Origin: Intrasporangium calvum DSM 43043
GTDB lineage: Bacteria; Actinomycetota; Actinomycetes; Actinomycetales; Dermatophilaceae
Direction: 5' to 3'
Assembly (NCBI RefSeq): GCF_000184685.1
Contig: NC_014830.1
Location: 2,728,001-2,792,000 of the forward strand
DNA: 64,000 nt
Positions 1 to 64,000 of the stretch are shown here, in pieces. Positions within the stretch are counted from its first letter, which is position 1. Every line of letters begins with the position of its first letter. The notes under the pieces are model-generated. The model worked only from the letters and a program-made list of their open reading frames with translations, ran no database searches and was not told the DNA's origin. Position numbers and translations under genes: made by a program.

Positions 1-262
1 GGGCCTGGTACTGCTCGAGGGCAGCCTGGGCCTGAGCCTGTGCCTCCTCGGCCTTCTGGATGCCGCCCTGGATGGCCTCGGTCCGCTCGGCATAGGCCTT
101 CTCGAGGTTCGGGACGACCACCTTCTGCACCACCAAGTAGATGATGGCGAAGGCGATGAGGCCGAAGACCAGCTCGGGAAGGTACGGGAGGATCGGCAGA
201 CTTGCCGAGGGCTCCTCTGTTTCACCCGGCATCAGAGCCGGAAGGATGGCATTGAGCTGCAC
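1..262 (-). CDS. atpF: F0F1 ATP synthase subunit b, 3' end outside the window
   Basis: N-terminal 87 codons of the b subunit, the peripheral stalk of ATP synthase. The GTG start at 262 gives a protein beginning VQLNAILPAL. A single membrane segment follows at about residues 31-52 (ELVFGLIAFAIIYLVVQKVV), and then the start of a charged Glu/Ala/Gln-rich helix that dimerises and reaches F1. An ATG at 232 is an alternative start, but the upstream GTG leaves a normal N-terminus. It lies 56 bp downstream of atpE in the usual order atpB-atpE-atpF. The gene runs off the left edge of the window. Confidence 0.9.
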   Translation of the reverse strand, partial: MQLNAILPALMPGETEEPSASLPILPYLPELVFGLIAFAIIYLVVQKVVVPNLEKAYAERTEAIQGGIQKAEEAQAQAQAALEQYQA

Positions 263-318
263 GGATACTCCTTGTGCCTAGTGCTGCGAACGGTGCGTGA
301 CGAGCCGGAGCGGGTCCG

Positions 319-519
319 TCAGAGGAAGAAGAGCACCAGGCCGAAGATCGCGAGCGCCTCGGCGAGGGCGAAGCCAAGAATGGCGATCGGCTGGAGGAGC
401 TTGCCGGACTCCGGCTGGCGGGCGACACCGTTGATGTACGCGGCGAAGATCAGGCCGACGGCGATGGCCGGGCCGATGGTCGCGAGTCCGTAGCCGACGA
501 GCGAGAGGTTGCCTACCAC
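319..519 (-). CDS. atpE: F0F1 ATP synthase subunit c
   Basis: A 66-residue membrane hairpin that forms the rotating c-ring. It has two hydrophobic helices joined by a polar loop with Arg34-Gln35-Pro36, which contacts the rotor stalk. The ion-binding carboxylate is Glu54 in [10 protein letters not shown]. The absence of an obvious sodium-ligand set suggests a proton-driven ring (inference). It starts at GTG 519, with AGAGGAAA upstream as the ribosome site. The length is slightly short for the family but both helices are complete. It sits between atpB and atpF. Confidence 0.95.
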
Positions 520-624
520 GATGTTTCCTCTTTCGTGTGTTTTGTGTGATCTGCCGGCACCGTGCCGGCCAGATGTCCTTGGGTTTTCAGCTGTCCCCGG
601 GCGCAGGGGCCCGGGTGCCGACGG

Positions 625-1437
625 TCAGTGTTCGTCTGCGAGCGCGCCACCGATGTAGGAGGCGGCGAGCAGGGTGAAGACGTAGGCCTGCAGGAACTGC
701 ACCAGTCCCTCGAAGAGGGTGAAGGCGAAGGCGAGCAGCCACGCGGGGAGGGCGGCGAGCTTGAGGAAGAAGCTGTCCGCGAGGAACAGCTCCCACCCGC
801 CGACGATGAAGACCACGAGGAGCATGTGGCCGGCGAACATGTTGCCGAAGAGTCGGAGCGCGAGGGTGAGCGGCCGCGTGATGAAGAAGGTGATGAACTC
901 CAGCACGAAGATGAAGGGCGCGATCCACGCCGGCAGGCCAGCCGGGACGAGGAACTTGAAGTAGCCGGCGAGGCCGCGCTTCTTGATCCCGATGGCGTGG
1001 TAGACGACGTAGACGATGAGGACCAGCGCGATGGGGAAGCCGATCCGGGACATCGTCGGCATCTGGATGAACGGCGTGATGCCGAAGAGGTTGTTGACCA
1101 GGATGAAGATGAAGAGCGAGAAGAGCAGCGGGACGAAGCGGATGAACTCCTTGCTGCCGATCATGTCCTTGGCGATGCCGTTGCGGACGAAGCCGTAGAC
1201 GCCCTCGGTGAGGAACTGCCCCTTGGAGGGCACGACGGCGGCGCGCTGGGTCGTCGCGATGAGCCACCAGGCGATGCCGATGACGGAGATCGCGGCGACA
1301 ACCATCGCGCGGGTAACCGTGACCGGGCCGACCGAGAAGAGCGGCTGCCAGAAGATCTCGGGCGTGGGCGGGAAGTGGCTCACTTCCTCCGCGGGGGCCA
1401 TGGTGCCCAGCGTGGACGCCAGCACGTTGAAGCTCAC
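625..1437 (-). CDS. atpB: F0F1 ATP synthase subunit a
   Basis: The a subunit forms the proton half-channels against the c-ring. The essential arginine is Arg195 in LALRLFGNM, and five to six hydrophobic segments are visible. I chose the GTG at 1437 because AAGGAG lies five bases upstream. An in-frame ATG at 1503 would add 22 residues with no ribosome site and does not look like the family's N-terminus. The resulting 270 residues fit the actinobacterial a subunit. It is followed by atpE after 105 bp and preceded by two small atpI-type genes. Confidence 0.93.
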   Translation of the reverse strand: MSFNVLASTLGTMAPAEEVSHFPPTPEIFWQPLFSVGPVTVTRAMVVAAISVIGIAWWLIATTQRAAVVPSKGQFLTEGVYGFVRNGIAKDMIGSKEFIRFVPLLFSLFIFILVNNLFGITPFIQMPTMSRIGFPIALVLIVYVVYHAIGIKKRGLAGYFKFLVPAGLPAWIAPFIFVLEFITFFITRPLTLALRLFGNMFAGHMLLVVFIVGGWELFLADSFFLKLAALPAWLLAFAFTLFEGLVQFLQAYVFTLLAASYIGGALADEH

Positions 1438-1588
1438 AAGCTCTCCTTGGTCATGAATGTCGAACACCTTGGGGCCGAACGGTGGGAGGCGGGCCAACCG
1501 CACGTCGCGACGCCGGCACCGGGGTGCCGAGCCGCTGAAGATGCCTGACTCCCCAGCGGTCCGCTCAGGTTGCGTTCAGCCGAGAATG

Positions 1589-1888
1589 CTACGGCGTACC
1601 GTACCGGAGCCAGATCACGTACAACGACAGGGCCATCCCACCGAGCAGCCCGAGCACCACCAGGAAGCCGGTGCCGAGCCAGCCGTCGAGCAGCACGCCG
1701 AGCCCGCCGAAGAGGGCCGGACCGGTGACGAGATAGGCGATCACACTCGCCGAGGTCTGGTCCGCGGCGAACTTCCCCGCGGTGACGACGACGCTCTCCG
1801 GGCTCGTCTCGACTCCCGCGGGCTCGGGACGCCCAGCAGGCTGCTGGCCGTCGGGACGCTCGTCCGACGGCGACTGTGGATCGGTCAT
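1589..1888 (-). CDS. AtpZ/AtpI-like two-helix membrane protein
   Basis: A 99-residue protein with a Pro/Gly/Glu-rich soluble N-terminus of about 45 residues and then two hydrophobic helices (about residues 48-70 and 72-93) separated by a Gly-Trp turn. This is the layout of the AtpZ/ATP synthase I family, small proteins encoded ahead of atp operons and linked to c-ring assembly or Mg2+ supply. It lies between a four-helix AtpI-like gene and atpB. The exact role is not visible from the sequence. Confidence 0.75.
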   Translation of the reverse strand: MTDPQSPSDERPDGQQPAGRPEPAGVETSPESVVVTAGKFAADQTSASVIAYLVTGPALFGGLGVLLDGWLGTGFLVVLGLLGGMALSLYVIWLRYGTP

Positions 1889-1912
1889 GGCGACCTCCGA
1901 GTGAGACGGACA

Positions 1913-2353
1913 TCACGAACCTGAGGGGAGGGTGACGTCGGGATAGATCTCGTGCCGCCCGCGGCGGAAGCCGACGACCTGGCCGGCCTGCCACACGAGG
2001 GTCTGCACGATGGCCGAGGCTGCGAAGGCCCGCCCGTCGAGCCACTCGGCCTCGCGCAGGACGAGGAGGACGGCGACAAGGGCGATCAGCTGGCCGAGGT
2101 AGACGACGAGGGCACCGGCCAGCGAGAAGGCGGCCTCCCCCGCGATGACGGCCCGCAGGCCCTGGGCGCCGACCACGAAGAAGCCCACCGCCACGGCAGC
2201 GCCGACAAGGCCCGAGATGGCGCCGTCCGGCCCGCGCAGGAGCCAGGCGCCGAGGGCGATCAGCGGCACGCTGACCGCGGAGAAGGCCAGGGAGGTCCGG
2301 AGCATCGTGCGGACGGGCGACTCTGCGCCGGCGCGGCTCTGGCTGGTCCTCAC
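1913..2353 (-). CDS. atpI: ATP synthase protein I (AtpI)-like membrane protein
   Basis: 146 residues with four predicted membrane segments (about residues 20-40, 45-66, 72-95 and 98-116) and a short charged tail. Its position at the head of the atp cluster and this topology match the AtpI family, a non-essential factor for assembly of the ATP synthase rotor. It ends 24 bp before the AtpZ-like gene, so the two are probably co-transcribed. Sequence conservation in this family is low, so the call rests on topology and context. Confidence 0.7.
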   Translation of the reverse strand: MRTSQSRAGAESPVRTMLRTSLAFSAVSVPLIALGAWLLRGPDGAISGLVGAAVAVGFFVVGAQGLRAVIAGEAAFSLAGALVVYLGQLIALVAVLLVLREAEWLDGRAFAASAIVQTLVWQAGQVVGFRRGRHEIYPDVTLPSGS

Positions 2354-2453
2354 GACTGAGCAACCTCACGGGGTGGGGATCGGGGTGCGATGGGGGTGCT
2401 TCCGGCCGGGGGCGGACGGCATGGATCGCGCCTCCCGGTGCTTGTGAAAGGTA

Positions 2454-3551
2454 TCACAAGCGCTCGTGCGGCCTCCACTTCGGCAACCACAGCGTGAGAA
2501 CGACACCGACCACCGTGGCGAGCGAGATGACCCCGAGCGGCCGCCACCCCTCCCACACGACGAAGGACACGGAGCCGAGCGCCACGATGGCCGCCCAGAG
2601 GTACATGATGAGCACCGCTCGCCGGTGGCTGTGGCCGATCCGGAGCATCCGGTGGTGCAGGTGCAGGGCGTCCGGCTGCCACGGCCGCCTCCCGGCCCGG
2701 GTCCGCCTGATCACCGCCAGCAGCATGTCGAGGAATGGCAGGAGCAGCACGGCGACCGGCACGAGCAGGGGCAGGAACACGGCGGTCACCTGGTTGGCCG
2801 TCACCTCGCTCGGGTCGACGTTGCCGGTCAGGGTGATCGTCGCCGCGGACAGGAGCAGCCCGAGCGTGAGGGCGCCGGAGTCGCCCATGAAGAGCCGGGC
2901 CGGATTGAAGTTGTGCGGCAGGAAGCCGGCACAGCAGCCGACGAGGGCCGCGGAGATCAGGGTGGCCACCGAGAAGACGTTCGCGGGCATGAAGTCCCGG
3001 GAGACGATGTAGCTGTAGATGAAGAAGGCGAGCGCGGCGATCCCGACGACACCGGCGGCGAGGCCGTCCAGCCCGTCGATGAAGTTGACCGCGTTGGTCG
3101 AGGCGATGACGACGAGGACGGTGAAGAGGACGAGCACCGGCGTGGGGAGGATCGTCGTGCCGGAGATCGGCAGGGAGAGCAGCTGGACCCCGGCGTAGGC
3201 CATCAGCCCGGCCGCCAGGATCTGCCCGGCGAGCTTCGTCAGCCAGTCGAGCTCGCGGATGTCGTCGAAGGCGCCGAGGAGGCAGACGATGCCGCCGGCG
3301 ACGATGACGCCGAGGATCTGGCGGTCGCCGTAGAGCGTTCCGAGGTAGGGCAGGTTGCGGGCGACCAGCGCCGCCGCGACGAAGCCGAGGTAGATCCCGA
3401 CGCCACCCAGCCGCGGAATGGGAGTCGTGTGCACATCACGGTCCCGGACCGCCGTGAAGGCGCCGGTCGCGACGGCGAGGCTGCGCACGAACGGCGTCGC
3501 GATGTAGGTCACGCCGGCCGCGACGATGAGGATCAGGACGTATTCGTGCAC
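2454..3551 (-). CDS. wecA: Undecaprenyl-phosphate sugar-1-phosphate transferase (MraY/WecA family)
   Basis: A 365-residue integral membrane enzyme with about eleven hydrophobic segments. It carries the family's catalytic motifs: GAFDDIRELDW (Asp-Asp, Mg2+ binding), NAVNFIDGLDGLAAG, and the cytoplasmic HLHHRML histidine motif. It transfers a sugar-1-phosphate, typically GlcNAc-1-P, from a UDP-sugar to undecaprenyl phosphate, the first step of arabinogalactan linker, teichoic or O-polysaccharide synthesis. In actinobacteria the homologue beside the atp operon is the WecA/Rfe type rather than MraY. It starts at GTG 3551. The donor sugar is not provable here. Confidence 0.88.
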   Translation of the reverse strand: MHEYVLILIVAAGVTYIATPFVRSLAVATGAFTAVRDRDVHTTPIPRLGGVGIYLGFVAAALVARNLPYLGTLYGDRQILGVIVAGGIVCLLGAFDDIRELDWLTKLAGQILAAGLMAYAGVQLLSLPISGTTILPTPVLVLFTVLVVIASTNAVNFIDGLDGLAAGVVGIAALAFFIYSYIVSRDFMPANVFSVATLISAALVGCCAGFLPHNFNPARLFMGDSGALTLGLLLSAATITLTGNVDPSEVTANQVTAVFLPLLVPVAVLLLPFLDMLLAVIRRTRAGRRPWQPDALHLHHRMLRIGHSHRRAVLIMYLWAAIVALGSVSFVVWEGWRPLGVISLATVVGVVLTLWLPKWRPHERL

Positions 3552-3570
3552 TCAGCCACCCAACGACGAC

Positions 3571-3606
3571 GGCGTATGCCGCTGAGCTGGCCCAGCGGCA
3601 TACGCC
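3571..3606. repeat. Paired inverted copies of the CGTATGCCGCTG motif (hairpin)
   Basis: Two copies of the window-wide motif lie head to head (cores 3573-3584 and 3593-3604). They give a perfect 14-bp stem with an 8-base loop. It sits between glyA and the WecA-like gene, both read leftward, so it could act as an intrinsic terminator after glyA. No T-run follows. Confidence 0.85.
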
Positions 3607-3629
3607 GGCTTGGTCTGTGGCACGGGCCC

Positions 3630-4910
3630 TCAGCGCGGGTAGGCGGGGAACCGGGTGACGAGGTCGGTGACCTCGGCGCGAACCTCCTGGCTGACGGCTG
3701 AGGCCGGGTCCCCGTCGCCCTTGGTGACGGCGGTGTGGATGAGGCGCGCGATGGTCTTCATCTCCTCGACGCCCATCCCCTGCGTCGTCACGGACGGCGT
3801 GCCGACCCGGATGCCCGAGGCGATGTTGGGCTTCTGCGGGTCGAACGGGATGGCGTTCTTGTTGAGCACGATCCCGGCGGCGTCCGAGCGGGCCTCGGCG
3901 TCCTTGCCGGTGACGCCGATCCCCTGGAGGTCGAGCAGCGCCAGATGGGTGTCGGTGCCTCCCGTGGTGGGCCGGATGCCGAGGTCCTTGAGGCTCTGGG
4001 CGAGCTGCTGGCTGTTGGCGATGACGTCCTTGGCGTACTGGGCATACTCCGGGGTCGCGCACTCCTTGAAGTTGACCGCCTTGGCCGCGATGGTGTGCAT
4101 CTGCGGGCCGCCCTGCATCATCGGGAAGATCGCCTTGTCGAGGGCGGCGGCGTGCTCGGCCTTGCACACCAGGGCGCCGGACCGGGGGCCGCGGAGCACC
4201 TTGTGCGTGGTGAACGTCACGACGTCGGCGTAGGGCACCGGGGACGGGATGGCCCGGCCGGCCACGAGCCCGATGAAGTGCGCGGCGTCGACCCAGAGGA
4301 TCGCGCCCACCTCGTCCGCGATGGCCCGGAAACGGGCGAAGTCGATGAGGCGCGGGATGGCCGAGCCGCCCGCACAGATGACCTTGGGCCGGTGCTCCCT
4401 GGCGAGCGCCTCGACCTGGTCGTAGTCGATGTCCTCGGTCTCGCGGTCGACGCCGTAGCCGACGGCGTTGAACCACTTGCCCGAGAAGGACACCTTGGAC
4501 CCGTGCGTCAGGTGCCCACCCATCGGCAGGCTCATCGCCAGGAGCGTGTCGCCCGGCTGCATGAAGGCGCCGTAGACGGCCTGGTTGGCCGAGGCCCCGG
4601 AGTGGGCCTGGACGTTGGCGTGGTCGGCGCCGAAGAGCTCCTTCGCCCGGTCGATGGCGATCTGCTCCGCCTTGTCGACCTCGGAGCACCCGCCGTAGTA
4701 GCGGCGGCCGGGGTAGCCCTCGGCGTACTTGTTGGACAGGACCGACCCGAGCGCGGTGAGCACCGCCGGGGAGCTGATGTTCTCGCTCGCGATGAGCTGG
4801 AGCCCGCCGCGGATCCGCCCCAGCTCCGAGAGGAGCACCCCCGCGATCTCCGGGTCGAAGGACTGCAGGGCACCGAAGTCGGAGCCGTAGAACGTCGGGT
4901 CGTCAGACAT
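3630..4910 (-). CDS. glyA: Serine hydroxymethyltransferase
   Basis: A 426-residue PLP enzyme converting serine and tetrahydrofolate to glycine and 5,10-methylene-THF. The PLP-binding lysine lies in VTFTTHKVLRGPRSG. Other family motifs are LIASENI near the N-terminus, YPGRRYYGG, and WVDAAHFIGL. The start is ATG 4910, preceded by GGAG six bases upstream. The open frame continues about 290 bp further upstream but has no ribosome site there and runs antisense to tsaC. It is the usual neighbour of tsaC and prmC in actinobacteria. Confidence 0.96.
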   Translation of the reverse strand: MSDDPTFYGSDFGALQSFDPEIAGVLLSELGRIRGGLQLIASENISSPAVLTALGSVLSNKYAEGYPGRRYYGGCSEVDKAEQIAIDRAKELFGADHANVQAHSGASANQAVYGAFMQPGDTLLAMSLPMGGHLTHGSKVSFSGKWFNAVGYGVDRETEDIDYDQVEALAREHRPKVICAGGSAIPRLIDFARFRAIADEVGAILWVDAAHFIGLVAGRAIPSPVPYADVVTFTTHKVLRGPRSGALVCKAEHAAALDKAIFPMMQGGPQMHTIAAKAVNFKECATPEYAQYAKDVIANSQQLAQSLKDLGIRPTTGGTDTHLALLDLQGIGVTGKDAEARSDAAGIVLNKNAIPFDPQKPNIASGIRVGTPSVTTQGMGVEEMKTIARLIHTAVTKGDGDPASAVSQEVRAEVTDLVTRFPAYPR

Positions 4911-4962
4911 GGAGATCTCCGTAGCTGATGCGGGGGCGTGCGGATCGCGTGTCAGGGCAACT

Positions 4963-5730
4963 CTAGGCCGTGGGGTCGGTGCCGTGCTCAGGGCTCTCCG
5001 GGCCGGCCGCGGGCTCCGGGTCAGCCTCGAGCGTGGCCTCCGGGTCCGCCTCAGCCACGGCCTCAGCCACAGCCTCAGGGTCGACCTCAGGCGCGGCCCC
5101 CGTCGCGAGGACCGCGTCGATCTCGGACTGGGAGAGTGCACCGAGGCGGAGCGTGCGCGGCTCGTCGCCGGTGCAGTCGATGATCGTCGACGGCGCGGCA
5201 TCGGTGCTCGGACCTCCGTCGAGGTAGACCGCGACCGACTCCCCCAGCATCCCCTCCGCCTCGTCCACGGTCCGAGCGGCAGGGGCGCCGGTCGAGTTCG
5301 CGCTCGTCACGGCCATCGGCCCGATGTCGCGGAGCAGCTCGAGCGCCACCTCGTTGTCGGGCACCCGGAGGGCGACGGTGCCGTTGGTCTCGCCGAGGTC
5401 CCAGTGGAGCGATGACTGCGCCTTGAGGACGAGCGTGAGCGGCCCCGGCCAGAACCGCTCCATCAGCCGCTGGGCGTAGTCGGGCACCTGCGTCGCGAGC
5501 CCGTGCGCGGTGCGTGGAGTCGGGATGAGGACCGGCGGGGGCATGTCCCGGCCGCGGCCCTTGGCGGCGAGCACGGCGCCGACCGCCTCGGCGTCGAAGG
5601 CATCGCAGCCGACGCCGTAGACGGTGTCCGTCGGCAGGACGACGAGCCGCCCGGTGCGGATCGCCTGGGCGGCTGCCGCCATGCCCTCGGCGCGGCCCGT
5701 TGGATCGGTGCAGTCGTAGCGCTCAGTCAC
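4963..5730 (-). CDS. tsaC: L-threonylcarbamoyladenylate synthase (Sua5/YwlC/TsaC)
   Basis: Makes threonylcarbamoyl-AMP from threonine, bicarbonate and ATP, the first step of t6A37 modification of ANN-decoding tRNAs. The motifs GRLVVLPTDTVYGVG, LTLVLKA and VAVTSANSTGAPAA, typical of the YrdC fold, span about residues 25-200. I chose GTG 5730 (VTERYDCTD). The last ~45 residues are an acidic tail of repeated Asp-Pro-Glu-Ala units (DPEAVAEAVAEADPEA) absent from the core family. At 255 residues it lacks the full Sua5 C-terminal domain. Confidence 0.92.
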   Translation of the reverse strand: MTERYDCTDPTGRAEGMAAAAQAIRTGRLVVLPTDTVYGVGCDAFDAEAVGAVLAAKGRGRDMPPPVLIPTPRTAHGLATQVPDYAQRLMERFWPGPLTLVLKAQSSLHWDLGETNGTVALRVPDNEVALELLRDIGPMAVTSANSTGAPAARTVDEAEGMLGESVAVYLDGGPSTDAAPSTIIDCTGDEPRTLRLGALSQSEIDAVLATGAAPEVDPEAVAEAVAEADPEATLEADPEPAAGPESPEHGTDPTA

Positions 5731-5762
5731 GCGGCAGAGCCTACTTGGAGACGCGTCGATGC

Positions 5763-5774
5763 CGTATGCCGCTG
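5763..5774 (+). repeat. CGTATGCCGCTG motif, intergenic single copy
   Basis: Exact core followed by GGCT. It lies in the gap between the tsaC start and the TAXI gene end. Confidence 0.9.
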
Positions 5775-5829
5775 GGCTGGGTCCGCGGGTCAGCACGGTC
5801 CCGGCCCAGCGGTCTCCGCGAGGGGTCGG

Positions 5830-6849
5830 TCACATGCCGTCGAAGGCCTGCTTGGCGCCGGGGTGGAGGGGGATCGGGTCGGTCTGGGGGCCGTTCTCCT
5901 TGGTGAACTCCTTGCCCGAGGGGTGGACCTTGGCCAGCTCATCGCTGCTGCCCCACAGGAGCTTGACGATGCCGCAGGCGTTGCCGGTCGGGAAGTCCTC
6001 ACGGACGAGCAGGACGTTGGGCACGACGATGGTCTTGACGTCGGCGTCCAGGCCGTAGGTCGCGGCGGGAATCGCACCCTCGGTGTAGACGGCGTTGATC
6101 TCCCTCATCTTGGGCAGGGTGGGCGTGATGTCGATGAACTCGACCGCGTCCTTCTGCGACGTGAAGAGGTCGGTGAGGGCCGGCGTCGGCAGGCCGCCGG
6201 ACCAGACGAACCCGTCGATCGAGCCGTCCTTCATGCCGTCGACCGTCTTGCCGAGCTCGAGGCGCTGGGCCTGGACGTCCGTGTTGATGTCGAGGCCGGC
6301 GGACTGGAGCAGGCGGGTCGCGATGACCTCGGTGCCGGACTTCGGCGAGCCCGTGGAGATCCGCTTGCCCCGCATGTCCTCCAGGCTCTTGATCCCGGAG
6401 TCCTTGCGCACGACGACCTGCGTGTAGTTCGAGTGGATGCGCCCCAGGGCCTGGATCTGCTGCGGCTCGGTGAACGCGCCCTTGCCCGCGATGGCGTCCG
6501 CCGCGGTGTCGGCGAGCGAGAATGCGATGTCGTACTGGCCGCCGGCGAGCTGCTGGATGTTCTGGACCGAGGCGCCGGTCTCCGCGGCGGTGGCCTTGAG
6601 CGGCGACTTCGAGCTGAGCAGGCTGGCGATGCCGCCGCCGAGGACGTAGTAGACGCCGGTGCTGTTGCCGGTGGCGATGGTGACCTGCCCGGCGGAGATC
6701 TCGCAGGCGTCGCTGCCGGCTGTGCCGCCGGCTGCGGGCTCCTGCGTCTGCTTGCCACCGCAGGCGCTGAGGGCGAGGCCGGCGATGACGAGTGCTCCGA
6801 CGGCGGTCGTGAGACGGCGACGCGGGGTGGGACTCGTGATGGGTGTCAT
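5830..6849 (-). CDS. TAXI-family TRAP transporter solute-binding lipoprotein
   Basis: A 339-residue extracytoplasmic binding protein. The lipoprotein signal ends at LALSACGG with lipid-carrying Cys30. The mature part has the TAXI/NMT1-like fold signatures: IATGNSTGVYYVLGGGIA near the start, ETGASVQNIQQLAGGQYDIAF, and GKRISTGSPKSGTEV. It delivers a substrate, often a carboxylate such as glutamate or 2-oxoglutarate, to a fused TRAP permease. The ATG start overlaps the stop of the permease gene upstream (ATGA). The ligand cannot be read from sequence. Confidence 0.92.
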   Translation of the reverse strand: MTPITSPTPRRRLTTAVGALVIAGLALSACGGKQTQEPAAGGTAGSDACEISAGQVTIATGNSTGVYYVLGGGIASLLSSKSPLKATAAETGASVQNIQQLAGGQYDIAFSLADTAADAIAGKGAFTEPQQIQALGRIHSNYTQVVVRKDSGIKSLEDMRGKRISTGSPKSGTEVIATRLLQSAGLDINTDVQAQRLELGKTVDGMKDGSIDGFVWSGGLPTPALTDLFTSQKDAVEFIDITPTLPKMREINAVYTEGAIPAATYGLDADVKTIVVPNVLLVREDFPTGNACGIVKLLWGSSDELAKVHPSGKEFTKENGPQTDPIPLHPGAKQAFDGM

Positions 6850-8984
6850 GACAGCTCCTTTGCTGCGTGGGCGGGTGATGAAGGTCGGTTCGTGGGTCGA
6901 CTGCGGAGGAGGTTGATGGCGATGGCGACGGCGAGGAAGCTGAGGCCGATGGCGATGGTGACCGGCTGGAGGAAGAGCAGGAGGGCTGCGGCCGGCACGC
7001 AGAGGGCCCGCTCGACCGGCGAGGCTGCGTGCACGAGCCAGCCTCCGGTGACCGCCGCGAGGGCCGCGACGGCGACCATCGAGACGGCGGTCGTCCAGGC
7101 GACGTCGAGGAGCGGTCCCTGCAGCAGCAGGTGCGACCCGTTCTCCGTCATGACGAAGGCAAGCGGTGCGAGGAAGGCCGGGAGGGTGTACTTGGCCGCC
7201 TGCCACATCGTGCGGATCGTGTCTCCCCCGGTGATGGCCGCCGACGCAACAGCAGCCAGCGCGGTGGGAGGAGAGACCTCGGAGAGGACGGCGTAGTAGA
7301 AGATGAACATCGCCGTCTCCGGGCCGCTGACGCCGAGAGACTGGAGCGCCGGGCCGATCACGACCCAGCTGATGATGAATGAGGCGGTGACCGGCACGGC
7401 GAGCCCGAGCACGATGATCGCGACCGCGGAGAGCACGGCGGTGACGACGATGACAATGGCCGGGTTGTCGCTGACCGCGTTCGCGGCCTGCACGAGCAGG
7501 CTGGCCAGGTTCTGGCCGAGGCCCGTCTTGACGATGACCGACGTGATGATCCCGGCCGCGGCGCAGACGGCCGCGATCGGCAGCACCGACCGCGCTCCGG
7601 TCGACAGTGCGCGGTAGAGCTCGCCGGCATAGGTGCCGAGCGCCCGCGCCCGCGGCTGTTCCGCGGCATCGGGGTCGAGAGGGTCTCGCCCCGAGACGAG
7701 TCGCTCGACGAGGCCGACGACTCCCGCGAGCAGGGTCGAGTAGACCACCGCCTTGAACGGCGGCACCCCGAGGGCGAGGAACACGACGATCACGCCGAGG
7801 GAGGCCAGGTGGTAGCCGAAGCGCAGGAGCAGCCACCACGGGTTCTGGCGCGGCACCTCGACGGCGTTGACCCCGAACCGCCGGGCGTCGATCTCCACGG
7901 CGAGCACGATGCCCAGGTAGTAGAGCAGAGTTGGGACAGTTGCCCAGAGCAGCACCTGCAGGTAGTTCGTCGACAGGTACTCCGCGATGATGAAGGCGGC
8001 GGCGCCCAGGGTCGGGGGCGACAGGATCGCGCCGATGCCGGCGGCGGCGAGCATGCCACCGGCGTTCTCCTTGGGATAGCCGGCGCGCTTGAGGATCGGC
8101 CAGGCGACCGCGCCGAGGCTGACCGCCGTCGCCGTGCCGGAGCCCGACACCGTGCCGAGGAGGAACCCGCTCAGCGTGACGGTGCGGCCCGGAGCCGTGC
8201 GGGACTGGCCGAAGAGGGAGAAGCTGAAGTTGATGAAGAACCGGCCTGCGCCAGTGGCGTCGAGGACGGCGCCGTAGATCGTGAAAAGCACGATGTAGGT
8301 CGCGGCGACGTCGAGCGGTACCCCGTAGAAACCCGACTGGTCGTTGTAGAAGCCGTTGATGATCTGGTCGAAGTCGATGCCGGCATGGGAGATGGGCCAG
8401 CCGATCGGCAGGAACCCGCCGTAGTAGGCATAGGCGAAGAAGGCCAGCGCGACGATCGGCAGCACCGGGCCGGTCGTGCGGCGGGTCGCCTCGAGGATGA
8501 GGACGGTGAGCAGCGCCCCCATGAGGACGTCGACCGTCGTGAGCTGGCCCTGCCGGTCGAGGAAGGCGTTGAAGCCGCCGCCGCTGTCACCGAGCTGAAC
8601 CGGCAGCACGGGATAGAGCGTCACCGCGAGAGCGACGAGGGTCAACGCCCAGTCGAGCGGCCCGGGGTGGTCGAGGGGCCCTCGGTCGCCGGGGGCCCGC
8701 TTGCGTGGCCGATAGGTGACGAAGACGAGCGGCAGGACAAAGCCCAGGAAGAGCATGAGGTAGAACTGGTTGCCCTGCCGGAGCGGCGCGAAGACCTGGA
8801 CGAGGACGAATACCGAGATCAGGAACGAGATGAGCACGACTCCGGCGTCGAGCCGCGGGCCCAGCCGGCGCTGCGGTCGCTCCTCGTCGAACTCCGAGAT
8901 GAGGAAGTCGACGTCGACGACGTCGTCTCGCGCCGCTGGCTCGAGACCGGAGGCGCCCGGTGTCACCGCTCCTTCGTGGGACAT
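6846..8984 (-). CDS. TRAP transporter fused 4TM/12TM permease (TAXI type)
   Basis: A 712-residue membrane protein with roughly 18 hydrophobic segments in which the small (DctQ) and large (DctM) TRAP subunits are one polypeptide, as is normal for TAXI systems. The DctM core motifs LLGTVSGSGTATAVSLGAVA, AAAGIGAILSPPTLGAAAF and VPVTASFIISWVVIGPAL are present. It is translationally coupled by ATGA to the binding protein. The pair lies between prmC and tsaC, genes that are commonly adjacent in actinobacteria, so it looks like an insertion into a conserved block. Confidence 0.93.
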   Translation of the reverse strand: MSHEGAVTPGASGLEPAARDDVVDVDFLISEFDEERPQRRLGPRLDAGVVLISFLISVFVLVQVFAPLRQGNQFYLMLFLGFVLPLVFVTYRPRKRAPGDRGPLDHPGPLDWALTLVALAVTLYPVLPVQLGDSGGGFNAFLDRQGQLTTVDVLMGALLTVLILEATRRTTGPVLPIVALAFFAYAYYGGFLPIGWPISHAGIDFDQIINGFYNDQSGFYGVPLDVAATYIVLFTIYGAVLDATGAGRFFINFSFSLFGQSRTAPGRTVTLSGFLLGTVSGSGTATAVSLGAVAWPILKRAGYPKENAGGMLAAAGIGAILSPPTLGAAAFIIAEYLSTNYLQVLLWATVPTLLYYLGIVLAVEIDARRFGVNAVEVPRQNPWWLLLRFGYHLASLGVIVVFLALGVPPFKAVVYSTLLAGVVGLVERLVSGRDPLDPDAAEQPRARALGTYAGELYRALSTGARSVLPIAAVCAAAGIITSVIVKTGLGQNLASLLVQAANAVSDNPAIVIVVTAVLSAVAIIVLGLAVPVTASFIISWVVIGPALQSLGVSGPETAMFIFYYAVLSEVSPPTALAAVASAAITGGDTIRTMWQAAKYTLPAFLAPLAFVMTENGSHLLLQGPLLDVAWTTAVSMVAVAALAAVTGGWLVHAASPVERALCVPAAALLLFLQPVTIAIGLSFLAVAIAINLLRSRPTNRPSSPAHAAKELS

Positions 8985-9082
8985 GACGGGACGATTTCAC
9001 GGGAAGCACCTCGACGGGCGACTTGTGAACCTCACATCTTGGCCACGGATGGCACCGCACCGGCAGGACGAGGAGCGTTGCC

Positions 9083-9958
9083 TCAGGCTCGACGGGCCGC
9101 AGTCACCCGGGGCCGGCCGGAGAGGTCCACGTGGTCGACGACGAACGACCACTGACCCGTGCTGAGCAGCCGGGCGGGCAGCGACTCCCCCTGGGTGTCG
9201 GCGTGCTCCATGAGGAGCAGGCCTCCCGGCCCCAGCAGCTCCGCCGCGGCGGCCGCGACCCGGAGCGGGATCGCCAGGCCGTCCTCGCTGCCACCGTAGA
9301 GGGCCACCTCCGGGTCGTGGTCGCGCACCTCGGGATCGACGGGGACGGCGTCGGACGGGATGTACGGCGGGTTGGCCGTGACGAGGTCGACGCTGCCCGA
9401 CCAGTCCGGGATGGCCGGCTCGGTCGCGTCGCCCTGCAGGATCGCCACGTCGAGGCCGAGGCGGTCCCGGTTCGCCGTGGCCCACGCCACGGCATCCCCG
9501 GAGAGCTCGATGGCGCGCACGTGGACCCGCGGCCGTTCCGTCTTGACGGCGAGCGCGATCGCGCCCGAGCCGGAGCACAGGTCGACGAGCCGTATGCCGC
9601 TGGGCCGGGTCCCGAGGAGCCGGTCGACCTCCGCGAGGGCGAGCTCCACGACGACCTCCGTCTCGGGGCGGGGCACGAACACTCCCGGCCCCACGTGGAG
9701 GGTGAGCGTGCGGAAGGGGGCTCGTCCCGTGAGGTGCTGGAGCGGGACCCGTCGGGCGCGCTCGGCGAGCACAGCGGCATACGCCTCGTCGAAGGAGTCG
9801 GGGAGGGAACCCCCGACGATCATCCGTCGGCGCACCTCGTGGGCGGCCACCCCGAGGACGTGGGCGGCGAGCTCGACCGCATCGACCTCGGGAGAGGCGA
9901 CGCCAGCCTCCCGCAAGGTGGCGGAGGCGGCGCGGACGGCCGACCCGAGGCCGGTCAC
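9083..9958 (-). CDS. prmC: Peptide chain release factor N5-glutamine methyltransferase
   Basis: Methylates the Gln of the GGQ motif in RF1/RF2 with S-adenosylmethionine. It has the helical N-terminal domain, the SAM site [13 protein letters not shown] (about residues 125-137), and the substrate-Gln motif NPPY at 196-199. The GTG start overlaps the prfA stop (GTGA), so the enzyme is translationally coupled to its substrate gene. Two copies of the CGTATGCCGCTG motif lie inside the reading frame, encoding PSGIRLVD near residue 122 and EAYAAVLA near residue 60. Confidence 0.95.
9591..9602 (+). repeat. CGTATGCCGCTG motif inside prmC
   Basis: Exact core followed by GGCC. It is read antisense to the gene and contributes the Pro-Ser-Gly-Ile-Arg stretch before the SAM motif. 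Confidence 0.85.
9772..9783 (-). repeat. CGTATGCCGCTG motif inside prmC, second copy
   Basis: Exact core, here followed by TGCT rather than GGCT. It encodes Ala-Tyr-Ala-Ala and lies about 180 bp from the other prmC copy, in the opposite orientation. Confidence 0.75.
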
Positions 9959-11034
9959 TGGACTGCCAGGGCCGCGAGCTTGGCCGCCTCGTCCGCGTCG
10001 ATCGCCGACTGGACGACCGGGTCCAGGTCGCCGTCGATGACGTGGTCGAGGTTGTACGACTTGTAGCCCGTGCGGTGGTCGGAGATCCGGTTCTCGGGGA
10101 AGTTGTACGTGCGGATCCGTTCGGAGCGGTCGACGGTCCGAACCTGGCTGCGCCGCGCGGCGGAGGCCTCCGCATCCGCTTCGTCCTTGGCGAGCTGGTG
10201 GAGGCGGGCGCGCAGGACGCGGAGCGCGGCCTCCTTGTTCTGGAGCTGGCTCTTCTCGTTCTGGCACGACACGACGAGGCCCGTCGGCAGGTGGGTGATC
10301 CGGACGGCCGAGTCGGTCGTGTTGACGCTCTGCCCGCCCGGCCCGGAGCTGCGGTAGACGTCGATCCGCAGGTCGTGGGGGTCGATGGTCACCTCGACCT
10401 CCTCGGCCTCGGGCATGACGAGCACGCCCGCCGCACTCGTGTGGACGCGGCCCTGCGACTCGGTGACCGGCACGCGCTGGACCCGGTGCACGCCCCCCTC
10501 GTACTTGAGCCGGGCCCACGGCGCCTCCCCCGGCCCCGGCTGGTGGCCCCTGGACCTGATGGACACCCGCACGTCCTTGTAACCGCCGAGGTCGGACTCC
10601 GTCGCGTCCTCGACCACCGTGCGCCAACCGCGCCGCTCGGCATAGCGCAGGTACATCCGCAGCAGGTCCCCGGCGAAGAGCGCCGACTCCTCACCGCCCT
10701 CCCCCGCCTTGACCTCGAGGATGACGTCGCGGTCGTCGTCGGGGTCGCGCGGGACGAGCTGACGCAGCAGGTGCTCCTCGGTCTCCGCGAGCACCCCTTC
10801 GAGGGCGGGCACCTCGGCCGCGAAGGCGGCGTCCTCGGCGCCGAGCTCACGGGCGGCCTCGACATCGTCCCGGGCCGTCTGCCAGGCGCGGGCCGAGGCC
10901 ACGGTCGGCCCGAGCGCGGCGTAGCGCTTGTTGAGGGTGCGGACGAGGTCCTGGTCGGCGTGCACCGCCGGGTCGGCGAGCCGGGCCTCGAGGTCCGCGT
11001 ACTCATCGAGGATGGCCTGGACTGACTCAAGCAT
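9955..11034 (-). CDS. prfA: Peptide chain release factor 1
   Basis: A 359-residue class I release factor recognising UAA and UAG. The peptide anticodon PVT is at 189-191; RF2 would have SPF. The catalytic GGQ is at 233-235 in [10 protein letters not shown]. The coiled N-terminal domain and [18 protein letters not shown] are typical. It is followed directly by prmC with a 4-bp overlap and preceded by rpmE, the common actinobacterial order rho-rpmE-prfA-prmC. Confidence 0.97.
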
Positions 11035-11100
11035 CGGGACTCACCTGACCGCGGAGGGGTTGGAGGGGAAACGGGCTGGGACCTGGGCTAGAAAGGCGAA

Positions 11101-11137
11101 CGCCGGCCCCCGCGACTCATCGTCGCAGGGACCGGCG
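11101..11137 (-). terminator. Hairpin after rpmE
   Basis: A 16-base arm (11101-11116) and its partner (11122-11137) pair with two internal mismatches around a 5-base loop. It lies just downstream of rpmE and before prfA, with no clear T-run. It may be a terminator or an mRNA-end stabiliser. Confidence 0.5.
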
Positions 11138-11147
11138 TGCGGGAGAC

Positions 11148-11363
11148 CTACTTGGCGGCCTTCTTGCCGTATCGGGCCTCGAACCGAGCCACGCGGCCAC
11201 CGGTGTCGAGGATCTTCTGCTTGCCCGTGTAGAACGGGTGGCACTGCGAGCAGACGTCGGCGTGGATCGCGCCGTTCTTCGCGGTGCTGCGGGTGGTGAA
11301 CGTGCTGCCACAGGTACAGGTGACCTGGGTCTCGACGTACTCGGGGTGAAGGTCCTTCTTCAA
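11148..11363 (-). CDS. rpmE: 50S ribosomal protein L31
   Basis: A 71-residue L31 of the zinc-binding type, with Cys16 and Cys18 in TCTCGS and Cys38 and Cys41 in [10 protein letters not shown]. The family's N-terminus (KKDLHPEY) identifies TTG 11363 as the start, and AAGGAG lies six bases upstream. Longer upstream frames have no ribosome site. It sits between rho and prfA. The zinc form is usually made when zinc is sufficient, with a cysteine-less paralogue elsewhere in such genomes. Confidence 0.95.
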
Positions 11364-11505
11364 GAGAGTCTCCTTGGATTGAGTGGCCGGGTCGGCGTAG
11401 CTGCCGTGAACCGGTCCAAAGGAAGAGTGTGCCAGAGAGGGCGCACCTCCCCAAAACACCCGGGCGGGCGGCGGCATTCCCACCGCGAACCGCCGACCAC
11501 GCGCC

Positions 11506-11547
11506 GTGCGTGCCAAGAGCGCGAGACGCCGCGTTCCTGGCACGCAC
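11506..11547 (-). terminator. Hairpin after rho
   Basis: Perfect 10-base arms (11506-11515 and 11538-11547) with a 22-base loop, immediately downstream of the rho stop codon at 11555. No T-run is present, as is common in high-GC actinobacteria. Confidence 0.5.
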
Positions 11548-11554
11548 CGAGGAC

Positions 11555-13741
11555 TCAGGCCTCGTCGTCGAGCCGGGCGCTGCTCGTCTGCTGGACCTGC
11601 GTGAGGAACTCGTAGTTCGTCTTCGTCTTCTTGAGGCGGTCGAGGAGCAGCTCGATGGCCTGCTGGCTGTCGAGACCGCCGAGGACGCGACGGAGCTTCC
11701 ACATGATCTTCAGCTCCTCGCTCGCCAGGAGGATCTCCTCACGACGGGTGCCCGAGGCGTTGATGTCGACCGAGGGGAAGATGCGCCGGTTGGCGAGCTG
11801 ACGGTCGAGCTTGAGCTCCATGTTCCCGGTGCCCTTGAACTCCTCGAAGATCACCTCGTCCATCTTCGACCCGGTCTCGACGAGAGCCGTGGCCAGGATG
11901 GTCAGCGAGCCACCGTTCTCGATGTTGCGCGCCGCCCCGAAGAACTTCTTCGGCGGGTAGAGCGCTGCCGAGTCGACACCGCCGGACAGGATCCGACCGC
12001 TCGCCGGGGCGGACAGGTTGTAGGCCCGGCCCAGCTTGGTGATCGAGTCGAGGAGCACGACGACGTCGTGGCCGAGCTCCACGAGGCGCTTGGCCCGCTC
12101 GATGGCGAGCTCGGCAACGGTCGTGTGGTCGTCGGCGGGACGGTCGAAGGTCGAGGCGATGACCTCACCCTTGACCGCGCGCTGCATCTCGGTGACCTCT
12201 TCGGGGCGCTCGTCGACGAGCACGACCATCAGGTGGCACTCCGGGTTGTTCGTCGTGATCGCGTTGGCCAGCGCCTGCATCACCATCGTCTTGCCGGCCT
12301 TCGCCGGGGCCACGATGAGACCACGCTGGCCCTTGCCGATGGGCGCCACCAGGTCGATGATCCGGGTGGTCAGCTGTCCAGACTCGGTCTCGAGGCGCAG
12401 TCGCTGCTGCGGGTAGAGCGGGGTCAGCTTGCCGAACTCCAGCCGCTTGAGCGCGTCGTCCGCACTCTGCCCGTTGACGCTGTCGAGTCGGACGAGGGCG
12501 TTGAACTTCTGGCGGCCCACGTTGCCGGTCGGCTGCTCGCCCTCGCGCAACGCCTTGACCGCACCTGTCACGGCGTCGCCCTTGCGCAGGCCGTGCTTCT
12601 TGACCATCCCCAGCGGGACGTAGACGTCGCTCGGACCGGGCAGGTAGCCGGAGGTGCGCACGAAGGCGTAGTTCTCGAGGACGTCGAGGATGCCGGCGAC
12701 CGGGACGAGGACGTCGTCGTCGCCGATCTGCGGCTCCGCCTCGGCCCATTCCTGGCCCACGCCTCGGCCGCGCTTGCGGTCGCGGCTGCGCTGCCGGTTG
12801 CGGCTGCGACGGTTGCCGCGGTCGTCGTCGTCATACCGACCGGCCTGCTGGCCCTCGCGGTTGGTGTCGCGGTTGTCCTGGCCGTCGCGGTCGCCGTGGT
12901 CCTGGCCATCCCGGGTGTCGCGGAAGTCGCGCTCCTGACGGGCGTCCTGACGGCCGTCACGCTCCTGGATGGTGTCGCGAGTGTCCCGCTCCGGGCTGGT
13001 GCCACGCGGGTCGCGCTCCGGACGCGCGTCCTGACGGGTGTCGCGCTCCTGGTTGGCGCCACGCGGGTTGCGCTCCTGACGGGAGGTGGGCTCCTGGGCG
13101 TTGCCGCGAGTGTCGCGCTCCTGCTGACGGTCACGACGGTCGCGGCGCTCCCGCTGGCGTCGGCCCTCGTGCTCCGGGCGGTCGACCTCCGGACGGTCGG
13201 TCTCCGGGCGGTCGGCCTCCGGACGGTCGCCGGCACGACGGTCCAGTGGCTGCCGCTCGGACACGGCTGCCACGGCTTCGGCGGCGCGCTGGGCCCGGTC
13301 GGGTTGACCGGTGCGGCGTCCCGAGGTCCGCTCACCCCCGTGGCGGGCGGCCGGGGCCGTCACCTCGGTGCTGCCCCGCTCGGAGTCGGGCTGAGGGATG
13401 CTCGGCGCCACGTCTTCCGAGCGCGCTTGGACCACGGGGGATCCGCTGTCGGGCACTGCGGCCGACCCGGCTTCCCGAGTCGCGCGGCGTGAAGCGCGCA
13501 CCGGAGCAGACGAAGCCGCGGGGACGGACGAAGCCGCCGGGGTTGCAGGGGTTGCAGGGGCGGACGAAGCCGTCTCCGCAGCCGGTGAACCGCCGGACTG
13601 ACGAGCCTTGATGGCGTCGACGAGGTCGCTCTTGCGCATCCTCGCGGTGCCCTTGATGCCCATCGACGTGGCCACGGTCTTCAGCTCGTCCAGCTTCATC
13701 GCGGACAGACCTGACACGGGACGGGTGGTTGTTTCTGACAC
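11555..13741 (-). CDS. rho: Transcription termination factor Rho with large N-terminal insertion
   Basis: A 728-residue hexameric RNA helicase that ends transcripts. Residues 1-60 hold a Rho_N helix-extended-loop-helix segment. About residues 60-335 are a low-complexity Ala/Pro and then Arg/Asp/Glu/Gln-rich insertion. The RNA-binding fold follows ([19 protein letters not shown]), and then the ATPase with P-loop APAKAGKT near residue 480 and the Q-loop. E. coli Rho is about 420 residues; the insertion is typical of Actinobacteria and helps Rho act on structured high-GC RNA. I chose GTG 13741 with GGAAGG upstream. Confidence 0.96.
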
Positions 13742-13949
13742 GAAGGATCCTTCCCCCTCGTTTGCGGCCCGGGAGAGCCCACTGGGCCGGACTGGGGCCA
13801 GTGACTCTGGCCTATCGAGATCCACGTCGGCGCAGAACGCCGAGAGACAGTCGCCTCAGTGTGGGGGTGATTGCACCGCCTGCGTCGTGCGGCCTGGTGC
13901 GCCTTCACTGTAGCACCGAGGCATCGGCCCCGCGCGTCGGACCGACTCG

Positions 13950-14903
13950 TCAGCCGGCGACGACGGCGGTGACACCCTCGGAGGGGATGCCAGGGGTGAG
14001 CCTGACCCAGTGCCGCATCCCGGCCGGCGCCACCACCTCGGGCAGCCGGGCACGCGTCGTCAGGACGAGGACCGTCGGGCCCGCCCCGGACACCACCGCC
14101 GCGTGCCCCTGGGAGCGCAGTGCGTCGACGAGCCGCATCGAGTCGGGGTAGGACGCCCGGCGCGGCTCCTGGTGCAGCCAGTCTCGCGTCGCGGCATGCA
14201 GATGGACCGGCTCAGTCGTCAGGGCGTGGACGAGCAGGGCGGCCCGTCCACTGTTGGCGGCGGCGTCCTTGAGCGGCACCGACGACGGCAGGACGGCCCG
14301 CGCGTGCCGGGTGGCCAGCTGCTGGTCCGGGACGAACGCGACGACGTCGATCTCGGGGTGGAGCACGGGCCGCGCCGACACGGTCAGGGCCCCGAGGTCG
14401 GCGCCGGAACCGTCCGGCATCCAGCTCACCGTGAGACCGCCGAAGACACTGGCGGACGCATTGTCCGGATGGCCCTCGAGGACGCTGGCGAGGTGGGAGG
14501 CCAGCCGGAGATCAACCGGCACGGGGGCCCCCGGAGCCAGCTCAGCGGCATACGACAATGCTTGTGCCCCAACGACGCCCGCCACGATCGCGGTGGCGGA
14601 CGAGCCCAGCCCGCGGCCGTGCGGCACGCCGTTGCAGGCGCTCAGCCGGAGGCCCGCAGGGCCGGCCAGGCCGAGCGTCCGCCAGGTGTGGCGCATCGTC
14701 CGGACCACGAGGTGTGACTCGTCACGTGGCACGTCCGCCGCGCCCTCGCCCGTCACCTGGACCTCCAGGCCGGGCACGTCGAGGGTGGTGGCGACGTACT
14801 CATCCCACAGCCCGAGCGCGAGACCGATCGAGTCGAACCCCGGCCCGAGGTTGGCCGTGCTCGCCGGGACGCGGATCCGCACCGAGCGTGTCCCCGACGT
14901 CAC
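13950..14903 (-). CDS. thrB: Homoserine kinase
   Basis: A 317-residue GHMP kinase phosphorylating homoserine on the way to threonine. The ATP loop is GVPHGRGLGSSATAIVAG, the N-terminal substrate motif is VPASTANLGPGFDS, and the C-terminal motif is VSGAGPTVLVL. The GTG start at 14903 is one base past the thrC stop, so translation is coupled. The CGTATGCCGCTG motif at 14543-14554 lies in frame and encodes SYAAEL. 208 bp separate it from rho downstream. Confidence 0.95.
   Translation of the reverse strand: MTSGTRSVRIRVPASTANLGPGFDSIGLALGLWDEYVATTLDVPGLEVQVTGEGAADVPRDESHLVVRTMRHTWRTLGLAGPAGLRLSACNGVPHGRGLGSSATAIVAGVVGAQALSYAAELAPGAPVPVDLRLASHLASVLEGHPDNASASVFGGLTVSWMPDGSGADLGALTVSARPVLHPEIDVVAFVPDQQLATRHARAVLPSSVPLKDAAANSGRAALLVHALTTEPVHLHAATRDWLHQEPRRASYPDSMRLVDALRSQGHAAVVSGAGPTVLVLTTRARLPEVVAPAGMRHWVRLTPGIPSEGVTAVVAG
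14543..14554 (-). repeat. CGTATGCCGCTG motif inside thrB
   Basis: Exact core followed by AGCT, in the coding direction of thrB. It encodes Ser-Tyr-Ala-Ala-Glu-Leu just after the ATP-binding loop. Confidence 0.85.
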
Positions 14904-14904
14904 G

Positions 14905-15999
14905 TCAGCCCTCGAGCCCGAGGGCGTGCGCCGCGGTGTAGGCGTCGAGGGGAATCCGCGTCGGCACCACCTCGGAACCGTCGGCGGTGCGCAGCGCCCA
15001 CTGGGGGTCCTTGAGCCCGTGACCGGTGACGGTGCAGACGATGCGGGCGCCGGCGGGGACGAGACCCGCGGCGTGGCTCGCGAGGAGGCCGGCCACCGAG
15101 GCGGCCGAGCCCGGCTCGACGAAGACGCCCTCCTCGGCGGACAGGTAGCGATGCGCCTCGAGGATCTGCGCGTCGGTGACCGCCTCGATCCGGCCACCCG
15201 ATTCGTCGCGTGCGGCGATCGCCTGGGACCACGAGGCGGGGTTGCCGATCCGGATGGCGGTGGCGATGGTCTCCGGGTGGTCGACCGGGTGCCCGAGGAC
15301 CAGAGGCGCGGCACCCGCGGCCTGGAAACCCCACATCCGCGGCAACCGCGACGCGGGACCCGGCTGGTCGCTCACGGCGGGGTCCGAGGAGTACTCGCGG
15401 TATCCCTTCCAGTAGGCGGTGATGTTGCCGGCGTTCCCCACCGGGAGGCAGTGGATCTCGGGAGCGTCACCCAACGCGTCGACGATCTCGAACGCGGCGG
15501 TCTTCTGCCCCTCGATCCGGGCGGGGTTGACGGAGTTGACCAGCTCGACGGGGTAGGCCTCGGCAAGCTTGCGCGCGAGCGTCAGGCAGTCGTCGAAGTT
15601 GCCGTCGACCTGCAGGAGGGTGGCCCCGTGGGCGATGGCCTGGCTCAGCTTGCCCATCGCGATCTTGCCCTCGGGGACGAGGACGCCGCAGGTCATGCCG
15701 GCCTTGGTGGCGTAGGCCGCAGCGGAGGCGCTCGTGTTGCCCGTGCTGGCCGCGATCACCGCCCTCGCGCCGTGCTTGGCGGCGACGCTGATCGCCGTCG
15801 TCATCCCCCGGTCCTTGAACGACCCGGTCGGGTTGAGGCCCTCGTACTTGAGGTGGACCTCCGCACCGACGCGCTCGGACAGCTTCGCGGCGTGGATGAG
15901 GGGGGTGCCGCCCTCGTGGAGCGTCACCACCGGCGCACCCTCGAGGAGCGGCAACCGGTCGGCGTACTCGCGGATCACTCCGCGCCACTGGTGAGCCAT
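14905..15999 (-). CDS. thrC: Threonine synthase
   Basis: A 364-residue PLP enzyme turning O-phosphohomoserine into threonine. The PLP lysine is in [11 protein letters not shown], with the phosphate-binding loop [11 protein letters not shown] downstream. This short form (about 360 residues, without the long plant/yeast N-terminal domain) is normal for actinobacteria. Its ATG overlaps the hom stop by one base (TGATG), and thrB follows after one base, giving a tight hom-thrC-thrB unit. Confidence 0.96.
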
Positions 16000-17324
16000 C
16001 AGAAGCCTTCCACCCGCATGACGGAGTTGACTCCTCGGACCACGTCGAGGCTGCGGAGGCTCTCGACGGTGGCGGACAGCGCTGCGTCCGAGGCGGTGTG
16101 CGTGACGATGATGAGGTTGGCCCGGGCGCTGCCGTCTCCCCCGGCCGCGGTGACCCCGTCGTCGGCGGCGACGAGCTGCTGGCGCACCGTCTCGATCGAC
16201 ACGTCGTGGGCGGCGAAGGCGGCGGCCACCTTGCTCAGCACCCCTGGCCGGTCGGCGACGTCGAGGCTCACGTGGTAGCGCGTCTGCGCGTCGCCCATCG
16301 ACAGGATCGGCAGGTCCGCGTAGCTCGACTCGCCCGGGCCGAGCCCGCCCCCGACCCGGTGGCGGGCCACGGCCACGAGGTCGCCGAGAACGGCGGAGGC
16401 GGTCGGCTCCCCGCCGGCGCCACGCCCGTAGAACATCAGCTGCCCAGCGGCGTCGGCCTCGACGAAGACGGCGTTGAAGGCCTCGCGCACCCCGGCGAGC
16501 GGATGCGACCTGGGGATCATGGCCGGGTGCACCCGGACGGAGACACCACCGTCGTTGCGCTCGCAGATGGCGAGCAGCTTGACGACACAGTCCATCTCAC
16601 GCGCGGCTGCGACATCGGCGGCAGAGACCTCGGTGATGCCCTCGCGATAGACGTCGCTCCCCGAGACCCTCGTGTGGAAGGCGAGGGAGGCCAGGATCGC
16701 CGCCTTGGCCGCGGCGTCGAACCCCTCGACGTCGGCGGTCGGGTCGGCCTCGGCATAGCCGAGCGCCTGGGCCTGCTCGACGGCGTCCTGGAAGCCCGCA
16801 CCGGTCGTGTCCATCTTGTCGAGGACGTAGTTGGTCGTGCCGTTGACGATGCCGAGGACCTTGCGGACCTCGTCGCCGGCGAGGGACTCGCGCAGCGGAC
16901 GAAGCAGCGGGATCGCTCCGGCAACCGCGGCCTCGTAGTACAGGTCGACGCCGTGCTGGGCGGCGGCCGCGTAGAGCCGCGGACCGTCCTCGGCGAGCAG
17001 CGCCTTGTTGGCGGTGACCACGGAGGCGCCGTGCGCCATGGCGCGCAGGATCAGCGACCGGGCCGGCTCGATGCCCCCGATGACCTCGACGACGAGGTCG
17101 GCGCGCGTCACCAGCTCCTCGGCGTCCGTCGTGAAGAGCGAGGCGTCCACCCCGAGCTCGGAGCGGTCGCGGCCGGCGCGGCGCACGGCGATGCCGACGA
17201 TCTCGAGCGGCGCCCCGACCCGCGCGGCCATGTCGCCGCTGCGCTGCGTGAGGTGCCGAGCGACGGCGCCACCGACGACGCCGGCCCCGAGGAGGGCGAC
17301 CCGCAGCGGCTCGCGGGCGCTCAC
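15999..17324 (-). CDS. hom: Homoserine dehydrogenase
   Basis: A 441-residue NAD(P)-dependent reductase of aspartate semialdehyde. The Rossmann motif is [14 protein letters not shown] at residues 9-22, and [11 protein letters not shown] marks the substrate region. A C-terminal ACT domain (about residues 350-440, starting [21 protein letters not shown]) is the usual site of threonine feedback inhibition. It starts at GTG 17324. It is followed by thrC in the same unit and preceded by lysA after a 97-bp gap that may hold an internal promoter. Confidence 0.96.
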
Positions 17325-17421
17325 GGCACGGTCCTCACATCAGTCTCCACGTGCGAATCCTGTCGTTCGGGGGACCCTCGGTCGTTCTTCGTATCGCGAT
17401 CCGGACATCTGCGCGCAGGAT

Positions 17422-18849
17422 CTACGCAGGCCAGACATCGAGTGCGAGCAGGTCGTCGATCGTCTCACGTCGGACGATGACGCGGGCCTGCCCGTCCCGC
17501 ACGGCGATGACCGGCGGGCGCGGCGTGTGGTTGTACTGGCTCGACAGGGCCCTGCAGTACGCGCCGGTCCCGGGGACGGCGACGAGGTCCCCCGGTCCGA
17601 CGTCGCCGGGGAGGAACTCGTCCTTGACGACGATGTCGCCGCTCTCGCAGTGCCGCCCGACGACCCGCGCCAGAGACGGGGTCGCCTCGGACCGGCGGTT
17701 GGCCACCGTGCAGGAGTAGTCGGCGTCGTAGAGGGCGGTGCGGATGTTGTCGCTCATCCCACCGTCGACGGAGACGTAGAGGCGGCTGGCCCCGCCGTCC
17801 AGCTCGACCGGCTTGACCGTCCCGACCTCGTACAGGGTGAAGGTGCTCGGGCCGGCGATGGCCCGACCGGGCTCGATGGAGATCCGCGGAACGGCGACCC
17901 CGTCGGCCCGACACTCGCGTTCGACGATCTCGGCCATGCCGACCGCGAGCGCCTTCGGGGACTGGGGGTCGTGCTCGGTGGTGTAGGCGATGCCGAAGCC
18001 GCCGCCGAGGTCCAGCTCGGGCAGCTCGACGCCGAGCTCCCGGGCGATCTGGGTGTGCAGTCCGAGGACCCGCCGGGCGGACACCTCGAAGCCGGCGGTG
18101 TCGAAGATCTGCGACCCGATGTGGCTGTGCAGCCCGAGCAGCCGCAGCGTGTCGGGTCGGGCGAGGACCTGCCGGACCGCCTCGATGGCGTGGCCGCCGG
18201 CGAGCGAGAAGCCGAACTTCTGGTCCTCGTGCGCGGTCGCGATGAACTCGTGGGTGTGCGCCTCGACCCCAACGGTCACCCGCACCAGCACCGGGGCGAT
18301 GACGCCCAGCTCGGCGGCGATCGCGGCGACCCTCTCGATCTCCTCGAAGGAGTCGACGATGATCCGTGACACTCCGTGGTCGAGGGCGGCTCGGATCTCG
18401 GCGGCGCTCTTGTTGTTCCCGTGCATGCCGATGCTCGACCCGGGCACCCCGGCTCGGATGGCGACGGCGAGCTCTCCCCCGGTGCACACGTCGAGGAAGA
18501 GGCCCTCGTCGCGGATCCAGCGGGCCACCTCGGTGCAGAGGAAGGCCTTGCCGGCGTAGTAGACGTCGGCCCCGCCACAGAGGTCGTCGAAGACCTCGGC
18601 GTAGGTCTGCTTGAACTCCCTCGCTCGCGCCCGGAAGTCGTCCTCGTCGAGGACGTAGGCAGGCGTGCCGAACTCCCGGGCGAGCTCGACCACGCTGACC
18701 CCGCCGATCGCCAGGACGCCGTCGGCCCCACGGCCCACCGAAGCGGCCCAGAGGGAGGGGACGAGCGCGTTGACGTCGACCGGGGGCTCGAGCCAGGTGG
18801 GCCCGCGGTATCCCTCGGCGTGCAGGGCGCCGGCTTCGTGTGCGCGCAT
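17422..18849 (-). CDS. lysA: Diaminopimelate decarboxylase
   Basis: A 475-residue PLP enzyme of the alanine-racemase fold making lysine from meso-diaminopimelate. The PLP lysine is in VYYAGKAFLC, the phosphate-binding glycines in LDLGGGFGIAY, and the second-subunit substrate motif in EPGRAIAG; PGTGAYCRA lies near the C-terminus. It starts three bases after the shortened ArgRS-like gene and precedes hom, the common actinobacterial order argS-lysA-hom. Confidence 0.96.
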   Translation of the reverse strand: MRAHEAGALHAEGYRGPTWLEPPVDVNALVPSLWAASVGRGADGVLAIGGVSVVELAREFGTPAYVLDEDDFRARAREFKQTYAEVFDDLCGGADVYYAGKAFLCTEVARWIRDEGLFLDVCTGGELAVAIRAGVPGSSIGMHGNNKSAAEIRAALDHGVSRIIVDSFEEIERVAAIAAELGVIAPVLVRVTVGVEAHTHEFIATAHEDQKFGFSLAGGHAIEAVRQVLARPDTLRLLGLHSHIGSQIFDTAGFEVSARRVLGLHTQIARELGVELPELDLGGGFGIAYTTEHDPQSPKALAVGMAEIVERECRADGVAVPRISIEPGRAIAGPSTFTLYEVGTVKPVELDGGASRLYVSVDGGMSDNIRTALYDADYSCTVANRRSEATPSLARVVGRHCESGDIVVKDEFLPGDVGPGDLVAVPGTGAYCRALSSQYNHTPRPPVIAVRDGQARVIVRRETIDDLLALDVWPA

Positions 18850-18852
18850 GCC

Positions 18853-19686
18853 TCACATCCTCTCGGGGGCTGCGGCTCCGAGCCGCGTCAGTCCATTGCG
18901 CAAGACGACGGCGGCGGCCGCCGCGAGGGCGAGCCGGGCCCCGTGGATGCCACGGATGCGCTCCTCGACGGTTCGCGGCCGGATGGGCTGGGTCCAGCCG
19001 TCGGCGAGCGCGGCCAGGTCGGTCACGGCGCGGACCTGCTGGGGCCGGTCGCCCTCGTGCGTGTCCATCCGCTGGGGGAAGTCTGCGAGTGCCACGAGCA
19101 GGAGTCGTTCGGCGACGTGGCCGAGCTCCTCGCGCCGGTCCGTGGGACGGATCTGGACGCCGGCCGCGCGGGCCGTGCGCATGAGGCGGTGCAGGCGGGC
19201 ATGGGCGAGCTGGGCCGGGCGGAGTGCTGGGTCGTCACGGAGCCAGGCGGGCACGACCGTGGAGCGGTCGGTCTCGAGGGCGGGGTCGGCCTCGAGCCCC
19301 TCGTCGGACGACCGCTGGCCGCGCAGGAGGCCGTAGGTCGCCTCCTGCTCGGTCACCTCGTCGATGATGGCGACGCGCTCGGGGTCGGCGAGTGTGATGG
19401 ACAGCAGTCCCGAGGGGGCCACCTCGACGGCGGAGATGGACGCGTGGTCGGCGAGGCGTTGGGCGAGGACCCGCCCGAGGGCAGCGGGCTCGAGGTCGAG
19501 CTGTGGGGCCCAGCGCTGCGCCACCGGCGTGACCCAGTCGGCGACGACGCCCGCGGACCGCGGGTCGACCGGCCGGAAGATGGGCCCGGCGGGCGGCCCC
19601 GCCTCGGCCTCGTCCGGCAGCTCCCCCACCCGCGCGGCCGAGGCGGCGACCTGTTCGAGCAGCCGGCGCAGCGCGGCAGGAGTCAT
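18853..19686 (-). CDS. ArgRS-derived protein lacking the catalytic core (ADD-like plus DALR domain)
   Basis: 277 residues that match only the two ends of arginyl-tRNA synthetase. Residues ~35-115 resemble the N-terminal ADD domain, including a segment like that domain's final strand (AVEVAPSGLLSITL). Residues ~150-277 are a DALR anticodon-binding domain with QLAHARLHRLMRTARAAG and the ArgRS-type C-terminus NGLTRLGAAAPERM. The HIGH and KMSKS-type catalytic motifs and about 300 residues between these ends are absent. It occupies the argS position ahead of lysA, beside tRNA-Arg(CCG). It cannot aminoacylate on its own; a regulatory or tRNA-binding role is conjecture. Confidence 0.75.
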   Translation of the reverse strand: MTPAALRRLLEQVAASAARVGELPDEAEAGPPAGPIFRPVDPRSAGVVADWVTPVAQRWAPQLDLEPAALGRVLAQRLADHASISAVEVAPSGLLSITLADPERVAIIDEVTEQEATYGLLRGQRSSDEGLEADPALETDRSTVVPAWLRDDPALRPAQLAHARLHRLMRTARAAGVQIRPTDRREELGHVAERLLLVALADFPQRMDTHEGDRPQQVRAVTDLAALADGWTQPIRPRTVEERIRGIHGARLALAAAAAVVLRNGLTRLGAAAPERM

Positions 19687-19731
19687 GCGTGAAGTCTATT
19701 GACGACGCCCGTTCCCGACCCCACCACAGGC

Positions 19732-19743
19732 CGTATGCCGCTG
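19732..19743 (+). repeat. CGTATGCCGCTG motif, intergenic
   Basis: Exact core followed by GGCT, 46 bp upstream of the ArgRS-like gene and on the opposite strand, in the gap that also holds tRNA-Arg. Confidence 0.9.
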
Positions 19744-19874
19744 GGCTCGCTCCCGGATGCACCCACCTCCCGCTTCTCCCGCCGTTTCGCGGAGCACACC
19801 GGGCGAGGGCGGGGTGATTCCGCGTTCCGGGCTCAGGGCTGCTAACCTCACGGGGCGCACGAAAGTGCGTGCCC

Positions 19875-19946
19875 GCCCCCGTAGCTCAGGGGATAGAGCA
19901 CCGCCCTCCGGAGGCGGGAGCGCAGGTTCGAATCCTGCCGGGGGCA
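19875..19946 (+). tRNA. tRNA-Arg (anticodon CCG)
   Basis: A complete cloverleaf: acceptor GCCCCCG pairs with CGGGGGC, the D arm is GCTC...GAGC, the anticodon stem is CCGCC/GGCGG around loop CTCCGGA (anticodon CCG, reading CGG), and the T arm is GCAGG-TTCGAAT-CCTGC. The discriminator is A and CCA is not encoded. It stands alone in the 524-bp gap 19687-20210. Confidence 0.97.
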
Positions 19947-19953
19947 CCCTGTG

Positions 19954-19992
19954 AAAAGGCTTCTGACGCGAGCATCGGTCGGGGGCCTTTTT
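19954..19992 (+). terminator. Terminator after tRNA-Arg
   Basis: AAAAGGC (19954-19960) pairs with GCCTTTT (19985-19991), and a short T-run completes a factor-independent terminator eight bases past the tRNA. The rest of this gap up to 20210 shows no gene I can support. Confidence 0.65.
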
Positions 19993-20210
19993 CTTGGTCC
20001 CAGACCATCTGTGCCCTCCCTCCGCCTCCTCAGCGCCCACGCAATGTCGCCCGAGCCGGGACCTTGGTCCCTAGCCGCCGGAGATCGGGCCGTCGGAGGA
20101 TGACGCCGCAGACGTGTTCCGCTCCGCTTGGGGGCGGTGGGCCGAGTGTGGGGGCGAGTGTGGCTCGCCGGGTAGCAGGCACCCGGCGGGCCCTTCGTCG
20201 TCGGCGCGCC

Positions 20211-20603
20211 TCAGGCGATGCTGAGCAGGGCCAGGGCGTAGGCGTCCTCGGGGTCGTCCGCCTCGAAGTCGCAGGGCCCGCCCGCATCGACGATGCTGAC
20301 CCGCCAGCGACCGTCCGGGCGGCTGAGGGCGACGAAGCGCTGTCCGAGCAGCTCGCGGAGCTGGTCCTCGCGCGGTAGCCAGATGGCCTTGTCGAGCGTC
20401 ACCGAGTCGAGGGCCCATTCGGTGGTGCCGTTGAAGCCGAGGAGCGGTTGACCGTGGTAGGTGTGCACGTCGATCGTCAGCTCACTGATCCAGAAGACGT
20501 CATCGACGAGGGTCGGCTGGTCGATCATGAACCGGTCCCCGGGTCGCGGCTCCCAGAGCACGCCTTCGGCCACGAGGCGGCGAGCGAGGGCGAGGCTGAT
20601 CAC
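20211..20603 (-). CDS. Conserved protein of unknown function
   Basis: A 130-residue soluble protein starting VISLALARRLVAEG, rich in acidic residues, with ELTIDVHTY, GFNGTTEWALDSV and WLPREDQLRELLG as the most distinctive stretches. I recall similar short actinobacterial proteins of unknown function but cannot name a verified domain. I chose GTG 20603; the open frame extends 43 codons upstream, but those residues are Arg/Gly-rich and overlap the divergent gene. It is transcribed away from the gene at 20720. No signal peptide or membrane segment is seen. Confidence 0.65.
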   Translation of the reverse strand: MISLALARRLVAEGVLWEPRPGDRFMIDQPTLVDDVFWISELTIDVHTYHGQPLLGFNGTTEWALDSVTLDKAIWLPREDQLRELLGQRFVALSRPDGRWRVSIVDAGGPCDFEADDPEDAYALALLSIA

Positions 20604-20719
20604 CTGCTCACGGTACGTCGCGGGGCCCGCCCGTGGGCCTTCGGCCGCCCTCCGGGGTTCGCGCGGGCCAGCGAGGCCGCCTCGTTGACCGGCGCGCCTC
20701 CAGCGGCGACGCTGATGCC

Positions 20720-21364
20720 ATGGCGCCCCCACCCCTGAGTGACCTGAGCATGGTCGACGACGTGCACGTAGTGGTGGCCTTCGAGGGTCGCCAGGGCCCG
20801 GAGGACGTCTACCTGCTCGACCTGCACCTCGACCGGCCCGGCCGGGCGCGGGACGAGAGCGCCTACCTCGCGGCCCTCTCGCCGGTCGTCGCCCTGGTGG
20901 ACTCGAGGGAGGGGTGCGTCGTGCGCATCGGACGTGAGCACCACCTCGGCAACCGGCGGCGGAGTGCGGTGGACCTGTCGGTCTCGCTGCCCACCCCGAT
21001 GCTCCGAGCCGACGAGACCGACCCCGGCGAACGGACCGAGCAACAGGAGGCGATCGAGGCGGCGGTGGCGGCGGCGTTCCGCACGTTCATCGCGGACAAC
21101 CCCGCGCCGTGGCCGGGCGAGCTGGGCCGCGACGCCGCGGTGTCCACGGCGCGCCGCCGGGTCGCAGAGGTCCTGGCCGAGCCGGGCGCGCCGACGCTCT
21201 CGGTCGCGGCGGAGGAACACGTCGAGGGGCAGTGGTCGATCCGCCTCGCCTCTCCGGCCTCCGGGGGCTTCGAGGTGAACGTCGGCTTCGTGGACGGGCA
21301 CCCCGGGACCACCCACCTGCGTCGGCTCGGCACGGGCGAGGTGGTCGACTCCGTGGGCGACTGA
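20720..21364 (+). CDS. Conserved protein of unknown function
   Basis: 214 residues from ATG 20720 (MAPPPLSDLSMVDDVH); an internal ATG at 20750 is possible. The N-terminal third looks like a beta-sheet domain (VHVVVAFEGRQGPEDVYLLDLHLD), the middle is helical and acidic, and the C-terminus has another beta-rich segment (WSIRLASPASGGFEVNVGF). No catalytic motif, signal peptide or membrane helix is visible. It is divergent from the gene at 20211. Its stop codon lies inside a 12-bp tandem repeat, so further in-frame TGA codons follow. Confidence 0.65.
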   Translation: MAPPPLSDLSMVDDVHVVVAFEGRQGPEDVYLLDLHLDRPGRARDESAYLAALSPVVALVDSREGCVVRIGREHHLGNRRRSAVDLSVSLPTPMLRADETDPGERTEQQEAIEAAVAAAFRTFIADNPAPWPGELGRDAAVSTARRRVAEVLAEPGAPTLSVAAEEHVEGQWSIRLASPASGGFEVNVGFVDGHPGTTHLRRLGTGEVVDSVGD

Positions 21365-21417
21365 GGGGGCGACTGAGGGGGCGACTGAGGGGGCGACTGA
21401 GGGGGCGACTGAGGGGC
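21361..21417. repeat. 12-bp tandem repeat (CTGAGGGGGCGA), four full units plus a partial
   Basis: Exact units at 21361-21408 and a degenerate fifth. It begins at the stop codon of the upstream gene. Because the unit is 12 bp, every copy carries TGA in the same frame. The rest of the 301-bp gap before dctP holds the regulatory element at 21519 and the dctP ribosome site. Confidence 0.95.
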
Positions 21418-21518
21418 ACGCTGCCCTCGCGCTCGGCGGGGTTGCCGACGGTTGCCGCGGTTGCCAGAGGGAGTACGCGCCGGGGTCCCGACAAGGCGGG
21501 AAGCACTCCCTGTGTGGA

Positions 21519-21538
21519 GGCAATTGATGGCAACTCAT
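21519..21538 (+). promoter_or_regulatory. Candidate operator A of the sugar-acid regulon (dctP promoter)
   Basis: GGCAATTGATGGCAACTCAT: two 10-bp units of the GGCAACYCRT type. It is the only recognisable regulatory site upstream of dctP, about 130 bp before its ATG. Confidence 0.7.
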
Positions 21539-21665
21539 TCTGCGGGCGAGGGCCCGCGTGGCTCACTGATCAGGGACGCTGGCCCCCGCCGGGAGCACAG
21601 CCACCGGATGATGCCCCACCTGCACGCTCAAGGATGTCGCGCAGACTGCAAAGGAAGTTGACCAC

Positions 21666-22712
21666 ATGTCACCGAAGACCCTGGCCGCGAGTGTTGTCGC
21701 GGGCCTGTCCGCCCTCGCTCTCGCCGCCTGCAGCGCCGGCACCGGCCCCGCCACGGGCACCGGCAACACCGCTGGCTCGACCCAGGCCGCTGCTGCCGCC
21801 AAGACGCTGCGCCTGTCGCTCAACCAGACGGAGCAGCACCCGTCGTTCATCGCGCTCAAGCACTTCGGTGAGCGCCTCGCGACGGCGACGAACGGCCGCC
21901 TCGGGATCCAGGTCTACCCGAACGAGACTCTCGGGGCGCAGGCCGAGGCGCTCCAGCTCGTGGGTGACGGCTCCGTCGACCTCGCGATCGTCTCTGGTTC
22001 GCAGCTCGAGAAGCTCAACCAGGACTTCTCCGTCTTCAACCTCCCGCTGGTGTTCGACTCCGTCGAGTCCCAGATGAAGGTGGTCAACAACCTCGACGTC
22101 GTCGGTGACCTGTACAAGTCACTCGAGTCGTCGAACCAGATCACCGTCGTCGGCGGTTTCACCCAGGGCACCCGGAGCGTCTACACGAGCAAGGGCCCGG
22201 TCAACACGCCGGCCGACCTCAAGGGCCAGAAGATCCGGGTCCAGGACAGCCCGCTCGCCATCGCCATGGTCGACGCGATGGGTGCGTCAGCCACCCCGAT
22301 GGCGTTCGGTGAGGTCTACACGGCGCTGCAGTCCGGCGTCATCGACGGCGCCGAGAACAACGAGGTCTCCTACGTGACGCAGAAGCACCTCGAGGTGGCC
22401 AAGTACTTCTCGCGGACCAACCACCTGGTCGGCCTCGACTACCTCATCATCAACAGCGGCCTGTTCAACGGCCTGTCTGCCGAGGACCGGGCCGCGTTCG
22501 ACAAGGAGTGGGCAGCCACCTTCGCCGAGCACACGCAGCTGTGGGCCGCCGAGACCGACAAGGCCGTCCAGACCGCCGAGGCGGCCGGAGCCAAGTTCAA
22601 CGAGGTCGACACCGCTGCCTTCCGCGCGGCTCTCGAGCCGCTCACGGCGCAGTACCTCAAGACGGACACCCAGAAGGCCCTCTACGAGGCCGCGCAGAGC
22701 GCCGCCAACTGA
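21666..22712 (+). CDS. dctP: TRAP transporter solute-binding protein, DctP type (probable uronate binder)
   Basis: A 348-residue lipoprotein with lipobox LALAACSAG (lipid Cys22). The fold signatures are NETLGAQAEALQLVGDGSVDLAIV and GEVYTALQSGVIDGAENN. Arg191 in GQKIRVQ is the conserved arginine that clamps the ligand's carboxylate. DctP proteins encoded beside uronate isomerases often bind glucuronate or galacturonate (family knowledge), so a uronate ligand is likely here. AAGGAAG precedes ATG 21666. It leads the dctPQM-nhaA operon, under candidate operator A. Confidence 0.93.
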   Translation: MSPKTLAASVVAGLSALALAACSAGTGPATGTGNTAGSTQAAAAAKTLRLSLNQTEQHPSFIALKHFGERLATATNGRLGIQVYPNETLGAQAEALQLVGDGSVDLAIVSGSQLEKLNQDFSVFNLPLVFDSVESQMKVVNNLDVVGDLYKSLESSNQITVVGGFTQGTRSVYTSKGPVNTPADLKGQKIRVQDSPLAIAMVDAMGASATPMAFGEVYTALQSGVIDGAENNEVSYVTQKHLEVAKYFSRTNHLVGLDYLIINSGLFNGLSAEDRAAFDKEWAATFAEHTQLWAAETDKAVQTAEAAGAKFNEVDTAAFRAALEPLTAQYLKTDTQKALYEAAQSAAN

Positions 22713-22786
22713 GAGACGATCGGTTCACGCTGACCGCGTGAGCCACCCAGCTCGTCCGCTTCCCTCCGTCGCGGACACCGAATGCT

Positions 22787-22818
22787 GGCCCTGTGCCCTC
22801 TCCCGGGGGCACGGGGCC
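22787..22818 (+). terminator. Hairpin between dctP and dctQ
   Basis: 12-base arms (22787-22798 and 22807-22818), one wobble pair, 8-base loop, inside the 143-bp dctP-dctQ gap. Such hairpins often attenuate read-through or protect the binding-protein mRNA so that it outnumbers the permease. Confidence 0.5.
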
Positions 22819-22855
22819 GGCACCACACACCGCGAACGTCGAAGGAAGTGCAAGG

Positions 22856-23362
22856 ATGCGCCAGGTCAAACGATGGCTCGACAAGGCTCTCGCCACCGCG
22901 TCGGTCGCCCTCTTCACCCTCCTCGTCGTGATCGTCGTGTGGCAGGTCTTCACCCGACAGGTCACCAAGGACCCGGCAACGTGGACCGAGGAGGCCGCCC
23001 GTCTGACGTTCGTCTGGCTGGGCCTGTTCGCGACGGCGCTCGTCTTCAGCGAGCGCGGTCACATCGCAGTCGACTTCATCGTGCGGCGGCTGTCCGACCC
23101 GGTGCAGCGCCTCGTCTCGATCCTCGTCCAGCTGGCCATCATCGCCTTCGCGTCCCTCATCCTCATCTGGGGCGGTTACCGTGCCGCGGGCCGTGCCTGG
23201 ACGCAGGAACTGTCGGCGCTCCCCTTCACGGCGGGCCAGATGTACCTCGTGCTGCCCCTGACCGGGCTCATCATCACCTTCTACGCCGTCTACCACGTCA
23301 CCGCCATCATCCGTCGGACCGAAGAGGCCTTCGCGATCGACGACGCCGCAGAGCCGGTCTGA
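22856..23362 (+). CDS. dctQ: TRAP transporter small permease subunit
   Basis: 168 residues with four membrane helices, the DctQ layout. WTEEAARLTFVWLGLFATALVF in helix 2 is the family signature. It starts at ATG 22856 (MRQVKRWLDKALA) with GAAGGAAG upstream; a longer frame from 22793 has no ribosome site. It pairs with DctM, which begins 11 bp after its stop. Confidence 0.93.
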   Translation: MRQVKRWLDKALATASVALFTLLVVIVVWQVFTRQVTKDPATWTEEAARLTFVWLGLFATALVFSERGHIAVDFIVRRLSDPVQRLVSILVQLAIIAFASLILIWGGYRAAGRAWTQELSALPFTAGQMYLVLPLTGLIITFYAVYHVTAIIRRTEEAFAIDDAAEPV

Positions 23363-23373
23363 GGAGCAGCACC

Positions 23374-24684
23374 ATGGAACCCGTAACGCTCGCCGCCCTG
23401 ATCCTCGCCCTGGGCATCGCCGTCAGCATCCTCGTCAGCATCCCGATCGCCGTGGGCATCGGCCTGTCGTCGCTCGGCGCCGCAGCAGTCCTCATCGGGC
23501 CCGAGAGCGCGGCGCTCGCGACCTCCCAGCGGATGTTCGCCGGCATCAACTCGTTCCCGCTGCTCGCCATCCCGTTCTTCGTCCTCGCCGGGGTCCTGAT
23601 GAACAACGGAGGGATCGCCGGCCGCCTCATCGACGCCGCCAAGGTGCTCGTGGGGCGGCTCCCGGCCTCGCTGGCCCACACCAACATCGTCGCCAACGCG
23701 ATGTTCGGGGCCGTGAGCGGCGCCGCCGTCGCCGCGGCGGCAGCGGTGGGGACGGTGATGACCCCGCGCATGGAGAAGGAGGGGTACGACAAGGCCTTCT
23801 CCGCTGCGGTCAACGTCGCGTCGGCCCCCGCAGGGATGCTCATCCCGCCGAGCAACACCTTCATCGTCTACTCGCTCGTGAGCAGCACCTCGATCGCAGC
23901 CCTGTTCATGGCCGGCGTCGGACCCGGCCTCATCTGGACCTTGGCCTGCATGGTCGTCGCGCTGATCTGGTCGCGCCGCAACTCCAACCCCGAGACGCCC
24001 GTTCGGCCGACCCTCAGCCAGGCCGCTCTCGTCCTGTGGCGCGCGGTCCCGTCGCTCCTCATGATGGTCATCGTCATCGGCGGCATCATCGCCGGGGTCT
24101 TCACGGCAACGGAGTCGTCGGCGATCGCCGTCGTCTACTGCCTCCTGCTCGGGTTCGCCTACCGCGCCATCAAGGTCGCCGACCTGCCCCGCATCGTCCT
24201 CGACGCCTCGCGGACGACTGCCATCGTCATGCTCCTCGTCGGAGTCTCGTCGGCGCTCTCCTTCGTGATGTCGTTCGCGCGGATCCCCGAGCTCGTCTCG
24301 GAGGCCCTGCTCGGGCTGACGACGAGCCCGGTCGCGATCCTCGTCATCATGATGGTGATCCTGCTCGTCGTGGGCACCTTCATGGACCCGACGCCGGCGA
24401 TCCTCATCTTCGTGCCGATCTTCCTGCCGATCGTCATGTCGTTCGGCATCAACCCGGTGCACTTCGGCACGATGATCGTCTACAACCTGTGCGTCGGGGT
24501 GATCACGCCGCCGGTCGGCAACGTCCTCTTCGTCGGGTCGAGGGTGGCGGGCCTGCGCATCGAGCCGGTGGTCGCCAAGCTCGTGCCCTTCCTCGTCGCC
24601 CTCGTCATCGGCCTGTTCGTCGTGGTGTTCACGCCGGCCGTCTCGACGTGGCTACCGATCCAGATGGGCCTGATGAGCCCGTGA
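23374..24684 (+). CDS. dctM: TRAP transporter large permease subunit
   Basis: A 436-residue Na+-coupled permease with about twelve hydrophobic segments. DctM motifs include FPLLAIPFFVLAGVLMNNGG, SAPAGMLIPPSNTFIVYS and NLCVGVITPPVGNVLF. The ATG at 23374 is preceded by GAGGAG. It forms the translocation path for the DctP ligand and is driven by the sodium gradient in characterised family members. The nhaA start is six bases after its stop. Confidence 0.95.
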   Translation: MEPVTLAALILALGIAVSILVSIPIAVGIGLSSLGAAAVLIGPESAALATSQRMFAGINSFPLLAIPFFVLAGVLMNNGGIAGRLIDAAKVLVGRLPASLAHTNIVANAMFGAVSGAAVAAAAAVGTVMTPRMEKEGYDKAFSAAVNVASAPAGMLIPPSNTFIVYSLVSSTSIAALFMAGVGPGLIWTLACMVVALIWSRRNSNPETPVRPTLSQAALVLWRAVPSLLMMVIVIGGIIAGVFTATESSAIAVVYCLLLGFAYRAIKVADLPRIVLDASRTTAIVMLLVGVSSALSFVMSFARIPELVSEALLGLTTSPVAILVIMMVILLVVGTFMDPTPAILIFVPIFLPIVMSFGINPVHFGTMIVYNLCVGVITPPVGNVLFVGSRVAGLRIEPVVAKLVPFLVALVIGLFVVVFTPAVSTWLPIQMGLMSP

Positions 24685-24690
24685 CCGACC

Positions 24691-25962
24691 ATGGGTGACC
24701 ATCAACCCCGGGCCGGCAAGCGCCGCACTGGCCGCGGGCAGAACGGGCGGGTCCTCTTCGGGCCGTTGACCCGGGGCGGCGAGCGCAACTTCCTCGACAC
24801 CCTGCGGGCCGAGAACGTCGGCGCCCTGCTCCTGCTCCTCGTCAGCGTCCTCGCCCTCGCCTGGGCCAGCTCGCCGTGGGAGTCGGCCTATCGCGCGATC
24901 TCCGACTTCCGGCTCGGGCCGGGGCAGGTCGGACTCGACCTGCCCGTCGCCACCTGGGCCACGGACGGCCTGCTCGCCTTCTTCTTCTTCGTCGTGGGGC
25001 TCGAGCTGAAGCGCGAGTTCACCACCGGCGAGCTGAGCAGCCCGCGCCGGGCCGCCCTGCCGGTCATCGCTGCCCTCGGCGGGATGGCGGCACCGGCTCT
25101 CATCTATCTCCTGGTCAACCTCGCCGCGGATGGTCAGCCCCGGGGCTGGGCGGTCCCCACGGCGACGGACATCGCCTTCGCAGTGGCCGTCATCTCGGCC
25201 TTCGGCCGCCGACTCCCCACGGCGCTGCGGGCCTTTCTCCTCACCCTGGCCGTCGCCGACGACTTCGGCGGGATCATCATCATCGCCACGGTCTTCGCGC
25301 ACGGTTTCAACCTCGTGACGCTCCTTGCCGGACTCGCGGCGATCGGGGTCTTCGCCTGGCTCGTGCGACGCGGGGCCCACCCCGCCGTGCTGCTCGTCGT
25401 CGGGGTGCTGGCGTGGTGGGCGATCCACTCGTCGGGCATCCACGCGACCATCACCGGAGCCGCCCTCGCCTTCACCGTCCCGGCCGGCGCCCGCAAGGAC
25501 GACGAGCCGTCGGTCGCCGAGCGGTTCGAGCACGTCTGGCGGCCCTTCACGGCCGGCTTCGCCGTCCCCGTGTTCGCCTTCTTCGCGGTCGGCATGCGGG
25601 TCGACCCCGCGACGATCGGTGACTCGCTGAGCAGTCCCGTCGCGATCGGCATCATCCTGGGGCTCGTCGTCGGCAAGCCCATCGGCATCGTGACCGCGAC
25701 GCTCCTCGGGGCACGCCTGTTGCGGTTGCACCCAGAGGCCAAGGGTGCCTGGCTCGACCTGCTCGCCGTGTCGTGCACCGCCGGGGTCGGCTTCACCGTC
25801 TCGCTGCTCGTCAACTCGCTGACGTTCCAGAACGGGGCCGGTGAGGTCGGCAAGGCCGGCATCCTCGTGGCCTCGGTGTCCTCCGCGGTCCTCGGCTCGG
25901 CCCTGCTCACGTGGCGGTCCCGCGTCCACGAGCGTCGTGGGGATCCCGTCCCGGTCAGCTGA
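24691..25962 (+). CDS. nhaA: Na+/H+ antiporter NhaA
   Basis: A 423-residue antiporter with about eleven membrane helices after a basic 30-residue N-terminus. The ion-binding aspartate pair is Asp190-Asp191 in LAVADDFGG, and Asp160 in VPTATDIAFA matches the conserved Asp133 of E. coli NhaA. It exchanges internal Na+ for external H+. Its position six bases after dctM suggests it exports the sodium brought in by the TRAP importer (inference). It converges on gntK with only 14 bp between stops. Confidence 0.93.
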   Translation: MGDHQPRAGKRRTGRGQNGRVLFGPLTRGGERNFLDTLRAENVGALLLLLVSVLALAWASSPWESAYRAISDFRLGPGQVGLDLPVATWATDGLLAFFFFVVGLELKREFTTGELSSPRRAALPVIAALGGMAAPALIYLLVNLAADGQPRGWAVPTATDIAFAVAVISAFGRRLPTALRAFLLTLAVADDFGGIIIIATVFAHGFNLVTLLAGLAAIGVFAWLVRRGAHPAVLLVVGVLAWWAIHSSGIHATITGAALAFTVPAGARKDDEPSVAERFEHVWRPFTAGFAVPVFAFFAVGMRVDPATIGDSLSSPVAIGIILGLVVGKPIGIVTATLLGARLLRLHPEAKGAWLDLLAVSCTAGVGFTVSLLVNSLTFQNGAGEVGKAGILVASVSSAVLGSALLTWRSRVHERRGDPVPVS

Positions 25963-25976
25963 CGGGACAGGATCGC

Positions 25977-27602
25977 TCAGGACAGCAGCTCGGCGGCCCG
26001 GGCCAGCTCGTGCAGTCGGGCGACGACCGAGGCACGCGCGATGCGGTATGCCGCTGAGCTCGCTTCCGGGGCCACCACCGTCGCGTCGTGGTGGCCTGGG
26101 CCGTGGCCTGGGCCGTCGACGAGCCCCGGGGCGAGCCGCTCCAGGGCCGGCTCGAGCCCGTCGCTCGCGTGGATCCCGATGAGGCCGAGGGCCGCTGCAC
26201 CGAGCGCCGACCCCTCGGCCCCTCCGGTGACGACGAGCGGGCGGGCGAGGGCGCCGGCGAGGACCTCTCGCCAGAGCGGGCTGCGGAAGACGCCGCCGGT
26301 GGCCCGGATCGCGCTCACCGGGGTGACGTCGTCCAACCCGTCGAGGACCGTGGCGAGCTGGAACGCGACCCCCTCGACGGCGGCGCGGACGAAGTGACCG
26401 CGGGTGTGGTGCTGCCGGATGCCGAGGAAGGCGCCCCGCAGGTCGGCGTCCCAGAGCGGCCCGCGCTCGGCGAGGAGGAAGGGCAGCATGACGAGCCCGT
26501 CACTGCCGGGCTCGACCTGCTCGGCGAGGGCGAGGACCTCGGCGTCACCGACGGGGGTGGCCGACGCGTCGGGTGCGGAGCCGGGACGGTCCGCCGCGAA
26601 CACGGAGCCGGCCCACCGGACGACGGCGCCGCCGTTGCTGATCGCCGTGCCGACGACCCAGGCCTCGTCGGTCAGCGCATAGCAGAAGAGCCGGCCCGAC
26701 GGGTCGCTGCGGGGGCCGTCGACGACGAGCCGGAGGGCGCCGCTCGTGCCGAGCGACAGACCGGCAACCCCGGGTCTGATCGCGCCCGTGCCGAGGTTGC
26801 CCAAGGGCCCGTCGCCGGCGCCGAGCACGACGGGCGTGCCTACGGGCAGGCCCACTCGCCCGGCGGCGTCCCGGGAGAGGGGCAGGCTGGCAGTCGTCGA
26901 GAGGATCTGCGGGAGCTGGTCCAGGCGCACCCCCGCGAGGTCGAGTGCCTCGGCGTCCCAGGTCCGGTGGGCGATGGACAGCAGCCCGGTCCCGCTCGCC
27001 GACGAGAGCTCGGTGACGAGCCGCCCGGTCAGGGCGAGGAGAACCACGTCCTTGAGCCCGACCCACGACCGGGCGGTGCGGGTCAGCTCCGGCTCGTGAC
27101 GGGAGAACCACCGCAGCTTGGTCAGCGGCGACATCGAGTGGACCGGGGTCCCACTGCGCTGGTGCAGGGACGCGGCCAAGGGGGTGGCGCGCAGCTCACG
27201 AGCCGTCTCCCGGGCCCGGGCGTCAGCCCAGGTGACGAGCGGGGTGAGCGGCCGGTGCGCGGCGTCGAGGCCGACCAGCCCGTGCATGGCTGAGCTCACC
27301 GACACCGCGACGACCTCAGCGCCGTCGAGCTGTGCGACGACGTCGGCGAGGGAGCGCAGCATCGCGTCGAGGACGACCTCGACGTCCTGGACCCGCCAGC
27401 CGGACTGCGGCCGGACCAGCGGGTACTCCTGCTGGGCCGTCCACCGCCCTGGGGGCACACCAGGCGCCCGCTGCCCACCGGGGTCGCCCGGACTTACCCG
27501 GTCGCCCGGACCACCGGGCTCGCGTGGGTCGAGGACCTCGAAACCGACGACCTTGGCCGCCGTGGTGCCGACGTCGATGCCGATGACCACCTGCCGGGTC
27601 AT
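25977..27602 (-). CDS. gntK: Gluconokinase (FGGY family)
   Basis: A 541-residue FGGY sugar kinase converting D-gluconate and ATP to 6-phosphogluconate. The phosphate loop GIDVGTTAAK starts near residue 8. Landmarks of the Bacillus GntK type rather than xylulokinase are SVSSAMHGLVGLD, RSGTPVHSMSPLTKLRW and GRLFCYALTDEAWVVG with ISNGGAVVRW. Compared with GntK it carries a Pro/Gly-rich insertion at about residues 26-54. The start ATG overlaps the uxuB stop (ATGA). One CGTATGCCGCTG-type copy lies in frame near the 3' end (SSAAYR). Confidence 0.9.
   Translation of the reverse strand: MTRQVVIGIDVGTTAAKVVGFEVLDPREPGGPGDRVSPGDPGGQRAPGVPPGRWTAQQEYPLVRPQSGWRVQDVEVVLDAMLRSLADVVAQLDGAEVVAVSVSSAMHGLVGLDAAHRPLTPLVTWADARARETARELRATPLAASLHQRSGTPVHSMSPLTKLRWFSRHEPELTRTARSWVGLKDVVLLALTGRLVTELSSASGTGLLSIAHRTWDAEALDLAGVRLDQLPQILSTTASLPLSRDAAGRVGLPVGTPVVLGAGDGPLGNLGTGAIRPGVAGLSLGTSGALRLVVDGPRSDPSGRLFCYALTDEAWVVGTAISNGGAVVRWAGSVFAADRPGSAPDASATPVGDAEVLALAEQVEPGSDGLVMLPFLLAERGPLWDADLRGAFLGIRQHHTRGHFVRAAVEGVAFQLATVLDGLDDVTPVSAIRATGGVFRSPLWREVLAGALARPLVVTGGAEGSALGAAALGLIGIHASDGLEPALERLAPGLVDGPGHGPGHHDATVVAPEASSAAYRIARASVVARLHELARAAELLS
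26045..26056 (+). repeat. CGTATGCCGCTG motif inside gntK (one mismatch)
   Basis: GGTATGCCGCTG followed by AGCTCG; the first base differs from the core. Read on the gntK strand it encodes Ser-Ser-Ala-Ala-Tyr-Arg. Confidence 0.75.
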
Positions 27603-29035
27603 GAGCTGCGTCGCGCCCCGAGGCCCTCAACGAGCCGCGTGACCTCCTCCAGCACCGCTTCGGTGTGCGGCCCGGCGTCGATGGCGAGCCACTCGAGCGT
27701 GCGTCGAGCGGCCTCGTCGAGGGTGCCCTCGCCGAGGGGGACGACCTCGTCCGCGTGTGCGTCGGTGACCGGTGCTCCGGCCCCCCGCAGGTGAGCGATC
27801 CAGGCCGCCACGAGACGCAACGCACCCCGGCTCACCCGGCCCGCCTCGAGCTCCTCCCGGACCACCGGAACGGCCCGGATCGGGATCTTCTGTGAGCCGT
27901 CCGCCGCGATCTGGGCCAGCAGGTGTCGGATCGACGGGTTGCGGTAGCGGGCCAGCAGGGCGGACCGGTAGTCACGCACCTCGTCCGCCGGCAACGACAG
28001 GTGTGCGGATGCGGCGTCCCACCACTCCTCGACCCACGCCCGGACCTCGGGGTCGGCGATGGCGTCGGCGACGGTTTCGTGGCCCAGTGACGACCCCGCG
28101 TAGGCCAGGAGCGAGTGCGAGCCGTTGAGGAGCCAGAGCTTGCGCTGCTCGAAGGGACCGACGTCGTCGACGAAGCGGGCGCCGGCCGCCTCCCAGTCCG
28201 GCCGGCCACCGGGGAAGGAACCGGACAGGACCCACTCGGAGAAGGGCTCGGTGGGCACCGTCTCCGGGTCGTCGATGCCGAGCTGCCGGGCCACCTCGGC
28301 ACGGTCGTCGGCCGTCGTGCGCGGGGTGATCCGGTCGACCATCGTCGTGACGAAGGAGACGTGCTCGCCGACCCAGGTCTCGAGCGAGGGATCGACCGCG
28401 CGGGCGAGGTCCCGGACCACCCTGGCGACCATCTCGCCGTTGTCAGGCACGTTGTCGTTGGGCACGACGGCGATCGGCCCCGCGCCGGCGGCCCGCCGGG
28501 CCAGCAGGCCGGCCACCAGCCGGCCGGGGGTGGTCGTCACGACGCCGTCGACCGGGTCGCCGCGCAGCGCGGCCACGTCGCGCACCACGTCCTCGGCCGC
28601 GGTGTCCAGCCCGCCGGAGGAGCTCCGCCGGTAGCCGGCCTCGGTCACCGTCGTCGTGACGACGCTGACCCGGGGGTCGGCGAGGTAGCGGCGCAGGGAG
28701 TCCAGGTCGTCGGCGGGATGGACGGCACTGAGGCTGGAGATCACCTCGGGTGCGGCACCCTCCGGCCCGCGCACGAGCAGGGTGTAGAGCCCCTCCTGGG
28801 CCGACAGCGCCCGGGCCGTCGCGGGTGACCGTCCGGTGAAGGCCGCGATCCCCCACTCGGCGGCGTCGGAGGCGCGCTCGGTGTACCACGCGGCGTGCGC
28901 GCGGAAGAAGTTGCCCACACCGAGGTGGACGATGCGCACGGGGGCGGCTGGGCGCCCGTCCGTCTGACGACTGAGCCGACGCGTCGGCTGGCCCGCGCTG
29001 GGATCGGGCCCAGCGGCATACGGCGAGGTGGTCAC
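27599..29035 (-). CDS. uxuB: Fructuronate reductase (mannitol dehydrogenase family, UxuB type)
   Basis: A 478-residue NAD-dependent polyol dehydrogenase. The nucleotide site is VHLGVGNFFRAH (residues 36-47), and the catalytic Lys299-Asn304-His307 set lies in RKLWLLNGSHS. In uronate pathways this family reduces D-fructuronate to D-mannonate (UxuB) or D-tagaturonate to D-altronate (UxaB); the gluconate-directed neighbours favour fructuronate here. The GTG start overlaps the uxaC stop (GTGA), and its own stop overlaps gntK (ATGA). Codons 4-9 (SPYAAG) come from a copy of the CGTATGCCGCTG motif. Confidence 0.85.
   Translation of the reverse strand: MTTSPYAAGPDPSAGQPTRRLSRQTDGRPAAPVRIVHLGVGNFFRAHAAWYTERASDAAEWGIAAFTGRSPATARALSAQEGLYTLLVRGPEGAAPEVISSLSAVHPADDLDSLRRYLADPRVSVVTTTVTEAGYRRSSSGGLDTAAEDVVRDVAALRGDPVDGVVTTTPGRLVAGLLARRAAGAGPIAVVPNDNVPDNGEMVARVVRDLARAVDPSLETWVGEHVSFVTTMVDRITPRTTADDRAEVARQLGIDDPETVPTEPFSEWVLSGSFPGGRPDWEAAGARFVDDVGPFEQRKLWLLNGSHSLLAYAGSSLGHETVADAIADPEVRAWVEEWWDAASAHLSLPADEVRDYRSALLARYRNPSIRHLLAQIAADGSQKIPIRAVPVVREELEAGRVSRGALRLVAAWIAHLRGAGAPVTDAHADEVVPLGEGTLDEAARRTLEWLAIDAGPHTEAVLEEVTRLVEGLGARRSS
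29011..29022 (-). repeat. CGTATGCCGCTG motif at the 5' end of uxuB
   Basis: Exact core followed by GGCC, starting at the fifth codon of uxuB and encoding Pro-Tyr-Ala-Ala-Gly. Confidence 0.85.
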
Positions 29036-30456
29036 AGCTTGAACGTCTTCCGCGGAATCGTCGTGACGATGTCGACCGCGGTCTCGAGCGCCTCCTCCTC
29101 GTCGAGCCGGTGCTCGGCGACGAGCTGGGCGAGGTAGGCACTGTCGAGGCGACGGGACATGTCGTGCCGCGCCGGGATCGACATGAAGGCGCGCGTGTCG
29201 TCGATGAAGCCCGACGTGCGGTAGAAGCCGGCCGTCTCCGTCGCCGCCCCACGGAACCGACGGATCGCCTCGGGCGCGTCGAGGAACCACCACGGGGCGC
29301 CGACGTAGACGCTCGGGTAGAAGCCCGCCAAGGGGGCGATCTCGCGCGAGTACACCGTCTCGTCGAGGGTGAAGAGCACGAGGTGGAACCCGGGCGCGGT
29401 GCCGAACCGGTCGAGCAGCGGCTGGAGACCGCGGGTGAACTCAGTGGCGTACGGGATGTCGTGCCCGGTGTCCGCCCCGAAGCGCTCGAACGTCGCGGTG
29501 TGGTGGTTGCGGTGGACTGCGGGGTGGAGCGTCATGACCAGCCCGTCCTCGGTTGCCATCCGGGCCATCTCGACGAGCATGTGACGGCGGAACGCGGTGG
29601 CCTCCGCCTCGTTCACCTCGCCGCGGACCGCCGACGCGTAGATCCGAGCGGCCTCCGCCTCGTCCAGCGCCAGGGTGACGACATCGGCGTGGCTGTGGTC
29701 CGAGGAGACCGCCCCGAGGGCCTTGAAGGCGCGCCGCCGCTCCTCCAAGGCCGCGATGTAACCCCGGTACGTGCCCGTGTCGACGCCGGCCGCGCGGCCG
29801 AGGTCTGCCACGAGCTGCGGGAAGTCGGCGCGGCCCGGCTCGAGGTAGCGGTCGGGGCGGAACGTCGGGACGACGCGGCGCGTGAACGCGGGGTCGTCCC
29901 GGAGGGCAGCGTGGTGGCGCAGGTCGTCGGCCGGGTCGTCGGTCGTCGCGAGGACCTCGATGTCGAACCGGTCCATCAGGGCGCGGGGCCGGTAGTCCGG
30001 TGAGGCGAGGCGCTCGGCGATCTGGTCGTAGATCGCGTCCGCCGTGTCGACGTGGAGGCGCTGGCCGATGCCGAAGACGTCGCCCAGCTCGCTCTCCATC
30101 CAGAAGCGGCTCGGTGTGCCACGGAAGGCCGGCCAGTGCTCCGCCAGGAGCCGGAAGGCACGGCGGGACTGCGCCTCGTCAAGGCTGCCGCCGCCGACGC
30201 CCAGGTCCTCCAGGGCGACGCCCTGTGCGTGCAGCAGCCGGTAGATGTAGTGGTCCGGCGAGATCAGCAGCGACGTCGGGTCGCCGAAGGGCACGTCCTC
30301 AGCCAGCCACTGGGGCGGCACGTGACCGTGGGGCGAGATGATCGGCAGGTCGCGGACCGCCTCGTGCAGACGGCGGGCGACCGAGCGCACGCCCGGGTCG
30401 GCGGGAAAGAGGCGGTCCGGGTCGAGGACGAGCGGTCGGTCTGCGGTCGCGGTCAT
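29032..30456 (-). CDS. uxaC: Uronate isomerase (glucuronate/galacturonate isomerase)
   Basis: A 474-residue TIM-barrel enzyme of the amidohydrolase superfamily. The metal motif is SPHGHVPPQWL (His43, His45). Further family stretches are ISPDHYIYRLLHAQGV, SRFWMESEL, TDDPADDL and FTLDETVYSREIAPLAGFYPSVYVGAPWWFLD. It converts D-glucuronate to D-fructuronate and D-galacturonate to D-tagaturonate. It is the first gene of the uxaC-uxuB-gntK operon, whose junctions are all 4-bp overlaps, and is divergent from larA across 99 bp. Confidence 0.96.
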   Translation of the reverse strand: MTATADRPLVLDPDRLFPADPGVRSVARRLHEAVRDLPIISPHGHVPPQWLAEDVPFGDPTSLLISPDHYIYRLLHAQGVALEDLGVGGGSLDEAQSRRAFRLLAEHWPAFRGTPSRFWMESELGDVFGIGQRLHVDTADAIYDQIAERLASPDYRPRALMDRFDIEVLATTDDPADDLRHHAALRDDPAFTRRVVPTFRPDRYLEPGRADFPQLVADLGRAAGVDTGTYRGYIAALEERRRAFKALGAVSSDHSHADVVTLALDEAEAARIYASAVRGEVNEAEATAFRRHMLVEMARMATEDGLVMTLHPAVHRNHHTATFERFGADTGHDIPYATEFTRGLQPLLDRFGTAPGFHLVLFTLDETVYSREIAPLAGFYPSVYVGAPWWFLDAPEAIRRFRGAATETAGFYRTSGFIDDTRAFMSIPARHDMSRRLDSAYLAQLVAEHRLDEEEALETAVDIVTTIPRKTFKL

Positions 30457-30491
30457 GCCCCCATCGTGGGTGGACCCGGCACCGGTGGACC

Positions 30492-30511
30492 ACGGGTTGC
30501 CACGAGTTGCC
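30492..30511 (-). promoter_or_regulatory. Candidate operator B between uxaC and larA
   Basis: Reads GGCAACTCGTGGCAACCCGT on the minus strand: two exact 10-bp units. It lies in the 99-bp divergent gap, 35 bp before uxaC and 44 bp before larA, so it could control both. Confidence 0.75.
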
Positions 30512-30555
30512 AGCCGGGGTTGTCAGGTGCCGTTCCCCCGACGACAGTGGGGGCC

Positions 30556-31860
30556 ATGACGACCGAGCCAGCTGCCGTCCAGGAGTCCCCCGAGCAGGCT
30601 GCCCGACGAGCCGCGCGGCTCGGCGGCCCGGAGGGCGTCCTCGAGTCGGACGCGGTCGAGCGGTTCATCACCGAGCAGCTGGACGGGACCGACCTCGACG
30701 GCAGGAGCGTCTGCATCATCGTTCCGGACGCGACCCGGACCTGCCCGATGCCGTTGCTGCTCGGGGCGGTGCACCGGGCGCTCCACGGGCGGGTCTCGCG
30801 GATGACGACGCTGGTCGCGCTGGGCACCCACCAGCCGATGAGCGAGGCCGCGCTGGCCCGGCACCTCGGCTACCCGGCCGGGCGGCTCGAGGAGACGTAT
30901 CCCGGGATGACCGTGCTCAACCACGCATGGTGGGAGCCCGAGACCTTCGCCGACCTCGGCACCATCCCGGCGGCCCGGCTCGAGGAGCTCTCGGAGGGCC
31001 GTCTGTCGATGGACGTCCCTGTCCTGCTCAACCGAGCCGTGGTCGAGCACGACGTGGCGCTCGTCCTCGGACCGGTGCTGCCCCATGAGGTCGTCGGGAT
31101 CTCGGGCGGCAACAAGTACTTCTTCCCCGGCGTCGCCGGGCAGCAGATCATCGACGTCTCCCACTGGATCGGTGCCCTCATCACCTCCGCCGAGATCATC
31201 GGCACGACGGCCATCACCCCGGTCCGGGCCCTGATCAACGAGGGCGCCTCGCTCGTGCCGGCGCACAAGCTCGCGTTCTGCGTCGTCGGCGAGAGCGGCT
31301 CCCTCGACCTGCACTCGATCTCGTTCGGCGACACCGAGTCCGCGTGGGCCAACGCCGCCCAGGTGTGCGCCGCCACCCACGTCACCTACCTCGACGAGCC
31401 GGTTCGGCGGGTCATCTCCGTCATCCCGACGATGTACGAGGACATCTGGACCGGGGCCAAGGGCTTCTACAAGCTCGAGCCGGCCGTGGCGGACGGCGGC
31501 GAGGTCATCCTCTACGCCCCGCACATCACCGAGATCTCGACGAGCCACCCCGAGATCAACGAGATCGGCTACCACTGTCGCGACTACTTCGTGAAGCAGT
31601 GGGACCGCTTCAAGCACATCCACTGGGGCACGCTGGCGCACTCGACCCACCTCAGGGGGGCGGGCACCTACGACGCCGAGACGGGCGAGGAGCGACTGCG
31701 CGTCAAGGTCACGCTCGCGACCCGGATCCCGGAGGAGGTGTGCCTCGCCGCCAACCTGGGCTACCTCGACCCCGACTCCGTCGACCTCGCCGCGGCTGAG
31801 GCCGACGACGAGACGTTCCTCGTGCCCAACGCGGGCGAGACCCTGTTCCGGCTCCGCTGA
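30556..31860 (+). CDS. LarA-family nickel-pincer hydroxyacid epimerase; candidate D-gluconate/D-mannonate 2-epimerase
   Basis: 434 residues with the full LarA active site: Arg61 (DATRTCP), His92 (ALGTHQPM), His177 (LPHEVVGISGG), Lys187 (GGNKYFFPGVAG), expected to bind the pincer covalently, and His203 (DVSHW), expected to ligate nickel. LarA proteins racemise 2-hydroxyacids by hydride transfer to the pincer cofactor. I recall D-gluconate 2-epimerase as one reported activity in the superfamily. D-mannonate and D-gluconate are C2 epimers, and the neighbours make the first and use the second. The ATG is at 30556. Its 3' end overlaps the convergent lacI by 100 bp. Confidence 0.85.
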   Translation: MTTEPAAVQESPEQAARRAARLGGPEGVLESDAVERFITEQLDGTDLDGRSVCIIVPDATRTCPMPLLLGAVHRALHGRVSRMTTLVALGTHQPMSEAALARHLGYPAGRLEETYPGMTVLNHAWWEPETFADLGTIPAARLEELSEGRLSMDVPVLLNRAVVEHDVALVLGPVLPHEVVGISGGNKYFFPGVAGQQIIDVSHWIGALITSAEIIGTTAITPVRALINEGASLVPAHKLAFCVVGESGSLDLHSISFGDTESAWANAAQVCAATHVTYLDEPVRRVISVIPTMYEDIWTGAKGFYKLEPAVADGGEVILYAPHITEISTSHPEINEIGYHCRDYFVKQWDRFKHIHWGTLAHSTHLRGAGTYDAETGEERLRVKVTLATRIPEEVCLAANLGYLDPDSVDLAAAEADDETFLVPNAGETLFRLR

Positions 31861-32834
31861 CCCGTCGACCGGCGCACGACGAGGCGGACCGGCATGATGA
31901 TGGGCTCACGGCTGGGCACGGCGCCGCCGATCATCGCCACGAGGTTCTTGACCGCGGTCGCGCCCATCGCCTGCAGCGGGGCGGCCACGGTGGTCAGCTC
32001 CGGCTCGATGATCTCGGAGAGCAACGTGTTGTCGAAGCCGACCACGCTCACGGCCTCGGGCACCGGGACCCCCAGGCGGGTCAGCCCCTTGACGACGCCG
32101 ATCGCGACCGCATCGTTGTAGGCAATGACGGCCGTCGAGGACGTGGTGACGACCTCGCGGGCCCGTCCGAACCCGGCGTGCACCGTCGGGTTGTTGCACG
32201 GACCGATTCGTCGGACCCGGATGTCGAGCTCGTGGGCCGCCTCGCGCAGGGCGAGCCAGCGGGCGCCGTCGGTCCAGCTCGACTCCGGCCCGGCGACATA
32301 GGTCACCGCGTCGTGCCCCAGCTCGGTGAGGTGCTCCACGGCTCGACGTATCCCCCGAGCGTTGTCGACGAGGATGGACGGCACCTCCGGCAGCCGGCGG
32401 TTGAGCACGACGACCGGCTTCTGCTTGGCCATCATGCGGATCGCGCTGTCCGACATCCGCGAGCTCGTGAGGAGGACGCCCTCCACTGCGGTCAGCTCGC
32501 GCTCGGTCCAATCCCGCTCGAGCTGCGCGTCCTCCTGCGTGTGCGACAGCAGGAGGGTGTAGCCCAGCTCGTGGGCGGCCTCGTGGGCGCCACGGATGAT
32601 GTCCCCGTAGAACGGGTTGGTGATGTCGGTGACGACGAGCGCCAGGGTCCGGGTCCGGCGAGAGACCAGCCCGGGAAGGGCCGTGGTGCGGTAGCCGAGC
32701 GCCTCGGCGGCCTCGAAGATCCGCCGCGCGGTCTCGGCCTTGACCCGCCCCGGGCGCGCGAAGGCGCGCGAGACGGTCGAGGCGGCCACGCCCGCGGCCT
32801 GGGCCACGTCGTAGATCGTCGGTCGGCGATCCAT
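31761..32834 (-). CDS. LacI-family transcriptional regulator
   Basis: 357 residues: an N-terminal HTH (TIYDVAQAAGVAASTVSRAF, residues 6-25) and hinge, then a periplasmic-binding-protein-like sensor domain (ALVVTDITNPFYGDIIRGA through VGFDNTLLSEIIEPELTTV). The family normally stops soon after VRLVVRRST. Here about 35 extra residues follow, encoded antisense to the end of larA, giving a 100-bp tail-to-tail overlap. It is divergent from a second LacI gene across 114 bp that contains operator C. A sugar acid or its derivative is the likely ligand. Confidence 0.9.
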   Translation of the reverse strand: MDRRPTIYDVAQAAGVAASTVSRAFARPGRVKAETARRIFEAAEALGYRTTALPGLVSRRTRTLALVVTDITNPFYGDIIRGAHEAAHELGYTLLLSHTQEDAQLERDWTERELTAVEGVLLTSSRMSDSAIRMMAKQKPVVVLNRRLPEVPSILVDNARGIRRAVEHLTELGHDAVTYVAGPESSWTDGARWLALREAAHELDIRVRRIGPCNNPTVHAGFGRAREVVTTSSTAVIAYNDAVAIGVVKGLTRLGVPVPEAVSVVGFDNTLLSEIIEPELTTVAAPLQAMGATAVKNLVAMIGGAVPSREPIIMPVRLVVRRSTGQRSRNRVSPALGTRNVSSSASAAARSTESGSR

Positions 32835-32893
32835 GCGGTCAATCTAGGGGCGTGGCCAGGTCGCGGCAATCGACCGCGCGGGTGCCGCAGGCC

Positions 32894-32913
32894 GGCAACA
32901 CATGGCAACCCGT
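32894..32913 (+). promoter_or_regulatory. Candidate operator C between the two lacI genes
   Basis: GGCAACACATGGCAACCCGT, two 10-bp units, in the 114-bp divergent lacI-lacI gap. This suggests auto- or cross-regulation. Confidence 0.7.
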
Positions 32914-32948
32914 GTCGCCGCCACCGGGCCGTGCCTACCGTGGCAGGC

Positions 32949-34001
32949 ATGGAGAAGGCGGTCACGATCTACGACGTGGCGAAAGCCGCAGGGGTCGCGC
33001 CGTCGACGGTCTCACGGGCGTTCTCCCGTCCGGGCCGGCTCAACGCCGCCACAGCCGAGCGGATCCTCCGGGTCGGGGCCGCCTTGGGCTACCAGCGCGG
33101 CGGCGCCGGTCGCGACGGCGCCGGCAGCGCTGCGGGCGCTGCGGACATGGCGGGCGCTCCGGGCGGTGGTCCCGGCCGACCGGCCGCGCACATGATCGCG
33201 CTCATCGTTCCCGACATCACCAACCCGTTCTACTTCGAGATCATCCGGGGCGCCGAGCGCGCTGCGTCCGAGGCTGGGTTCACGCTCGTCCTCTCCGACA
33301 CACAGGAGTCGCGTCGGCTCGAGCGCGACGCCCTCGAGCGGACGAGCTCCGTCGTCGCCGGACTGCTCCTGACGAGCACGCGGATGGATGACTCCGAGAT
33401 CGTCGCCGTGTCCCGCCGGACCCCTCTGGTGGTGCTCAACCGGGAGGTCGACGGCGTGCCGAGCGTCGTCACCGACAACCGGGCCGGGGCGCGCCAGGCC
33501 GTCGAGCACCTCGTCGACCTCGGGCACTCGTCCGTCACCTACGTCGCCGGGCCCGAGGCGTCCTGGGCCGACCGCCAGCGGTGGACCGCCGCGCAGGAGG
33601 CCTGTCTCGAGCGGGGCGTCGGGGTGCGCCGCGTCGGCCCGTTCGCGCCGACCGTGGATGCCGGCCGCTACGCCGCCCAGGCGGTCCTGGGACACCCGGG
33701 GTCCGCCGTGCTCTGCTACAACGACCAGCTCGCCATCGGACTGATCCGGGGTCTCGGACTGCTGGGCGCCCGGGTCCCCGATGACGTGAGCATCATCGGC
33801 TTCGACAACACCCTGGTCGCTGACCTCGTCACACCGGGCATCACCACGGTCGCGGCGCCGCTCGACTCCCTCGGCGCGACGGGGGTCAACGGGCTCATCG
33901 GTCTGGTCACCGGTCGACGCCGGCCGGACCCGCTCGTCGTGCTCCCGTCGATGCTCGTCGTCCGGGGCTCGACGGCAGCTGCTGTCCTCTGGCGCCCCTG
34001 A
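32949..34001 (+). CDS. LacI-family transcriptional regulator, second copy
   Basis: 350 residues with HTH TIYDVAKAAGVAPSTVSRAF (residues 6-25), nearly identical in the recognition helix to the divergent LacI gene, so both may bind the same operator. A low-complexity Ala/Gly linker at about residues 56-82 is unusual and separates the HTH and hinge from the sensor domain (MIALIVPDITNPFYFEIIRGAERAA onward). It starts at ATG 32949. Its stop lies in the first unit of a 19-bp direct repeat. The sensor domains of the two proteins differ, so the ligands may differ. Confidence 0.9.
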   Translation: MEKAVTIYDVAKAAGVAPSTVSRAFSRPGRLNAATAERILRVGAALGYQRGGAGRDGAGSAAGAADMAGAPGGGPGRPAAHMIALIVPDITNPFYFEIIRGAERAASEAGFTLVLSDTQESRRLERDALERTSSVVAGLLLTSTRMDDSEIVAVSRRTPLVVLNREVDGVPSVVTDNRAGARQAVEHLVDLGHSSVTYVAGPEASWADRQRWTAAQEACLERGVGVRRVGPFAPTVDAGRYAAQAVLGHPGSAVLCYNDQLAIGLIRGLGLLGARVPDDVSIIGFDNTLVADLVTPGITTVAAPLDSLGATGVNGLIGLVTGRRRPDPLVVLPSMLVVRGSTAAAVLWRP

Positions 34002-34030
34002 GCCCCTGCATCGCCCCTGAGCCCCTGCAT
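33993..34030. repeat. 19-bp direct repeat at the lacI stop codon
   Basis: Two exact adjacent copies of CGCCCCTGAGCCCCTGCAT (33993-34011 and 34012-34030). The first contains the TGA stop of the second lacI gene. Confidence 0.9.
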
Positions 34031-34100
34031 CGACCGCGGACCCGCGTCACGGCCCCACTCGCAGGCCGTCACGGCCCCGTCACGGCCCCGTCACGGCCCC

Positions 34101-34150
34101 GACACGCCCGTGAGGGGCCCCGCCGGAGCGGGGCCCCTCACGGGCGTGTC
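34101..34150. terminator. Perfect 23-bp hairpin between convergent lacI and GH3 genes
   Basis: Arms 34101-34123 and 34128-34150 are exact complements with loop CGGA. It is placed midway between two converging stop codons, so it is probably a bidirectional terminator. Several short CACGGCCCC repeats precede it. Confidence 0.8.
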
Positions 34151-34165
34151 GCACGGGGACCGCGG

Positions 34166-36523
34166 TCAGTCCTGGGCCTCGTAGGTCATCCCGAACCCGA
34201 AGGGGTAGAGCGCCCCGTCGGCGGTCTCGTCGTAGCCGGGCAGATCGCTCTTCTGCTCCTCGACCGCCGCCCGGGTCCCGGCCAGCGCGAACGGCAGCCG
34301 TCCCTGCGGCGCGAAGTCACCGGACAGGACGTCCATCAGGGCGGTGTCGCTCATCCCGAAGCCGGCCACGATGGCCCCGGCGTCCCGGAGGCCGCTCGCG
34401 TCGTCGAGGACGAACGGCTGGCGGAAGTAGACGTGGAGGACGACCTTGCTCGGGTCGCCGACCTCGGCCATCACCTGCTGGATCGTGCTCAGCGACGGCA
34501 CGACCTGCCACGACTGCGCAGTCTCCATGCCGCTGAAGTCGAGGATGCTCGACTCCCACGGGTAGGAGCCGCCGAAACGGAGGCCGCTGTCCGTGCACGC
34601 AGTCGCACCGTAGGAGACGCAGGCGTCCGACTCCCCGTACGGGCTCTCCCCGTCGAGGCCCGCCGTCCCGGGCATGACGATCGGGCTGAGGTGGTCCGGG
34701 TTGAGGCCGGTCGCCGGGTCGTTGCTGCGGTAGGCGGCCGTGTTCTTGTTCTTGGCCGTCATCGAGATGATGACGTAGTCGGCACCAGCGGCGCTCGGAC
34801 GGGGTGTCCCGGCCGGCACGTTGCCGTTGATGACCTCGTAGCCGTGGCCCGCGACCGTCTCCTCCTTGAAGTCACCGAGGATGTAGACCTTCGACCCCGC
34901 CTTGAGGGGGAGCACCTTGCTGCCGTCGGGCCCCTCGTTGTTCTGGAGGAGGACCGCCGACTTCCGCTGGAGGTCGAGCCCGACGGCCCGGTTCTCCTCG
35001 TTTCCGACGGTGGCCGTGGCGACGGACTCATCGACATAGGGGTTCTCGAAGAGACCCATCCGGAACATCGGTTCGAGCAACCGGGTCGCGGCGAGGTCGA
35101 CCCGCTCCTGCGAGACGAGGCCCGCGCCGACGAGGTCGGTGATCGTCCTGACGTCATGGAAGCCGGACAGCGTGTCGGTGCCGCCGTTGATCGCGGCGGC
35201 GACACGCTCCGGGACGGTCGCGGTCTCGAGGCCCCAGGCGCGGTCGTTGATGATGCCCGTGTCGGAGTTGACGTAGCCCTTGAAGCCGAGCCGGCCGCGG
35301 AGCAGGTCGTTGACGATCTGCGACGAGAAGGCCATCCCGGTCTGGTCATAGGTGACACCGTCGTAGGTGACATCCATCGGCACGCCGTAGTAGGGCATGA
35401 TCGCCGCGACACCCGCGTTGATGGCCGCCTGGAACGGCTTGAGGTGGTAGCCGAAGCCGTCTCCGGGATAGACCTGGGTCTTGCCGAAGGCGTAGTGCGG
35501 GTCCAGCCCGAGCTCCTGGGGGCCGCCGCCGGGGAAGTGCTTGAGCGTCAGCGCGACGTCGGTGTCGGGGCTCAGCGCGGTGCCGTCCGCACCGACGGGG
35601 CCCTGCAGGGTGCCGACGAGGGTCTCCATGATGTTCGCACCGAGGTCGGCGTCCTCGGTGAAGGTCTCGTGGGTGCGGTACCAGCGCGGCTCGGTCGACA
35701 GGTCGGCCATGTAGCCGTACATGCCGCGCAACCCGATCGAGGCCCACTCCTGCCCCATCACCTGCGCGAAGTCCCTGACCACGGACATGTCGCCGGCGGT
35801 GGGGGCCGTCCCCGTCCGTCGGGCCTCCTCACCGAGGGCGGCCGCGGCGATGCCGGCCTCCTTGGGAAAGGCGGAGAAGGCGCCGGCGGACTCGTTGATG
35901 CCGGCGCGCGCGTCAGGGTCGATGTGGTTGCGGGCGTTCGACTTGAACAGCGTCGGGATGCCGAGACGGGTGGCCTCACTCAGCTGCTGGACGCTGTTGG
36001 TGAACTTCGCCGCCTCGGCAGGAGTCACCGAGATGCGCGTGCCGAAGCCCCCCGTCTCTGCCGTGCACAGCGCCTGGTCCGGGCTCGTCACCGTGTTGCG
36101 GAAGACGAACCGGTGCATCTTCTGGTCGTCGATGTAGTCGGCGGCGAGAGCCGGCACCGTGCCACGCTCCCCCGTCGCGACGTCGCACGAGGCGTTGAGC
36201 GTGTCGACGAGCATGAGGCCGGCCTTCTCCTCGAGCGTCATCTGCCGGACCAGGTCGGCGACCCGGTCGGCCACCGGCCGACGCCAGTCCTCGTAGGTGT
36301 CGAGCCGTCCGTTGTCGTTGAGGTCCTTGAAGGTGCGCCCCTTGACGGTGATCAGCTCCTTGGCCCGGGCGTCGAGGACCGGTGGGCGACCGTGGTTGCC
36401 CTCGTCCGCCGCGGCTGCATCAGGTGCAGCCGTCGCACTGAAGGCCAGCGCGAAGGTGAGGGGAAGCGCCGCGGAGACGCCGAGGATGCCACGACGACGT
36501 CGCGAGCGTGGGAGTGTCTTCAT
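34166..36523 (-). CDS. Secreted glycoside hydrolase family 3 protein
   Basis: 785 residues with a Sec-type signal (basic n-region, hydrophobic core about residues 13-31, Ala-rich cleavage region). A small EF-hand-like loop, DLNDNGRLDTYE (67-78), follows. The GH3 barrel contains LKHFPGGG near 328 and the catalytic nucleophile Asp421 in KGYVNSDTGI. A C-terminal GH3_C-type sandwich ends in LYPFGFGMTYE. It is likely to remove terminal beta-linked sugars from oligosaccharides outside the cell; the sugar is not evident. GAGGAA precedes ATG 36523. Operator D lies just upstream. Confidence 0.88.
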   Translation of the reverse strand: MKTLPRSRRRRGILGVSAALPLTFALAFSATAAPDAAAADEGNHGRPPVLDARAKELITVKGRTFKDLNDNGRLDTYEDWRRPVADRVADLVRQMTLEEKAGLMLVDTLNASCDVATGERGTVPALAADYIDDQKMHRFVFRNTVTSPDQALCTAETGGFGTRISVTPAEAAKFTNSVQQLSEATRLGIPTLFKSNARNHIDPDARAGINESAGAFSAFPKEAGIAAAALGEEARRTGTAPTAGDMSVVRDFAQVMGQEWASIGLRGMYGYMADLSTEPRWYRTHETFTEDADLGANIMETLVGTLQGPVGADGTALSPDTDVALTLKHFPGGGPQELGLDPHYAFGKTQVYPGDGFGYHLKPFQAAINAGVAAIMPYYGVPMDVTYDGVTYDQTGMAFSSQIVNDLLRGRLGFKGYVNSDTGIINDRAWGLETATVPERVAAAINGGTDTLSGFHDVRTITDLVGAGLVSQERVDLAATRLLEPMFRMGLFENPYVDESVATATVGNEENRAVGLDLQRKSAVLLQNNEGPDGSKVLPLKAGSKVYILGDFKEETVAGHGYEVINGNVPAGTPRPSAAGADYVIISMTAKNKNTAAYRSNDPATGLNPDHLSPIVMPGTAGLDGESPYGESDACVSYGATACTDSGLRFGGSYPWESSILDFSGMETAQSWQVVPSLSTIQQVMAEVGDPSKVVLHVYFRQPFVLDDASGLRDAGAIVAGFGMSDTALMDVLSGDFAPQGRLPFALAGTRAAVEEQKSDLPGYDETADGALYPFGFGMTYEAQD

Positions 36524-36614
36524 CAGGGTGTTCCTCTGTGAACTCGATGGGGAGACGGGTGGTGGGGTGGGGCCCGGTCCGGGACACGCTCGTGCCACCT
36601 CCCCCGAGGCCCCA

Positions 36615-36634
36615 ACGAGTTGCCATGAGTTGCA
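36615..36634 (-). promoter_or_regulatory. Candidate operator D upstream of the GH3 gene
   Basis: The minus strand reads GCAACTCATGGCAACTCGT within this interval: two 10-bp units, the first lacking its leading G. It lies about 92 bp before the GH3 start. Confidence 0.7.
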
Positions 36635-36659
36635 GCGGCGCCCGGACCGGCCGCCGGGC

Positions 36660-36689
36660 GGCAACGGTCGGCAACTCGTGGCAAGCCCT
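36660..36689 (+). promoter_or_regulatory. Candidate operator E upstream of gnd, three units
   Basis: Three successive 10-bp units with GGCAAC-type starts: GGCAACGGTC, GGCAACTCGT, GGCAAGCCCT. It lies about 130 bp before the gnd start. Confidence 0.7.
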
Positions 36690-36758
36690 GTGCACCCACG
36701 GGACGTTCTGCCTGAATGGAGGAGACCGCCCGGCGTCGCGGGGACGAGCGAGCCAGCC

Positions 36759-36770
36759 CAGCGGCATACG
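36759..36770 (-). repeat. CGTATGCCGCTG motif upstream of gnd
   Basis: Exact core followed by GGCT, between operator E and the gnd start. Confidence 0.9.
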
Positions 36771-36819
36771 GCCCGTTGCGTCCCGCCGGCGTCGACCACC
36801 ATCTCCGCAAAGGAACACC

Positions 36820-38256
36820 GTGAGCACCCCTGCGCAAGCGAACATCGGCGTCATCGGCCTCGCCGTGATGGGCAGCAACCTGGCCCGGAACCTGGCCCGC
36901 CACGGGCACACCGTCGCCGTCTTCAACCGGACCCACGCACGGACCCTCGCGCACCTCGAGTCGCACCGGGCGGAGGGCGCGTTCGTCGGGGCGGAGACGC
37001 TCGAGGAGTTCGTCGCAGCGCTCGTCCGGCCACGCAGGGTCGTCATCATGGTCCAGGCCGGACCCGGGACGGACGCGGTGATCGACCAGCTCGCACCGCT
37101 CCTCGAGGAGGGCGACATCATCGTCGACGGGGGCAACGCCCACTTCGAGGACACCCGGCGACGCGAGGCGCGGCTGCGCGAGGTGGGGCTCCACTTCGTC
37201 GGCACCGGAATCTCGGGCGGGGAGGTCGGCGCGCTCGAGGGCCCCTCGATCATGCCGGGCGGCTCGCCGGAGTCCTACGCCGCGCTCGGCCCCATCCTCG
37301 AGTCGATCGCGGCCCAGGTCGACGGCGAGCCGTGCTGCGCGCACCTCGGCCCGGACGGCGCCGGCCACTTCGTCAAGATGGTCCACAACGGCATCGAGTA
37401 CGCCGACATGCAGTTCATCGCCGAGGCCTACGACGTGCTGACGGCGGCGGGGCTGACCGCCCCGGAGGCCGCGGACGTCTTCCGCGAGTGGAACACCGGC
37501 GAGCTCGACTCCTTCCTCATCGAGATCACCGCCGAGGTCCTCGACCAGGTCGACGCGGCGACGGGCCGGCCCCTCGTCGAGCTCATCGTCGACGCAGCCG
37601 AGCAGAAGGGCACCGGCCTCTGGACCGTCCAGACCGCACTCGAGCTCGGGGTTCCCGTCTCGACGATCGCCGAGTCGGTCTTCGCCCGGTCCGCGTCCGG
37701 TGACCGGGCGGTCCGGGAGGCGGCACGGGGAGTGCTCCGCGGGCCCGACCGGGAGCTGCCGGCCGTCGAGCGCCGCCAGCTCGTCGACGACGTGCGGGAC
37801 GCGCTGTGGTCGTCCAAGGTCGTCGCCTACGCCCAGGGGCTGGAGCAGATCCGCAAGGCGAGCGACGAGTACCACTGGGGCGTCGACATCGCGACGGTCG
37901 CGCGGCTGTGGCGCGGCGGCTGCATCATCCGGGCCCGCCTGCTCAAGCAGATCAGCGACGAGTACGCCGTCGGTCGGCTCGCCACGCTCCTCGTCGCGCC
38001 GAGCATCCGGTCCGGACTGGCCGAGCGCCAGGGTGCCTGGCGACGCGTCGTCGCGGCCGCCACCACCGCGGGCGTGCCCGTTCCCGGGTTCTCGAGCGCG
38101 CTCGCCTACTACGACACCGTCCGAGCCGAGCGTCTGCCCGCCGCGCTCGTCCAGGGGCTGCGCGACAACTTCGGGGCGCACACCTACGGACGGGTCGACC
38201 GCGCCGGCGCCTTCCACACGCTGTGGTCCTCCGACCGCACCGAGGTCCAGCTCTGA
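36820..38256 (+). CDS. gnd: 6-phosphogluconate dehydrogenase, decarboxylating
   Basis: A 478-residue enzyme oxidising 6-phosphogluconate to ribulose-5-phosphate and CO2. The nucleotide-binding loop is IGVIGLAVMGSNLARNLA (from residue 9), the substrate loop is GISGGEVGALEGPSIMPGG (130-148), and the catalytic Lys186 is in GHFVKMVHNGIEY. The C-terminal helical domain is complete, the full-length homodimeric type. GTG 36820 has AAAGGAA upstream; the longer frame has no ribosome site. It is followed eight bases later by larE, so the pathway's last enzyme and the cofactor genes are probably one transcript. Confidence 0.95.
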   Translation: MSTPAQANIGVIGLAVMGSNLARNLARHGHTVAVFNRTHARTLAHLESHRAEGAFVGAETLEEFVAALVRPRRVVIMVQAGPGTDAVIDQLAPLLEEGDIIVDGGNAHFEDTRRREARLREVGLHFVGTGISGGEVGALEGPSIMPGGSPESYAALGPILESIAAQVDGEPCCAHLGPDGAGHFVKMVHNGIEYADMQFIAEAYDVLTAAGLTAPEAADVFREWNTGELDSFLIEITAEVLDQVDAATGRPLVELIVDAAEQKGTGLWTVQTALELGVPVSTIAESVFARSASGDRAVREAARGVLRGPDRELPAVERRQLVDDVRDALWSSKVVAYAQGLEQIRKASDEYHWGVDIATVARLWRGGCIIRARLLKQISDEYAVGRLATLLVAPSIRSGLAERQGAWRRVVAAATTAGVPVPGFSSALAYYDTVRAERLPAALVQGLRDNFGAHTYGRVDRAGAFHTLWSSDRTEVQL

Positions 38257-38264
38257 GCGCGCCG

Positions 38265-39155
38265 ATGAGTCAGACTGACGTCATGGACGTCCACGCTCCG
38301 CTCCCCCCCGCGCTCGCGGAGCCGGCTGATGCCGTGAGCCGGCACATCGTCGCCCGTATGCCGCTGGGCTCGGTCGGGCGCCTCGGCGTGGCCTTCTCCG
38401 GGGGCGTGGACTCCGGCCTCCTCCTCGCGCTCGCCATCCGGACGCTCGGGGCCGAGCGCGTGCTCGCGGTCATCGGGGTCTCGCCGAGCCTGGCCCGGGA
38501 CGAGCTCCACGGTGCCCGCGACGTCGCGGCGGCGATCGGGGCCCCGGTCGTCGAAGTCGCGACCCACGAGGGCGACCACCCCCGGTACCGCGCCAACGGA
38601 CCGGACCGCTGCTTCTTCTGCAAGGACGAGCTGTTCACCCGGATCACCGACGAGGTGGCGGGGCGGCACGGGCTCGTCGCGGTCGCCTACGGCGAGAACG
38701 CCGACGACGCGCGGCGCCCCGACCGGCCCGGGGCCCGGGCGGCGACGAACCATCACGTGCTCCGCCCCCTCGCGGACGCCGGTCTGGGGAAGTCGGACGT
38801 GCGGGCGCTGGCGCGGGGCCTGCGGCTGCCGAACGCCGACAAACCGGCGGCCCCGTGCCTCGCCTCACGCATCCCGCACTTCACGGAGGTCGACCCGGCC
38901 AGGCTGGCCCAGGTCGAGGCCGCGGAGCAGGGCCTGCGCCGGCTCGGGTTCGGCGACTGCCGGGTTCGTCACCACGGTGAGGTCGCTCGCGTCGAGCTGC
39001 CCGAGGCCGACCTCGCTCGCGCCATGGAGCCGGCGATGCGCTCGGCTGTCCACGGTGTCGGGACTGCGGCCGGCTTCCGGTTCGTCGCAGTCGACGTGAA
39101 CGGCATCCAGTCCGGCGCCTTCACGCTCCCCCTGGTCCCGGTGAACCATGGCTGA
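38265..39155 (+). CDS. larE: LarE, sulfur transferase for the nickel-pincer cofactor
   Basis: A 296-residue PP-loop ATPase (SGGVDS at 45-50) that adenylates the pincer precursor and donates sulfur to its carboxyls. Three cysteines stand out: Cys116 and Cys119 in RCFFCK, and Cys198 in APCLASRIP. Single-cysteine LarE proteins sacrifice the residue at the 198 position, whereas three-cysteine forms carry a [4Fe-4S] cluster that passes on sulfide. This pattern suggests the cluster type (inference). ATG 38265 is the chosen start, 38283 an alternative. Codons 31-34 (MPLG) come from the CGTATGCCGCTG motif. Confidence 0.93.
   Translation: MSQTDVMDVHAPLPPALAEPADAVSRHIVARMPLGSVGRLGVAFSGGVDSGLLLALAIRTLGAERVLAVIGVSPSLARDELHGARDVAAAIGAPVVEVATHEGDHPRYRANGPDRCFFCKDELFTRITDEVAGRHGLVAVAYGENADDARRPDRPGARAATNHHVLRPLADAGLGKSDVRALARGLRLPNADKPAAPCLASRIPHFTEVDPARLAQVEAAEQGLRRLGFGDCRVRHHGEVARVELPEADLARAMEPAMRSAVHGVGTAAGFRFVAVDVNGIQSGAFTLPLVPVNHG
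38355..38366 (+). repeat. CGTATGCCGCTG motif inside larE
   Basis: Exact core followed by GGCT. It is read in frame as Arg-Met-Pro-Leu-Gly just before the PP-loop strand. Confidence 0.9.
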
Positions 39156-39843
39156 CGCCGAGTCCGCCGGCCTCCAAGGGATCGCCGAGCTCGACCTGAC
39201 GCGCGCAGCCCGGCGGGGCTATCCCGAGGCGGTCTACTGCGCGGGCAAGTCACCCGACCAGGTGGCGGCCATCGCCCGCGCGCTCCGGGACGCGCACGCC
39301 GCGGGCGCGACGACCGGCTCCGCCCTGTTCACCCGTGCGTCGGCCGACCACGCCGAGGCAGTCCTCCGGGTGCTGCCCGACGCGGTCCACGACGAGGTCG
39401 GGCGGATTCTCGCCTGGCCGCCGCGGGCGCCCGAGCCGACCGGCGGGCTCGTCGCGGTGCTGTGTGCCGGCACCTCCGACCTCCCGGTGGCACGCGAGGC
39501 GGTCGTCACCCTCACCTATCTCGGCCGCCCGACCGAGCTCGTCGTCGACATCGGCGTGGCCGGCCTCCACCGGGTGCTCGCGAGACAGGACCTCATCGAC
39601 TCCGCGCGGGCCATCGTCGTCGTCGCGGGGATGGACGGCGCGCTCGCTTCGGTCGTCGCCGGCCTGGCCCATGCCCCGGTCGTGGCGGTGCCGACCTCGG
39701 TCGGCTACGGGGCGGCCTTCGAGGGGCTGGCTCCGCTGCTGTCGATGCTCAACGCCTGCGCGCCGGGCGTGGGCGTGGTCAACATCGACAACGGTTACGG
39801 CGGGGGCCACCTCGCCGCCCAGATCGCCGCCCCGACCTCCTGA
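39148..39843 (+). CDS. larB: LarB, pyridinium-3,5-biscarboxylic acid mononucleotide synthase
   Basis: A 231-residue PurE-like carboxylase. It carboxylates and hydrolyses nicotinic acid adenine dinucleotide, the first step of the nickel-pincer cofactor. The C-terminal PurE-fold half has VLCAGTSDLPVAREA, VVAGMDGALASVVAGL and VPTSVGYG. Cys204 in NACAPGVGVVNIDNGYGGG is the likely counterpart of the catalytic cysteine described in LarB. The start overlaps larE by eight bases. It converges on larC with 51 bp between the stops. Confidence 0.94.
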   Translation: MADAESAGLQGIAELDLTRAARRGYPEAVYCAGKSPDQVAAIARALRDAHAAGATTGSALFTRASADHAEAVLRVLPDAVHDEVGRILAWPPRAPEPTGGLVAVLCAGTSDLPVAREAVVTLTYLGRPTELVVDIGVAGLHRVLARQDLIDSARAIVVVAGMDGALASVVAGLAHAPVVAVPTSVGYGAAFEGLAPLLSMLNACAPGVGVVNIDNGYGGGHLAAQIAAPTS

Positions 39844-39894
39844 GTCGCGGAGGATCTCCGACTGGTCTCGGCGACCGGCGTGCGCCTGGGTGGG

Positions 39895-41178
39895 TCAGAG
39901 CGTGGCCCCCGGGGTGAGGCCGGCCGCCGCGGCAGCGGCCACCGCGGCGTCGAGGACGACGCGGACCGGCCGCTCCAGAGCCGTCGCCGCCGCCTCGACA
40001 TCCGCGAGCTCGGGCGTCGCCTGCACGACCCGGCCCTCGCGGTGCGCGACCTTGATGCCGACCCGACGTCCCTCGACATCGACGTCGACCCACTGGCGGG
40101 GCAGCGCCCAGCGGTCCACGATGGTGCGACGTACCCCGATGGTGCTCGTCAGGGTGAGCACGAGGTCCCGAAGCCGTGCCTCGTCCTCCCGGCGGCCGAG
40201 GACCGACAGCGTGTGCGCTGGACGCCCCTTCTTCATCAGGATCGGCGTCAGCCAGGCGTCGGCGGCCCCCGCATCGAAGAGAGACGCGAGCACCGAGGGC
40301 CAGACCCGGGGATCGAGGTCGTCGACGTTGGCCTCGAGCACGGTGAGCGTCGTCTGTTCCAGCTCGGCTGGGACAGTGGAGGACTCGGTGTCGGACTCGG
40401 TGTCGGACTCAGCCGGGGCGGCCGCTCCGGCGCGACCGAGCACGGCCCGGACGACATTCGCGCGACCCTCGACGTCCTTGCTGCCCGCACCGGCGCCGAC
40501 GGCGGTCAGCTCCATCTTGGGCAGCGGACCCTGGCCCGACGCGAGCGTGGTGACGAGGGCGACCCCGGTGGGTGTCGCCAGCTCTCCGTCCCCGACGGCG
40601 TCGAGCACCCAGCCGACCGCCAGCCCCAGCACCGCTGGGACCGGCACGGGGATGCGGCCGTGCGCGCCGTGGACCGAGCCGGAGCCGACGGCGATGACGC
40701 TCGCGACGACCTCGGAGACCGCGAGGTCCTCGAGCGCCGCGCACACGCCCACGACATCGGCGATCGAGTCCCAGGCGCCGACCTCGTGGAAGTGCACGTC
40801 CGCGACCGGCACGCCGTGCACCTGTGCCTCGACCCGAGCCAGCGCCTCGAACACCGCGTGCGCCCGGTCGACGACCCGCTGGGGCAGCTCGGCCCCCCGG
40901 ACGAGGCGCTCCACCTCGGCCCACGTCCGGTGCGGCTGGTCGTCGATCGCTGACTCCACGTCGACCTTGACCGCCCGCATCCCGGCGCGCACCGTCTCCG
41001 TTGCGCGGATCCGCACGGCTCCCGGGATGACCGCCTCGACCGCCGCGCGGACTCGGTCGAGGGAGGCGCCCGCGTCGACGAGTGCCCCGAGGAGCATGTC
41101 CCCCGCCACCCCCGCGGACGCGTCGATCCAGAGGACCGAGCCCGGACGGTCCAGTGACGTGGGTGGAGTCTCAGGCAT
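39895..41178 (-). CDS. larC: LarC, nickel insertion enzyme for the pincer cofactor
   Basis: A 427-residue CTP-dependent cyclometallase that inserts nickel into the sulfurated pincer. N-terminal motifs are WIDASAGVAGDMLLGAL (residue 17 on) and VHFHEVGAWDSIADVVG (128-144), followed by ELATPTGVAL. A Glu/Ser/Asp/Thr-rich linker near residue 270, made by a short DNA repeat, joins the C-terminal half (LEANVDDLDPRVW, PILMKKGRPAHTL). The two halves are one frame here, not split as larC1/larC2 by a frameshift as in Lactobacillus. It is transcribed toward larB. Confidence 0.94.
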   Translation of the reverse strand: MPETPPTSLDRPGSVLWIDASAGVAGDMLLGALVDAGASLDRVRAAVEAVIPGAVRIRATETVRAGMRAVKVDVESAIDDQPHRTWAEVERLVRGAELPQRVVDRAHAVFEALARVEAQVHGVPVADVHFHEVGAWDSIADVVGVCAALEDLAVSEVVASVIAVGSGSVHGAHGRIPVPVPAVLGLAVGWVLDAVGDGELATPTGVALVTTLASGQGPLPKMELTAVGAGAGSKDVEGRANVVRAVLGRAGAAAPAESDTESDTESSTVPAELEQTTLTVLEANVDDLDPRVWPSVLASLFDAGAADAWLTPILMKKGRPAHTLSVLGRREDEARLRDLVLTLTSTIGVRRTIVDRWALPRQWVDVDVEGRRVGIKVAHREGRVVQATPELADVEAAATALERPVRVVLDAAVAAAAAAGLTPGATL

Positions 41179-41224
41179 GGCCTCAGGCTAGGCCCTGCCC
41201 TCTCCCCCGTACCTCCCACCGCCG

Positions 41225-41303
41225 CCCACCGCAACACACCCGGGTCTCGAGTGGTCATGCCGCCTGCAGCCGGGATGCCCACGCGGTAAGCGGGTGTGTT
41301 GCC
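41225..41303. repeat. 79-bp element with 12-bp terminal inverted repeats, copy 1
   Basis: Differs from copy 2 at only two adjacent bases. GCAACACACCCG near the left end is matched inverted by CGGGTGTGTTGC near the right. It lies in the 451-bp gap between the larC start and the CNNM genes and contains no gene I can support. Confidence 0.9.
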
Positions 41304-41312
41304 CAGGTCAGC

Positions 41313-41324
41313 CGTATGCCGCTG
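41313..41324 (+). repeat. CGTATGCCGCTG motif between the two 79-bp elements
   Basis: Exact core followed by AGCT, ten bases after 79-bp copy 1. Confidence 0.9.
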
Positions 41325-41336
41325 AGCTCAGGCCCC

Positions 41337-41417
41337 GATACACGCCCGGTCCGCGCCCTCCCCGATACACGCCCGGTCCGCGCCCTCCCCGATACACGCC
41401 CGGTCCGCGCCCTCCCC
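41337..41417. repeat. 27-bp tandem repeat, three exact units
   Basis: Unit starts GATACACGCCCGGTCCGCGC. It lies between the two 79-bp copies. The open frames it creates (DTRPVRALP repeated) look like artefacts of the repeat. Confidence 0.95.
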
Positions 41418-41463
41418 GCTACCGGCCTTCCCACTCCCAGACCCGCACTCCCAGACCCCCAGT

Positions 41464-41542
41464 CCCACCGCAACACACCCGGACCTCGAGTGGTCATGCC
41501 GCCTGCAGCCGGGATGCCCACGCGGTAAGCGGGTGTGTTGCC
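41464..41542. repeat. 79-bp element with 12-bp terminal inverted repeats, copy 2
   Basis: 77 of 79 bases match copy 1, in the same orientation and 239 bp apart. See copy 1 for the terminal repeats. Confidence 0.9.
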
Positions 41543-41591
41543 GGGTGAGACGGGGGTGGGCAGGGAGGGTGGCTGGGAGGGGAAGCGAGCC

Positions 41592-41603
41592 CAGCGGCAT
41601 ACG
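41592..41603 (-). repeat. CGTATGCCGCTG motif downstream of the CNNM operon
   Basis: Exact core followed by GGCTCG, 26 bp past the stop of the CNNM gene ending at 41630. Confidence 0.9.
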
Positions 41604-41629
41604 GCTCCAGCTGAGGAAGCCCGGGAGTC

Positions 41630-42667
41630 TCAGCGCTGCGTCGTGTCGGTGACCTCGCCGACGAGCTCCTCGAGCACGTCCTCGAGGAACACGACGCCGG
41701 TCACCCCACCCTCGCCGTCGATGACCCGCGCGAGATGCGAGCCCGTCACCTGCATCGTGTTGAGGACGTCCTCCACCTCGTCCTCCTCCCGGACGGTCGC
41801 GAGACGGCGCAGGCGCTTGGGGGGGATCGGCAGCTCGTGGCGCTCGTCGTCGGCGTAGAGCACATCCTTGAGGTGCAGGTAGCCGGCGAGGTCACCGGCG
41901 GCATCGACGATCGGGTATCGCGAGAAGCCTTGCCGAGCGACGAGGTGCTCGATCTCCGCCGGGGTCACCCCGAGCCGCACCGTCGTCAACGCGTCGAGGC
42001 CGACGGCGACGTCGCGCGCGAGCTTGTCGGAGAACTCCAGCGTCTTGGCGACGAGCCCGTGCCGCTCCTTGGCGATGAGGCCCTCACGATGCGACTCGCC
42101 GACGATGTGGGCCACCTCCTCCGCAGTGAAGGCAGATGCGATCTCGTCCTTCGGCTCGACCCCGAAGAGCCGGACCAGGGCCTTGGCCAACGTCTCCATG
42201 GCAAAGACCACCGGACGAAGGGTGCGCGTCAGGACGTAGAGCGCCGGAACGAGCACGACGGCAGCGCGCTCGGGGCCGGCGATGGCGAGGTTCTTCGGGA
42301 TCATCTCGCCGACGACGACGTGGAGGTAGGACACGATGAGCAGCGCCACCGCGAGCGCGACGCCCCCGGCCCAGGCCTCGGACAGGCCCCACCCCGCGAA
42401 GACCGGCGCGAACAGGTGATGCAGGGCCGCCTCGGCGAGCGCCCCGAGCCCGACCGAGCACACGGTGATGCCGAGCTGGGCGGTGGCGAGCATCGAGCCG
42501 AGGCGCTCCAGCGCCTCGAGGCTGGTCGCCGCGCGTTTGTTGCCGGCGTCGGCGAGGGGCTCGAGGCTCGAACGGCGAACCGCCATCGCCGCGAACTCCG
42601 CGCCGACGAAGAAGGCGTTGCCCAGGAGCAGCAGGACGGAGACGAGATAGACCCAGACGTCACCCAT
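41630..42667 (-). CDS. CNNM/CorC-type membrane protein with CBS pair, second gene
   Basis: 345 residues: an N-terminal DUF21/CNNM transmembrane domain (about residues 1-175, three to four helices, with GEMIPKNLAIAGPERAA), a short acidic helix, then two CBS motifs (about 205-330; VARQGFSRYPIVDAAGDLAGYLHLKDV and VIDGEGGVTGVVFLEDVLEELVGEV). Such proteins are linked to Mg2+ or Co2+ efflux or homeostasis. There is no C-terminal CorC_HlyC domain, unlike its upstream partner. Its start overlaps the partner's stop by eight bases. Confidence 0.9.
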   Translation of the reverse strand: MGDVWVYLVSVLLLLGNAFFVGAEFAAMAVRRSSLEPLADAGNKRAATSLEALERLGSMLATAQLGITVCSVGLGALAEAALHHLFAPVFAGWGLSEAWAGGVALAVALLIVSYLHVVVGEMIPKNLAIAGPERAAVVLVPALYVLTRTLRPVVFAMETLAKALVRLFGVEPKDEIASAFTAEEVAHIVGESHREGLIAKERHGLVAKTLEFSDKLARDVAVGLDALTTVRLGVTPAEIEHLVARQGFSRYPIVDAAGDLAGYLHLKDVLYADDERHELPIPPKRLRRLATVREEDEVEDVLNTMQVTGSHLARVIDGEGGVTGVVFLEDVLEELVGEVTDTTQR

Positions 42668-44015
42668 GGCGGGCCTGCCCGTCGGGTCCGGGCTCGGGCC
42701 GCGCCATCGCTTCCCGGGACTGGGGGTCGGGCACGAAACGGAGGCGATCGACCCGCCGCCGAGCCATCCCCGTCACCTGGATGCGCCAACCCTCGACCTC
42801 GACCACGTCCCCCACCACGGGCACCCGGCCCAGCCTCGTCATGACGTACCCGCCCAGGGTCTCGTAGGCCGTGCTGTCCGGCACCGGCACCTCGAAGGCG
42901 TCGCGCACCTCGTCCGGACGCCAGAGCCCGGGCACGGTCCAGGACCCGTCGCTCAGCTCCCGTCCGCCCTGCCGACGTCGGTCGTGCTCGTCCGAGACCT
43001 CGCCGACGATCTCCTCGACGACGTCCTCCAGCGTGACCACGCCGGACGTGCCGCCGTACTCGTCGATGACGACGGCCATCTGGAAGCCGCCCTGGCGCAG
43101 CTGACGCAGCAAGGGCTCGAGCTGGATCGTCTCGGGCACGACCAGGCGGTCCGACATGAGGGCGGACACCGGGACGTCCTTGCGCCGGTCGTGCGGCACC
43201 GCCATCGCACGTTTGACGTGGACCACGCCCTGCACGTCGTCCCAGTCGGTGCCCAGCACCGGGAACCGGGAGTGGCCCGTGCGCCGCGACAGCCGCAACA
43301 CCTCGTCCGCGCTCTCGTCGCGGTGGATGCCCGCGCACCTCACGCGGGGCGTCATGACGTCGTCGGCGGTGCGCTCACCGAAGCCGAGCGTCCGCGTCAG
43401 CAGGCGGGCCGTCGTGACCTCGAGGGTGCCGGCCTCGGCCGAGCGCTGGACGAGGCTCGCGAGCTCCTGTGGGGTTCGAGCGCCCGAGAGCTCCTCCTGT
43501 GGCTCGATGCCGACGAGGCGGAGGAAGGCGTTGGCAGACCCGTTGAGGACGAGGATGAGCGGCTTGGCGAACGTCGCGAAGACCCGCACGGGCAGGGCGA
43601 CGAGCTTGGCGGTCGCCAGAGGGGCGGAGATGCCGAGGAACTGAGGCAGCAGCTCCCCGAAGACCATGGACACCGCCGTGGCGAGCACGAGCGCGACGCC
43701 GCTGGAGATCGCCTCCACCGCCGCGGGCGACCACGAGAGCGCGCCGAGCGGTCCCGCGAGCAGCCGCCCGATCGACGGCTGGGCGAGGTAGCCGACGACC
43801 AGCGTCGTCAGGGTGATGCCGACCTGGGCCGCGGACAGCTGGGTGGACAGCTGCCGGAGGGACTGCAGGACCACTCGTGAGCGGCCGTCGCCGGCATCGA
43901 TGGCCCGCTGGACCGTGGGTCGGTCGAGCGCCACGAGGGAGAACTCGGCGGCGACGAACACCGCGGTGCCGGCAGTCAGGAGAACGGCTGCGGCCAGCAG
44001 CAGCCACTCAGTCAC
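42660..44015 (-). CDS. CNNM/CorC-type membrane protein with CBS pair and CorC_HlyC domain
   Basis: 451 residues with a DUF21/CNNM membrane domain (about 1-190, [19 protein letters not shown]), two CBS motifs (about 205-335, ending [20 protein letters not shown]) and a C-terminal CorC_HlyC fold ([21 protein letters not shown] through [11 protein letters not shown]). I chose GTG 44015, preceded by GGAGG; a frame from ATG 44057 lacks one. It forms a two-gene unit with the shorter paralogue. Divalent-cation transport or homeostasis is the family role. Divergent from the ABC genes. Confidence 0.9.
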
Positions 44016-44148
44016 CGCACCCTCCGATCCGCCCGCGCCTGACCTTGTCCGCGCCAACTATATGGACGTCGGAGGCAGCTCGGGCGGTGTGGTTGAGTTG
44101 GTGCCCACACCACGAGTCCGCCCTTCGGGGGCCTTGAAGGAGGCGTCA

Positions 44149-45201
44149 GTGACAGCCGCATCGGCCGGGACACCCGCAATTCCCGCCACGGGCGGGCCCC
44201 CGCCGTCAGTCGACCCGGTGCGCGGTCGCATCGAGGTGCGTCGGCTGACCAAGCGGTTCGGCCGCCTCACCGCGGTCGACCACCTCGACCTCGACGTCGT
44301 TCCCGGACGGATCACCGGCTTCCTCGGGCCCAACGGCGCGGGCAAGACGACGACCCTGCGGATGCTCCTCGGCCTGATCCGCCCCAGCGCGGGGACCGCG
44401 ACCATCGAGGGACGTCGCTACCACGACATCGCCAACCCGCTGACCGTCGTCGGCTCGGCTCTCGAGGCCACCAACTTCCATCCCGGCCGCAGCGGCCGCA
44501 ACCACCTCCGCGTCCTCGCGGACGCCGCCGGGATCCCAGGCCGCCGAGTGGACGAGATGCTCGAGCTCGTCGGCATCCCCGCTGCCGCGAGCAAGCGGGC
44601 GGGTGGCTACTCCATGGGAATGCGGCAGCGGCTCGGACTCGCAGGGGCCCTGCTCGGTGACCCTCGCGTCATCATCCTCGACGAGCCCGCCAACGGCCTC
44701 GACCCCGACGGGATCCGCTGGCTGCGGGGCTTCCTGCGACACCTGTCCTCCGAGGGGCGCACCCTGCTCATCTCGAGCCACCTCCTGTCAGAGGTCGAGC
44801 AGACCGTCGATGACGTCGTCATCATCGCCAATGGCAAACGCGTCGCCCAGGGCACCGTCGACGAGCTCCGCGGAGATCCGACGGCCTTCGTCCGCACCTC
44901 CGACCCCGACCGGCTGGCGAGCACCCTCGCCGGGCGGGGGCTGAGCGTCGCGCGCCGTGACGGCGGTCTGCATGTGACGACCAGCGACCTGTCGATGGTC
45001 GGCGACATCGCCCATGCCGCCGACATCGCGATCCACGAGCTGCGCGCGGAGAAGACCCATCTCGAGGAGCTGTACTTCACGCTCACCGACCAGGACCAGT
45101 ACCGGAACCGCAACCTGGGGAGAACCGACGAGCGGCCCCCCGGCCAGCTGCCCCCGCCCAGTGGGTCCCCGGTCGAGCCCACCTCGGAGGACCGGCCATG
45201 A
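44149..45201 (+). CDS. ABC transporter ATP-binding protein
   Basis: 350 residues. A Pro/Ala-rich N-terminus of about 25 residues precedes the nucleotide-binding domain: Walker A GPNGAGKTT, signature YSMGMRQRLGLAGAL, Walker B VIILDEPANGLDP and a switch His in LLISSHLLSEVEQ. The C-terminal part (VRTSDPDRLASTLAGRG onward) is the extension typical of antibiotic or lantibiotic exporter ATPases. GTG 44149 follows AAGGAGG. Stop and permease start overlap by 4 bp. Export of a peptide, drug or lipid is likely; the substrate is unknown. Confidence 0.92.
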   Translation: MTAASAGTPAIPATGGPPPSVDPVRGRIEVRRLTKRFGRLTAVDHLDLDVVPGRITGFLGPNGAGKTTTLRMLLGLIRPSAGTATIEGRRYHDIANPLTVVGSALEATNFHPGRSGRNHLRVLADAAGIPGRRVDEMLELVGIPAAASKRAGGYSMGMRQRLGLAGALLGDPRVIILDEPANGLDPDGIRWLRGFLRHLSSEGRTLLISSHLLSEVEQTVDDVVIIANGKRVAQGTVDELRGDPTAFVRTSDPDRLASTLAGRGLSVARRDGGLHVTTSDLSMVGDIAHAADIAIHELRAEKTHLEELYFTLTDQDQYRNRNLGRTDERPPGQLPPPSGSPVEPTSEDRP

Positions 45202-46001
45202 GCAAGGCGATCAAGGCGGAGTTCCGCAAGTTCTTCACCACTCGTCTCTGGTGGGGCATGCTCATCGCGATCGTCGCCGCAGGTGCAGCGCTCGCGGCCC
45301 TCTTCGCACTCCTGTTCACCAGCGGCACGGTCATGGGCGAGGGCCGGCCAGGCCTCCCGACGACCGATGCCGAGCTCGCCCGGACGACCTTCACGAGCGG
45401 AATCGCGGTCGGCTACCTGCTCACGCTCGCCATCGGGGTGATGACCGTCGGCGCGGAGTACCGCCACAAGACGATCACCGCGACCTTCCTCGCCGAGCCC
45501 AAGCGCAGCGTCGTCATGGCTGCCAAGACGATCCTGCTGCTCGTGGTGGGGGCCATGTACGGGTTCGCCTCCCTCGTCGCGTCGGTGGCCACCGGCGCGA
45601 CGATCCTCTCGTCGCGTGGGCACGAGCCCTTCGCAGACGCCACCATCTGGCGCACGCTCGCGCTGTCGTTGCTCGTCCTCGGGCTCTGGTCCCTCATCGG
45701 CCTCGGCGTCGGCATCCTCATCCCGAACCAGGTCGCCGCCCTGCTCATCGCCGTCGGCGTCGCCTGGATCGTCGAGCCGATCATCGGTGCCGTCCTCCCG
45801 CTGAGCGACGTCGGCGCCGCCATCGCGCCCTACCTGCCGTCCCAGGCGACCAACGCCACGCTGGACGTCCAGAACGTCGGGTTCGGCGGTCCGGTCGCCA
45901 ACCAGCTCACCTGGTGGGGCGGCGCCCTGGTGCTGACCGGGTACGCCGTCGTGATGGCCCTGATCGGCACCGTCCGGACGGTCCGGTCCGACATCTCCTG
46001 A
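45198..46001 (+). CDS. ABC-2 type exporter permease
   Basis: 267 residues with six predicted helices (first at about residues 19-42) and the ABC-2 layout in which an amphipathic segment, [19 protein letters not shown], precedes helix 3. It overlaps the ATPase gene by 4 bp (ATGA) and would form a homodimeric exporter with it. There are no further genes of known type in the unit, and a 172-bp gap separates it from kgd. Confidence 0.9.
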
Positions 46002-46173
46002 GCCGACGGCGCACGGGCGGGCCGGTCGCCCCCTGGCTCCACCCCTGCTCCAGGCGCGGCTCCATCACCGCTTTCGCCATTCAGACGTCAGTCGGGGTGG
46101 ACGAGGGTGGAGGGCTACGCTGACCCTGTACTTCGCATTGACGCACCCCCGGCGACGAAAGAGGCGCAACGCC

Positions 46174-49100
46174 GTGTCTGATCAGTCCACGTCCGGTGAC
46201 CCGATGGCATCCTTCGGACCGAACGAATGGCTCGTAGACGAGCTGTACCAGCAGTATCTGACTGACAAGAACTCGGTGGACCGTGCCTGGTGGGAGTTCT
46301 TCGAGGGCTACACCCCGCATGACGCGGACACCCGTCGGGAGCTGGCCGGCGGCAACGGTGCACCTGCCGGACCAGCCGTGAAGGCGCCACCCCCTTCGAC
46401 CGCCACCGCCCCGTCGGCCCCGGCCACGGCGGCCGCGAAGACCCGGCCTGCGCCGGCAGCCACGGCCGGGGTGCCTGCCAAGGTCGCCGCGCCGGCGACC
46501 GCCGCTGCACCCCAGCCCGAGACCCCGGCCGCGGCGACGAGAGCACCGGCTGCCACCCCCGACGCCCCGACCGCTGCCGCTGACGGCGCGGCGCCGAAGC
46601 CCCGGGACATCCCTGCCGTCAAGGGGACCGGTCCGGTGAACGAGGACGTCCTCGTGCCCCTACGTGGGGCGCCCGCGCGCGTGGTCACGAACATGGAGTC
46701 GTCGCTCGAGGTCCCCACCGCGACGAGCGTCCGCGCGGTTCCGGCCAAGCTGCTCATCGACAACCGCGTCGTCATCAACAACCACCTCGCTCGCTCGCGC
46801 GGCGGCAAGGTCAGCTTCACCCACATCATCGGCTATGCGATGGTCAAGGCCCTCGGCGTCATGCCTGAGATGAACTACGGCTACGCAGAGACGAACGGCA
46901 AGCCCGCCGTGCTCCAGCCGGCCCACGTCAACTTCGGCCTCGCGATCGACCTGCAGAAGCCGGACGGGTCCCGCACCCTCGTCGTGCCGTCGATCAAGTC
47001 GGCTGAGGAGATGGACTTCGTCCACTTCTGGACGGCCTACGAGGACATGGTCAAGAAGGCCCGCAACAACAAGCTCACGGTCGAGGACTTCCAGGGCACG
47101 ACGATCTCGCTCACGAACCCCGGCGGCATCGGCACCGTCCACTCGGTGCCCCGCCTGATGAAGGGGCAGGGCACGATCATCGGAGTCGGCGCGCTCGACT
47201 ACCCGGCCGAGTGGCAGGGCGCGAGCACGGAGACGCTGAACCGCAACGCGGTGAGCAAGATCCTCACCCTGACCTCGACGTACGACCACCGGATCATCCA
47301 GGGCGCCGTCAGTGGAGACTTCCTCCGAGTCATCCACGAGCTGCTGCTCGGCGGGAACCGCTTCTACGACGAGATCTTCGAGTCGCTGCGCATCCCGTAC
47401 GAGCCGGTCCGCTGGATCCAGGACATCGACTCGTCGCACGACGACGACATCAACAAGGTCGCCCGGGTCCAGGAGCTGATCCACGCCTACCGGGTCCGCG
47501 GACACCTGATGGCTGACACGGACCCACTCGAGTACAAGCAGCGCCGGCACCACGACCTCGACGTGACCACCCACGGCCTGACGCTGTGGGACCTCGACCG
47601 GACGTTCGCGACCGGCGGCTTCGGTGGCGCGCCGTTCCTCAAGCTGCGCAAGATCCTCGGCATCCTGCGTGACTCGTACTGCCGCACCGTCGGCATCGAG
47701 TACATGCACATCCAGGACCCGGACCAGCGCAAGTGGATCCAGGACAAGATGGAGGTCCCGTACAAGAAGATCTCGCGCGAGGAGCAGCTGCGGATCATGC
47801 GGCGGCTCAACGCCGCGGAGGCCTTCGAGACGTTCCTCCAGACGAAGTTCGTCGGTCAGAAGCGCTTCTCGCTCGAGGGCGGCGAGTCAGTCATCGCCCT
47901 GCTCGACCGCATCCTCTGGCGGGCGGCCGGCGACGACCTCGACGAGGTTTGCATCGGCATGCCGCACCGCGGCCGCCTCAACGTGCTCGCGAACATCGCC
48001 GGCAAGTCGTACGGGCAGATCTTCCGTGAGTTCGAGGGCAAGCAGGATCCGCAGTCGGTCCAGGGCTCCGGCGACGTGAAGTACCACCTCGGGACGGAGG
48101 GCGAGTTCCACGCCGAGGACGGCAAGAGCACCAAGGTCTACCTCGCCGCGAACCCGTCCCACCTCGAGGCCGTCAACCCGGTGCTGGAAGGGATCGTCCG
48201 GGCCAAGCAGGACCGGCTCAACCTCGCCGGGGAGTCCTTCACCGTCCTGCCCGTCCTCCTCCACGGAGACGCGGCCTTCGCCGGTCAGGGGGTCGTCGCC
48301 GAGACGCTCAACCTCTCCCAGCTGCGGGGTTACCGCACGGGCGGGACGATCCACGTCGTCATCAACAACCAGGTGGGCTTCACCACCTCCCCGAGCTCTT
48401 CCCGGTCATCGGTGTACTCCACCGACGTGGCGCGGATGATCCAGGCGCCGATCTTCCACGTCAACGGCGACGACCCCGAGGCCTGCGTGCGGGTCGCCGA
48501 GCTCGCCTACGAGTTCCGGCAGGAGTTCAACAAGGACGTCGTCGTCGACATGGTGTGCTACCGCCGACGCGGCCACAACGAGGGCGACGACCCGTCCATG
48601 ACGCAGCCGTTGATGTACAACCTCATCGAGGCCAAGCGGTCGGTCCGCAAGCTCTACACCGAGTCGCTCATCGGCCGCGGCGACATCAGCGTGGAGGACG
48701 CCGAGGCGGCGCTGCGGGACTACCAGCAGCAGCTCGAGCGGGTCTTCATCGAGACCCGTGAAGCGGCCAAGGAGCTGGCCTCCCACGCGTCGAGGCAGGC
48801 GGACCCCGACACCGAGGTCCCGGACAACGCAGGCCTCGAGAAGCCGACGGCGCAGGTTCTCGATGACCGGGCACCGCACCGCTCCTCGAGCAAGACCGGT
48901 GTGCCCGCCGAGACGATCGTCCAGATCGGCGAGGCGTTCGGCAGGCCCCCGGCCGGCTTCACGGTGCACCCGAAGCTCAAGCAGCTCATGGACCGGCGCG
49001 TCCAGATGGTCCACGAGGGCGGTGTCGACTGGCCCATGGCGGAGCTGCTGGCCTTCGGCACGCTGCTCAAGGAGGGAACGCCGATCCGGCTCGCCGGCCA

Positions 49101-50061
49101 GGACAGCCGGCGGGGCACGTTCGTCCAGCGGCACGCCGTGCTCATCGACAAGACCACCGCGGAAGAGTGGACTCCGCTCCTCTATCTCGGCGAGGGGCAG
49201 GCCCGCTTCTGGGTCTACGACTCCCTCCTGTCCGAGTACGCCGCGATGGGCTTCGAGTACGGCTACTCGGTCGAGCGGCCGGATGCGCTCGTGCTGTGGG
49301 AAGCCCAGTTCGGTGACTTCGCCAACGGGGCCCAGACCATCGTCGACGAGTTCATCAGCAGCTCGGAGCAGAAGTGGGGCCAGCGCAGCTCTGTCGTCCT
49401 GCTCCTCCCGCACGGCTACGAGGGACAGGGCCCCGACCACAGCTCAGCGCGGATCGAGCGTTACCTCCAGCTCTGCGCCGAGAACAACATGACGGTCGCC
49501 TATCCCTCCACAGCCGCCAGCTACTTCCACCTCCTGAGGCGCCAGGCCTACGCCCGGCCACGCACGCCACTCGTCGTGTTCACCCCCAAGTCGATGCTGC
49601 GGAGCAAGGCGGCAGCCAGTGACGTCGAGGCCTTCACGCAAGGTGGTTTCCAGCCGGTCCTCGCCGACCACGACGGCGTCGCCGAGAACGTCGACCGGGT
49701 CCTCTTCGCCTCCGGCAAGGTCGTCCACGAGCTGGATGCCGAGCGGGCGAAGCGGGAGGACACTGCGACGGCCATCATCCGCGTGGAGCAGCTCTACCCG
49801 ATCCCGGTCGAGGAGATCCGCGAGGTTGCGGCCCGCTACCCCGGTGCCGAGCTGATGTGGGTCCAGGACGAGCCGCGCAACCAGGGCGCCTGGCCCCTGA
49901 TGGCCCAGTGGCTCCACGAGGACCTCGCCAGGGTCGGCGAGACGCGACCGTGGCGAGTCGTGGCCCGCAAGGCCTCCGCCTCACCGGCGACGGGCTCGAC
50001 GAAGAAGCATGCAGCCGAGCAGGCCGAGCTCATGGACCAGGCGTTCATCCGCTCTCGCTGA
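46174..50061 (+). CDS. kgd: Multifunctional 2-oxoglutarate decarboxylase/dehydrogenase (Kgd)
   Basis: 1295 residues with actinobacterial Kgd architecture. An N-terminal helix ([19 protein letters not shown]) leads into an Ala/Pro-rich linker (~60-170). An E2-type acyltransferase domain follows ([16 protein letters not shown] to [16 protein letters not shown]), and then a thiamine-diphosphate E1 domain with [26 protein letters not shown] and a transketolase-like C-terminal half. It feeds 2-oxoglutarate into the TCA cycle as E1/E2 of the dehydrogenase complex and is typically inhibited by unphosphorylated GarA. I chose GTG 46174 with AGAGG upstream; ATG 46138 would add a basic 12-residue leader. 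Confidence 0.95.
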
Positions 50062-50089
50062 CCGCACTGTCACACGAACGCTCCGCCGA

Positions 50090-50129
50090 CGCCAGGCACT
50101 CACCCCCACCAACGGGTGGGTGCCTGGCG
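50090..50129 (+). terminator. Terminator after kgd
   Basis: 16-base arms (50090-50105 and 50114-50129) pair fully with one wobble, loop CCACCAAC, 28 bp past the kgd stop. Confidence 0.75.
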
Positions 50130-50178
50130 GCCGCCGAGCCTCCATCGCCGCACCCGAGCCACGCGATAACCTCCGAGG

Positions 50179-50352
50179 GTGTATTTCACCGACCGCGGAA
50201 TCGAGGAGCTCGCCAGCCGGCGCGGCGAGGAACAGGTCAGTCTCGCGTGGCTCGCCGACCAGCTGAGGACCTTCGTCGATCTGAACCCGGAGTTCGAGGT
50301 CCCCATCGACCGCCTGGCGACCTGGCTGGCCCGACTCGACGACGAGGACTGA
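50179..50352 (+). CDS. DUF6104 family small protein
   Basis: 57 residues: starts VYFTDRGIEELASRRGEE, continues SLAWLADQLRTFVDLNPEFE and ends TWLARLDDED. It matches what I recall of DUF6104, a short acidic actinobacterial family of unknown function that follows kgd in many genomes. It starts at GTG 50179 with GAGG close upstream. It ends four bases before the next gene's GTG, so the two are probably co-transcribed. Confidence 0.85.
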   Translation: MYFTDRGIEELASRRGEEQVSLAWLADQLRTFVDLNPEFEVPIDRLATWLARLDDED

Positions 50353-50356
50353 CGAC

Positions 50357-51184
50357 GTGACCGACTCCGCCAACAGCCAGGACCGGCCCACCTTCGGCGT
50401 GGGACCTGCCTACCCCTCCGCCCACACGCAGTTCGACAACGGCGGCGCCGACCGCACCCCGCCGCCGCCGGCCGACCCGCCGGTCCTCGCGGAAGAGCAG
50501 CCCGCGTCTGCAGACGAGTCCACCAGCGTGGGTGAGCCCCCGACCCACGAGCCCTACTTCGCCCCGACCCCCGCGTTCACGGTGGCGGACGGTGTTCGCG
50601 ACGTCGGGATGGTGTTCGTCGGCGCCTCGACGACCGCGGGCTACGGGGATCCCAAGGGTCTCGGCTGGGTCGGCCGCGTGGTCGCCCGCACGCAGCACCC
50701 CGACATCGACCTGACCTCTTACAACCTCGGCGTCCGAGGCAGCACGTCGGGGGACGTCGTCACCCGGTGGGCAGCCGAGGCGCAGCCGCGCTGGAAGGGC
50801 CGCTCCGAGCGCCGCCTCGTGCTCTCCTTCGGCACGGCCGACATCCTCACCGGCATGACGATGGCGAGATCGCGGCTCAACCTGGCCAACGTCATCGACG
50901 AGGCGACCAACGCCGGCATCGGGGTCTTCGTCGTCGGCCTGACCCCGTCGCTCGACGGTGAGCTCAACCGGCGCATCGAGGCTCTCGCCGAGGCGCAGGC
51001 GGATGTGTGCTCCCGACGCGGGGTCACCTACGTCGACTGTTTCCGGCCCTTGGCGAGCCATGACCAGTGGATGGCTGACCTCGCGGCGAGCCCTGACCGG
51101 GCGCACCCGGGTCAGGCCGGCTACGGCCTCATCGCCTGGCTGGTCCTGCACAATGGCTGGAACGACTGGCTCTCGCTGCGCTGA
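50357..51184 (+). CDS. SGNH/GDSL-type hydrolase
   Basis: 275 residues. About 75 Pro/Ala/Glu-rich residues precede an SGNH fold: block I is VFVGASTTAGYGDPKGLGW (nucleophile Ser in GAST), block II Gly in YNLGVRGSTSGD, block III is LSFGTADILTG with Thr-Ala-Asp where the usual Asn lies, and the C-terminal Asp/His pair is in SPDRAHPGQAGY. The block III Asn replacement is unusual. No signal peptide is seen, so it is probably cytoplasmic. An esterase or acyl-hydrolase activity is inferred only from the fold. Confidence 0.85.
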   Translation: MTDSANSQDRPTFGVGPAYPSAHTQFDNGGADRTPPPPADPPVLAEEQPASADESTSVGEPPTHEPYFAPTPAFTVADGVRDVGMVFVGASTTAGYGDPKGLGWVGRVVARTQHPDIDLTSYNLGVRGSTSGDVVTRWAAEAQPRWKGRSERRLVLSFGTADILTGMTMARSRLNLANVIDEATNAGIGVFVVGLTPSLDGELNRRIEALAEAQADVCSRRGVTYVDCFRPLASHDQWMADLAASPDRAHPGQAGYGLIAWLVLHNGWNDWLSLR

Positions 51185-51322
51185 TCGAGGAGCGACCGGC
51201 GGATCGGCGGATCGGCGGCCCTGATAGGGCCGGAGCTCTGTGGCCTTCATCACAGGGCTCCCCGGGCCGGCCCACGGTCCCCCGTCCCTGGGGCTCACCT
51301 CTGTGGGCCCGTCATGGGCCCA

Positions 51323-51757
51323 TCACCGACCGGACGGGAAGGTGCCCTGGAGACGTGCGGGAGTCGCGATGGCCGCCACCACGCCGGCGATCGCCAGGAC
51401 GCCCAGTCCGGCCGCGAGGAGGACCTGATCCGACTCGAACAGGGACCAGGCGACCGGTAGGAGCAGCAGGTTCCACACGAGGGTGGGCGTGCGCGCCCAG
51501 CTCTGGCGCCGCCCCCAGGCACGGGCCAGGACCAGCAGGGCGATTCCGAAGATGAGGATGAGAGCCCCGGACGTCGCAGCCGTCGTCAGGGAGTTCGCAG
51601 CGCCGACGGCCATCTCGTACCCGTAGAAGCCAGCGAGGACGAGCAGGATGGTCCCCTCGAGGAGCGTCAGGAGGGCCGCGACGACGGGTGCCCACGCACG
51701 CCCGGGTGTCGGAACGAGAGGCTCGGCGGGATCGGTTGAAGGCGTCGCATCGGTCAC
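51323..51757 (-). CDS. Small four-helix membrane protein, unknown function
   Basis: 144 residues from GTG 51757, with a Pro/Thr-rich 20-residue start and four hydrophobic helices (about 24-46, 58-80, 92-106 and 110-132). WARTPTLVWNLLLLPVAWSLFES is typical of an uncharacterised actinobacterial membrane family. It is convergent with the SGNH gene and divergent from whiB. The gap 51185-51322 holds only short GC-rich inverted repeats such as GGCCCTGATAGGGCC. Confidence 0.75.
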   Translation of the reverse strand: MTDATPSTDPAEPLVPTPGRAWAPVVAALLTLLEGTILLVLAGFYGYEMAVGAANSLTTAATSGALILIFGIALLVLARAWGRRQSWARTPTLVWNLLLLPVAWSLFESDQVLLAAGLGVLAIAGVVAAIATPARLQGTFPSGR

Positions 51758-52117
51758 CGTTGGAGCCTACTGGCGCCCGGGAGGGCGAAGACCCGGGCCT
51801 TCTACCCGCCAAGTCCACGCGGGGTGGGTATGGATCTGAACGCCAACTGCAGATAGGATCAACTCTTGGTGTGATTAGCCCCCAAAGCCTTGCAGCACCC
51901 ATGGGCTCTCGGCACACTGGTTGATGACCCGAGACGCGTACGGAACCTCTTCGTGCGCGTTTCCGTTGGTCAGGGGGAACGTGATCCCCGGGTCACACCG
52001 GCACGGTCACACCAACACCGACGACCAATGGCTCCGACAACGACGCTGGCGCCCGAGAACCGCACCACCACCAACCCAGCGTGGTGCCGAACGACATGAC
52101 GAAGGAGCACGAGCCAC
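51758..52117 (+). promoter_or_regulatory. Long 5' region of whiB1
   Basis: A 360-bp gap with no gene I can support. It holds a TGTGA half-site at 51870, the palindrome-like GTGATCCCCGGGTCAC at 51981-51996 and two further TCACA-type half-sites near 51994-52010. The mycobacterial whiB1 promoter is bound by the cAMP receptor protein, whose half-site is TGTGA (established knowledge). Spacing here does not match a standard Crp site, so this is only suggestive. AAGGAG lies before the ATG. Confidence 0.35.
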
Positions 52118-52366
52118 ATGGATTGGCGCGACCGCGCTGCCTGTCTGGATGCCGATCCGGAACTGTTCTTCCCCATCGGCAACACTGGTCCGGCCATCCT
52201 GCAGATCGAAGAGGCGAAGGCCGTGTGCCGGACCTGTCCGGTCATCGACACCTGCCTCAAGTGGGCCCTCGAGACCGGGCAGGATGCCGGTGTCTGGGGT
52301 GGCCTCAGTGAGGACGAGCGCCGAGCTCTCAAGCGCCGCAACGCCAGGGCGCGCCGCGCCGGCTGA
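52118..52366 (+). CDS. whiB1: WhiB1-type iron-sulfur transcriptional regulator
   Basis: 82 residues with all WhiB hallmarks: Cys9, Cys37, Cys40 and Cys46 (CRTCPVIDTC) for a [4Fe-4S] cluster, the GVWGG turn (58-62) that contacts sigma factor, and a basic C-terminal DNA-binding tail (RRALKRRNARARR). The start MDWRDRAACLDADPELFFP and overall spacing match WhiB1, a nitric-oxide-sensitive regulator essential in mycobacteria. ATG 52118 has AAGGAG upstream. It has its own strong hairpin terminator. Confidence 0.95.
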   Translation: MDWRDRAACLDADPELFFPIGNTGPAILQIEEAKAVCRTCPVIDTCLKWALETGQDAGVWGGLSEDERRALKRRNARARRAG

Positions 52367-52380
52367 CCCCGAACGTCTCA

Positions 52381-52418
52381 CGCGAGCCCGGTGACCCGTC
52401 GTGGTCACCGGGCTCGCG
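52381..52418 (+). terminator. Perfect 16-bp terminator hairpin after whiB1
   Basis: CGCGAGCCCGGTGACC (52381-52396) pairs exactly with 52403-52418 around a 6-base loop, 14 bp past the whiB1 stop. It also faces the convergent end of pdtaS. Confidence 0.85.
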
Positions 52419-52478
52419 TCTGCCTGACGTCACCCCCCGTCGGCTCCCCGTCCCTCCAACCCGGAGCCGCGCAGGACC

Positions 52479-53963
52479 TCAGTTCGGCGGCCTCAGGCTG
52501 GCGGTGAACCGGGCCCGGGTTCCCCGCGGGCTGCCCGGCTCCCACGTGATCCGCCCCTGGAGGTCCGCGACGAGGGACTGGACGATCTGCGTGCCCAGCC
52601 CGGAGCCGGGCGGGCGGGCGGGGTCGATGCCCTTGCCGTCGTCGACGACCGACACGATGACCATCGCCCTGCCGCGTTCGTCGCTGAGCCGCTCGATGGT
52701 CACCTCGAGCGCTCCCCCACGCTCACCGAGACCGTGCTCGATCGCGTTCTGGACCAGCTCGCTCATGATCATCGCGAGCGCGGTCGCGTCCTCGGCGCGG
52801 AGCCGGCCGAACGACCCCTCGACCCGGCTGTCGATCGGCGCGCCGTTCGAGGAGACCTCGATGATGGCCTGCAGGCCACGCTTGGCGATGGTGTCGAAGT
52901 CCACGGACTCGTCGAAGCCCTGGCTCAGCTGGTCGTGGACGGTGGCGATGGTGCCGACCCGTCGCTCGGCCTCTTGCAGGGCCGTCCGGGCCTCACCCTC
53001 GGGGACGCGGCGGGCCTGGAGGCGCAGCAGCGCGGCGACGGACTGGAGGTTGTTCTTGACCCGGTGGTGGATCTCCCGGATGGTCGCCTCCTTGGTCATG
53101 AGCTCGCGTTCCCGGCGGCGCAGCTCCCCGACGTCGCGGAGCAGCACCAGCGCGCCGAAGCGCTGGCCTGCTTCCGTGAGCGGGATGGCGCGCATCGAGA
53201 CCGTCGTGCCTCCGCCGACGACCTCGGTGCGCCACGGCTGGCGTCCGGTGACCACGAGGGGCAGGCCCTCGTCGACGGGGTACGACTCGCGGATGTTCTC
53301 GGTGACCACCTGCGCGAGGCTGGCGCCGACGACCTCGCCGAGGTGGCCGAGCCGGTGCAGGGCCGAGACCGCGTTGGGGCTGGCGTAGGTGACGACGCCG
53401 TCGATGTCGAGCCGGATGACGCCGTCGCCGACTCTCGGCGCGCCGCGGCGCAGGCCGGTCGGCGCGGCACCGTGCGGGAACTCGCCGGCCGAGACCATGC
53501 GGCAGAGGGCGTCGGCGGTCGCGAGGTAGGTGATCTCGAGGCGGCTCGGGGTGCGCGTCGTCCAGAGGTTGGTGTGGCGGGTGACGACGGCGACCACCCG
53601 GCCGCTGCGGACGACGGGGATGTACTCCTCCCGGACGGACTGGCTGCCGGAGTCGCTGGGCACCTCGACCTGCCGGACCCGGAGGATCCGTTGCTCGGCG
53701 GCCGCCTCGTCGAGCAGCGGACCGGCGTGCTCGTCGTCGGCCCGGCGGCCGACCTGGTCGTCGACGTAGACGAGGTGTCCCGTGGTGGGCCGGACGTGGG
53801 CCACGGCCTCCCAGGAGTCAGCGGTGGAGCGGACCCACAGGACCAGGTCGGCGAAGGAGAGGTCGGCGATCAGCTGCCAGTCCCCGACGAGCATGTGGAG
53901 CCACTCCACGTCATGCTCGCCGAGCACGGTCCGCTGCCGGAGGAGCTCGCTCAGGGTTGCCAC
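52479..53963 (-). CDS. pdtaS: PdtaS-like sensor histidine kinase
   Basis: 494 residues: an N-terminal GAF-like domain (about 1-160), a PAS domain (about 180-285, GVIRLDIDGVVTYASPNAVSAL), a HisKA_2 dimerisation box with His299-His300 in IREIHHRVKNNLQ, and an HATPase_c domain (MSELVQNAIEHGL, VVDDGKGIDP, GSGLGTQIV). This is the layout of the soluble mycobacterial kinase PdtaS, which signals to the RNA-binding antiterminator PdtaR. No response regulator is adjacent. It starts at GTG 53963. A neighbour of whiB1 in many actinobacteria. Confidence 0.92.
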   Translation of the reverse strand: MATLSELLRQRTVLGEHDVEWLHMLVGDWQLIADLSFADLVLWVRSTADSWEAVAHVRPTTGHLVYVDDQVGRRADDEHAGPLLDEAAAEQRILRVRQVEVPSDSGSQSVREEYIPVVRSGRVVAVVTRHTNLWTTRTPSRLEITYLATADALCRMVSAGEFPHGAAPTGLRRGAPRVGDGVIRLDIDGVVTYASPNAVSALHRLGHLGEVVGASLAQVVTENIRESYPVDEGLPLVVTGRQPWRTEVVGGGTTVSMRAIPLTEAGQRFGALVLLRDVGELRRRERELMTKEATIREIHHRVKNNLQSVAALLRLQARRVPEGEARTALQEAERRVGTIATVHDQLSQGFDESVDFDTIAKRGLQAIIEVSSNGAPIDSRVEGSFGRLRAEDATALAMIMSELVQNAIEHGLGERGGALEVTIERLSDERGRAMVIVSVVDDGKGIDPARPPGSGLGTQIVQSLVADLQGRITWEPGSPRGTRARFTASLRPPN

Positions 53964-54001
53964 AGGGTGAGCCTATGCGTCCGGGTCGACCCACCCGTTG
54001 C

Positions 54002-54013
54002 CGTATGCCGCTG
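54002..54013 (+). repeat. CGTATGCCGCTG motif downstream of gdh
   Basis: Exact core followed by GGCTCGG. Its 3' part forms one arm of the gdh hairpin. Confidence 0.9.
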
Positions 54014-54084
54014 GGCTCGGTCCCGTCTCCGTCTTTCCGTGGCGTGGGCCGGGGAAGACGGAGACGGCTGGGACCGGGCTCAGC
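54011..54084 (-). terminator. Long imperfect hairpin spanning the gdh stop codon
   Basis: Bases from 54011 to about 54037 (CTGGGCTCGGTCCC then GTCTCCGTCTTTCC) pair with about 54053-54084, with a few bulges. The gdh TGA lies inside the outer arm. It recruits the adjacent CGTATGCCGCTG copy as part of the stem. Confidence 0.65.
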
Positions 54085-57000
54085 GACTTGGCTGGCTGCT
54101 GGCCTTCTTCGTCGAGGTGCGCTTCGCTGTGGCCCGGGGCGCCGGGGCCTTGGCCGGCTGCTCCGGGACCGCGGGTCGGCTGGTCGCGGTGCTCGACGAT
54201 GCGGGCTTGGTCACGGTGCGCAGGGTGCGGAGTGCGACCGACAGCGCGGCGATCCCGGCGTAGGACATCCGCTCGATCCCGCCCAGCGCCGCCTTGGCCC
54301 GGTGCAGCGCGTCGGCGTTGAGCTCGGACCACTCGGCGAGCCGTTGGTCGGCGGGTTCACCGGGTCGGCTGACCTCGAGCACGGAGCGCGTCAGGATGTC
54401 GAGCACCGCGTAGAGGTCGTCGCGGAGCGCGCCTCGGGCCATGGCGTCCCACCGGTTCTCTCGCGGCAGCGACGTGACGCGGTTGAGCATCGCGTCGATC
54501 GAGAACGTGTCGGATGTCAGGAAGTACACCGCAGCGACGTCGTCGAGGGTCTCGCCGGTGTCGGCGGCGATCTCGATGCAGTCGAGCAGCGAGTACGAGT
54601 CGAGCAGCGACGCCGCGGACAGGGCGAGATCCTCCGGCACGCCCTTGGCCTCGAACTCCTTGGCCCGGCCGAGCAGCCGCGCCTGCTCGCGGCCCTGGAG
54701 CAGCTGTGACATCCGGCCGCCGAGAGCCGCGATCCCCGGACGGAACCGGTCCACCTCCGCCGCGATGTCGAGCGTGGCCGGCCGCGTCGTGAGGAACCAT
54801 CGGATCGCCCGGTCGAGCAGTCGCCGGAACTCGAGGTAGAGGCTCGTCTGGGCGGCGGTGGTCACGACGTTGTCGGTCTCCTCCACGCGCGCGACGTAGC
54901 CGGCCAGGTCGAACACCTCACGGCACACGACGTAGGCTCGGGCCACCTGCTCCGGCGACGCCCCGGTCTCCTCGACCGCACGGTAGGTGAAGGTGATCCC
55001 GCCTCGGTTGATCATGCTGTTCGCGACGGCGTTCGTGATGATCTCGCGTCGCAGGGGGTGGGTGGCGATCTGGTCGGCGAACTTGCGGCGCAACGGCGTC
55101 GGGAAGTACTCGGCCAAGGTCGTGCCGAACCACGCGTCCTCCGGCAAGGACGAGGTGATGAGCTGGTTCTTGAGGTGCAGCTTCGAGTAGGCCACGAGGA
55201 CGGAGAACTCCGGTGAGGTCAGTCCGGCACCGGCCTTCTGGCGCCGGGCGATCTCGGCGTCGCTCGGCAGGAACTCGAGGGCCCGGTCGAGATCGCCGTG
55301 CTCCTCGAGGAACTGGATGAGCCGCTCGTGGACCGGCAGCATCGCGTGCTCCTGCGCCCGCGCGTTGCCGAGCAGGACGTTCTGCTCGTAGTTGTCGCGC
55401 AGCACCTGCTCGGCCACCTCGTCGGTCATCGAGGCGAGCAGTGCGTTGCGACGCTTCATCGTCATCTCGCCCGTCCGGGTCAGCCCGGTGAGGAGGATCT
55501 TGATGTTGACCTCGTGGTCGGAGGTGTCGACGCCGGCGCTGTTGTCGATGGCGTCGGTGTTGATCCGGACGCCGGCGAGCGCCGCCTCGATCCGGCCGAG
55601 CTGGCTCGCCCCGAGGTTGCCGCCCTCGCCCGCGACCTTGCAGCGCAGGTCAGCTCCGTTGACGCGGATCGCGTCGTTGGCCCGGTCGCCGATCTCGGAG
55701 TTGGTCTCGGTGGACGCCTTGACGTAGGTGCCGATGCCGCCGTTCCACAGCAGGTCGACGGGCGCAAGGAGGATCGCCTTCATCAGCTCTGCCGGGGTCA
55801 GGCTCTTCGTCTGGGGACGCAGCCCGAGCGCCTGGACCATCTGCGGCGTGACGGGGACCGACTTGAGGGACCGGTCGAACACCCCGCCGCCCTTGGCGAT
55901 GAGGCTGCGGTCGTAGTCGGCCCACGACGAGCCCGGCAGGTCGAAGAGTCGACGACGCTCGGCGAAGGACGGACCCGGATCGGGATCCGGGTCGACGAAG
56001 ATGTGCCGGTGGTCGAAGGCCGCGACGAGGCGGATGTGCTCGGACAGGAGCATCCCGTTGCCGAAGACGTCGCCGCTCATGTCGCCGACACCGACCACGG
56101 TGAAGGGCTCCGACTGCGTGTCCACGCCCATCTCCCGGAAGTGGCGCTTGACCGACTCCCAGGCCCCACGGGCCGTGATGCCCATGCCCTTGTGGTCGTA
56201 GCCGGCCGACCCGCCGGAGGCGAAGGCGTCGTCCAGCCAGAAGCCGTAGTCCGCCGAGATCCCGTTGGCGATGTCGGAGAACTTCGCGGTCCCCTTGTCG
56301 GCGGCAACCACGAGGTAGGTGTCGTCGTCGTCATGTCGCACGACGCGGCGCGGCGCGACGACCTCGCCGGACACCAGGTTGTCCGTCACGTCGAGGAGGC
56401 CGGAGATGAACATCCGGTAGGACGCGATGCCCTCGTCGAGCCAGGCCCCGCGGTCCACGGCGGGGTTCGGCAGCTGCTTGGGGTAGAAACCGCCCTTCGA
56501 GCCGGTCGGAACGATGACGGCGTTCTTCACCATCTGGGCCTTGACGAGACCGAGCACCTCGGTCCGGAAGTCCTCGCGGCGGTCGGACCACCGCAGGCCC
56601 CCGCGCGCGACCTTGCCGAAGCGCAGGTGCACGCCCTCGACGCGCGGGCTGTAGACCCAGATCTCGTACATGGGGCGCGGCGCCGGCAGGTCTGGAACCC
56701 GCTTCGGGTCGAGCTTGAGGGCGACGTAGGGCTTGGGGGCCCCCGACTCGTCGGGCTGGTAGAAGTTCGTGCGCAGGCCGGCGCGGATGACGCCCAGCAG
56801 GGCACGGATGATCCGGTCGTGGTCGAGGCTGGCCACCTCGTCGAGCGCTTCACGGATCGTGGCGACGTGCGCCTTGGCCCGGGACTCCCGCTTGGTGCGG
56901 CCCGCCTCGGTGTCGGGGAAACGCTCCGGGTCGAACCGGGCCTCGAAGAGGTCGACGAGGCCGCGCGCCACGTGCGGGTGGGCGACGAGGGCCGACTCGA

Positions 57001-59128
57001 CATACTCCTGGGAGAAGGTGGAACCTGACTGCCGCAGATACTTGGCGACGGCGCGCAGGATGACGATCTGCCGTGAGGTCAGGCCCGCGACCAGAACGAG
57101 CGCGTTGAAGCCGTCGGACTCGGTCTCCCCGGCCCACACGGCCCGGAAGGCCTCCTCGAAGCGGTCCTTCACATCGGCCGCCGCTGCCCCCTCAGCCCAC
57201 TGGGCGGAGTCGACCCGCAGCCCGAAGTCGTAGATGTGCAGTTCCCCGAACTCTGACCCCTGGAGCTCGTAGGGCCGCTCGTCGGTCACCTCGACCCCGA
57301 GGTGGGTGAAGAACGGCAGCACCTGGGTCAGGGAGAGCCGGCCGCGCCGGTAGAGCTTCAGTCGACGCTCCTGCGGATCCTTGGAGTTCGGGTCGCGGTA
57401 GAGGTGCAGGGCCGTCGCGGTCGGGCCCTCGCCGAGCGCCTCGACGCGGTCGAGGTCGTCGGCGGCGATGCCCACCCCGAAGTCCTCCTTGTAGGCCTCG
57501 GGGAGCGCCTTGGCGTAGTCCGCCATGGCTCGGGCGGTGGCCTCCGCGTCACGCCGGCGGCTGAGCTCTTCGACGAGGTCCTCGTCCCAGGTCCGGGTCG
57601 CCTCGACGACTCGCTGCTCCAGCGCGTCCGAGTCGACCTCGGGGATCTCGACCCCGGAGGGCATCCGGACCACGAAGTGGAGCCGGGCCAGGGTCGACTC
57701 GCTCACCCGGGTGGTGAAGTCGATGCTGTCCCCGCCGAACGCCTCGAGGAGCACGGACTGGATCCGGAGACGGACGGTCGTGTTGTAGCGGTCCCTGGGC
57801 AGGTAGACGAGGCAGGACATGAACCGCCCGAACTCGTCCCGCCGGAGGAAGAGCTTGGTCTTTCGGCGCTCCTGGATGTGCAGCACCGAGGTCGCCACCT
57901 CGGCCAGCTGCGCGGCGCTCGTCTGGAAGAGCTCGTCTCGCGGGTAGGTCTCGAGGATCTGGAGGATGTCCTTGCCCGAGTGGCTCTCCGGCGTCAGGCC
58001 GGTGAGGCGCAGCACCTCCTGGGCTCGGACGTCGAGAAGCGGGATGTCGTGGATCGTGTCGTTGTAGGCGGGCGACGCGTAGAGCCCGAGGAACCGCTGC
58101 TCCCCGACGCACTCTCCGCGCGCATTGAACTTCTTGACGGAGATGTAGTCCAGGTAGACGTCCCGGTGCACGGTGGCCCGCGAGTTGGCCTTGGTGATGA
58201 TCAGGATCGTCGAGTCCCGGGCCGCGCGGCTGGCAGCCGGGGTGAGGACGATGCCCGTGCCGGCCTGGGGCCGGTCATACCGAAGCAGGCCGAGGCCGGT
58301 CCCCGGGACCTGTCGGGACACGTCGTTGCCCTCCTCCCGGCTGAGGGAGTACTCGCGGTAGCCGAGAAAGGTGAAGTTGTTGTGCGCGAGCCACTCGAGG
58401 AAGCGGCTCGCCTCGCGCGCCTCGTGCGGGCTCGTGCCGGGTGGTGTCGCCGACTTGAGCTCGCTGGCGATGGTGAGCGCGTGGGCCCGCATCTTGGGCC
58501 AGTCCTCCACGGCGTCGCGGACGTTCTGGAGGACGTGCCGAAGACGCTCCTCCACCTCGGGAATGGCGGAGGCCGGCAGTCGGTCGATCTCGAGGTGCAT
58601 CCACGACTCACGGACGAGGGCGACCTCGTCGGGGATCTCGGTCGTCGGTTCGGTCACGACGTCGACCAGCTCGCCGGTCACGGTCCGGGTGACGTTCATC
58701 TGGGGGTGGACGATGATGTGGACTCCGCGGTCGAAGCCGCCGAGGGCGGCGACGACCGAGTCGACGAGGAAGGGCATGTCGTCGAGCACGATGTCGACGT
58801 TCGTGTACTTGACGTCATGGCCCGCCGCGTCGACGTCGGCATTGGTCACGCGGACGTTGAACGTGCCGACCGGTCGGTGCTGGGCGAACTCCCTGTGCCC
58901 CATGGCGATCGAAGCCAGCTCGGCTGGCTCGCGAGCGATCAGGTCCTCGGTCGCGACGAGACGGTAGTACGCCTTGAGGAAGGCGTTCGAGCCGTCCTGT
59001 GGGGCTGGCCCGGCCTTGGCCCGGCCCCGGGTGCGGCTCGTGGCGGCGCCCTTCGGGCTGGGGGTGGTCAGGGCCGCGGCAGCGGCCTGGAGAACGTCGA
59101 TCCTGGACTGCTCGAGTGGCGCAGACAT
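54080..59128 (-). CDS. gdh: NAD-specific glutamate dehydrogenase, large type (GDH-180 class)
   Basis: 1682 residues, the size of the ~180-kDa NAD-GDH family that oxidises glutamate to 2-oxoglutarate. The N-terminal half holds ACT-like regulatory segments (FNVRVTNADVDAAGHDVKY). The catalytic part carries KVARGGLRWSDRREDFRTEVLGLVKAQ, the Lys region VIVPTGSKGGFYPKQLP, GVGDMSGDVFGNG and KVAGEGGNLG. The C-terminus is a Thr/Ala/Lys/Pro-rich tail. It works in glutamate catabolism, upstream of Kgd and downstream of PruA, both encoded nearby. ATG 59128. Confidence 0.96.
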   Translation of the reverse strand: MSAPLEQSRIDVLQAAAAALTTPSPKGAATSRTRGRAKAGPAPQDGSNAFLKAYYRLVATEDLIAREPAELASIAMGHREFAQHRPVGTFNVRVTNADVDAAGHDVKYTNVDIVLDDMPFLVDSVVAALGGFDRGVHIIVHPQMNVTRTVTGELVDVVTEPTTEIPDEVALVRESWMHLEIDRLPASAIPEVEERLRHVLQNVRDAVEDWPKMRAHALTIASELKSATPPGTSPHEAREASRFLEWLAHNNFTFLGYREYSLSREEGNDVSRQVPGTGLGLLRYDRPQAGTGIVLTPAASRAARDSTILIITKANSRATVHRDVYLDYISVKKFNARGECVGEQRFLGLYASPAYNDTIHDIPLLDVRAQEVLRLTGLTPESHSGKDILQILETYPRDELFQTSAAQLAEVATSVLHIQERRKTKLFLRRDEFGRFMSCLVYLPRDRYNTTVRLRIQSVLLEAFGGDSIDFTTRVSESTLARLHFVVRMPSGVEIPEVDSDALEQRVVEATRTWDEDLVEELSRRRDAEATARAMADYAKALPEAYKEDFGVGIAADDLDRVEALGEGPTATALHLYRDPNSKDPQERRLKLYRRGRLSLTQVLPFFTHLGVEVTDERPYELQGSEFGELHIYDFGLRVDSAQWAEGAAAADVKDRFEEAFRAVWAGETESDGFNALVLVAGLTSRQIVILRAVAKYLRQSGSTFSQEYVESALVAHPHVARGLVDLFEARFDPERFPDTEAGRTKRESRAKAHVATIREALDEVASLDHDRIIRALLGVIRAGLRTNFYQPDESGAPKPYVALKLDPKRVPDLPAPRPMYEIWVYSPRVEGVHLRFGKVARGGLRWSDRREDFRTEVLGLVKAQMVKNAVIVPTGSKGGFYPKQLPNPAVDRGAWLDEGIASYRMFISGLLDVTDNLVSGEVVAPRRVVRHDDDDTYLVVAADKGTAKFSDIANGISADYGFWLDDAFASGGSAGYDHKGMGITARGAWESVKRHFREMGVDTQSEPFTVVGVGDMSGDVFGNGMLLSEHIRLVAAFDHRHIFVDPDPDPGPSFAERRRLFDLPGSSWADYDRSLIAKGGGVFDRSLKSVPVTPQMVQALGLRPQTKSLTPAELMKAILLAPVDLLWNGGIGTYVKASTETNSEIGDRANDAIRVNGADLRCKVAGEGGNLGASQLGRIEAALAGVRINTDAIDNSAGVDTSDHEVNIKILLTGLTRTGEMTMKRRNALLASMTDEVAEQVLRDNYEQNVLLGNARAQEHAMLPVHERLIQFLEEHGDLDRALEFLPSDAEIARRQKAGAGLTSPEFSVLVAYSKLHLKNQLITSSLPEDAWFGTTLAEYFPTPLRRKFADQIATHPLRREIITNAVANSMINRGGITFTYRAVEETGASPEQVARAYVVCREVFDLAGYVARVEETDNVVTTAAQTSLYLEFRRLLDRAIRWFLTTRPATLDIAAEVDRFRPGIAALGGRMSQLLQGREQARLLGRAKEFEAKGVPEDLALSAASLLDSYSLLDCIEIAADTGETLDDVAAVYFLTSDTFSIDAMLNRVTSLPRENRWDAMARGALRDDLYAVLDILTRSVLEVSRPGEPADQRLAEWSELNADALHRAKAALGGIERMSYAGIAALSVALRTLRTVTKPASSSTATSRPAVPEQPAKAPAPRATAKRTSTKKASSQPSR

Positions 59129-59311
59129 GCGATGCTCTTGTTCCTCATCAATGGCCAGTACGCGTCACGCCGTCGTGCGCGCATCTCATGATGTGAGCCT
59201 ATCCCCGTGGGGCGCTGCCCCCGAACCCACCCATCGGCACCGCACCGGGCGGCGTCCGGCGCCGGTGGAGAACGGCCGCGGCCCGTGTCCGCGAGTCCCT
59301 ACAGTGGGCAC

Positions 59312-59663
59312 ATGACCGGGTTCGGCCCTCACTCCACCCCCCGCTGGCGCTGCGGGCGACCCGGCGACTCTGCGCGCCCTCGACCAGTCGCGCCGCGTCA
59401 CCGCCGAGCTGGCCGACCAGCTGCTCACCCATCTCCCCGACCTGGGCGATATCGGCACCCAGCGCGCGCTGGACAGCTGGGTCGAGCAGGCTGCCGACAC
59501 CCTCCGGGCGCTGTCCGAGGCGCTCGAGGAGCGGCTCATCGACGTGGGCAGCGCGGCCGGCGTCCCGGCGGGAGCGACCCAGCGGGCCGGAGCCCTCCGG
59601 GGCACCTCGGTCGTCTCCGCAACCCGGAGCGCCGGGCCCGGGCCGGGACGCGAGCGGACATGA
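59312..59663 (+). pseudogene. Small helical protein gene with apparent frameshift in a C6 run
   Basis: From 59314 to 59663 one frame is clearly coding-like (TLRALDQSRRVTAELADQLL, LDSWVEQAADTLRALSEALE) but has no start codon and is preceded by a stop at 59313. An ATG at 59312, just after a TACAGT -10-like box as in leaderless genes, opens the neighbouring frame. Removing one C from the CCCCCC run near 59340 joins them into a protein starting MTGFGPHSTPAGAAGDPATL. Its TGA overlaps the next gene's ATG. It is either a sequencing error or a true frameshift. Function unknown. Confidence 0.5.
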
Positions 59664-60148
59664 GGCGAATCGGGGACCCGGGTTCCACCTCCGCCCTCGG
59701 CGGCGCCCTCCGGCAGCAGGCGATCACCCTGGCTGACCTCGTCGCCGATCTGACCCAGGTGGCGAACCGGGCCGAGAGAGCAGGACGTCCCGATGCCACG
59801 ACGCGGGAGCGCGAGCTGCTCGAGCGGACGGCCCGAGAGCTGGATGCCGTCGGTGCCGCTCTCCAGTCCTACACGGCGACCGTGCTCGCTGGTGCGGCTC
59901 GCACGCGGGAGCTGGCCACCGAGGCGGCTCGCGCCGACCTGGTCGTCGACGGAAGTCTCGTGCTCGAGGCCCCGGGCCCGAGCCGGGTCGACCCGACCGT
60001 GCGACTCCGCGCCCGCGAGCGCCTCCAGGAGCTGCTCAACCGGGTGACCGCGGCCGAGGGCAAGGAGCTCGGCCGGATCGCGCGTGAGCTGGAGCGCTCG
60101 GGACCGGCCCTCGCGACGGTCAGTGAACGGTCGCGACTCGGGTCCTGA
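59660..60148 (+). CDS. Helical protein of unknown function
   Basis: 162 residues, mostly long amphipathic helices (QQAITLADLVADLTQVANRA, ELLERTARELDAVGAALQSY) with a short loop and no cysteines or membrane segments. The ATG overlaps the stop of the preceding small gene (ATGA), which is also helical, so the two may interact. No family recognised. It is followed 37 bp later by the DUF2505 gene. Confidence 0.65.
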   Translation: MRRIGDPGSTSALGGALRQQAITLADLVADLTQVANRAERAGRPDATTRERELLERTARELDAVGAALQSYTATVLAGAARTRELATEAARADLVVDGSLVLEAPGPSRVDPTVRLRARERLQELLNRVTAAEGKELGRIARELERSGPALATVSERSRLGS

Positions 60149-60185
60149 CCGGCCGTTGCCGCGCCGTGTGCCTTAGCGTTGGGGC

Positions 60186-60683
60186 ATGCGGATCACCGAG
60201 ACGATCACCTACCACGCCCCGGTGGACGTGGTCTATGCGATGAAGACGAGTCCCGAGTTCCAGGAGCGCAAGTGCGCCGACTCCGGGGCCCTGCGGCACG
60301 ACGTCGCCGTCCGTGAGGAGGGCGCGGGGGCCGTGGTGGTGACCCGCCGAGACCTGTCTTCCGACGGGCTGCCGGACTTCGTCAAGTCCATCGTGGGCGC
60401 GCACCTCTCGGTGACCGAGACCTACCGCTGGAGCGCCCCTTCCGCCGACGGGTCGCGAGACGGCACCCTGACGGTCGAGGCTGCCGGCGCCCCCGTGGCG
60501 ATGCGCGGGACGGTGCGGATGGAGCCGCAGGGCGGGTCGACGCACCTGACCATCGACGGCGACCTCAAGGCGAACGTCCCGCTCATCGGCGGCCGGATCG
60601 AGAAGGCGGCAGCGCCGGCCTTCATCAAGGCGCTCCGGAGCGAGCACGAGTCCGGTCGGCGTTGGTTGGACGAGCGCAGCTGA
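60186..60683 (+). CDS. DUF2505 (START-like fold) family protein
   Basis: A 165-residue soluble protein beginning MRITETITYHAPVDVVYAMKT. It has the beta/alpha pattern of a START-like lipid or polyketide cavity and the DUF2505 stretch FVKSIVGAHLSVTETYRW. It ends with GRIEKAAAPAFIKALRSEHESGRRWL, which resembles the final long helix that closes the cavity. Ligand unknown. The paired inverted motif at 60731 follows and probably ends its transcript. Confidence 0.85.
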   Translation: MRITETITYHAPVDVVYAMKTSPEFQERKCADSGALRHDVAVREEGAGAVVVTRRDLSSDGLPDFVKSIVGAHLSVTETYRWSAPSADGSRDGTLTVEAAGAPVAMRGTVRMEPQGGSTHLTIDGDLKANVPLIGGRIEKAAAPAFIKALRSEHESGRRWLDERS

Positions 60684-60730
60684 GCGGGCTGCGGTGCGGC
60701 GGGTCACCGCCGGGCAGGCACGCGCCGCCC

Positions 60731-60774
60731 CGAGCCCAGCGGCATACGACAGGTGCCGTATGCCGCTGGGCTCG
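60731..60774. repeat. Paired inverted copies of the CGTATGCCGCTG motif, perfect 18-bp hairpin
   Basis: CGAGCCCAGCGGCATACG (60731-60748) and its exact inverse (60757-60774) flank an 8-base loop; cores 60737-60748 and 60757-60768. It lies between the converging DUF2505 and pruA genes, so it is a likely bidirectional terminator. Confidence 0.92.
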
Positions 60775-60824
60775 CTTCACCTCGACCGTCAGCTCCCCCG
60801 CGTGGCTCCGTCCGGAGGCGCTGG

Positions 60825-62453
60825 TCAGCGCATGTGGGGGTAACGGTGGTCGGTCGGGGGGACGAAGGTCTCCTTGATCGAGCGCACGCTCGTCCAGCGG
60901 AGCAGGTTCTGCGCGGCGCCGGCCTTGTCGTTCGTGCCGGACGCCCGGCCGCCACCGAACGGCTGCTGCCCGACGACCGCCCCGGTCGGCTTGTCGTTGA
61001 TGTAGAAGTTGCCCGCCGCGAAGCGAAGCCGCGCGGTTGCGTCGGCGATCGCAGCACGGTCCTGCGCGATGATCGAGCCGGTCAGTGCGTACGGGGCCAC
61101 GCGCTCCATCTGGTCGAGGACGCGGTCGTAGTCGCCGTCGTCGTAGACGTGCACCGACAGGATCGGCCCGAAGTACTCCGTCGTGTAGCACTCGTCGTCG
61201 GGGTCGCTCGCGACCCAGATCGTGGGCCGGATGAAGTAGCCGACGGAGTCGTCGTAGGTGCCGCCCGCGATGACGTCGACGCCGTCGGTGGCGTGCGCCC
61301 GGTCGATGGCTGCCTTGTGCTTGGCGAAGGCCCGCTCGTCGATCACGGCCCCGAGGAACTGCGTGAAGTCGGTGATGTCACCCTGCTCCAGCCCGTTGGT
61401 GAGGTCGACCAGCTCGTCGCGGATCTGCTTCCACACCGAGGCGGGGACGTAGGCGCGCGAGGCGGCCGAGCACTTCTGGCCCTGGTACTCGAACGCGCCG
61501 CGGATCATTGCCGTGCGCAGCACCGCCGGGTCGGCGGACGGGTGGGCGAGGATGAAGTCCTTGCCGCCGGTCTCGCCCACGAGTCGCGGGTAGGTGCGGT
61601 AGCGGTCGAGGTTGCCCGCGACCTCCTTCCACAGGTGCTGGAAGGTCGGCGTCGAGCCGGTGAAGTGGATGCCGGCCAGGTCGGGGTCGGTCAGCGTCAC
61701 CTTCGAGACCTCGGCGCCGTGGCCGGTGAGCATGTTGATGACGCCCGGCGGGAGGCCGGCCTCCTCGAGCAGGTCCATGATGACCGTCGCCGCCCGCTGC
61801 TGCGTCGGTGCCGGCTTCCACACCACGGTGTTGCCCATCAGGGCCGGAGCGGTCGGCAGGTTGCCCGCGATCGACGTGAAGTTGAACGGGGTGATCGCGT
61901 AGACGAAGCCCTCGAGGGAACGGTAGTCGGAGCGGTTCCAGACCCCCTTGGAGTTCAGCGGTGGCTGCTGCTCGAGGAGCTGCCGGGCGAAGTGGACGTT
62001 GATCCGCCAGAAGTCGATCAGCTCGCAGGCCGCGTCGATCTCGGCCTGGTAGGCCGTCTTGGACTGGCCGAGCATCGTCGCAGCGTTCAGGCGGGCCCGC
62101 CACGGCCCGGCCAGCAGCTCCGCGGCCTTGAGCAGGATCGCGGCCCGGTCGTCGAAGGCGAGCTCCCGCCACATGGGCGCCGCACCCTTGGCGGCGGCCA
62201 CGGCCCTCGACGCGTCAGCGGCGGTGGCACCGCGCAGCGTGCCGAGCACTTTCGCGTGCGCGTGCGGCTGGCGCACCGTGATCTCCTCACCGCCCCCGAG
62301 CACCCGCTGACCGTCGATGACGTGGGTCAGCTCGACCGGCGTGGCGGCGAGCTCGGTCAGAGCCGCCTCCAACGCGGAGCGCTCCGGGGAACCGGGCGCG
62401 TAGTCGAGCACCGGCTCGTTGACCGGTGCAGGGACGTGGGTCACTGCGTCCAT
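60825..62453 (-). CDS. pruA: L-glutamate gamma-semialdehyde dehydrogenase (P5C dehydrogenase)
   Basis: A 542-residue aldehyde dehydrogenase of the single-function PruA type, completing proline breakdown by oxidising glutamate semialdehyde to glutamate with NAD+. The catalytic Cys is in EYQGQKCSAASRAYVP, the catalytic Glu in LVGETGGKDF, and the NAD site is near ITPFNFTSIAGNLPTAPAL. QQPFGGGRASGTNDKAG near the C-terminus is typical of P5CDH. No prodh gene is adjacent. Its product, glutamate, is the substrate of the nearby NAD-GDH. Confidence 0.95.
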   Translation of the reverse strand: MDAVTHVPAPVNEPVLDYAPGSPERSALEAALTELAATPVELTHVIDGQRVLGGGEEITVRQPHAHAKVLGTLRGATAADASRAVAAAKGAAPMWRELAFDDRAAILLKAAELLAGPWRARLNAATMLGQSKTAYQAEIDAACELIDFWRINVHFARQLLEQQPPLNSKGVWNRSDYRSLEGFVYAITPFNFTSIAGNLPTAPALMGNTVVWKPAPTQQRAATVIMDLLEEAGLPPGVINMLTGHGAEVSKVTLTDPDLAGIHFTGSTPTFQHLWKEVAGNLDRYRTYPRLVGETGGKDFILAHPSADPAVLRTAMIRGAFEYQGQKCSAASRAYVPASVWKQIRDELVDLTNGLEQGDITDFTQFLGAVIDERAFAKHKAAIDRAHATDGVDVIAGGTYDDSVGYFIRPTIWVASDPDDECYTTEYFGPILSVHVYDDGDYDRVLDQMERVAPYALTGSIIAQDRAAIADATARLRFAAGNFYINDKPTGAVVGQQPFGGGRASGTNDKAGAAQNLLRWTSVRSIKETFVPPTDHRYPHMR

Positions 62454-62573
62454 CGAGACTCCTGCTGTGTGTGGGTCGCGCCGTTCAACGGCGTGGGGGA
62501 CGGTCGCCTGGTGGGCGACCGTCCCATCGTTCCACGCCGTCGATCCCAGGGCAGGAGCGGTGCGGCGTACCGC

Positions 62574-62975
62574 TCAGCGCAGGACCGTGAGGCCCCACGG
62601 GTAGCGGTACTGCTCACCCCGGCTCGCGAGGACGGCGCCCCGCACGTGGCAGTACACGCTCGTCGCGAAGGCCGCGACCCACAGGATGATGGCGACCGGG
62701 ATGCCGATCAGCGTGATGAAGAAGATCCAGCCGACGATCGTCGTGGCCCAGATGACGAGATTGAAGTTGAACGCGCCGGCGGCGGACTGCCGGACGAAGG
62801 CGCTCCGGTCCTTGTGGACCGCCCAGATCACGAGCGGACCGAGGAAGGAGAGCCAGCCGACCGAGAGCACTGCGGCGACCAGGGTGGAGATGTGACCGAG
62901 AACCGCCCAAGTGCGCTCGTCGTCGGTGACGGCGACGGCGTCGCGGGTCGGGTCCGGCCGGTATGGGTAGGTCAT
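62574..62975 (-). CDS. DUF4870 family membrane protein
   Basis: 133 residues with three to four hydrophobic segments (first near residues 20-50) and the DUF4870 pattern DDERTWAVLGHISTLVAAVL, WAVHKDRSAFVRQSAAGAFNFNL and a final basic stretch. I chose ATG 62975 (MTYPYRPDP); a longer frame from 63032 is Arg-rich and unlikely. Function unknown. Confidence 0.85.
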   Translation of the reverse strand: MTYPYRPDPTRDAVAVTDDERTWAVLGHISTLVAAVLSVGWLSFLGPLVIWAVHKDRSAFVRQSAAGAFNFNLVIWATTIVGWIFFITLIGIPVAIILWVAAFATSVYCHVRGAVLASRGEQYRYPWGLTVLR

Positions 62976-63061
62976 GCGACCAGTCTGCGCCAAGGCGTGC
63001 CGCCGAACCATGGAGGTCTGCCCTGAACGCACCCTGAGGAGACCCTGAACGTCCGCGCCGG

Positions 63062-63155
63062 CAGACGCGGCAGACGCGGCAGACGCGGCAGACGCGGCTG
63101 GCTCAGCTGGCTCAGCTGGCTCAGCTGGCTCAGCTGGCTCAGCTGGCTCAGCGGG
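63062..63155. repeat. Two abutting 9-bp tandem arrays
   Basis: CAGACGCGG x4 (63062-63097), a 4-base spacer, then CTCAGCTGG x5 (63102-63146) plus a partial unit. The stop codon of the SGNH gene (63148-63150) lies in the partial unit. Each complete CTCAGCTGG unit supplies another TGA in the same frame. Confidence 0.95.
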
Positions 63156-63861
63156 GGGCCGCGACCGCTGGGGTGGCGGCGAGGCTGCACACCGGGCTGC
63201 TCGGGTCGTCGAGGTCGAGGGTCGCGAGCAGGGTGCGGATCATCGCCTGGTGCCCGCGGGCGCCCGGATGGCACGAGTCGTCGAGCCATCCGTCCGGAGC
63301 CACGTCGGACCCGACCTCGCGAGCCGCCCGCTCCCACGCGGCCGCGTGGTCCACGAGGACGACCCCGAGCGTCTCGGCCACCTCCCGGACGGCTGCGGCG
63401 TAGCGACCCATCAGCTCTGGGGTCCGAGCACCGTCGGGCAGCACGGGCGGTGGCGTCTGGAGCACCACCGTCGCCCCGACGTCCCGGCCCTGCTGGACGA
63501 TCTGGTCGAGCCGGTAACGGAACCCGCGGACGCCCTCGTCCGAGTCGAGCATGTCGTTCGTCCCGTACATCACCAACAGCACGTCTGGTGCGAACCGTCC
63601 GGCCCGCCAGTGGAACTCGCCGAGCAGGCTCTGCGCGGTGCTTCCGGAGACGCCGGAGTTGATGACCGCGTCGCCGAGCCTGCCGAGCTCGCCCCGGACC
63701 CGCTCGGCGAAGAGCTCGACGAAGTTGCGCCAGCCATGGGTGTGCACGACGCCCTGGGTGATGCTGTCACCGATGAAGGTCCAGGTCACCGGGGGCCCGG
63801 CGAGGACCTCGCGCAGGCGCTCGGCGTCGCGGCGGGCGTACTCGTCGGCGGTGAAGTCCAT
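63148..63861 (-). CDS. SGNH/GDSL hydrolase (GDSL-like lipase/acylhydrolase)
   Basis: 237 residues with a canonical SGNH set: block I TFIGDSITQG (nucleophile Ser in GDS), block II Gly in VINSGVSGSTAQ, block III VMYGTNDML with the oxyanion Asn, and block V DDSCHPGARGH with the catalytic Asp/His. I chose ATG 63861 (MDFTADEYARRD); TACCGT seven to twelve bases upstream suggests a leaderless transcript. No signal peptide is visible. Substrate unknown; family members remove acyl groups from sugars or lipids. Confidence 0.88.
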   Translation of the reverse strand: MDFTADEYARRDAERLREVLAGPPVTWTFIGDSITQGVVHTHGWRNFVELFAERVRGELGRLGDAVINSGVSGSTAQSLLGEFHWRAGRFAPDVLLVMYGTNDMLDSDEGVRGFRYRLDQIVQQGRDVGATVVLQTPPPVLPDGARTPELMGRYAAAVREVAETLGVVLVDHAAAWERAAREVGSDVAPDGWLDDSCHPGARGHQAMIRTLLATLDLDDPSSPVCSLAATPAVAAPR

Positions 63862-63940
63862 TGGCGCACGGTAACAAGGGCTCTGGCCCTCTGGCCCACC
63901 ACCGCTCACGGGCTGGACAGCGTGCCAGGTCCGGGCGGTC

Positions 63941-64000
63941 TCAGGCGACGCTGCTCTCCCGCACCCACCCTTCCGGCAGGGGCTGCGGCCGCTCGCCACC
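63941..64000 (-). CDS. 3' end of an unidentified gene (partial)
   Basis: The last 19 codons of a frame entering from the right edge, reading GGERPQPLPEGWVRESSVA before TGA. Codon use is GC-rich at third positions, as expected, and the gap to the SGNH gene start suits a gene end. Too short to identify. Confidence 0.35.
   Translation of the reverse strand, partial: GGERPQPLPEGWVRESSVA

Follow-up and report, generated by a model that had tools for sequence, protein, structure and literature searches.

A predicted nickel-dependent route from glucuronate to the pentose phosphate pathway in an Intrasporangium gene cluster encoding a LarA homologue

The window analysed here, 64,000 nucleotides of the genome of Intrasporangium calvum DSM 43043, raises the question of how D-mannonate would be used by a uronate cluster in which a LarA homologue accompanies UxaC, a UxuB-like reductase, a gluconokinase-like kinase and a 6-phosphogluconate dehydrogenase. 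Judging from sequence comparisons, this is quite probably a co-regulated glucuronate cluster, in which an NPN-dependent LarA-type enzyme would convert D-mannonate to D-gluconate and thereby bypass KDG. The predicted steps are the following: release of glucuronate from beta-glucuronides by the GH3 hydrolase; uptake by the TRAP system; conversion to fructuronate by UxaC; reduction to D-mannonate by the UxuB-like enzyme; C2 inversion to D-gluconate by the LarA homologue; and phosphorylation to 6-phosphogluconate by the FGGY kinase. Gnd would then yield ribulose-5-phosphate, CO2 and NADPH, with entry into the pentose phosphate pathway.

Gene content of the cluster and enzymes missing from the genome

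A stretch of 16 kb contains the genes for UxaC, the UxuB-like reductase, the LarA homologue, the kinase resembling FGGY gluconokinases, Gnd, LarE, LarB and LarC (Table 1). The same region encodes a TRAP importer, two LacI-family regulators and one GH3 protein. Profile searches confirmed every gene named in the sequence-only reading, and the set recurs in many relatives. The names uxaC, gnd, larE, larB and larC stand, with scores above the curated NCBIfam cut-offs (for LarC, on both the larC1 and larC2 models), whereas uxuB, gntK and the LarA homologue scored under the curated cut-offs and are assigned at the family level only. An NhaA antiporter gene is absent from the gene list of that reading.

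Table 1. Positions of the cluster genes and operator-like sites in the window, with profile scores against cut-offs
Feature	Position	Strand	Remarks
dctP, TRAP solute-binding subunit; predicted uronate/glucuronide uptake	21666..22712	+	TIGR00787 211 vs 175 bits
TRAP permease ORF, DctM domain	22738..24684	+	TIGR00786 400 vs 268 bits; Pfam: DctM only
NhaA antiporter gene	24691..25962	+	
FGGY-family kinase, predicted gluconokinase	25977..27602	-	overlaps uxuB by 4 bp
uxuB-like polyol/uronate dehydrogenase, predicted fructuronate reductase	27599..~28963 (start approximate)	-	
uxaC, glucuronate isomerase	29032..30456	-	NF002794 564 vs 387 bits; UxaC Pfam 269 vs 25 bits
LarA homologue, predicted D-mannonate/D-gluconate 2-epimerase, 434 aa	30556..31860	+	
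first LacI-family regulator	31761..32834	-	3' end overlaps larA by 100 bp
second LacI-family regulator	~32952..34001 (start approximate)	+	
GH3 hydrolase, predicted beta-glucuronidase	34166..~36523; open frame begins 36802	-	SN243 match
gnd, long-form decarboxylating 6-phosphogluconate dehydrogenase	36820..38256	+	PRK09287 688 vs 413 bits
larE, sulfur transferase for nickel-pincer cofactor	~38334..39155 (start approximate)	+	TIGR00268 266 vs 150 bits
larB, cofactor biosynthesis protein	39148..39843	+	NF033503 258 vs 175 bits
larC, nickel insertion protein, single unbroken ORF	39895..41178	-	TIGR00299 (larC1) 192 vs 90 bits; NF052512 (larC2) 133 vs 50 bits
operator-like 16-mer TTGCCACGAGTTGCCA, uxaC/larA gap	30497..30512	+	
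operator-like 16-mer, lacI/lacI gap	32893..32908	-	
operator-like 16-mer, GH3/gnd gap	36620..36635	+	
operator-like 16-mer, GH3/gnd gap	36669..36684	-	
weak motif variant upstream of dctP	21518..21533	-	4 mismatches by eye; not counted as site

The UxuB-like protein scored highest within its family on the fructuronate reductase model PRK15037 (256 bits; cut-off 603), with D-arabinitol dehydrogenase (DalD) a close second (249 bits; cut-off 600). Its best match among PDB chains was YdfI (4im7, 226 bits), followed by mannitol dehydrogenase (221 bits). The N-terminal part of the TRAP permease ORF resembles, by tblastn, a separate dctQ-like stretch in two related loci, L107 and L080. The best PDB match of the GH3 protein, over nearly its full length (residues 47-783 of 785), is the beta-glucuronidase SN243 (7qe1; 1133 bits); the next protein other than SN243 reached 286 bits. 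In plates, SN243 cleaves pNP-beta-glucuronide with a kcat/KM of 1.7e6 per M per s (PMC9730296), and the title of Neun et al. (2022) in the reference list of that paper points to a metagenome screen as the origin of this enzyme.

LarB, LarC and LarE are the cofactor proteins of the LarA superfamily. They would supply the cofactor to the LarA homologue, the sole Lar_N protein in the whole genome. The larE product has Cys175 within PAAPCLASR, which we take to be the sacrificial-cysteine motif.

The lack of a mannonate dehydratase and a KDPG aldolase, noted earlier for this region, extends to the whole 4.02-Mb genome: neither UxuA (detected in 5 of 14 control genomes) nor KDPG aldolase (8 of 14) gave a match. 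The C-domain of the enolase superfamily was matched by two proteins only: enolase itself (675 vs 300 bits) and the o-succinylbenzoate synthase MenC (465 vs 288).

The LarA homologue and the order of the steps

The LarA homologue matches the Lar_N Pfam family (73 bits vs 23.3). Among solved structures, its nearest characterised relative is GntE2 of Thermotoga maritima (4NAR), which was found by a PDB sequence search with 221 bits over residues 51-433 (runner-up, 39). The predicted model (pLDDT 88) has 4NAR as its top fold match (TM 0.84; E 2.4e-37, next 2.5e-19). The two proteins are 34% identical over 376 aligned positions and share the catalytic residues. GntE2 was demonstrated in 2020 to be a D-mannonate 2-epimerase (PMC7583248, cited here and below from excerpts). 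The NPN-binding Arg, Lys and His (R41, K164 and H180 in GntE2) correspond to R62, K188 and H204, and the catalytic Asp, two His and Lys (D72, H108, H174 and K298 in LarA) to D59, H93, H178 and K303, counted from position 30553, one codon ahead of the start Met. The signature of groups 18-20, an E-V/S loop, a Trp in alpha 11 and an Ala/Val in alpha 14 (PMC7583248), is present as E179 and V180 after the catalytic His, W299 and A362, the exact alpha-14 position being assumed. All of these residues are invariant in the 31 aligned clade sequences.

In NCBIfam profile searches, no model for groups 19 or 20 was matched; the best model was LarAH18 (NF052594, a putative hexonate epimerase), outside which the protein falls with 161 bits against a cut-off of 500. 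The 4NAR protein itself reaches 179. Databases name the Intrasporangium protein nickel-dependent lactate racemase or lactate racemase domain-containing protein. That label would fit a chance grouping, in which a lactate racemase and its maturation genes happen to adjoin a uronate operon of the ordinary kind, with gnd as the housekeeping copy. The match to the lactate racemase model is poor, however (63 bits; cut-off 460), and the genome has one other 6-phosphogluconate dehydrogenase match, a short form (C1:3881; TIGR00872, 326 vs 297 bits) that is 37% identical to the gnd product of the cluster. Since the linkage also recurs in relatives and the intergenic motif shared across the cluster occurs at no other place in the genome, this explanation is disfavoured and appears highly improbable.

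Alternatively, the kinase might act first, forming 6-phosphomannonate, which the LarA homologue would convert to 6-phosphogluconate; the two versions differ in order only and lead to the same product. Extracts of Lactobacillus suebicus were shown to follow the kinase-first order, with no gluconate formed from mannonate alone (PMC6978723, likewise cited from excerpts), and the FGGY kinase of the cluster is below the curated gluconokinase cut-off (gntK_FGGY, 368 bits; cut-off 648). That model is nevertheless its best FGGY match (XylB, 278), and its best PDB match is gluconate kinase (3gbt, 277 bits; xylulokinase, 154), so that gluconate kinase is the nearest of the FGGY kinases compared. In vitro, GntE2 takes D-mannonate that carries no phosphate (PMC7583248); the Intrasporangium protein retains the E loop on the substrate side as well as a small alpha-14 residue. 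Homology lends the kinase-first order no support, because the excerpt of PMC6978723 names no gene for the L. suebicus epimerase. We regard this order as unlikely, and epimerization before phosphorylation as the preferred sequence of steps.

Linkage and shared motif in related actinobacteria

The linkage of LarA, UxaC and UxuB recurs in many actinobacteria. In a sample of 80 related loci, many of them cut by contig ends, partner genes were matched with at least 100 bits as follows: uxuB, 49; uxaC, 44; larE, 38; larB, 37; larC, 30; FGGY kinase, 19; and gnd, 16. The first LacI regulator has matches in 41 of these loci under the same threshold, and a GH2 beta-glucuronidase occurs in 19 (at least 300 bits). 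A GH2 representative scored 883 vs 544 bits; for a representative of the GPH transporters, the score as glucuronide transporter was 562 vs 528. The locus of Ornithinimicrobium pekingense (L080) has matches to the kinase, uxuB, uxaC, TRAP, larA, lacI, gnd, larE, larB and larC genes; dctP is matched near larA in L080, L026 and L105-L107. A single UxuA query gave no match in the 80 loci.

The 16-bp operator-like motif has four sites in the 4.02-Mb genome, every one intergenic in the cluster; the reversed control gave none. The weak variant upstream of dctP was missed by the motif search, which allowed three mismatches. Among the relatives, 42 sites were present in 29 of the 80 loci against 0.67 expected, and recognised genes contain none. 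The motif is a probable target of one or other of the LacI-type regulators, and it ties uxaC/larA to GH3 and gnd-larE-larB as a probable regulon.

The LarA clade was found in 32 of 297 genomes of the order, and UxuA in none of the 32. Among UxaC-positive genomes, UxuA occurs in 0 of 30 with the LarA clade vs 39 of 103 others, in counts that ignore shared ancestry. A KDPG-aldolase-family gene is present in 22 of the 32; Intrasporangium is one of the ten without it. Four named Corynebacterium species fall inside the clade; the control genome of C. glutamicum has no Lar_N match.

Part of the clade lacks uxaC neighbours. Neither uxaC nor uxuB was seen in the available stretch of 30 of the 80 loci, and 14, including eight from Kribbella, have no partner gene there. 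In 11 of the 32 genomes, uxaC is more than 20 kb from larA or missing (on another contig in six, over 400 kb away in three, lacking in G017 and G125), which points to a possible further role for the clade. Action on another sugar acid, such as glucarate/mannarate, with a loose tie to glucuronate breakdown, would agree with this pattern; the excerpt of PMC7583248 suggests it for group 19, citing the uronate contexts and the KM of 120 mM for mannonate of C. glutamicum GntE1, a possible relative. Such a role would leave the genome with no known mannonate exit, and a glucarate role does not explain gnd near larA in 16 of the 80 loci. In addition, L114, a locus whose genome gave no LarA match, has the gene for a mannonate enzyme, uxuA, next to a related lacI-uxaC-uxuB set, and its UxaC nests within the LarA-partner UxaCs (99/95). 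We judge the other-acid alternative to be quite improbable.

Conversion of D-mannonate to D-gluconate is thus the best-fitting reading, given the absence of UxuA and KDPG aldolase, the linkage, the shared motif, the lack of overlap between the LarA clade and UxuA, the L114 locus and the similarity to GntE2. These results support the complete route from glucuronate via fructuronate, mannonate, gluconate and 6-phosphogluconate to ribulose-5-phosphate proposed in the sequence-only reading.

Relation to described routes and to LarAH18

The suggestion that this pathway had not been described did not hold: in the excerpts of PMC7583248 and PMC6978723, Rodionova et al. (2012) are cited for the proposal that T. 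maritima uses hexuronates in this way. The hexuronate network of that organism, with GntE (GntE2/LarAH20), has the same proposed chain from mannonate via gluconate to 6-phosphogluconate. Since UxuA and the KDPG aldolase family are both matched in the T. maritima control genome, that organism may run a KDG branch in parallel. In Intrasporangium, neither was found; in its own locus, larE, larB and larC lie in the cluster and the motif is common to uxaC/larA and gnd-larE-larB. The isomerase-phosphoketolase pathway of L. suebicus likewise joins mannonate to 6-phosphogluconate without KDG, but starts from galacturonate, has phosphorylation first and, in the excerpt of PMC6978723, lacks named key genes. 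With the canonical UxaC-UxuB-UxuA-KdgK-KdgA route, the cluster shares the first two enzymes. New here are the form of the route in actinobacteria, its probable regulon, the UxuA exclusion and the prediction for LarAH18.

If the proposed route is correct, a protein of soil and other actinobacteria that carries the name lactate racemase in databases would be a sugar-acid epimerase, and these organisms would need available nickel to use a sugar acid that is common in plants and animals. The carbon route to ribulose-5-phosphate would cost NADH (if the reductase uses NADH) and return NADPH. The 2012 Thermotoga proposal would also become testable in a mesophile with no KDG exit detected in its genome.

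LarAH18, only hypothesised to act on a hexonate in the excerpt of PMC7583248, would gain a substrate. Its members are about 26% identical to the Intrasporangium protein and have a like cluster in other actinobacteria (L105-L107); those of L105, L106, L107 and L108 score 581-585 bits on their model, and those of L105, L106 and L108 share the E-V loop, the Trp and the catalytic set. On these comparisons, we lean towards a broader view: two very distant LarA clades, GntE-like and LarAH18, may serve the mannonate step in Actinomycetes, the GntE-like one always replacing mannonate dehydratase in the sampled genomes and LarAH18 being a D-mannonate/D-gluconate 2-epimerase; glucuronate use would be nickel-dependent, KDG-free and NADPH-yielding, and in Intrasporangium this would be the sole route. 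UxuA and LarAH18 (weaker matches) occur together in 5 of 18 genomes and are thus not mutually exclusive; in one of these five, G273, the LarA gene lies 301 bases from uxaC.

Gene content and organization of the cluster

The proposed mechanism, in which glucuronate is converted via fructuronate, mannonate, and gluconate to 6-phosphogluconate and ribulose-5-phosphate, with a LarA homologue responsible for the mannonate/gluconate step, is considered likely for Intrasporangium calvum DSM 43043. Family-model scans confirmed the cluster described in the sequence-only reading, including uxaC, uxuB, larA, gntK, gnd, larE, larB, and larC. The products of uxaC, gnd, larE, larB, and larC exceeded the curated cut-offs of their models. 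Those of uxuB, gntK, and larA scored below these cut-offs, so their exact substrates are predictions. The genome consists of one contig of 4,024,382 bases with an estimated completeness of 100%, in which the window spans positions 2,728,001 to 2,792,000.

The genes probably form three transcription units: uxaC-uxuB-gntK on the minus strand, and larA and gnd-larE-larB on the plus strand. The overlap between uxuB and gntK, both on the minus strand, is 4 bp. larA is divergent from uxaC, gnd-larE-larB is divergent from a GH3 gene, larC and larB are convergent, and the TRAP importer genes and nhaA are oriented toward gntK. The gene for the NhaA-type sodium/proton antiporter recurs in a LarAH18-type cluster; the antiporter could perhaps recycle sodium entering through the TRAP importer. 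The 3' ends of larA and the convergent lacI share a stretch that is an unusual, conserved antisense overlap, found in 24 of the best 80 of 578 relatives (85–94 bp in 23 of these; bounds from tblastn). A short-form 6-phosphogluconate dehydrogenase gene located elsewhere in the genome rules out gnd as the sole housekeeping copy.

Tandem repeats were detected upstream of dctP and larC, and tRNA was the only match in the Rfam scan. A short dispersed repeat was also seen: the window contains ten copies of the 13-mer CAGCGGCATACGG, and genome-wide the 15-mer CCCAGCGGCATACGG has 339 (154 forward and 185 reverse; reversed control, 0).

Coordinates of features in the window and in related sequences
Feature	Sequence	Position	Remarks
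GntE-like larA	window	30556-31860	plus strand
larA/lacI overlap	window	31761-31860	100 bp
nhaA	window	24691-25962	
nhaA	L107 (LarAH18-type cluster)	11966-13156	
Operator-like sites	window	30497-30512, 32893-32908, 36620-36635, 36669-36684	16 bp each
12-bp tandem repeat	window	21355-21416	perfect, 5.2 copies; upstream of dctP
27-bp tandem repeat region	window	41231-41541	3.3 copies, between two copies of a GCAACACAC/GTGTGTTGC-bounded unit; upstream of larC
CAGCGGCATACGG	window	5762, 9590, 19731, 29011, 36759, 38354, 41312, 41592, 54001, 60756	
Short-form 6-phosphogluconate dehydrogenase gene	G000:C1 (genome of the window)	3881-4693	near start of chromosome record
In-frame TGA in larA	L077 (Nocardioides sp. 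Root1257)	10640-10642	codon 214 of match

The LarA homologue and the proposed exit from mannonate

Conversion of D-mannonate to D-gluconate has been demonstrated for GntE1 and GntE2 (PMC7583248). This source states that epimerization probably admits mannonate to the pentose phosphate pathway and credits this idea to Rodionova et al. (2012). Gluconokinase and 6-phosphogluconate dehydrogenase were suggested by the same authors as the next steps for galacturonate, as reported in PMC6978723, and a kinase-first variant was shown in Lactobacillus suebicus (PMC6978723). Given the published GntE conversion and the proposal of Rodionova et al. (2012), the route is of a known kind, and the actinobacterial system is a variant of a proposed, partly demonstrated route. 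The route as such was thus not undescribed; the actinobacterial form, its exclusion of UxuA, and the link to LarAH18 were not found in the literature searched, which lay mostly outside subscription journals. The mechanism leading from mannonate via gluconate into the pentose phosphate pathway was supported.

Among solved structures, the best sequence match of the window LarA was GntE2 of Thermotoga maritima (PDB 4NAR; 221 bits, nearly full length), followed by a broad lactate racemase (39 bits). The AlphaFold2 model (mean pLDDT 88) also had 4NAR as its top fold match (E 2.4e-37, TM 0.84; next match, E 2.5e-19). All cofactor-binding and catalytic residues named in PMC7583248 are kept in the window LarA, as are the E-V loop and the Trp given there for groups 18-20. 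None of these positions varied in an alignment of 31 sequences hand-picked among those retrieved for the clade. The LarA of Nocardioides sp. Root1257 was excluded from this alignment because of an in-frame TGA, which may reflect a pseudogene, a sequence error, or another cause.

Among the 120 of 8000 matches listed, relatives of the window LarA that carry a name in public databases are almost always called either lactate racemase or a protein containing a lactate racemase domain; the closest named ones come from Intrasporangium. Lactate racemase identity was rejected on the basis of the model score (63 bits vs a cut-off of 460), gene linkage, and the fold match. Membership in LarAH18 was ruled out as well (161 bits vs a cut-off of 500); 4NAR itself scored 61 and 179 bits, respectively, with these two models. 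The window LarA is the only Lar_N protein detected in the whole genome; larB, larC, and larE therefore have no other visible client of this family here. No Lar_N match was obtained in the control genome of C. glutamicum.

The canonical alternative would proceed via mannonate dehydratase (UxuA), KDG kinase, and KDPG aldolase. Genome-wide searches for uxuA and the KDPG aldolase gene (kdgA), which the sequence-only reading had proposed as a check, found neither; the same searches were positive in five (UxuA) and eight (KDPG aldolase) of 14 control genomes. Only two enolase-superfamily C-domain matches occur in the genome: one is o-succinylbenzoate synthase, at 465 bits vs 288, and the other is enolase, at 675 bits vs 300. 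With no match to UxuA or KDPG aldolase and the enolase-type matches accounted for, a rival mannonate dehydratase and KDG pathway elsewhere in the genome was not detected at the search sensitivity used.

Distribution of the LarA clade, UxuA, and LarAH18

A scan of GTDB species genomes yielded at least 578 confirmed related loci, the best 80 of which were analyzed (79 actinobacterial and one from an Acidobacteria MAG). Within the sequence stretches around larA to which the counts are limited, partner genes at >=100 bits were uxuB (49), uxaC (44), lacI (41), larE (38), larB (37), larC (30), FGGY kinase (19), and gnd (16). Either uxaC or uxuB was present in 50 of these 80 loci, and a single UxuA query matched none of the stretches. 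Fourteen of the 80, including eight from Kribbella, lacked uxaC, uxuB, larB, larC, larE, gnd, and gntK in these stretches. In the locus of Ornithinimicrobium pekingense, matches were obtained for the kinase, uxuB, uxaC, all three TRAP parts, larA, lacI, gnd, larE, larB, and larC, with no GH3 match. gnd directly adjoins larA in two loci (L014 and L016).

Glucuronate is the likely substrate of the pathway. SN243, which the window GH3 matched with 1133 bits, is a beta-glucuronidase whose kcat/KM on pNP-beta-glucuronide is 1.7e6 per M per s (PMC9730296). A similar GH3 was found in one of the best 80 of 578 loci (L026) and also in L106, one of the LarAH18-type clusters (72% identity). Of the same 80 loci, 19 contained a GH2 gene near larA at >=300 bits, and 13 a recurring glucuronide-type transporter at >=100 bits. 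Representatives of both exceeded the respective model cut-offs (beta-glucuronidase, 883 vs 544 bits; glucuronide transporter, 562 vs 528 bits).

The order sample comprised 297 genomes, of which 50 were LarA-positive. Division at 500 bits gave 32 genomes with the window clade and 18 with weaker matches. UxaC was present in 133 genomes and UxuA, counted above the family cut-off, in 43 (of 46 with any match). None of the 32 clade genomes contained UxuA. Of the UxaC-positive genomes, 30 had the clade and none of these had UxuA; among the 103 that lacked the clade, 39 did (p 7e-6 by Fisher's test, uncorrected for shared ancestry). In the 50 UxaC-positive genera, the clade was present in 13, UxuA in 17, and both in none. 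In 51 UxaC-positive genomes of the sample, neither a LarA match nor UxuA was found. larA was located <=20 kb from uxaC in 21 of the 32 clade genomes; in the remaining 11, uxaC was on another contig (6), >400 kb away (3), or absent (2).

KDPG aldolase failed as a clean separator, being present in 22 of 32 clade and 40 of 43 UxuA genomes. Its absence from 10 vs 3 genomes, respectively, separates the groups more poorly than UxuA does.

In one genome without a LarA match (locus L114), uxuA, lacI, uxaC, and uxuB adjoin. Its UxaC branches within the UxaC proteins that accompany LarA (support 99/95), in a tree of 41 of the 44 uxaC-bearing loci, the window, and L112, the rest being left out by distance or length limits. 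Related gene sets have therefore carried either enzyme. Ten mechanically chosen ORFs of L114 included uxuA as the only target gene, with no KDG kinase or KDG-route aldolase.

Among the 18 genomes with weaker LarA matches, larA was <=2 kb from uxaC in seven (one a fragment, in G064). Two LarAH18-type clusters, L105 and L106, share the gene order TRAP, larB, larE, lacI, gnd, LarA, uxaC, uxuB, gntK. A third, L107, contains uxuB, uxaC, nhaA, lacI, larE, larB, and TRAP, with no gnd or kinase within the stretch taken. The LarA proteins of these clusters and of L108 exceed the LarAH18 model (581–585 vs 500 bits); those of L105, L106, and L108 are 26–27% identical to the window LarA. A hexonate substrate of LarAH18 is given solely as a hypothesis in PMC7583248. 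Its occurrence in such clusters predicts that LarAH18 acts on D-mannonate/D-gluconate. Two findings count against this prediction: no partner genes surround the L108 LarAH18 in the stretch taken, and UxuA is also present in five of the 18 genomes. One of the five, G273, has larA 301 bases from uxaC, so LarA of the LarAH18 clade and UxuA can coexist.

A shared intergenic motif

The sequence TTGCCACGAGTTGCCA lies between uxaC and larA. With <=3 mismatches allowed, it has four sites in the window (0.24 expected; 0 of 100 shuffles reached four), all intergenic among cluster genes. A pattern built from these four sites, which they match by construction, was run against the whole genome at up to one mismatch and gave no site beyond them; the reversed pattern, used as a control, gave 0 sites. 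The motif is a direct TTGCCA repeat with a 10-bp step. LacI-type operators are often palindromic 16-mers centred on CG; none was present in the six intergenic stretches inspected.

With a looser form of the motif, 29 of the best 80 of 578 relatives carried sites, 42 in all vs 0.67 expected from simulated sequence. None of these sites lies within a recognized gene, and for 29 of the 42 the nearest gene start, <=300 bp away, is that of uxaC, larA, or lacI. On this distribution, uxaC/larA, lacI, GH3, and gnd-larE-larB probably belong to one regulon, under a presumed regulator.
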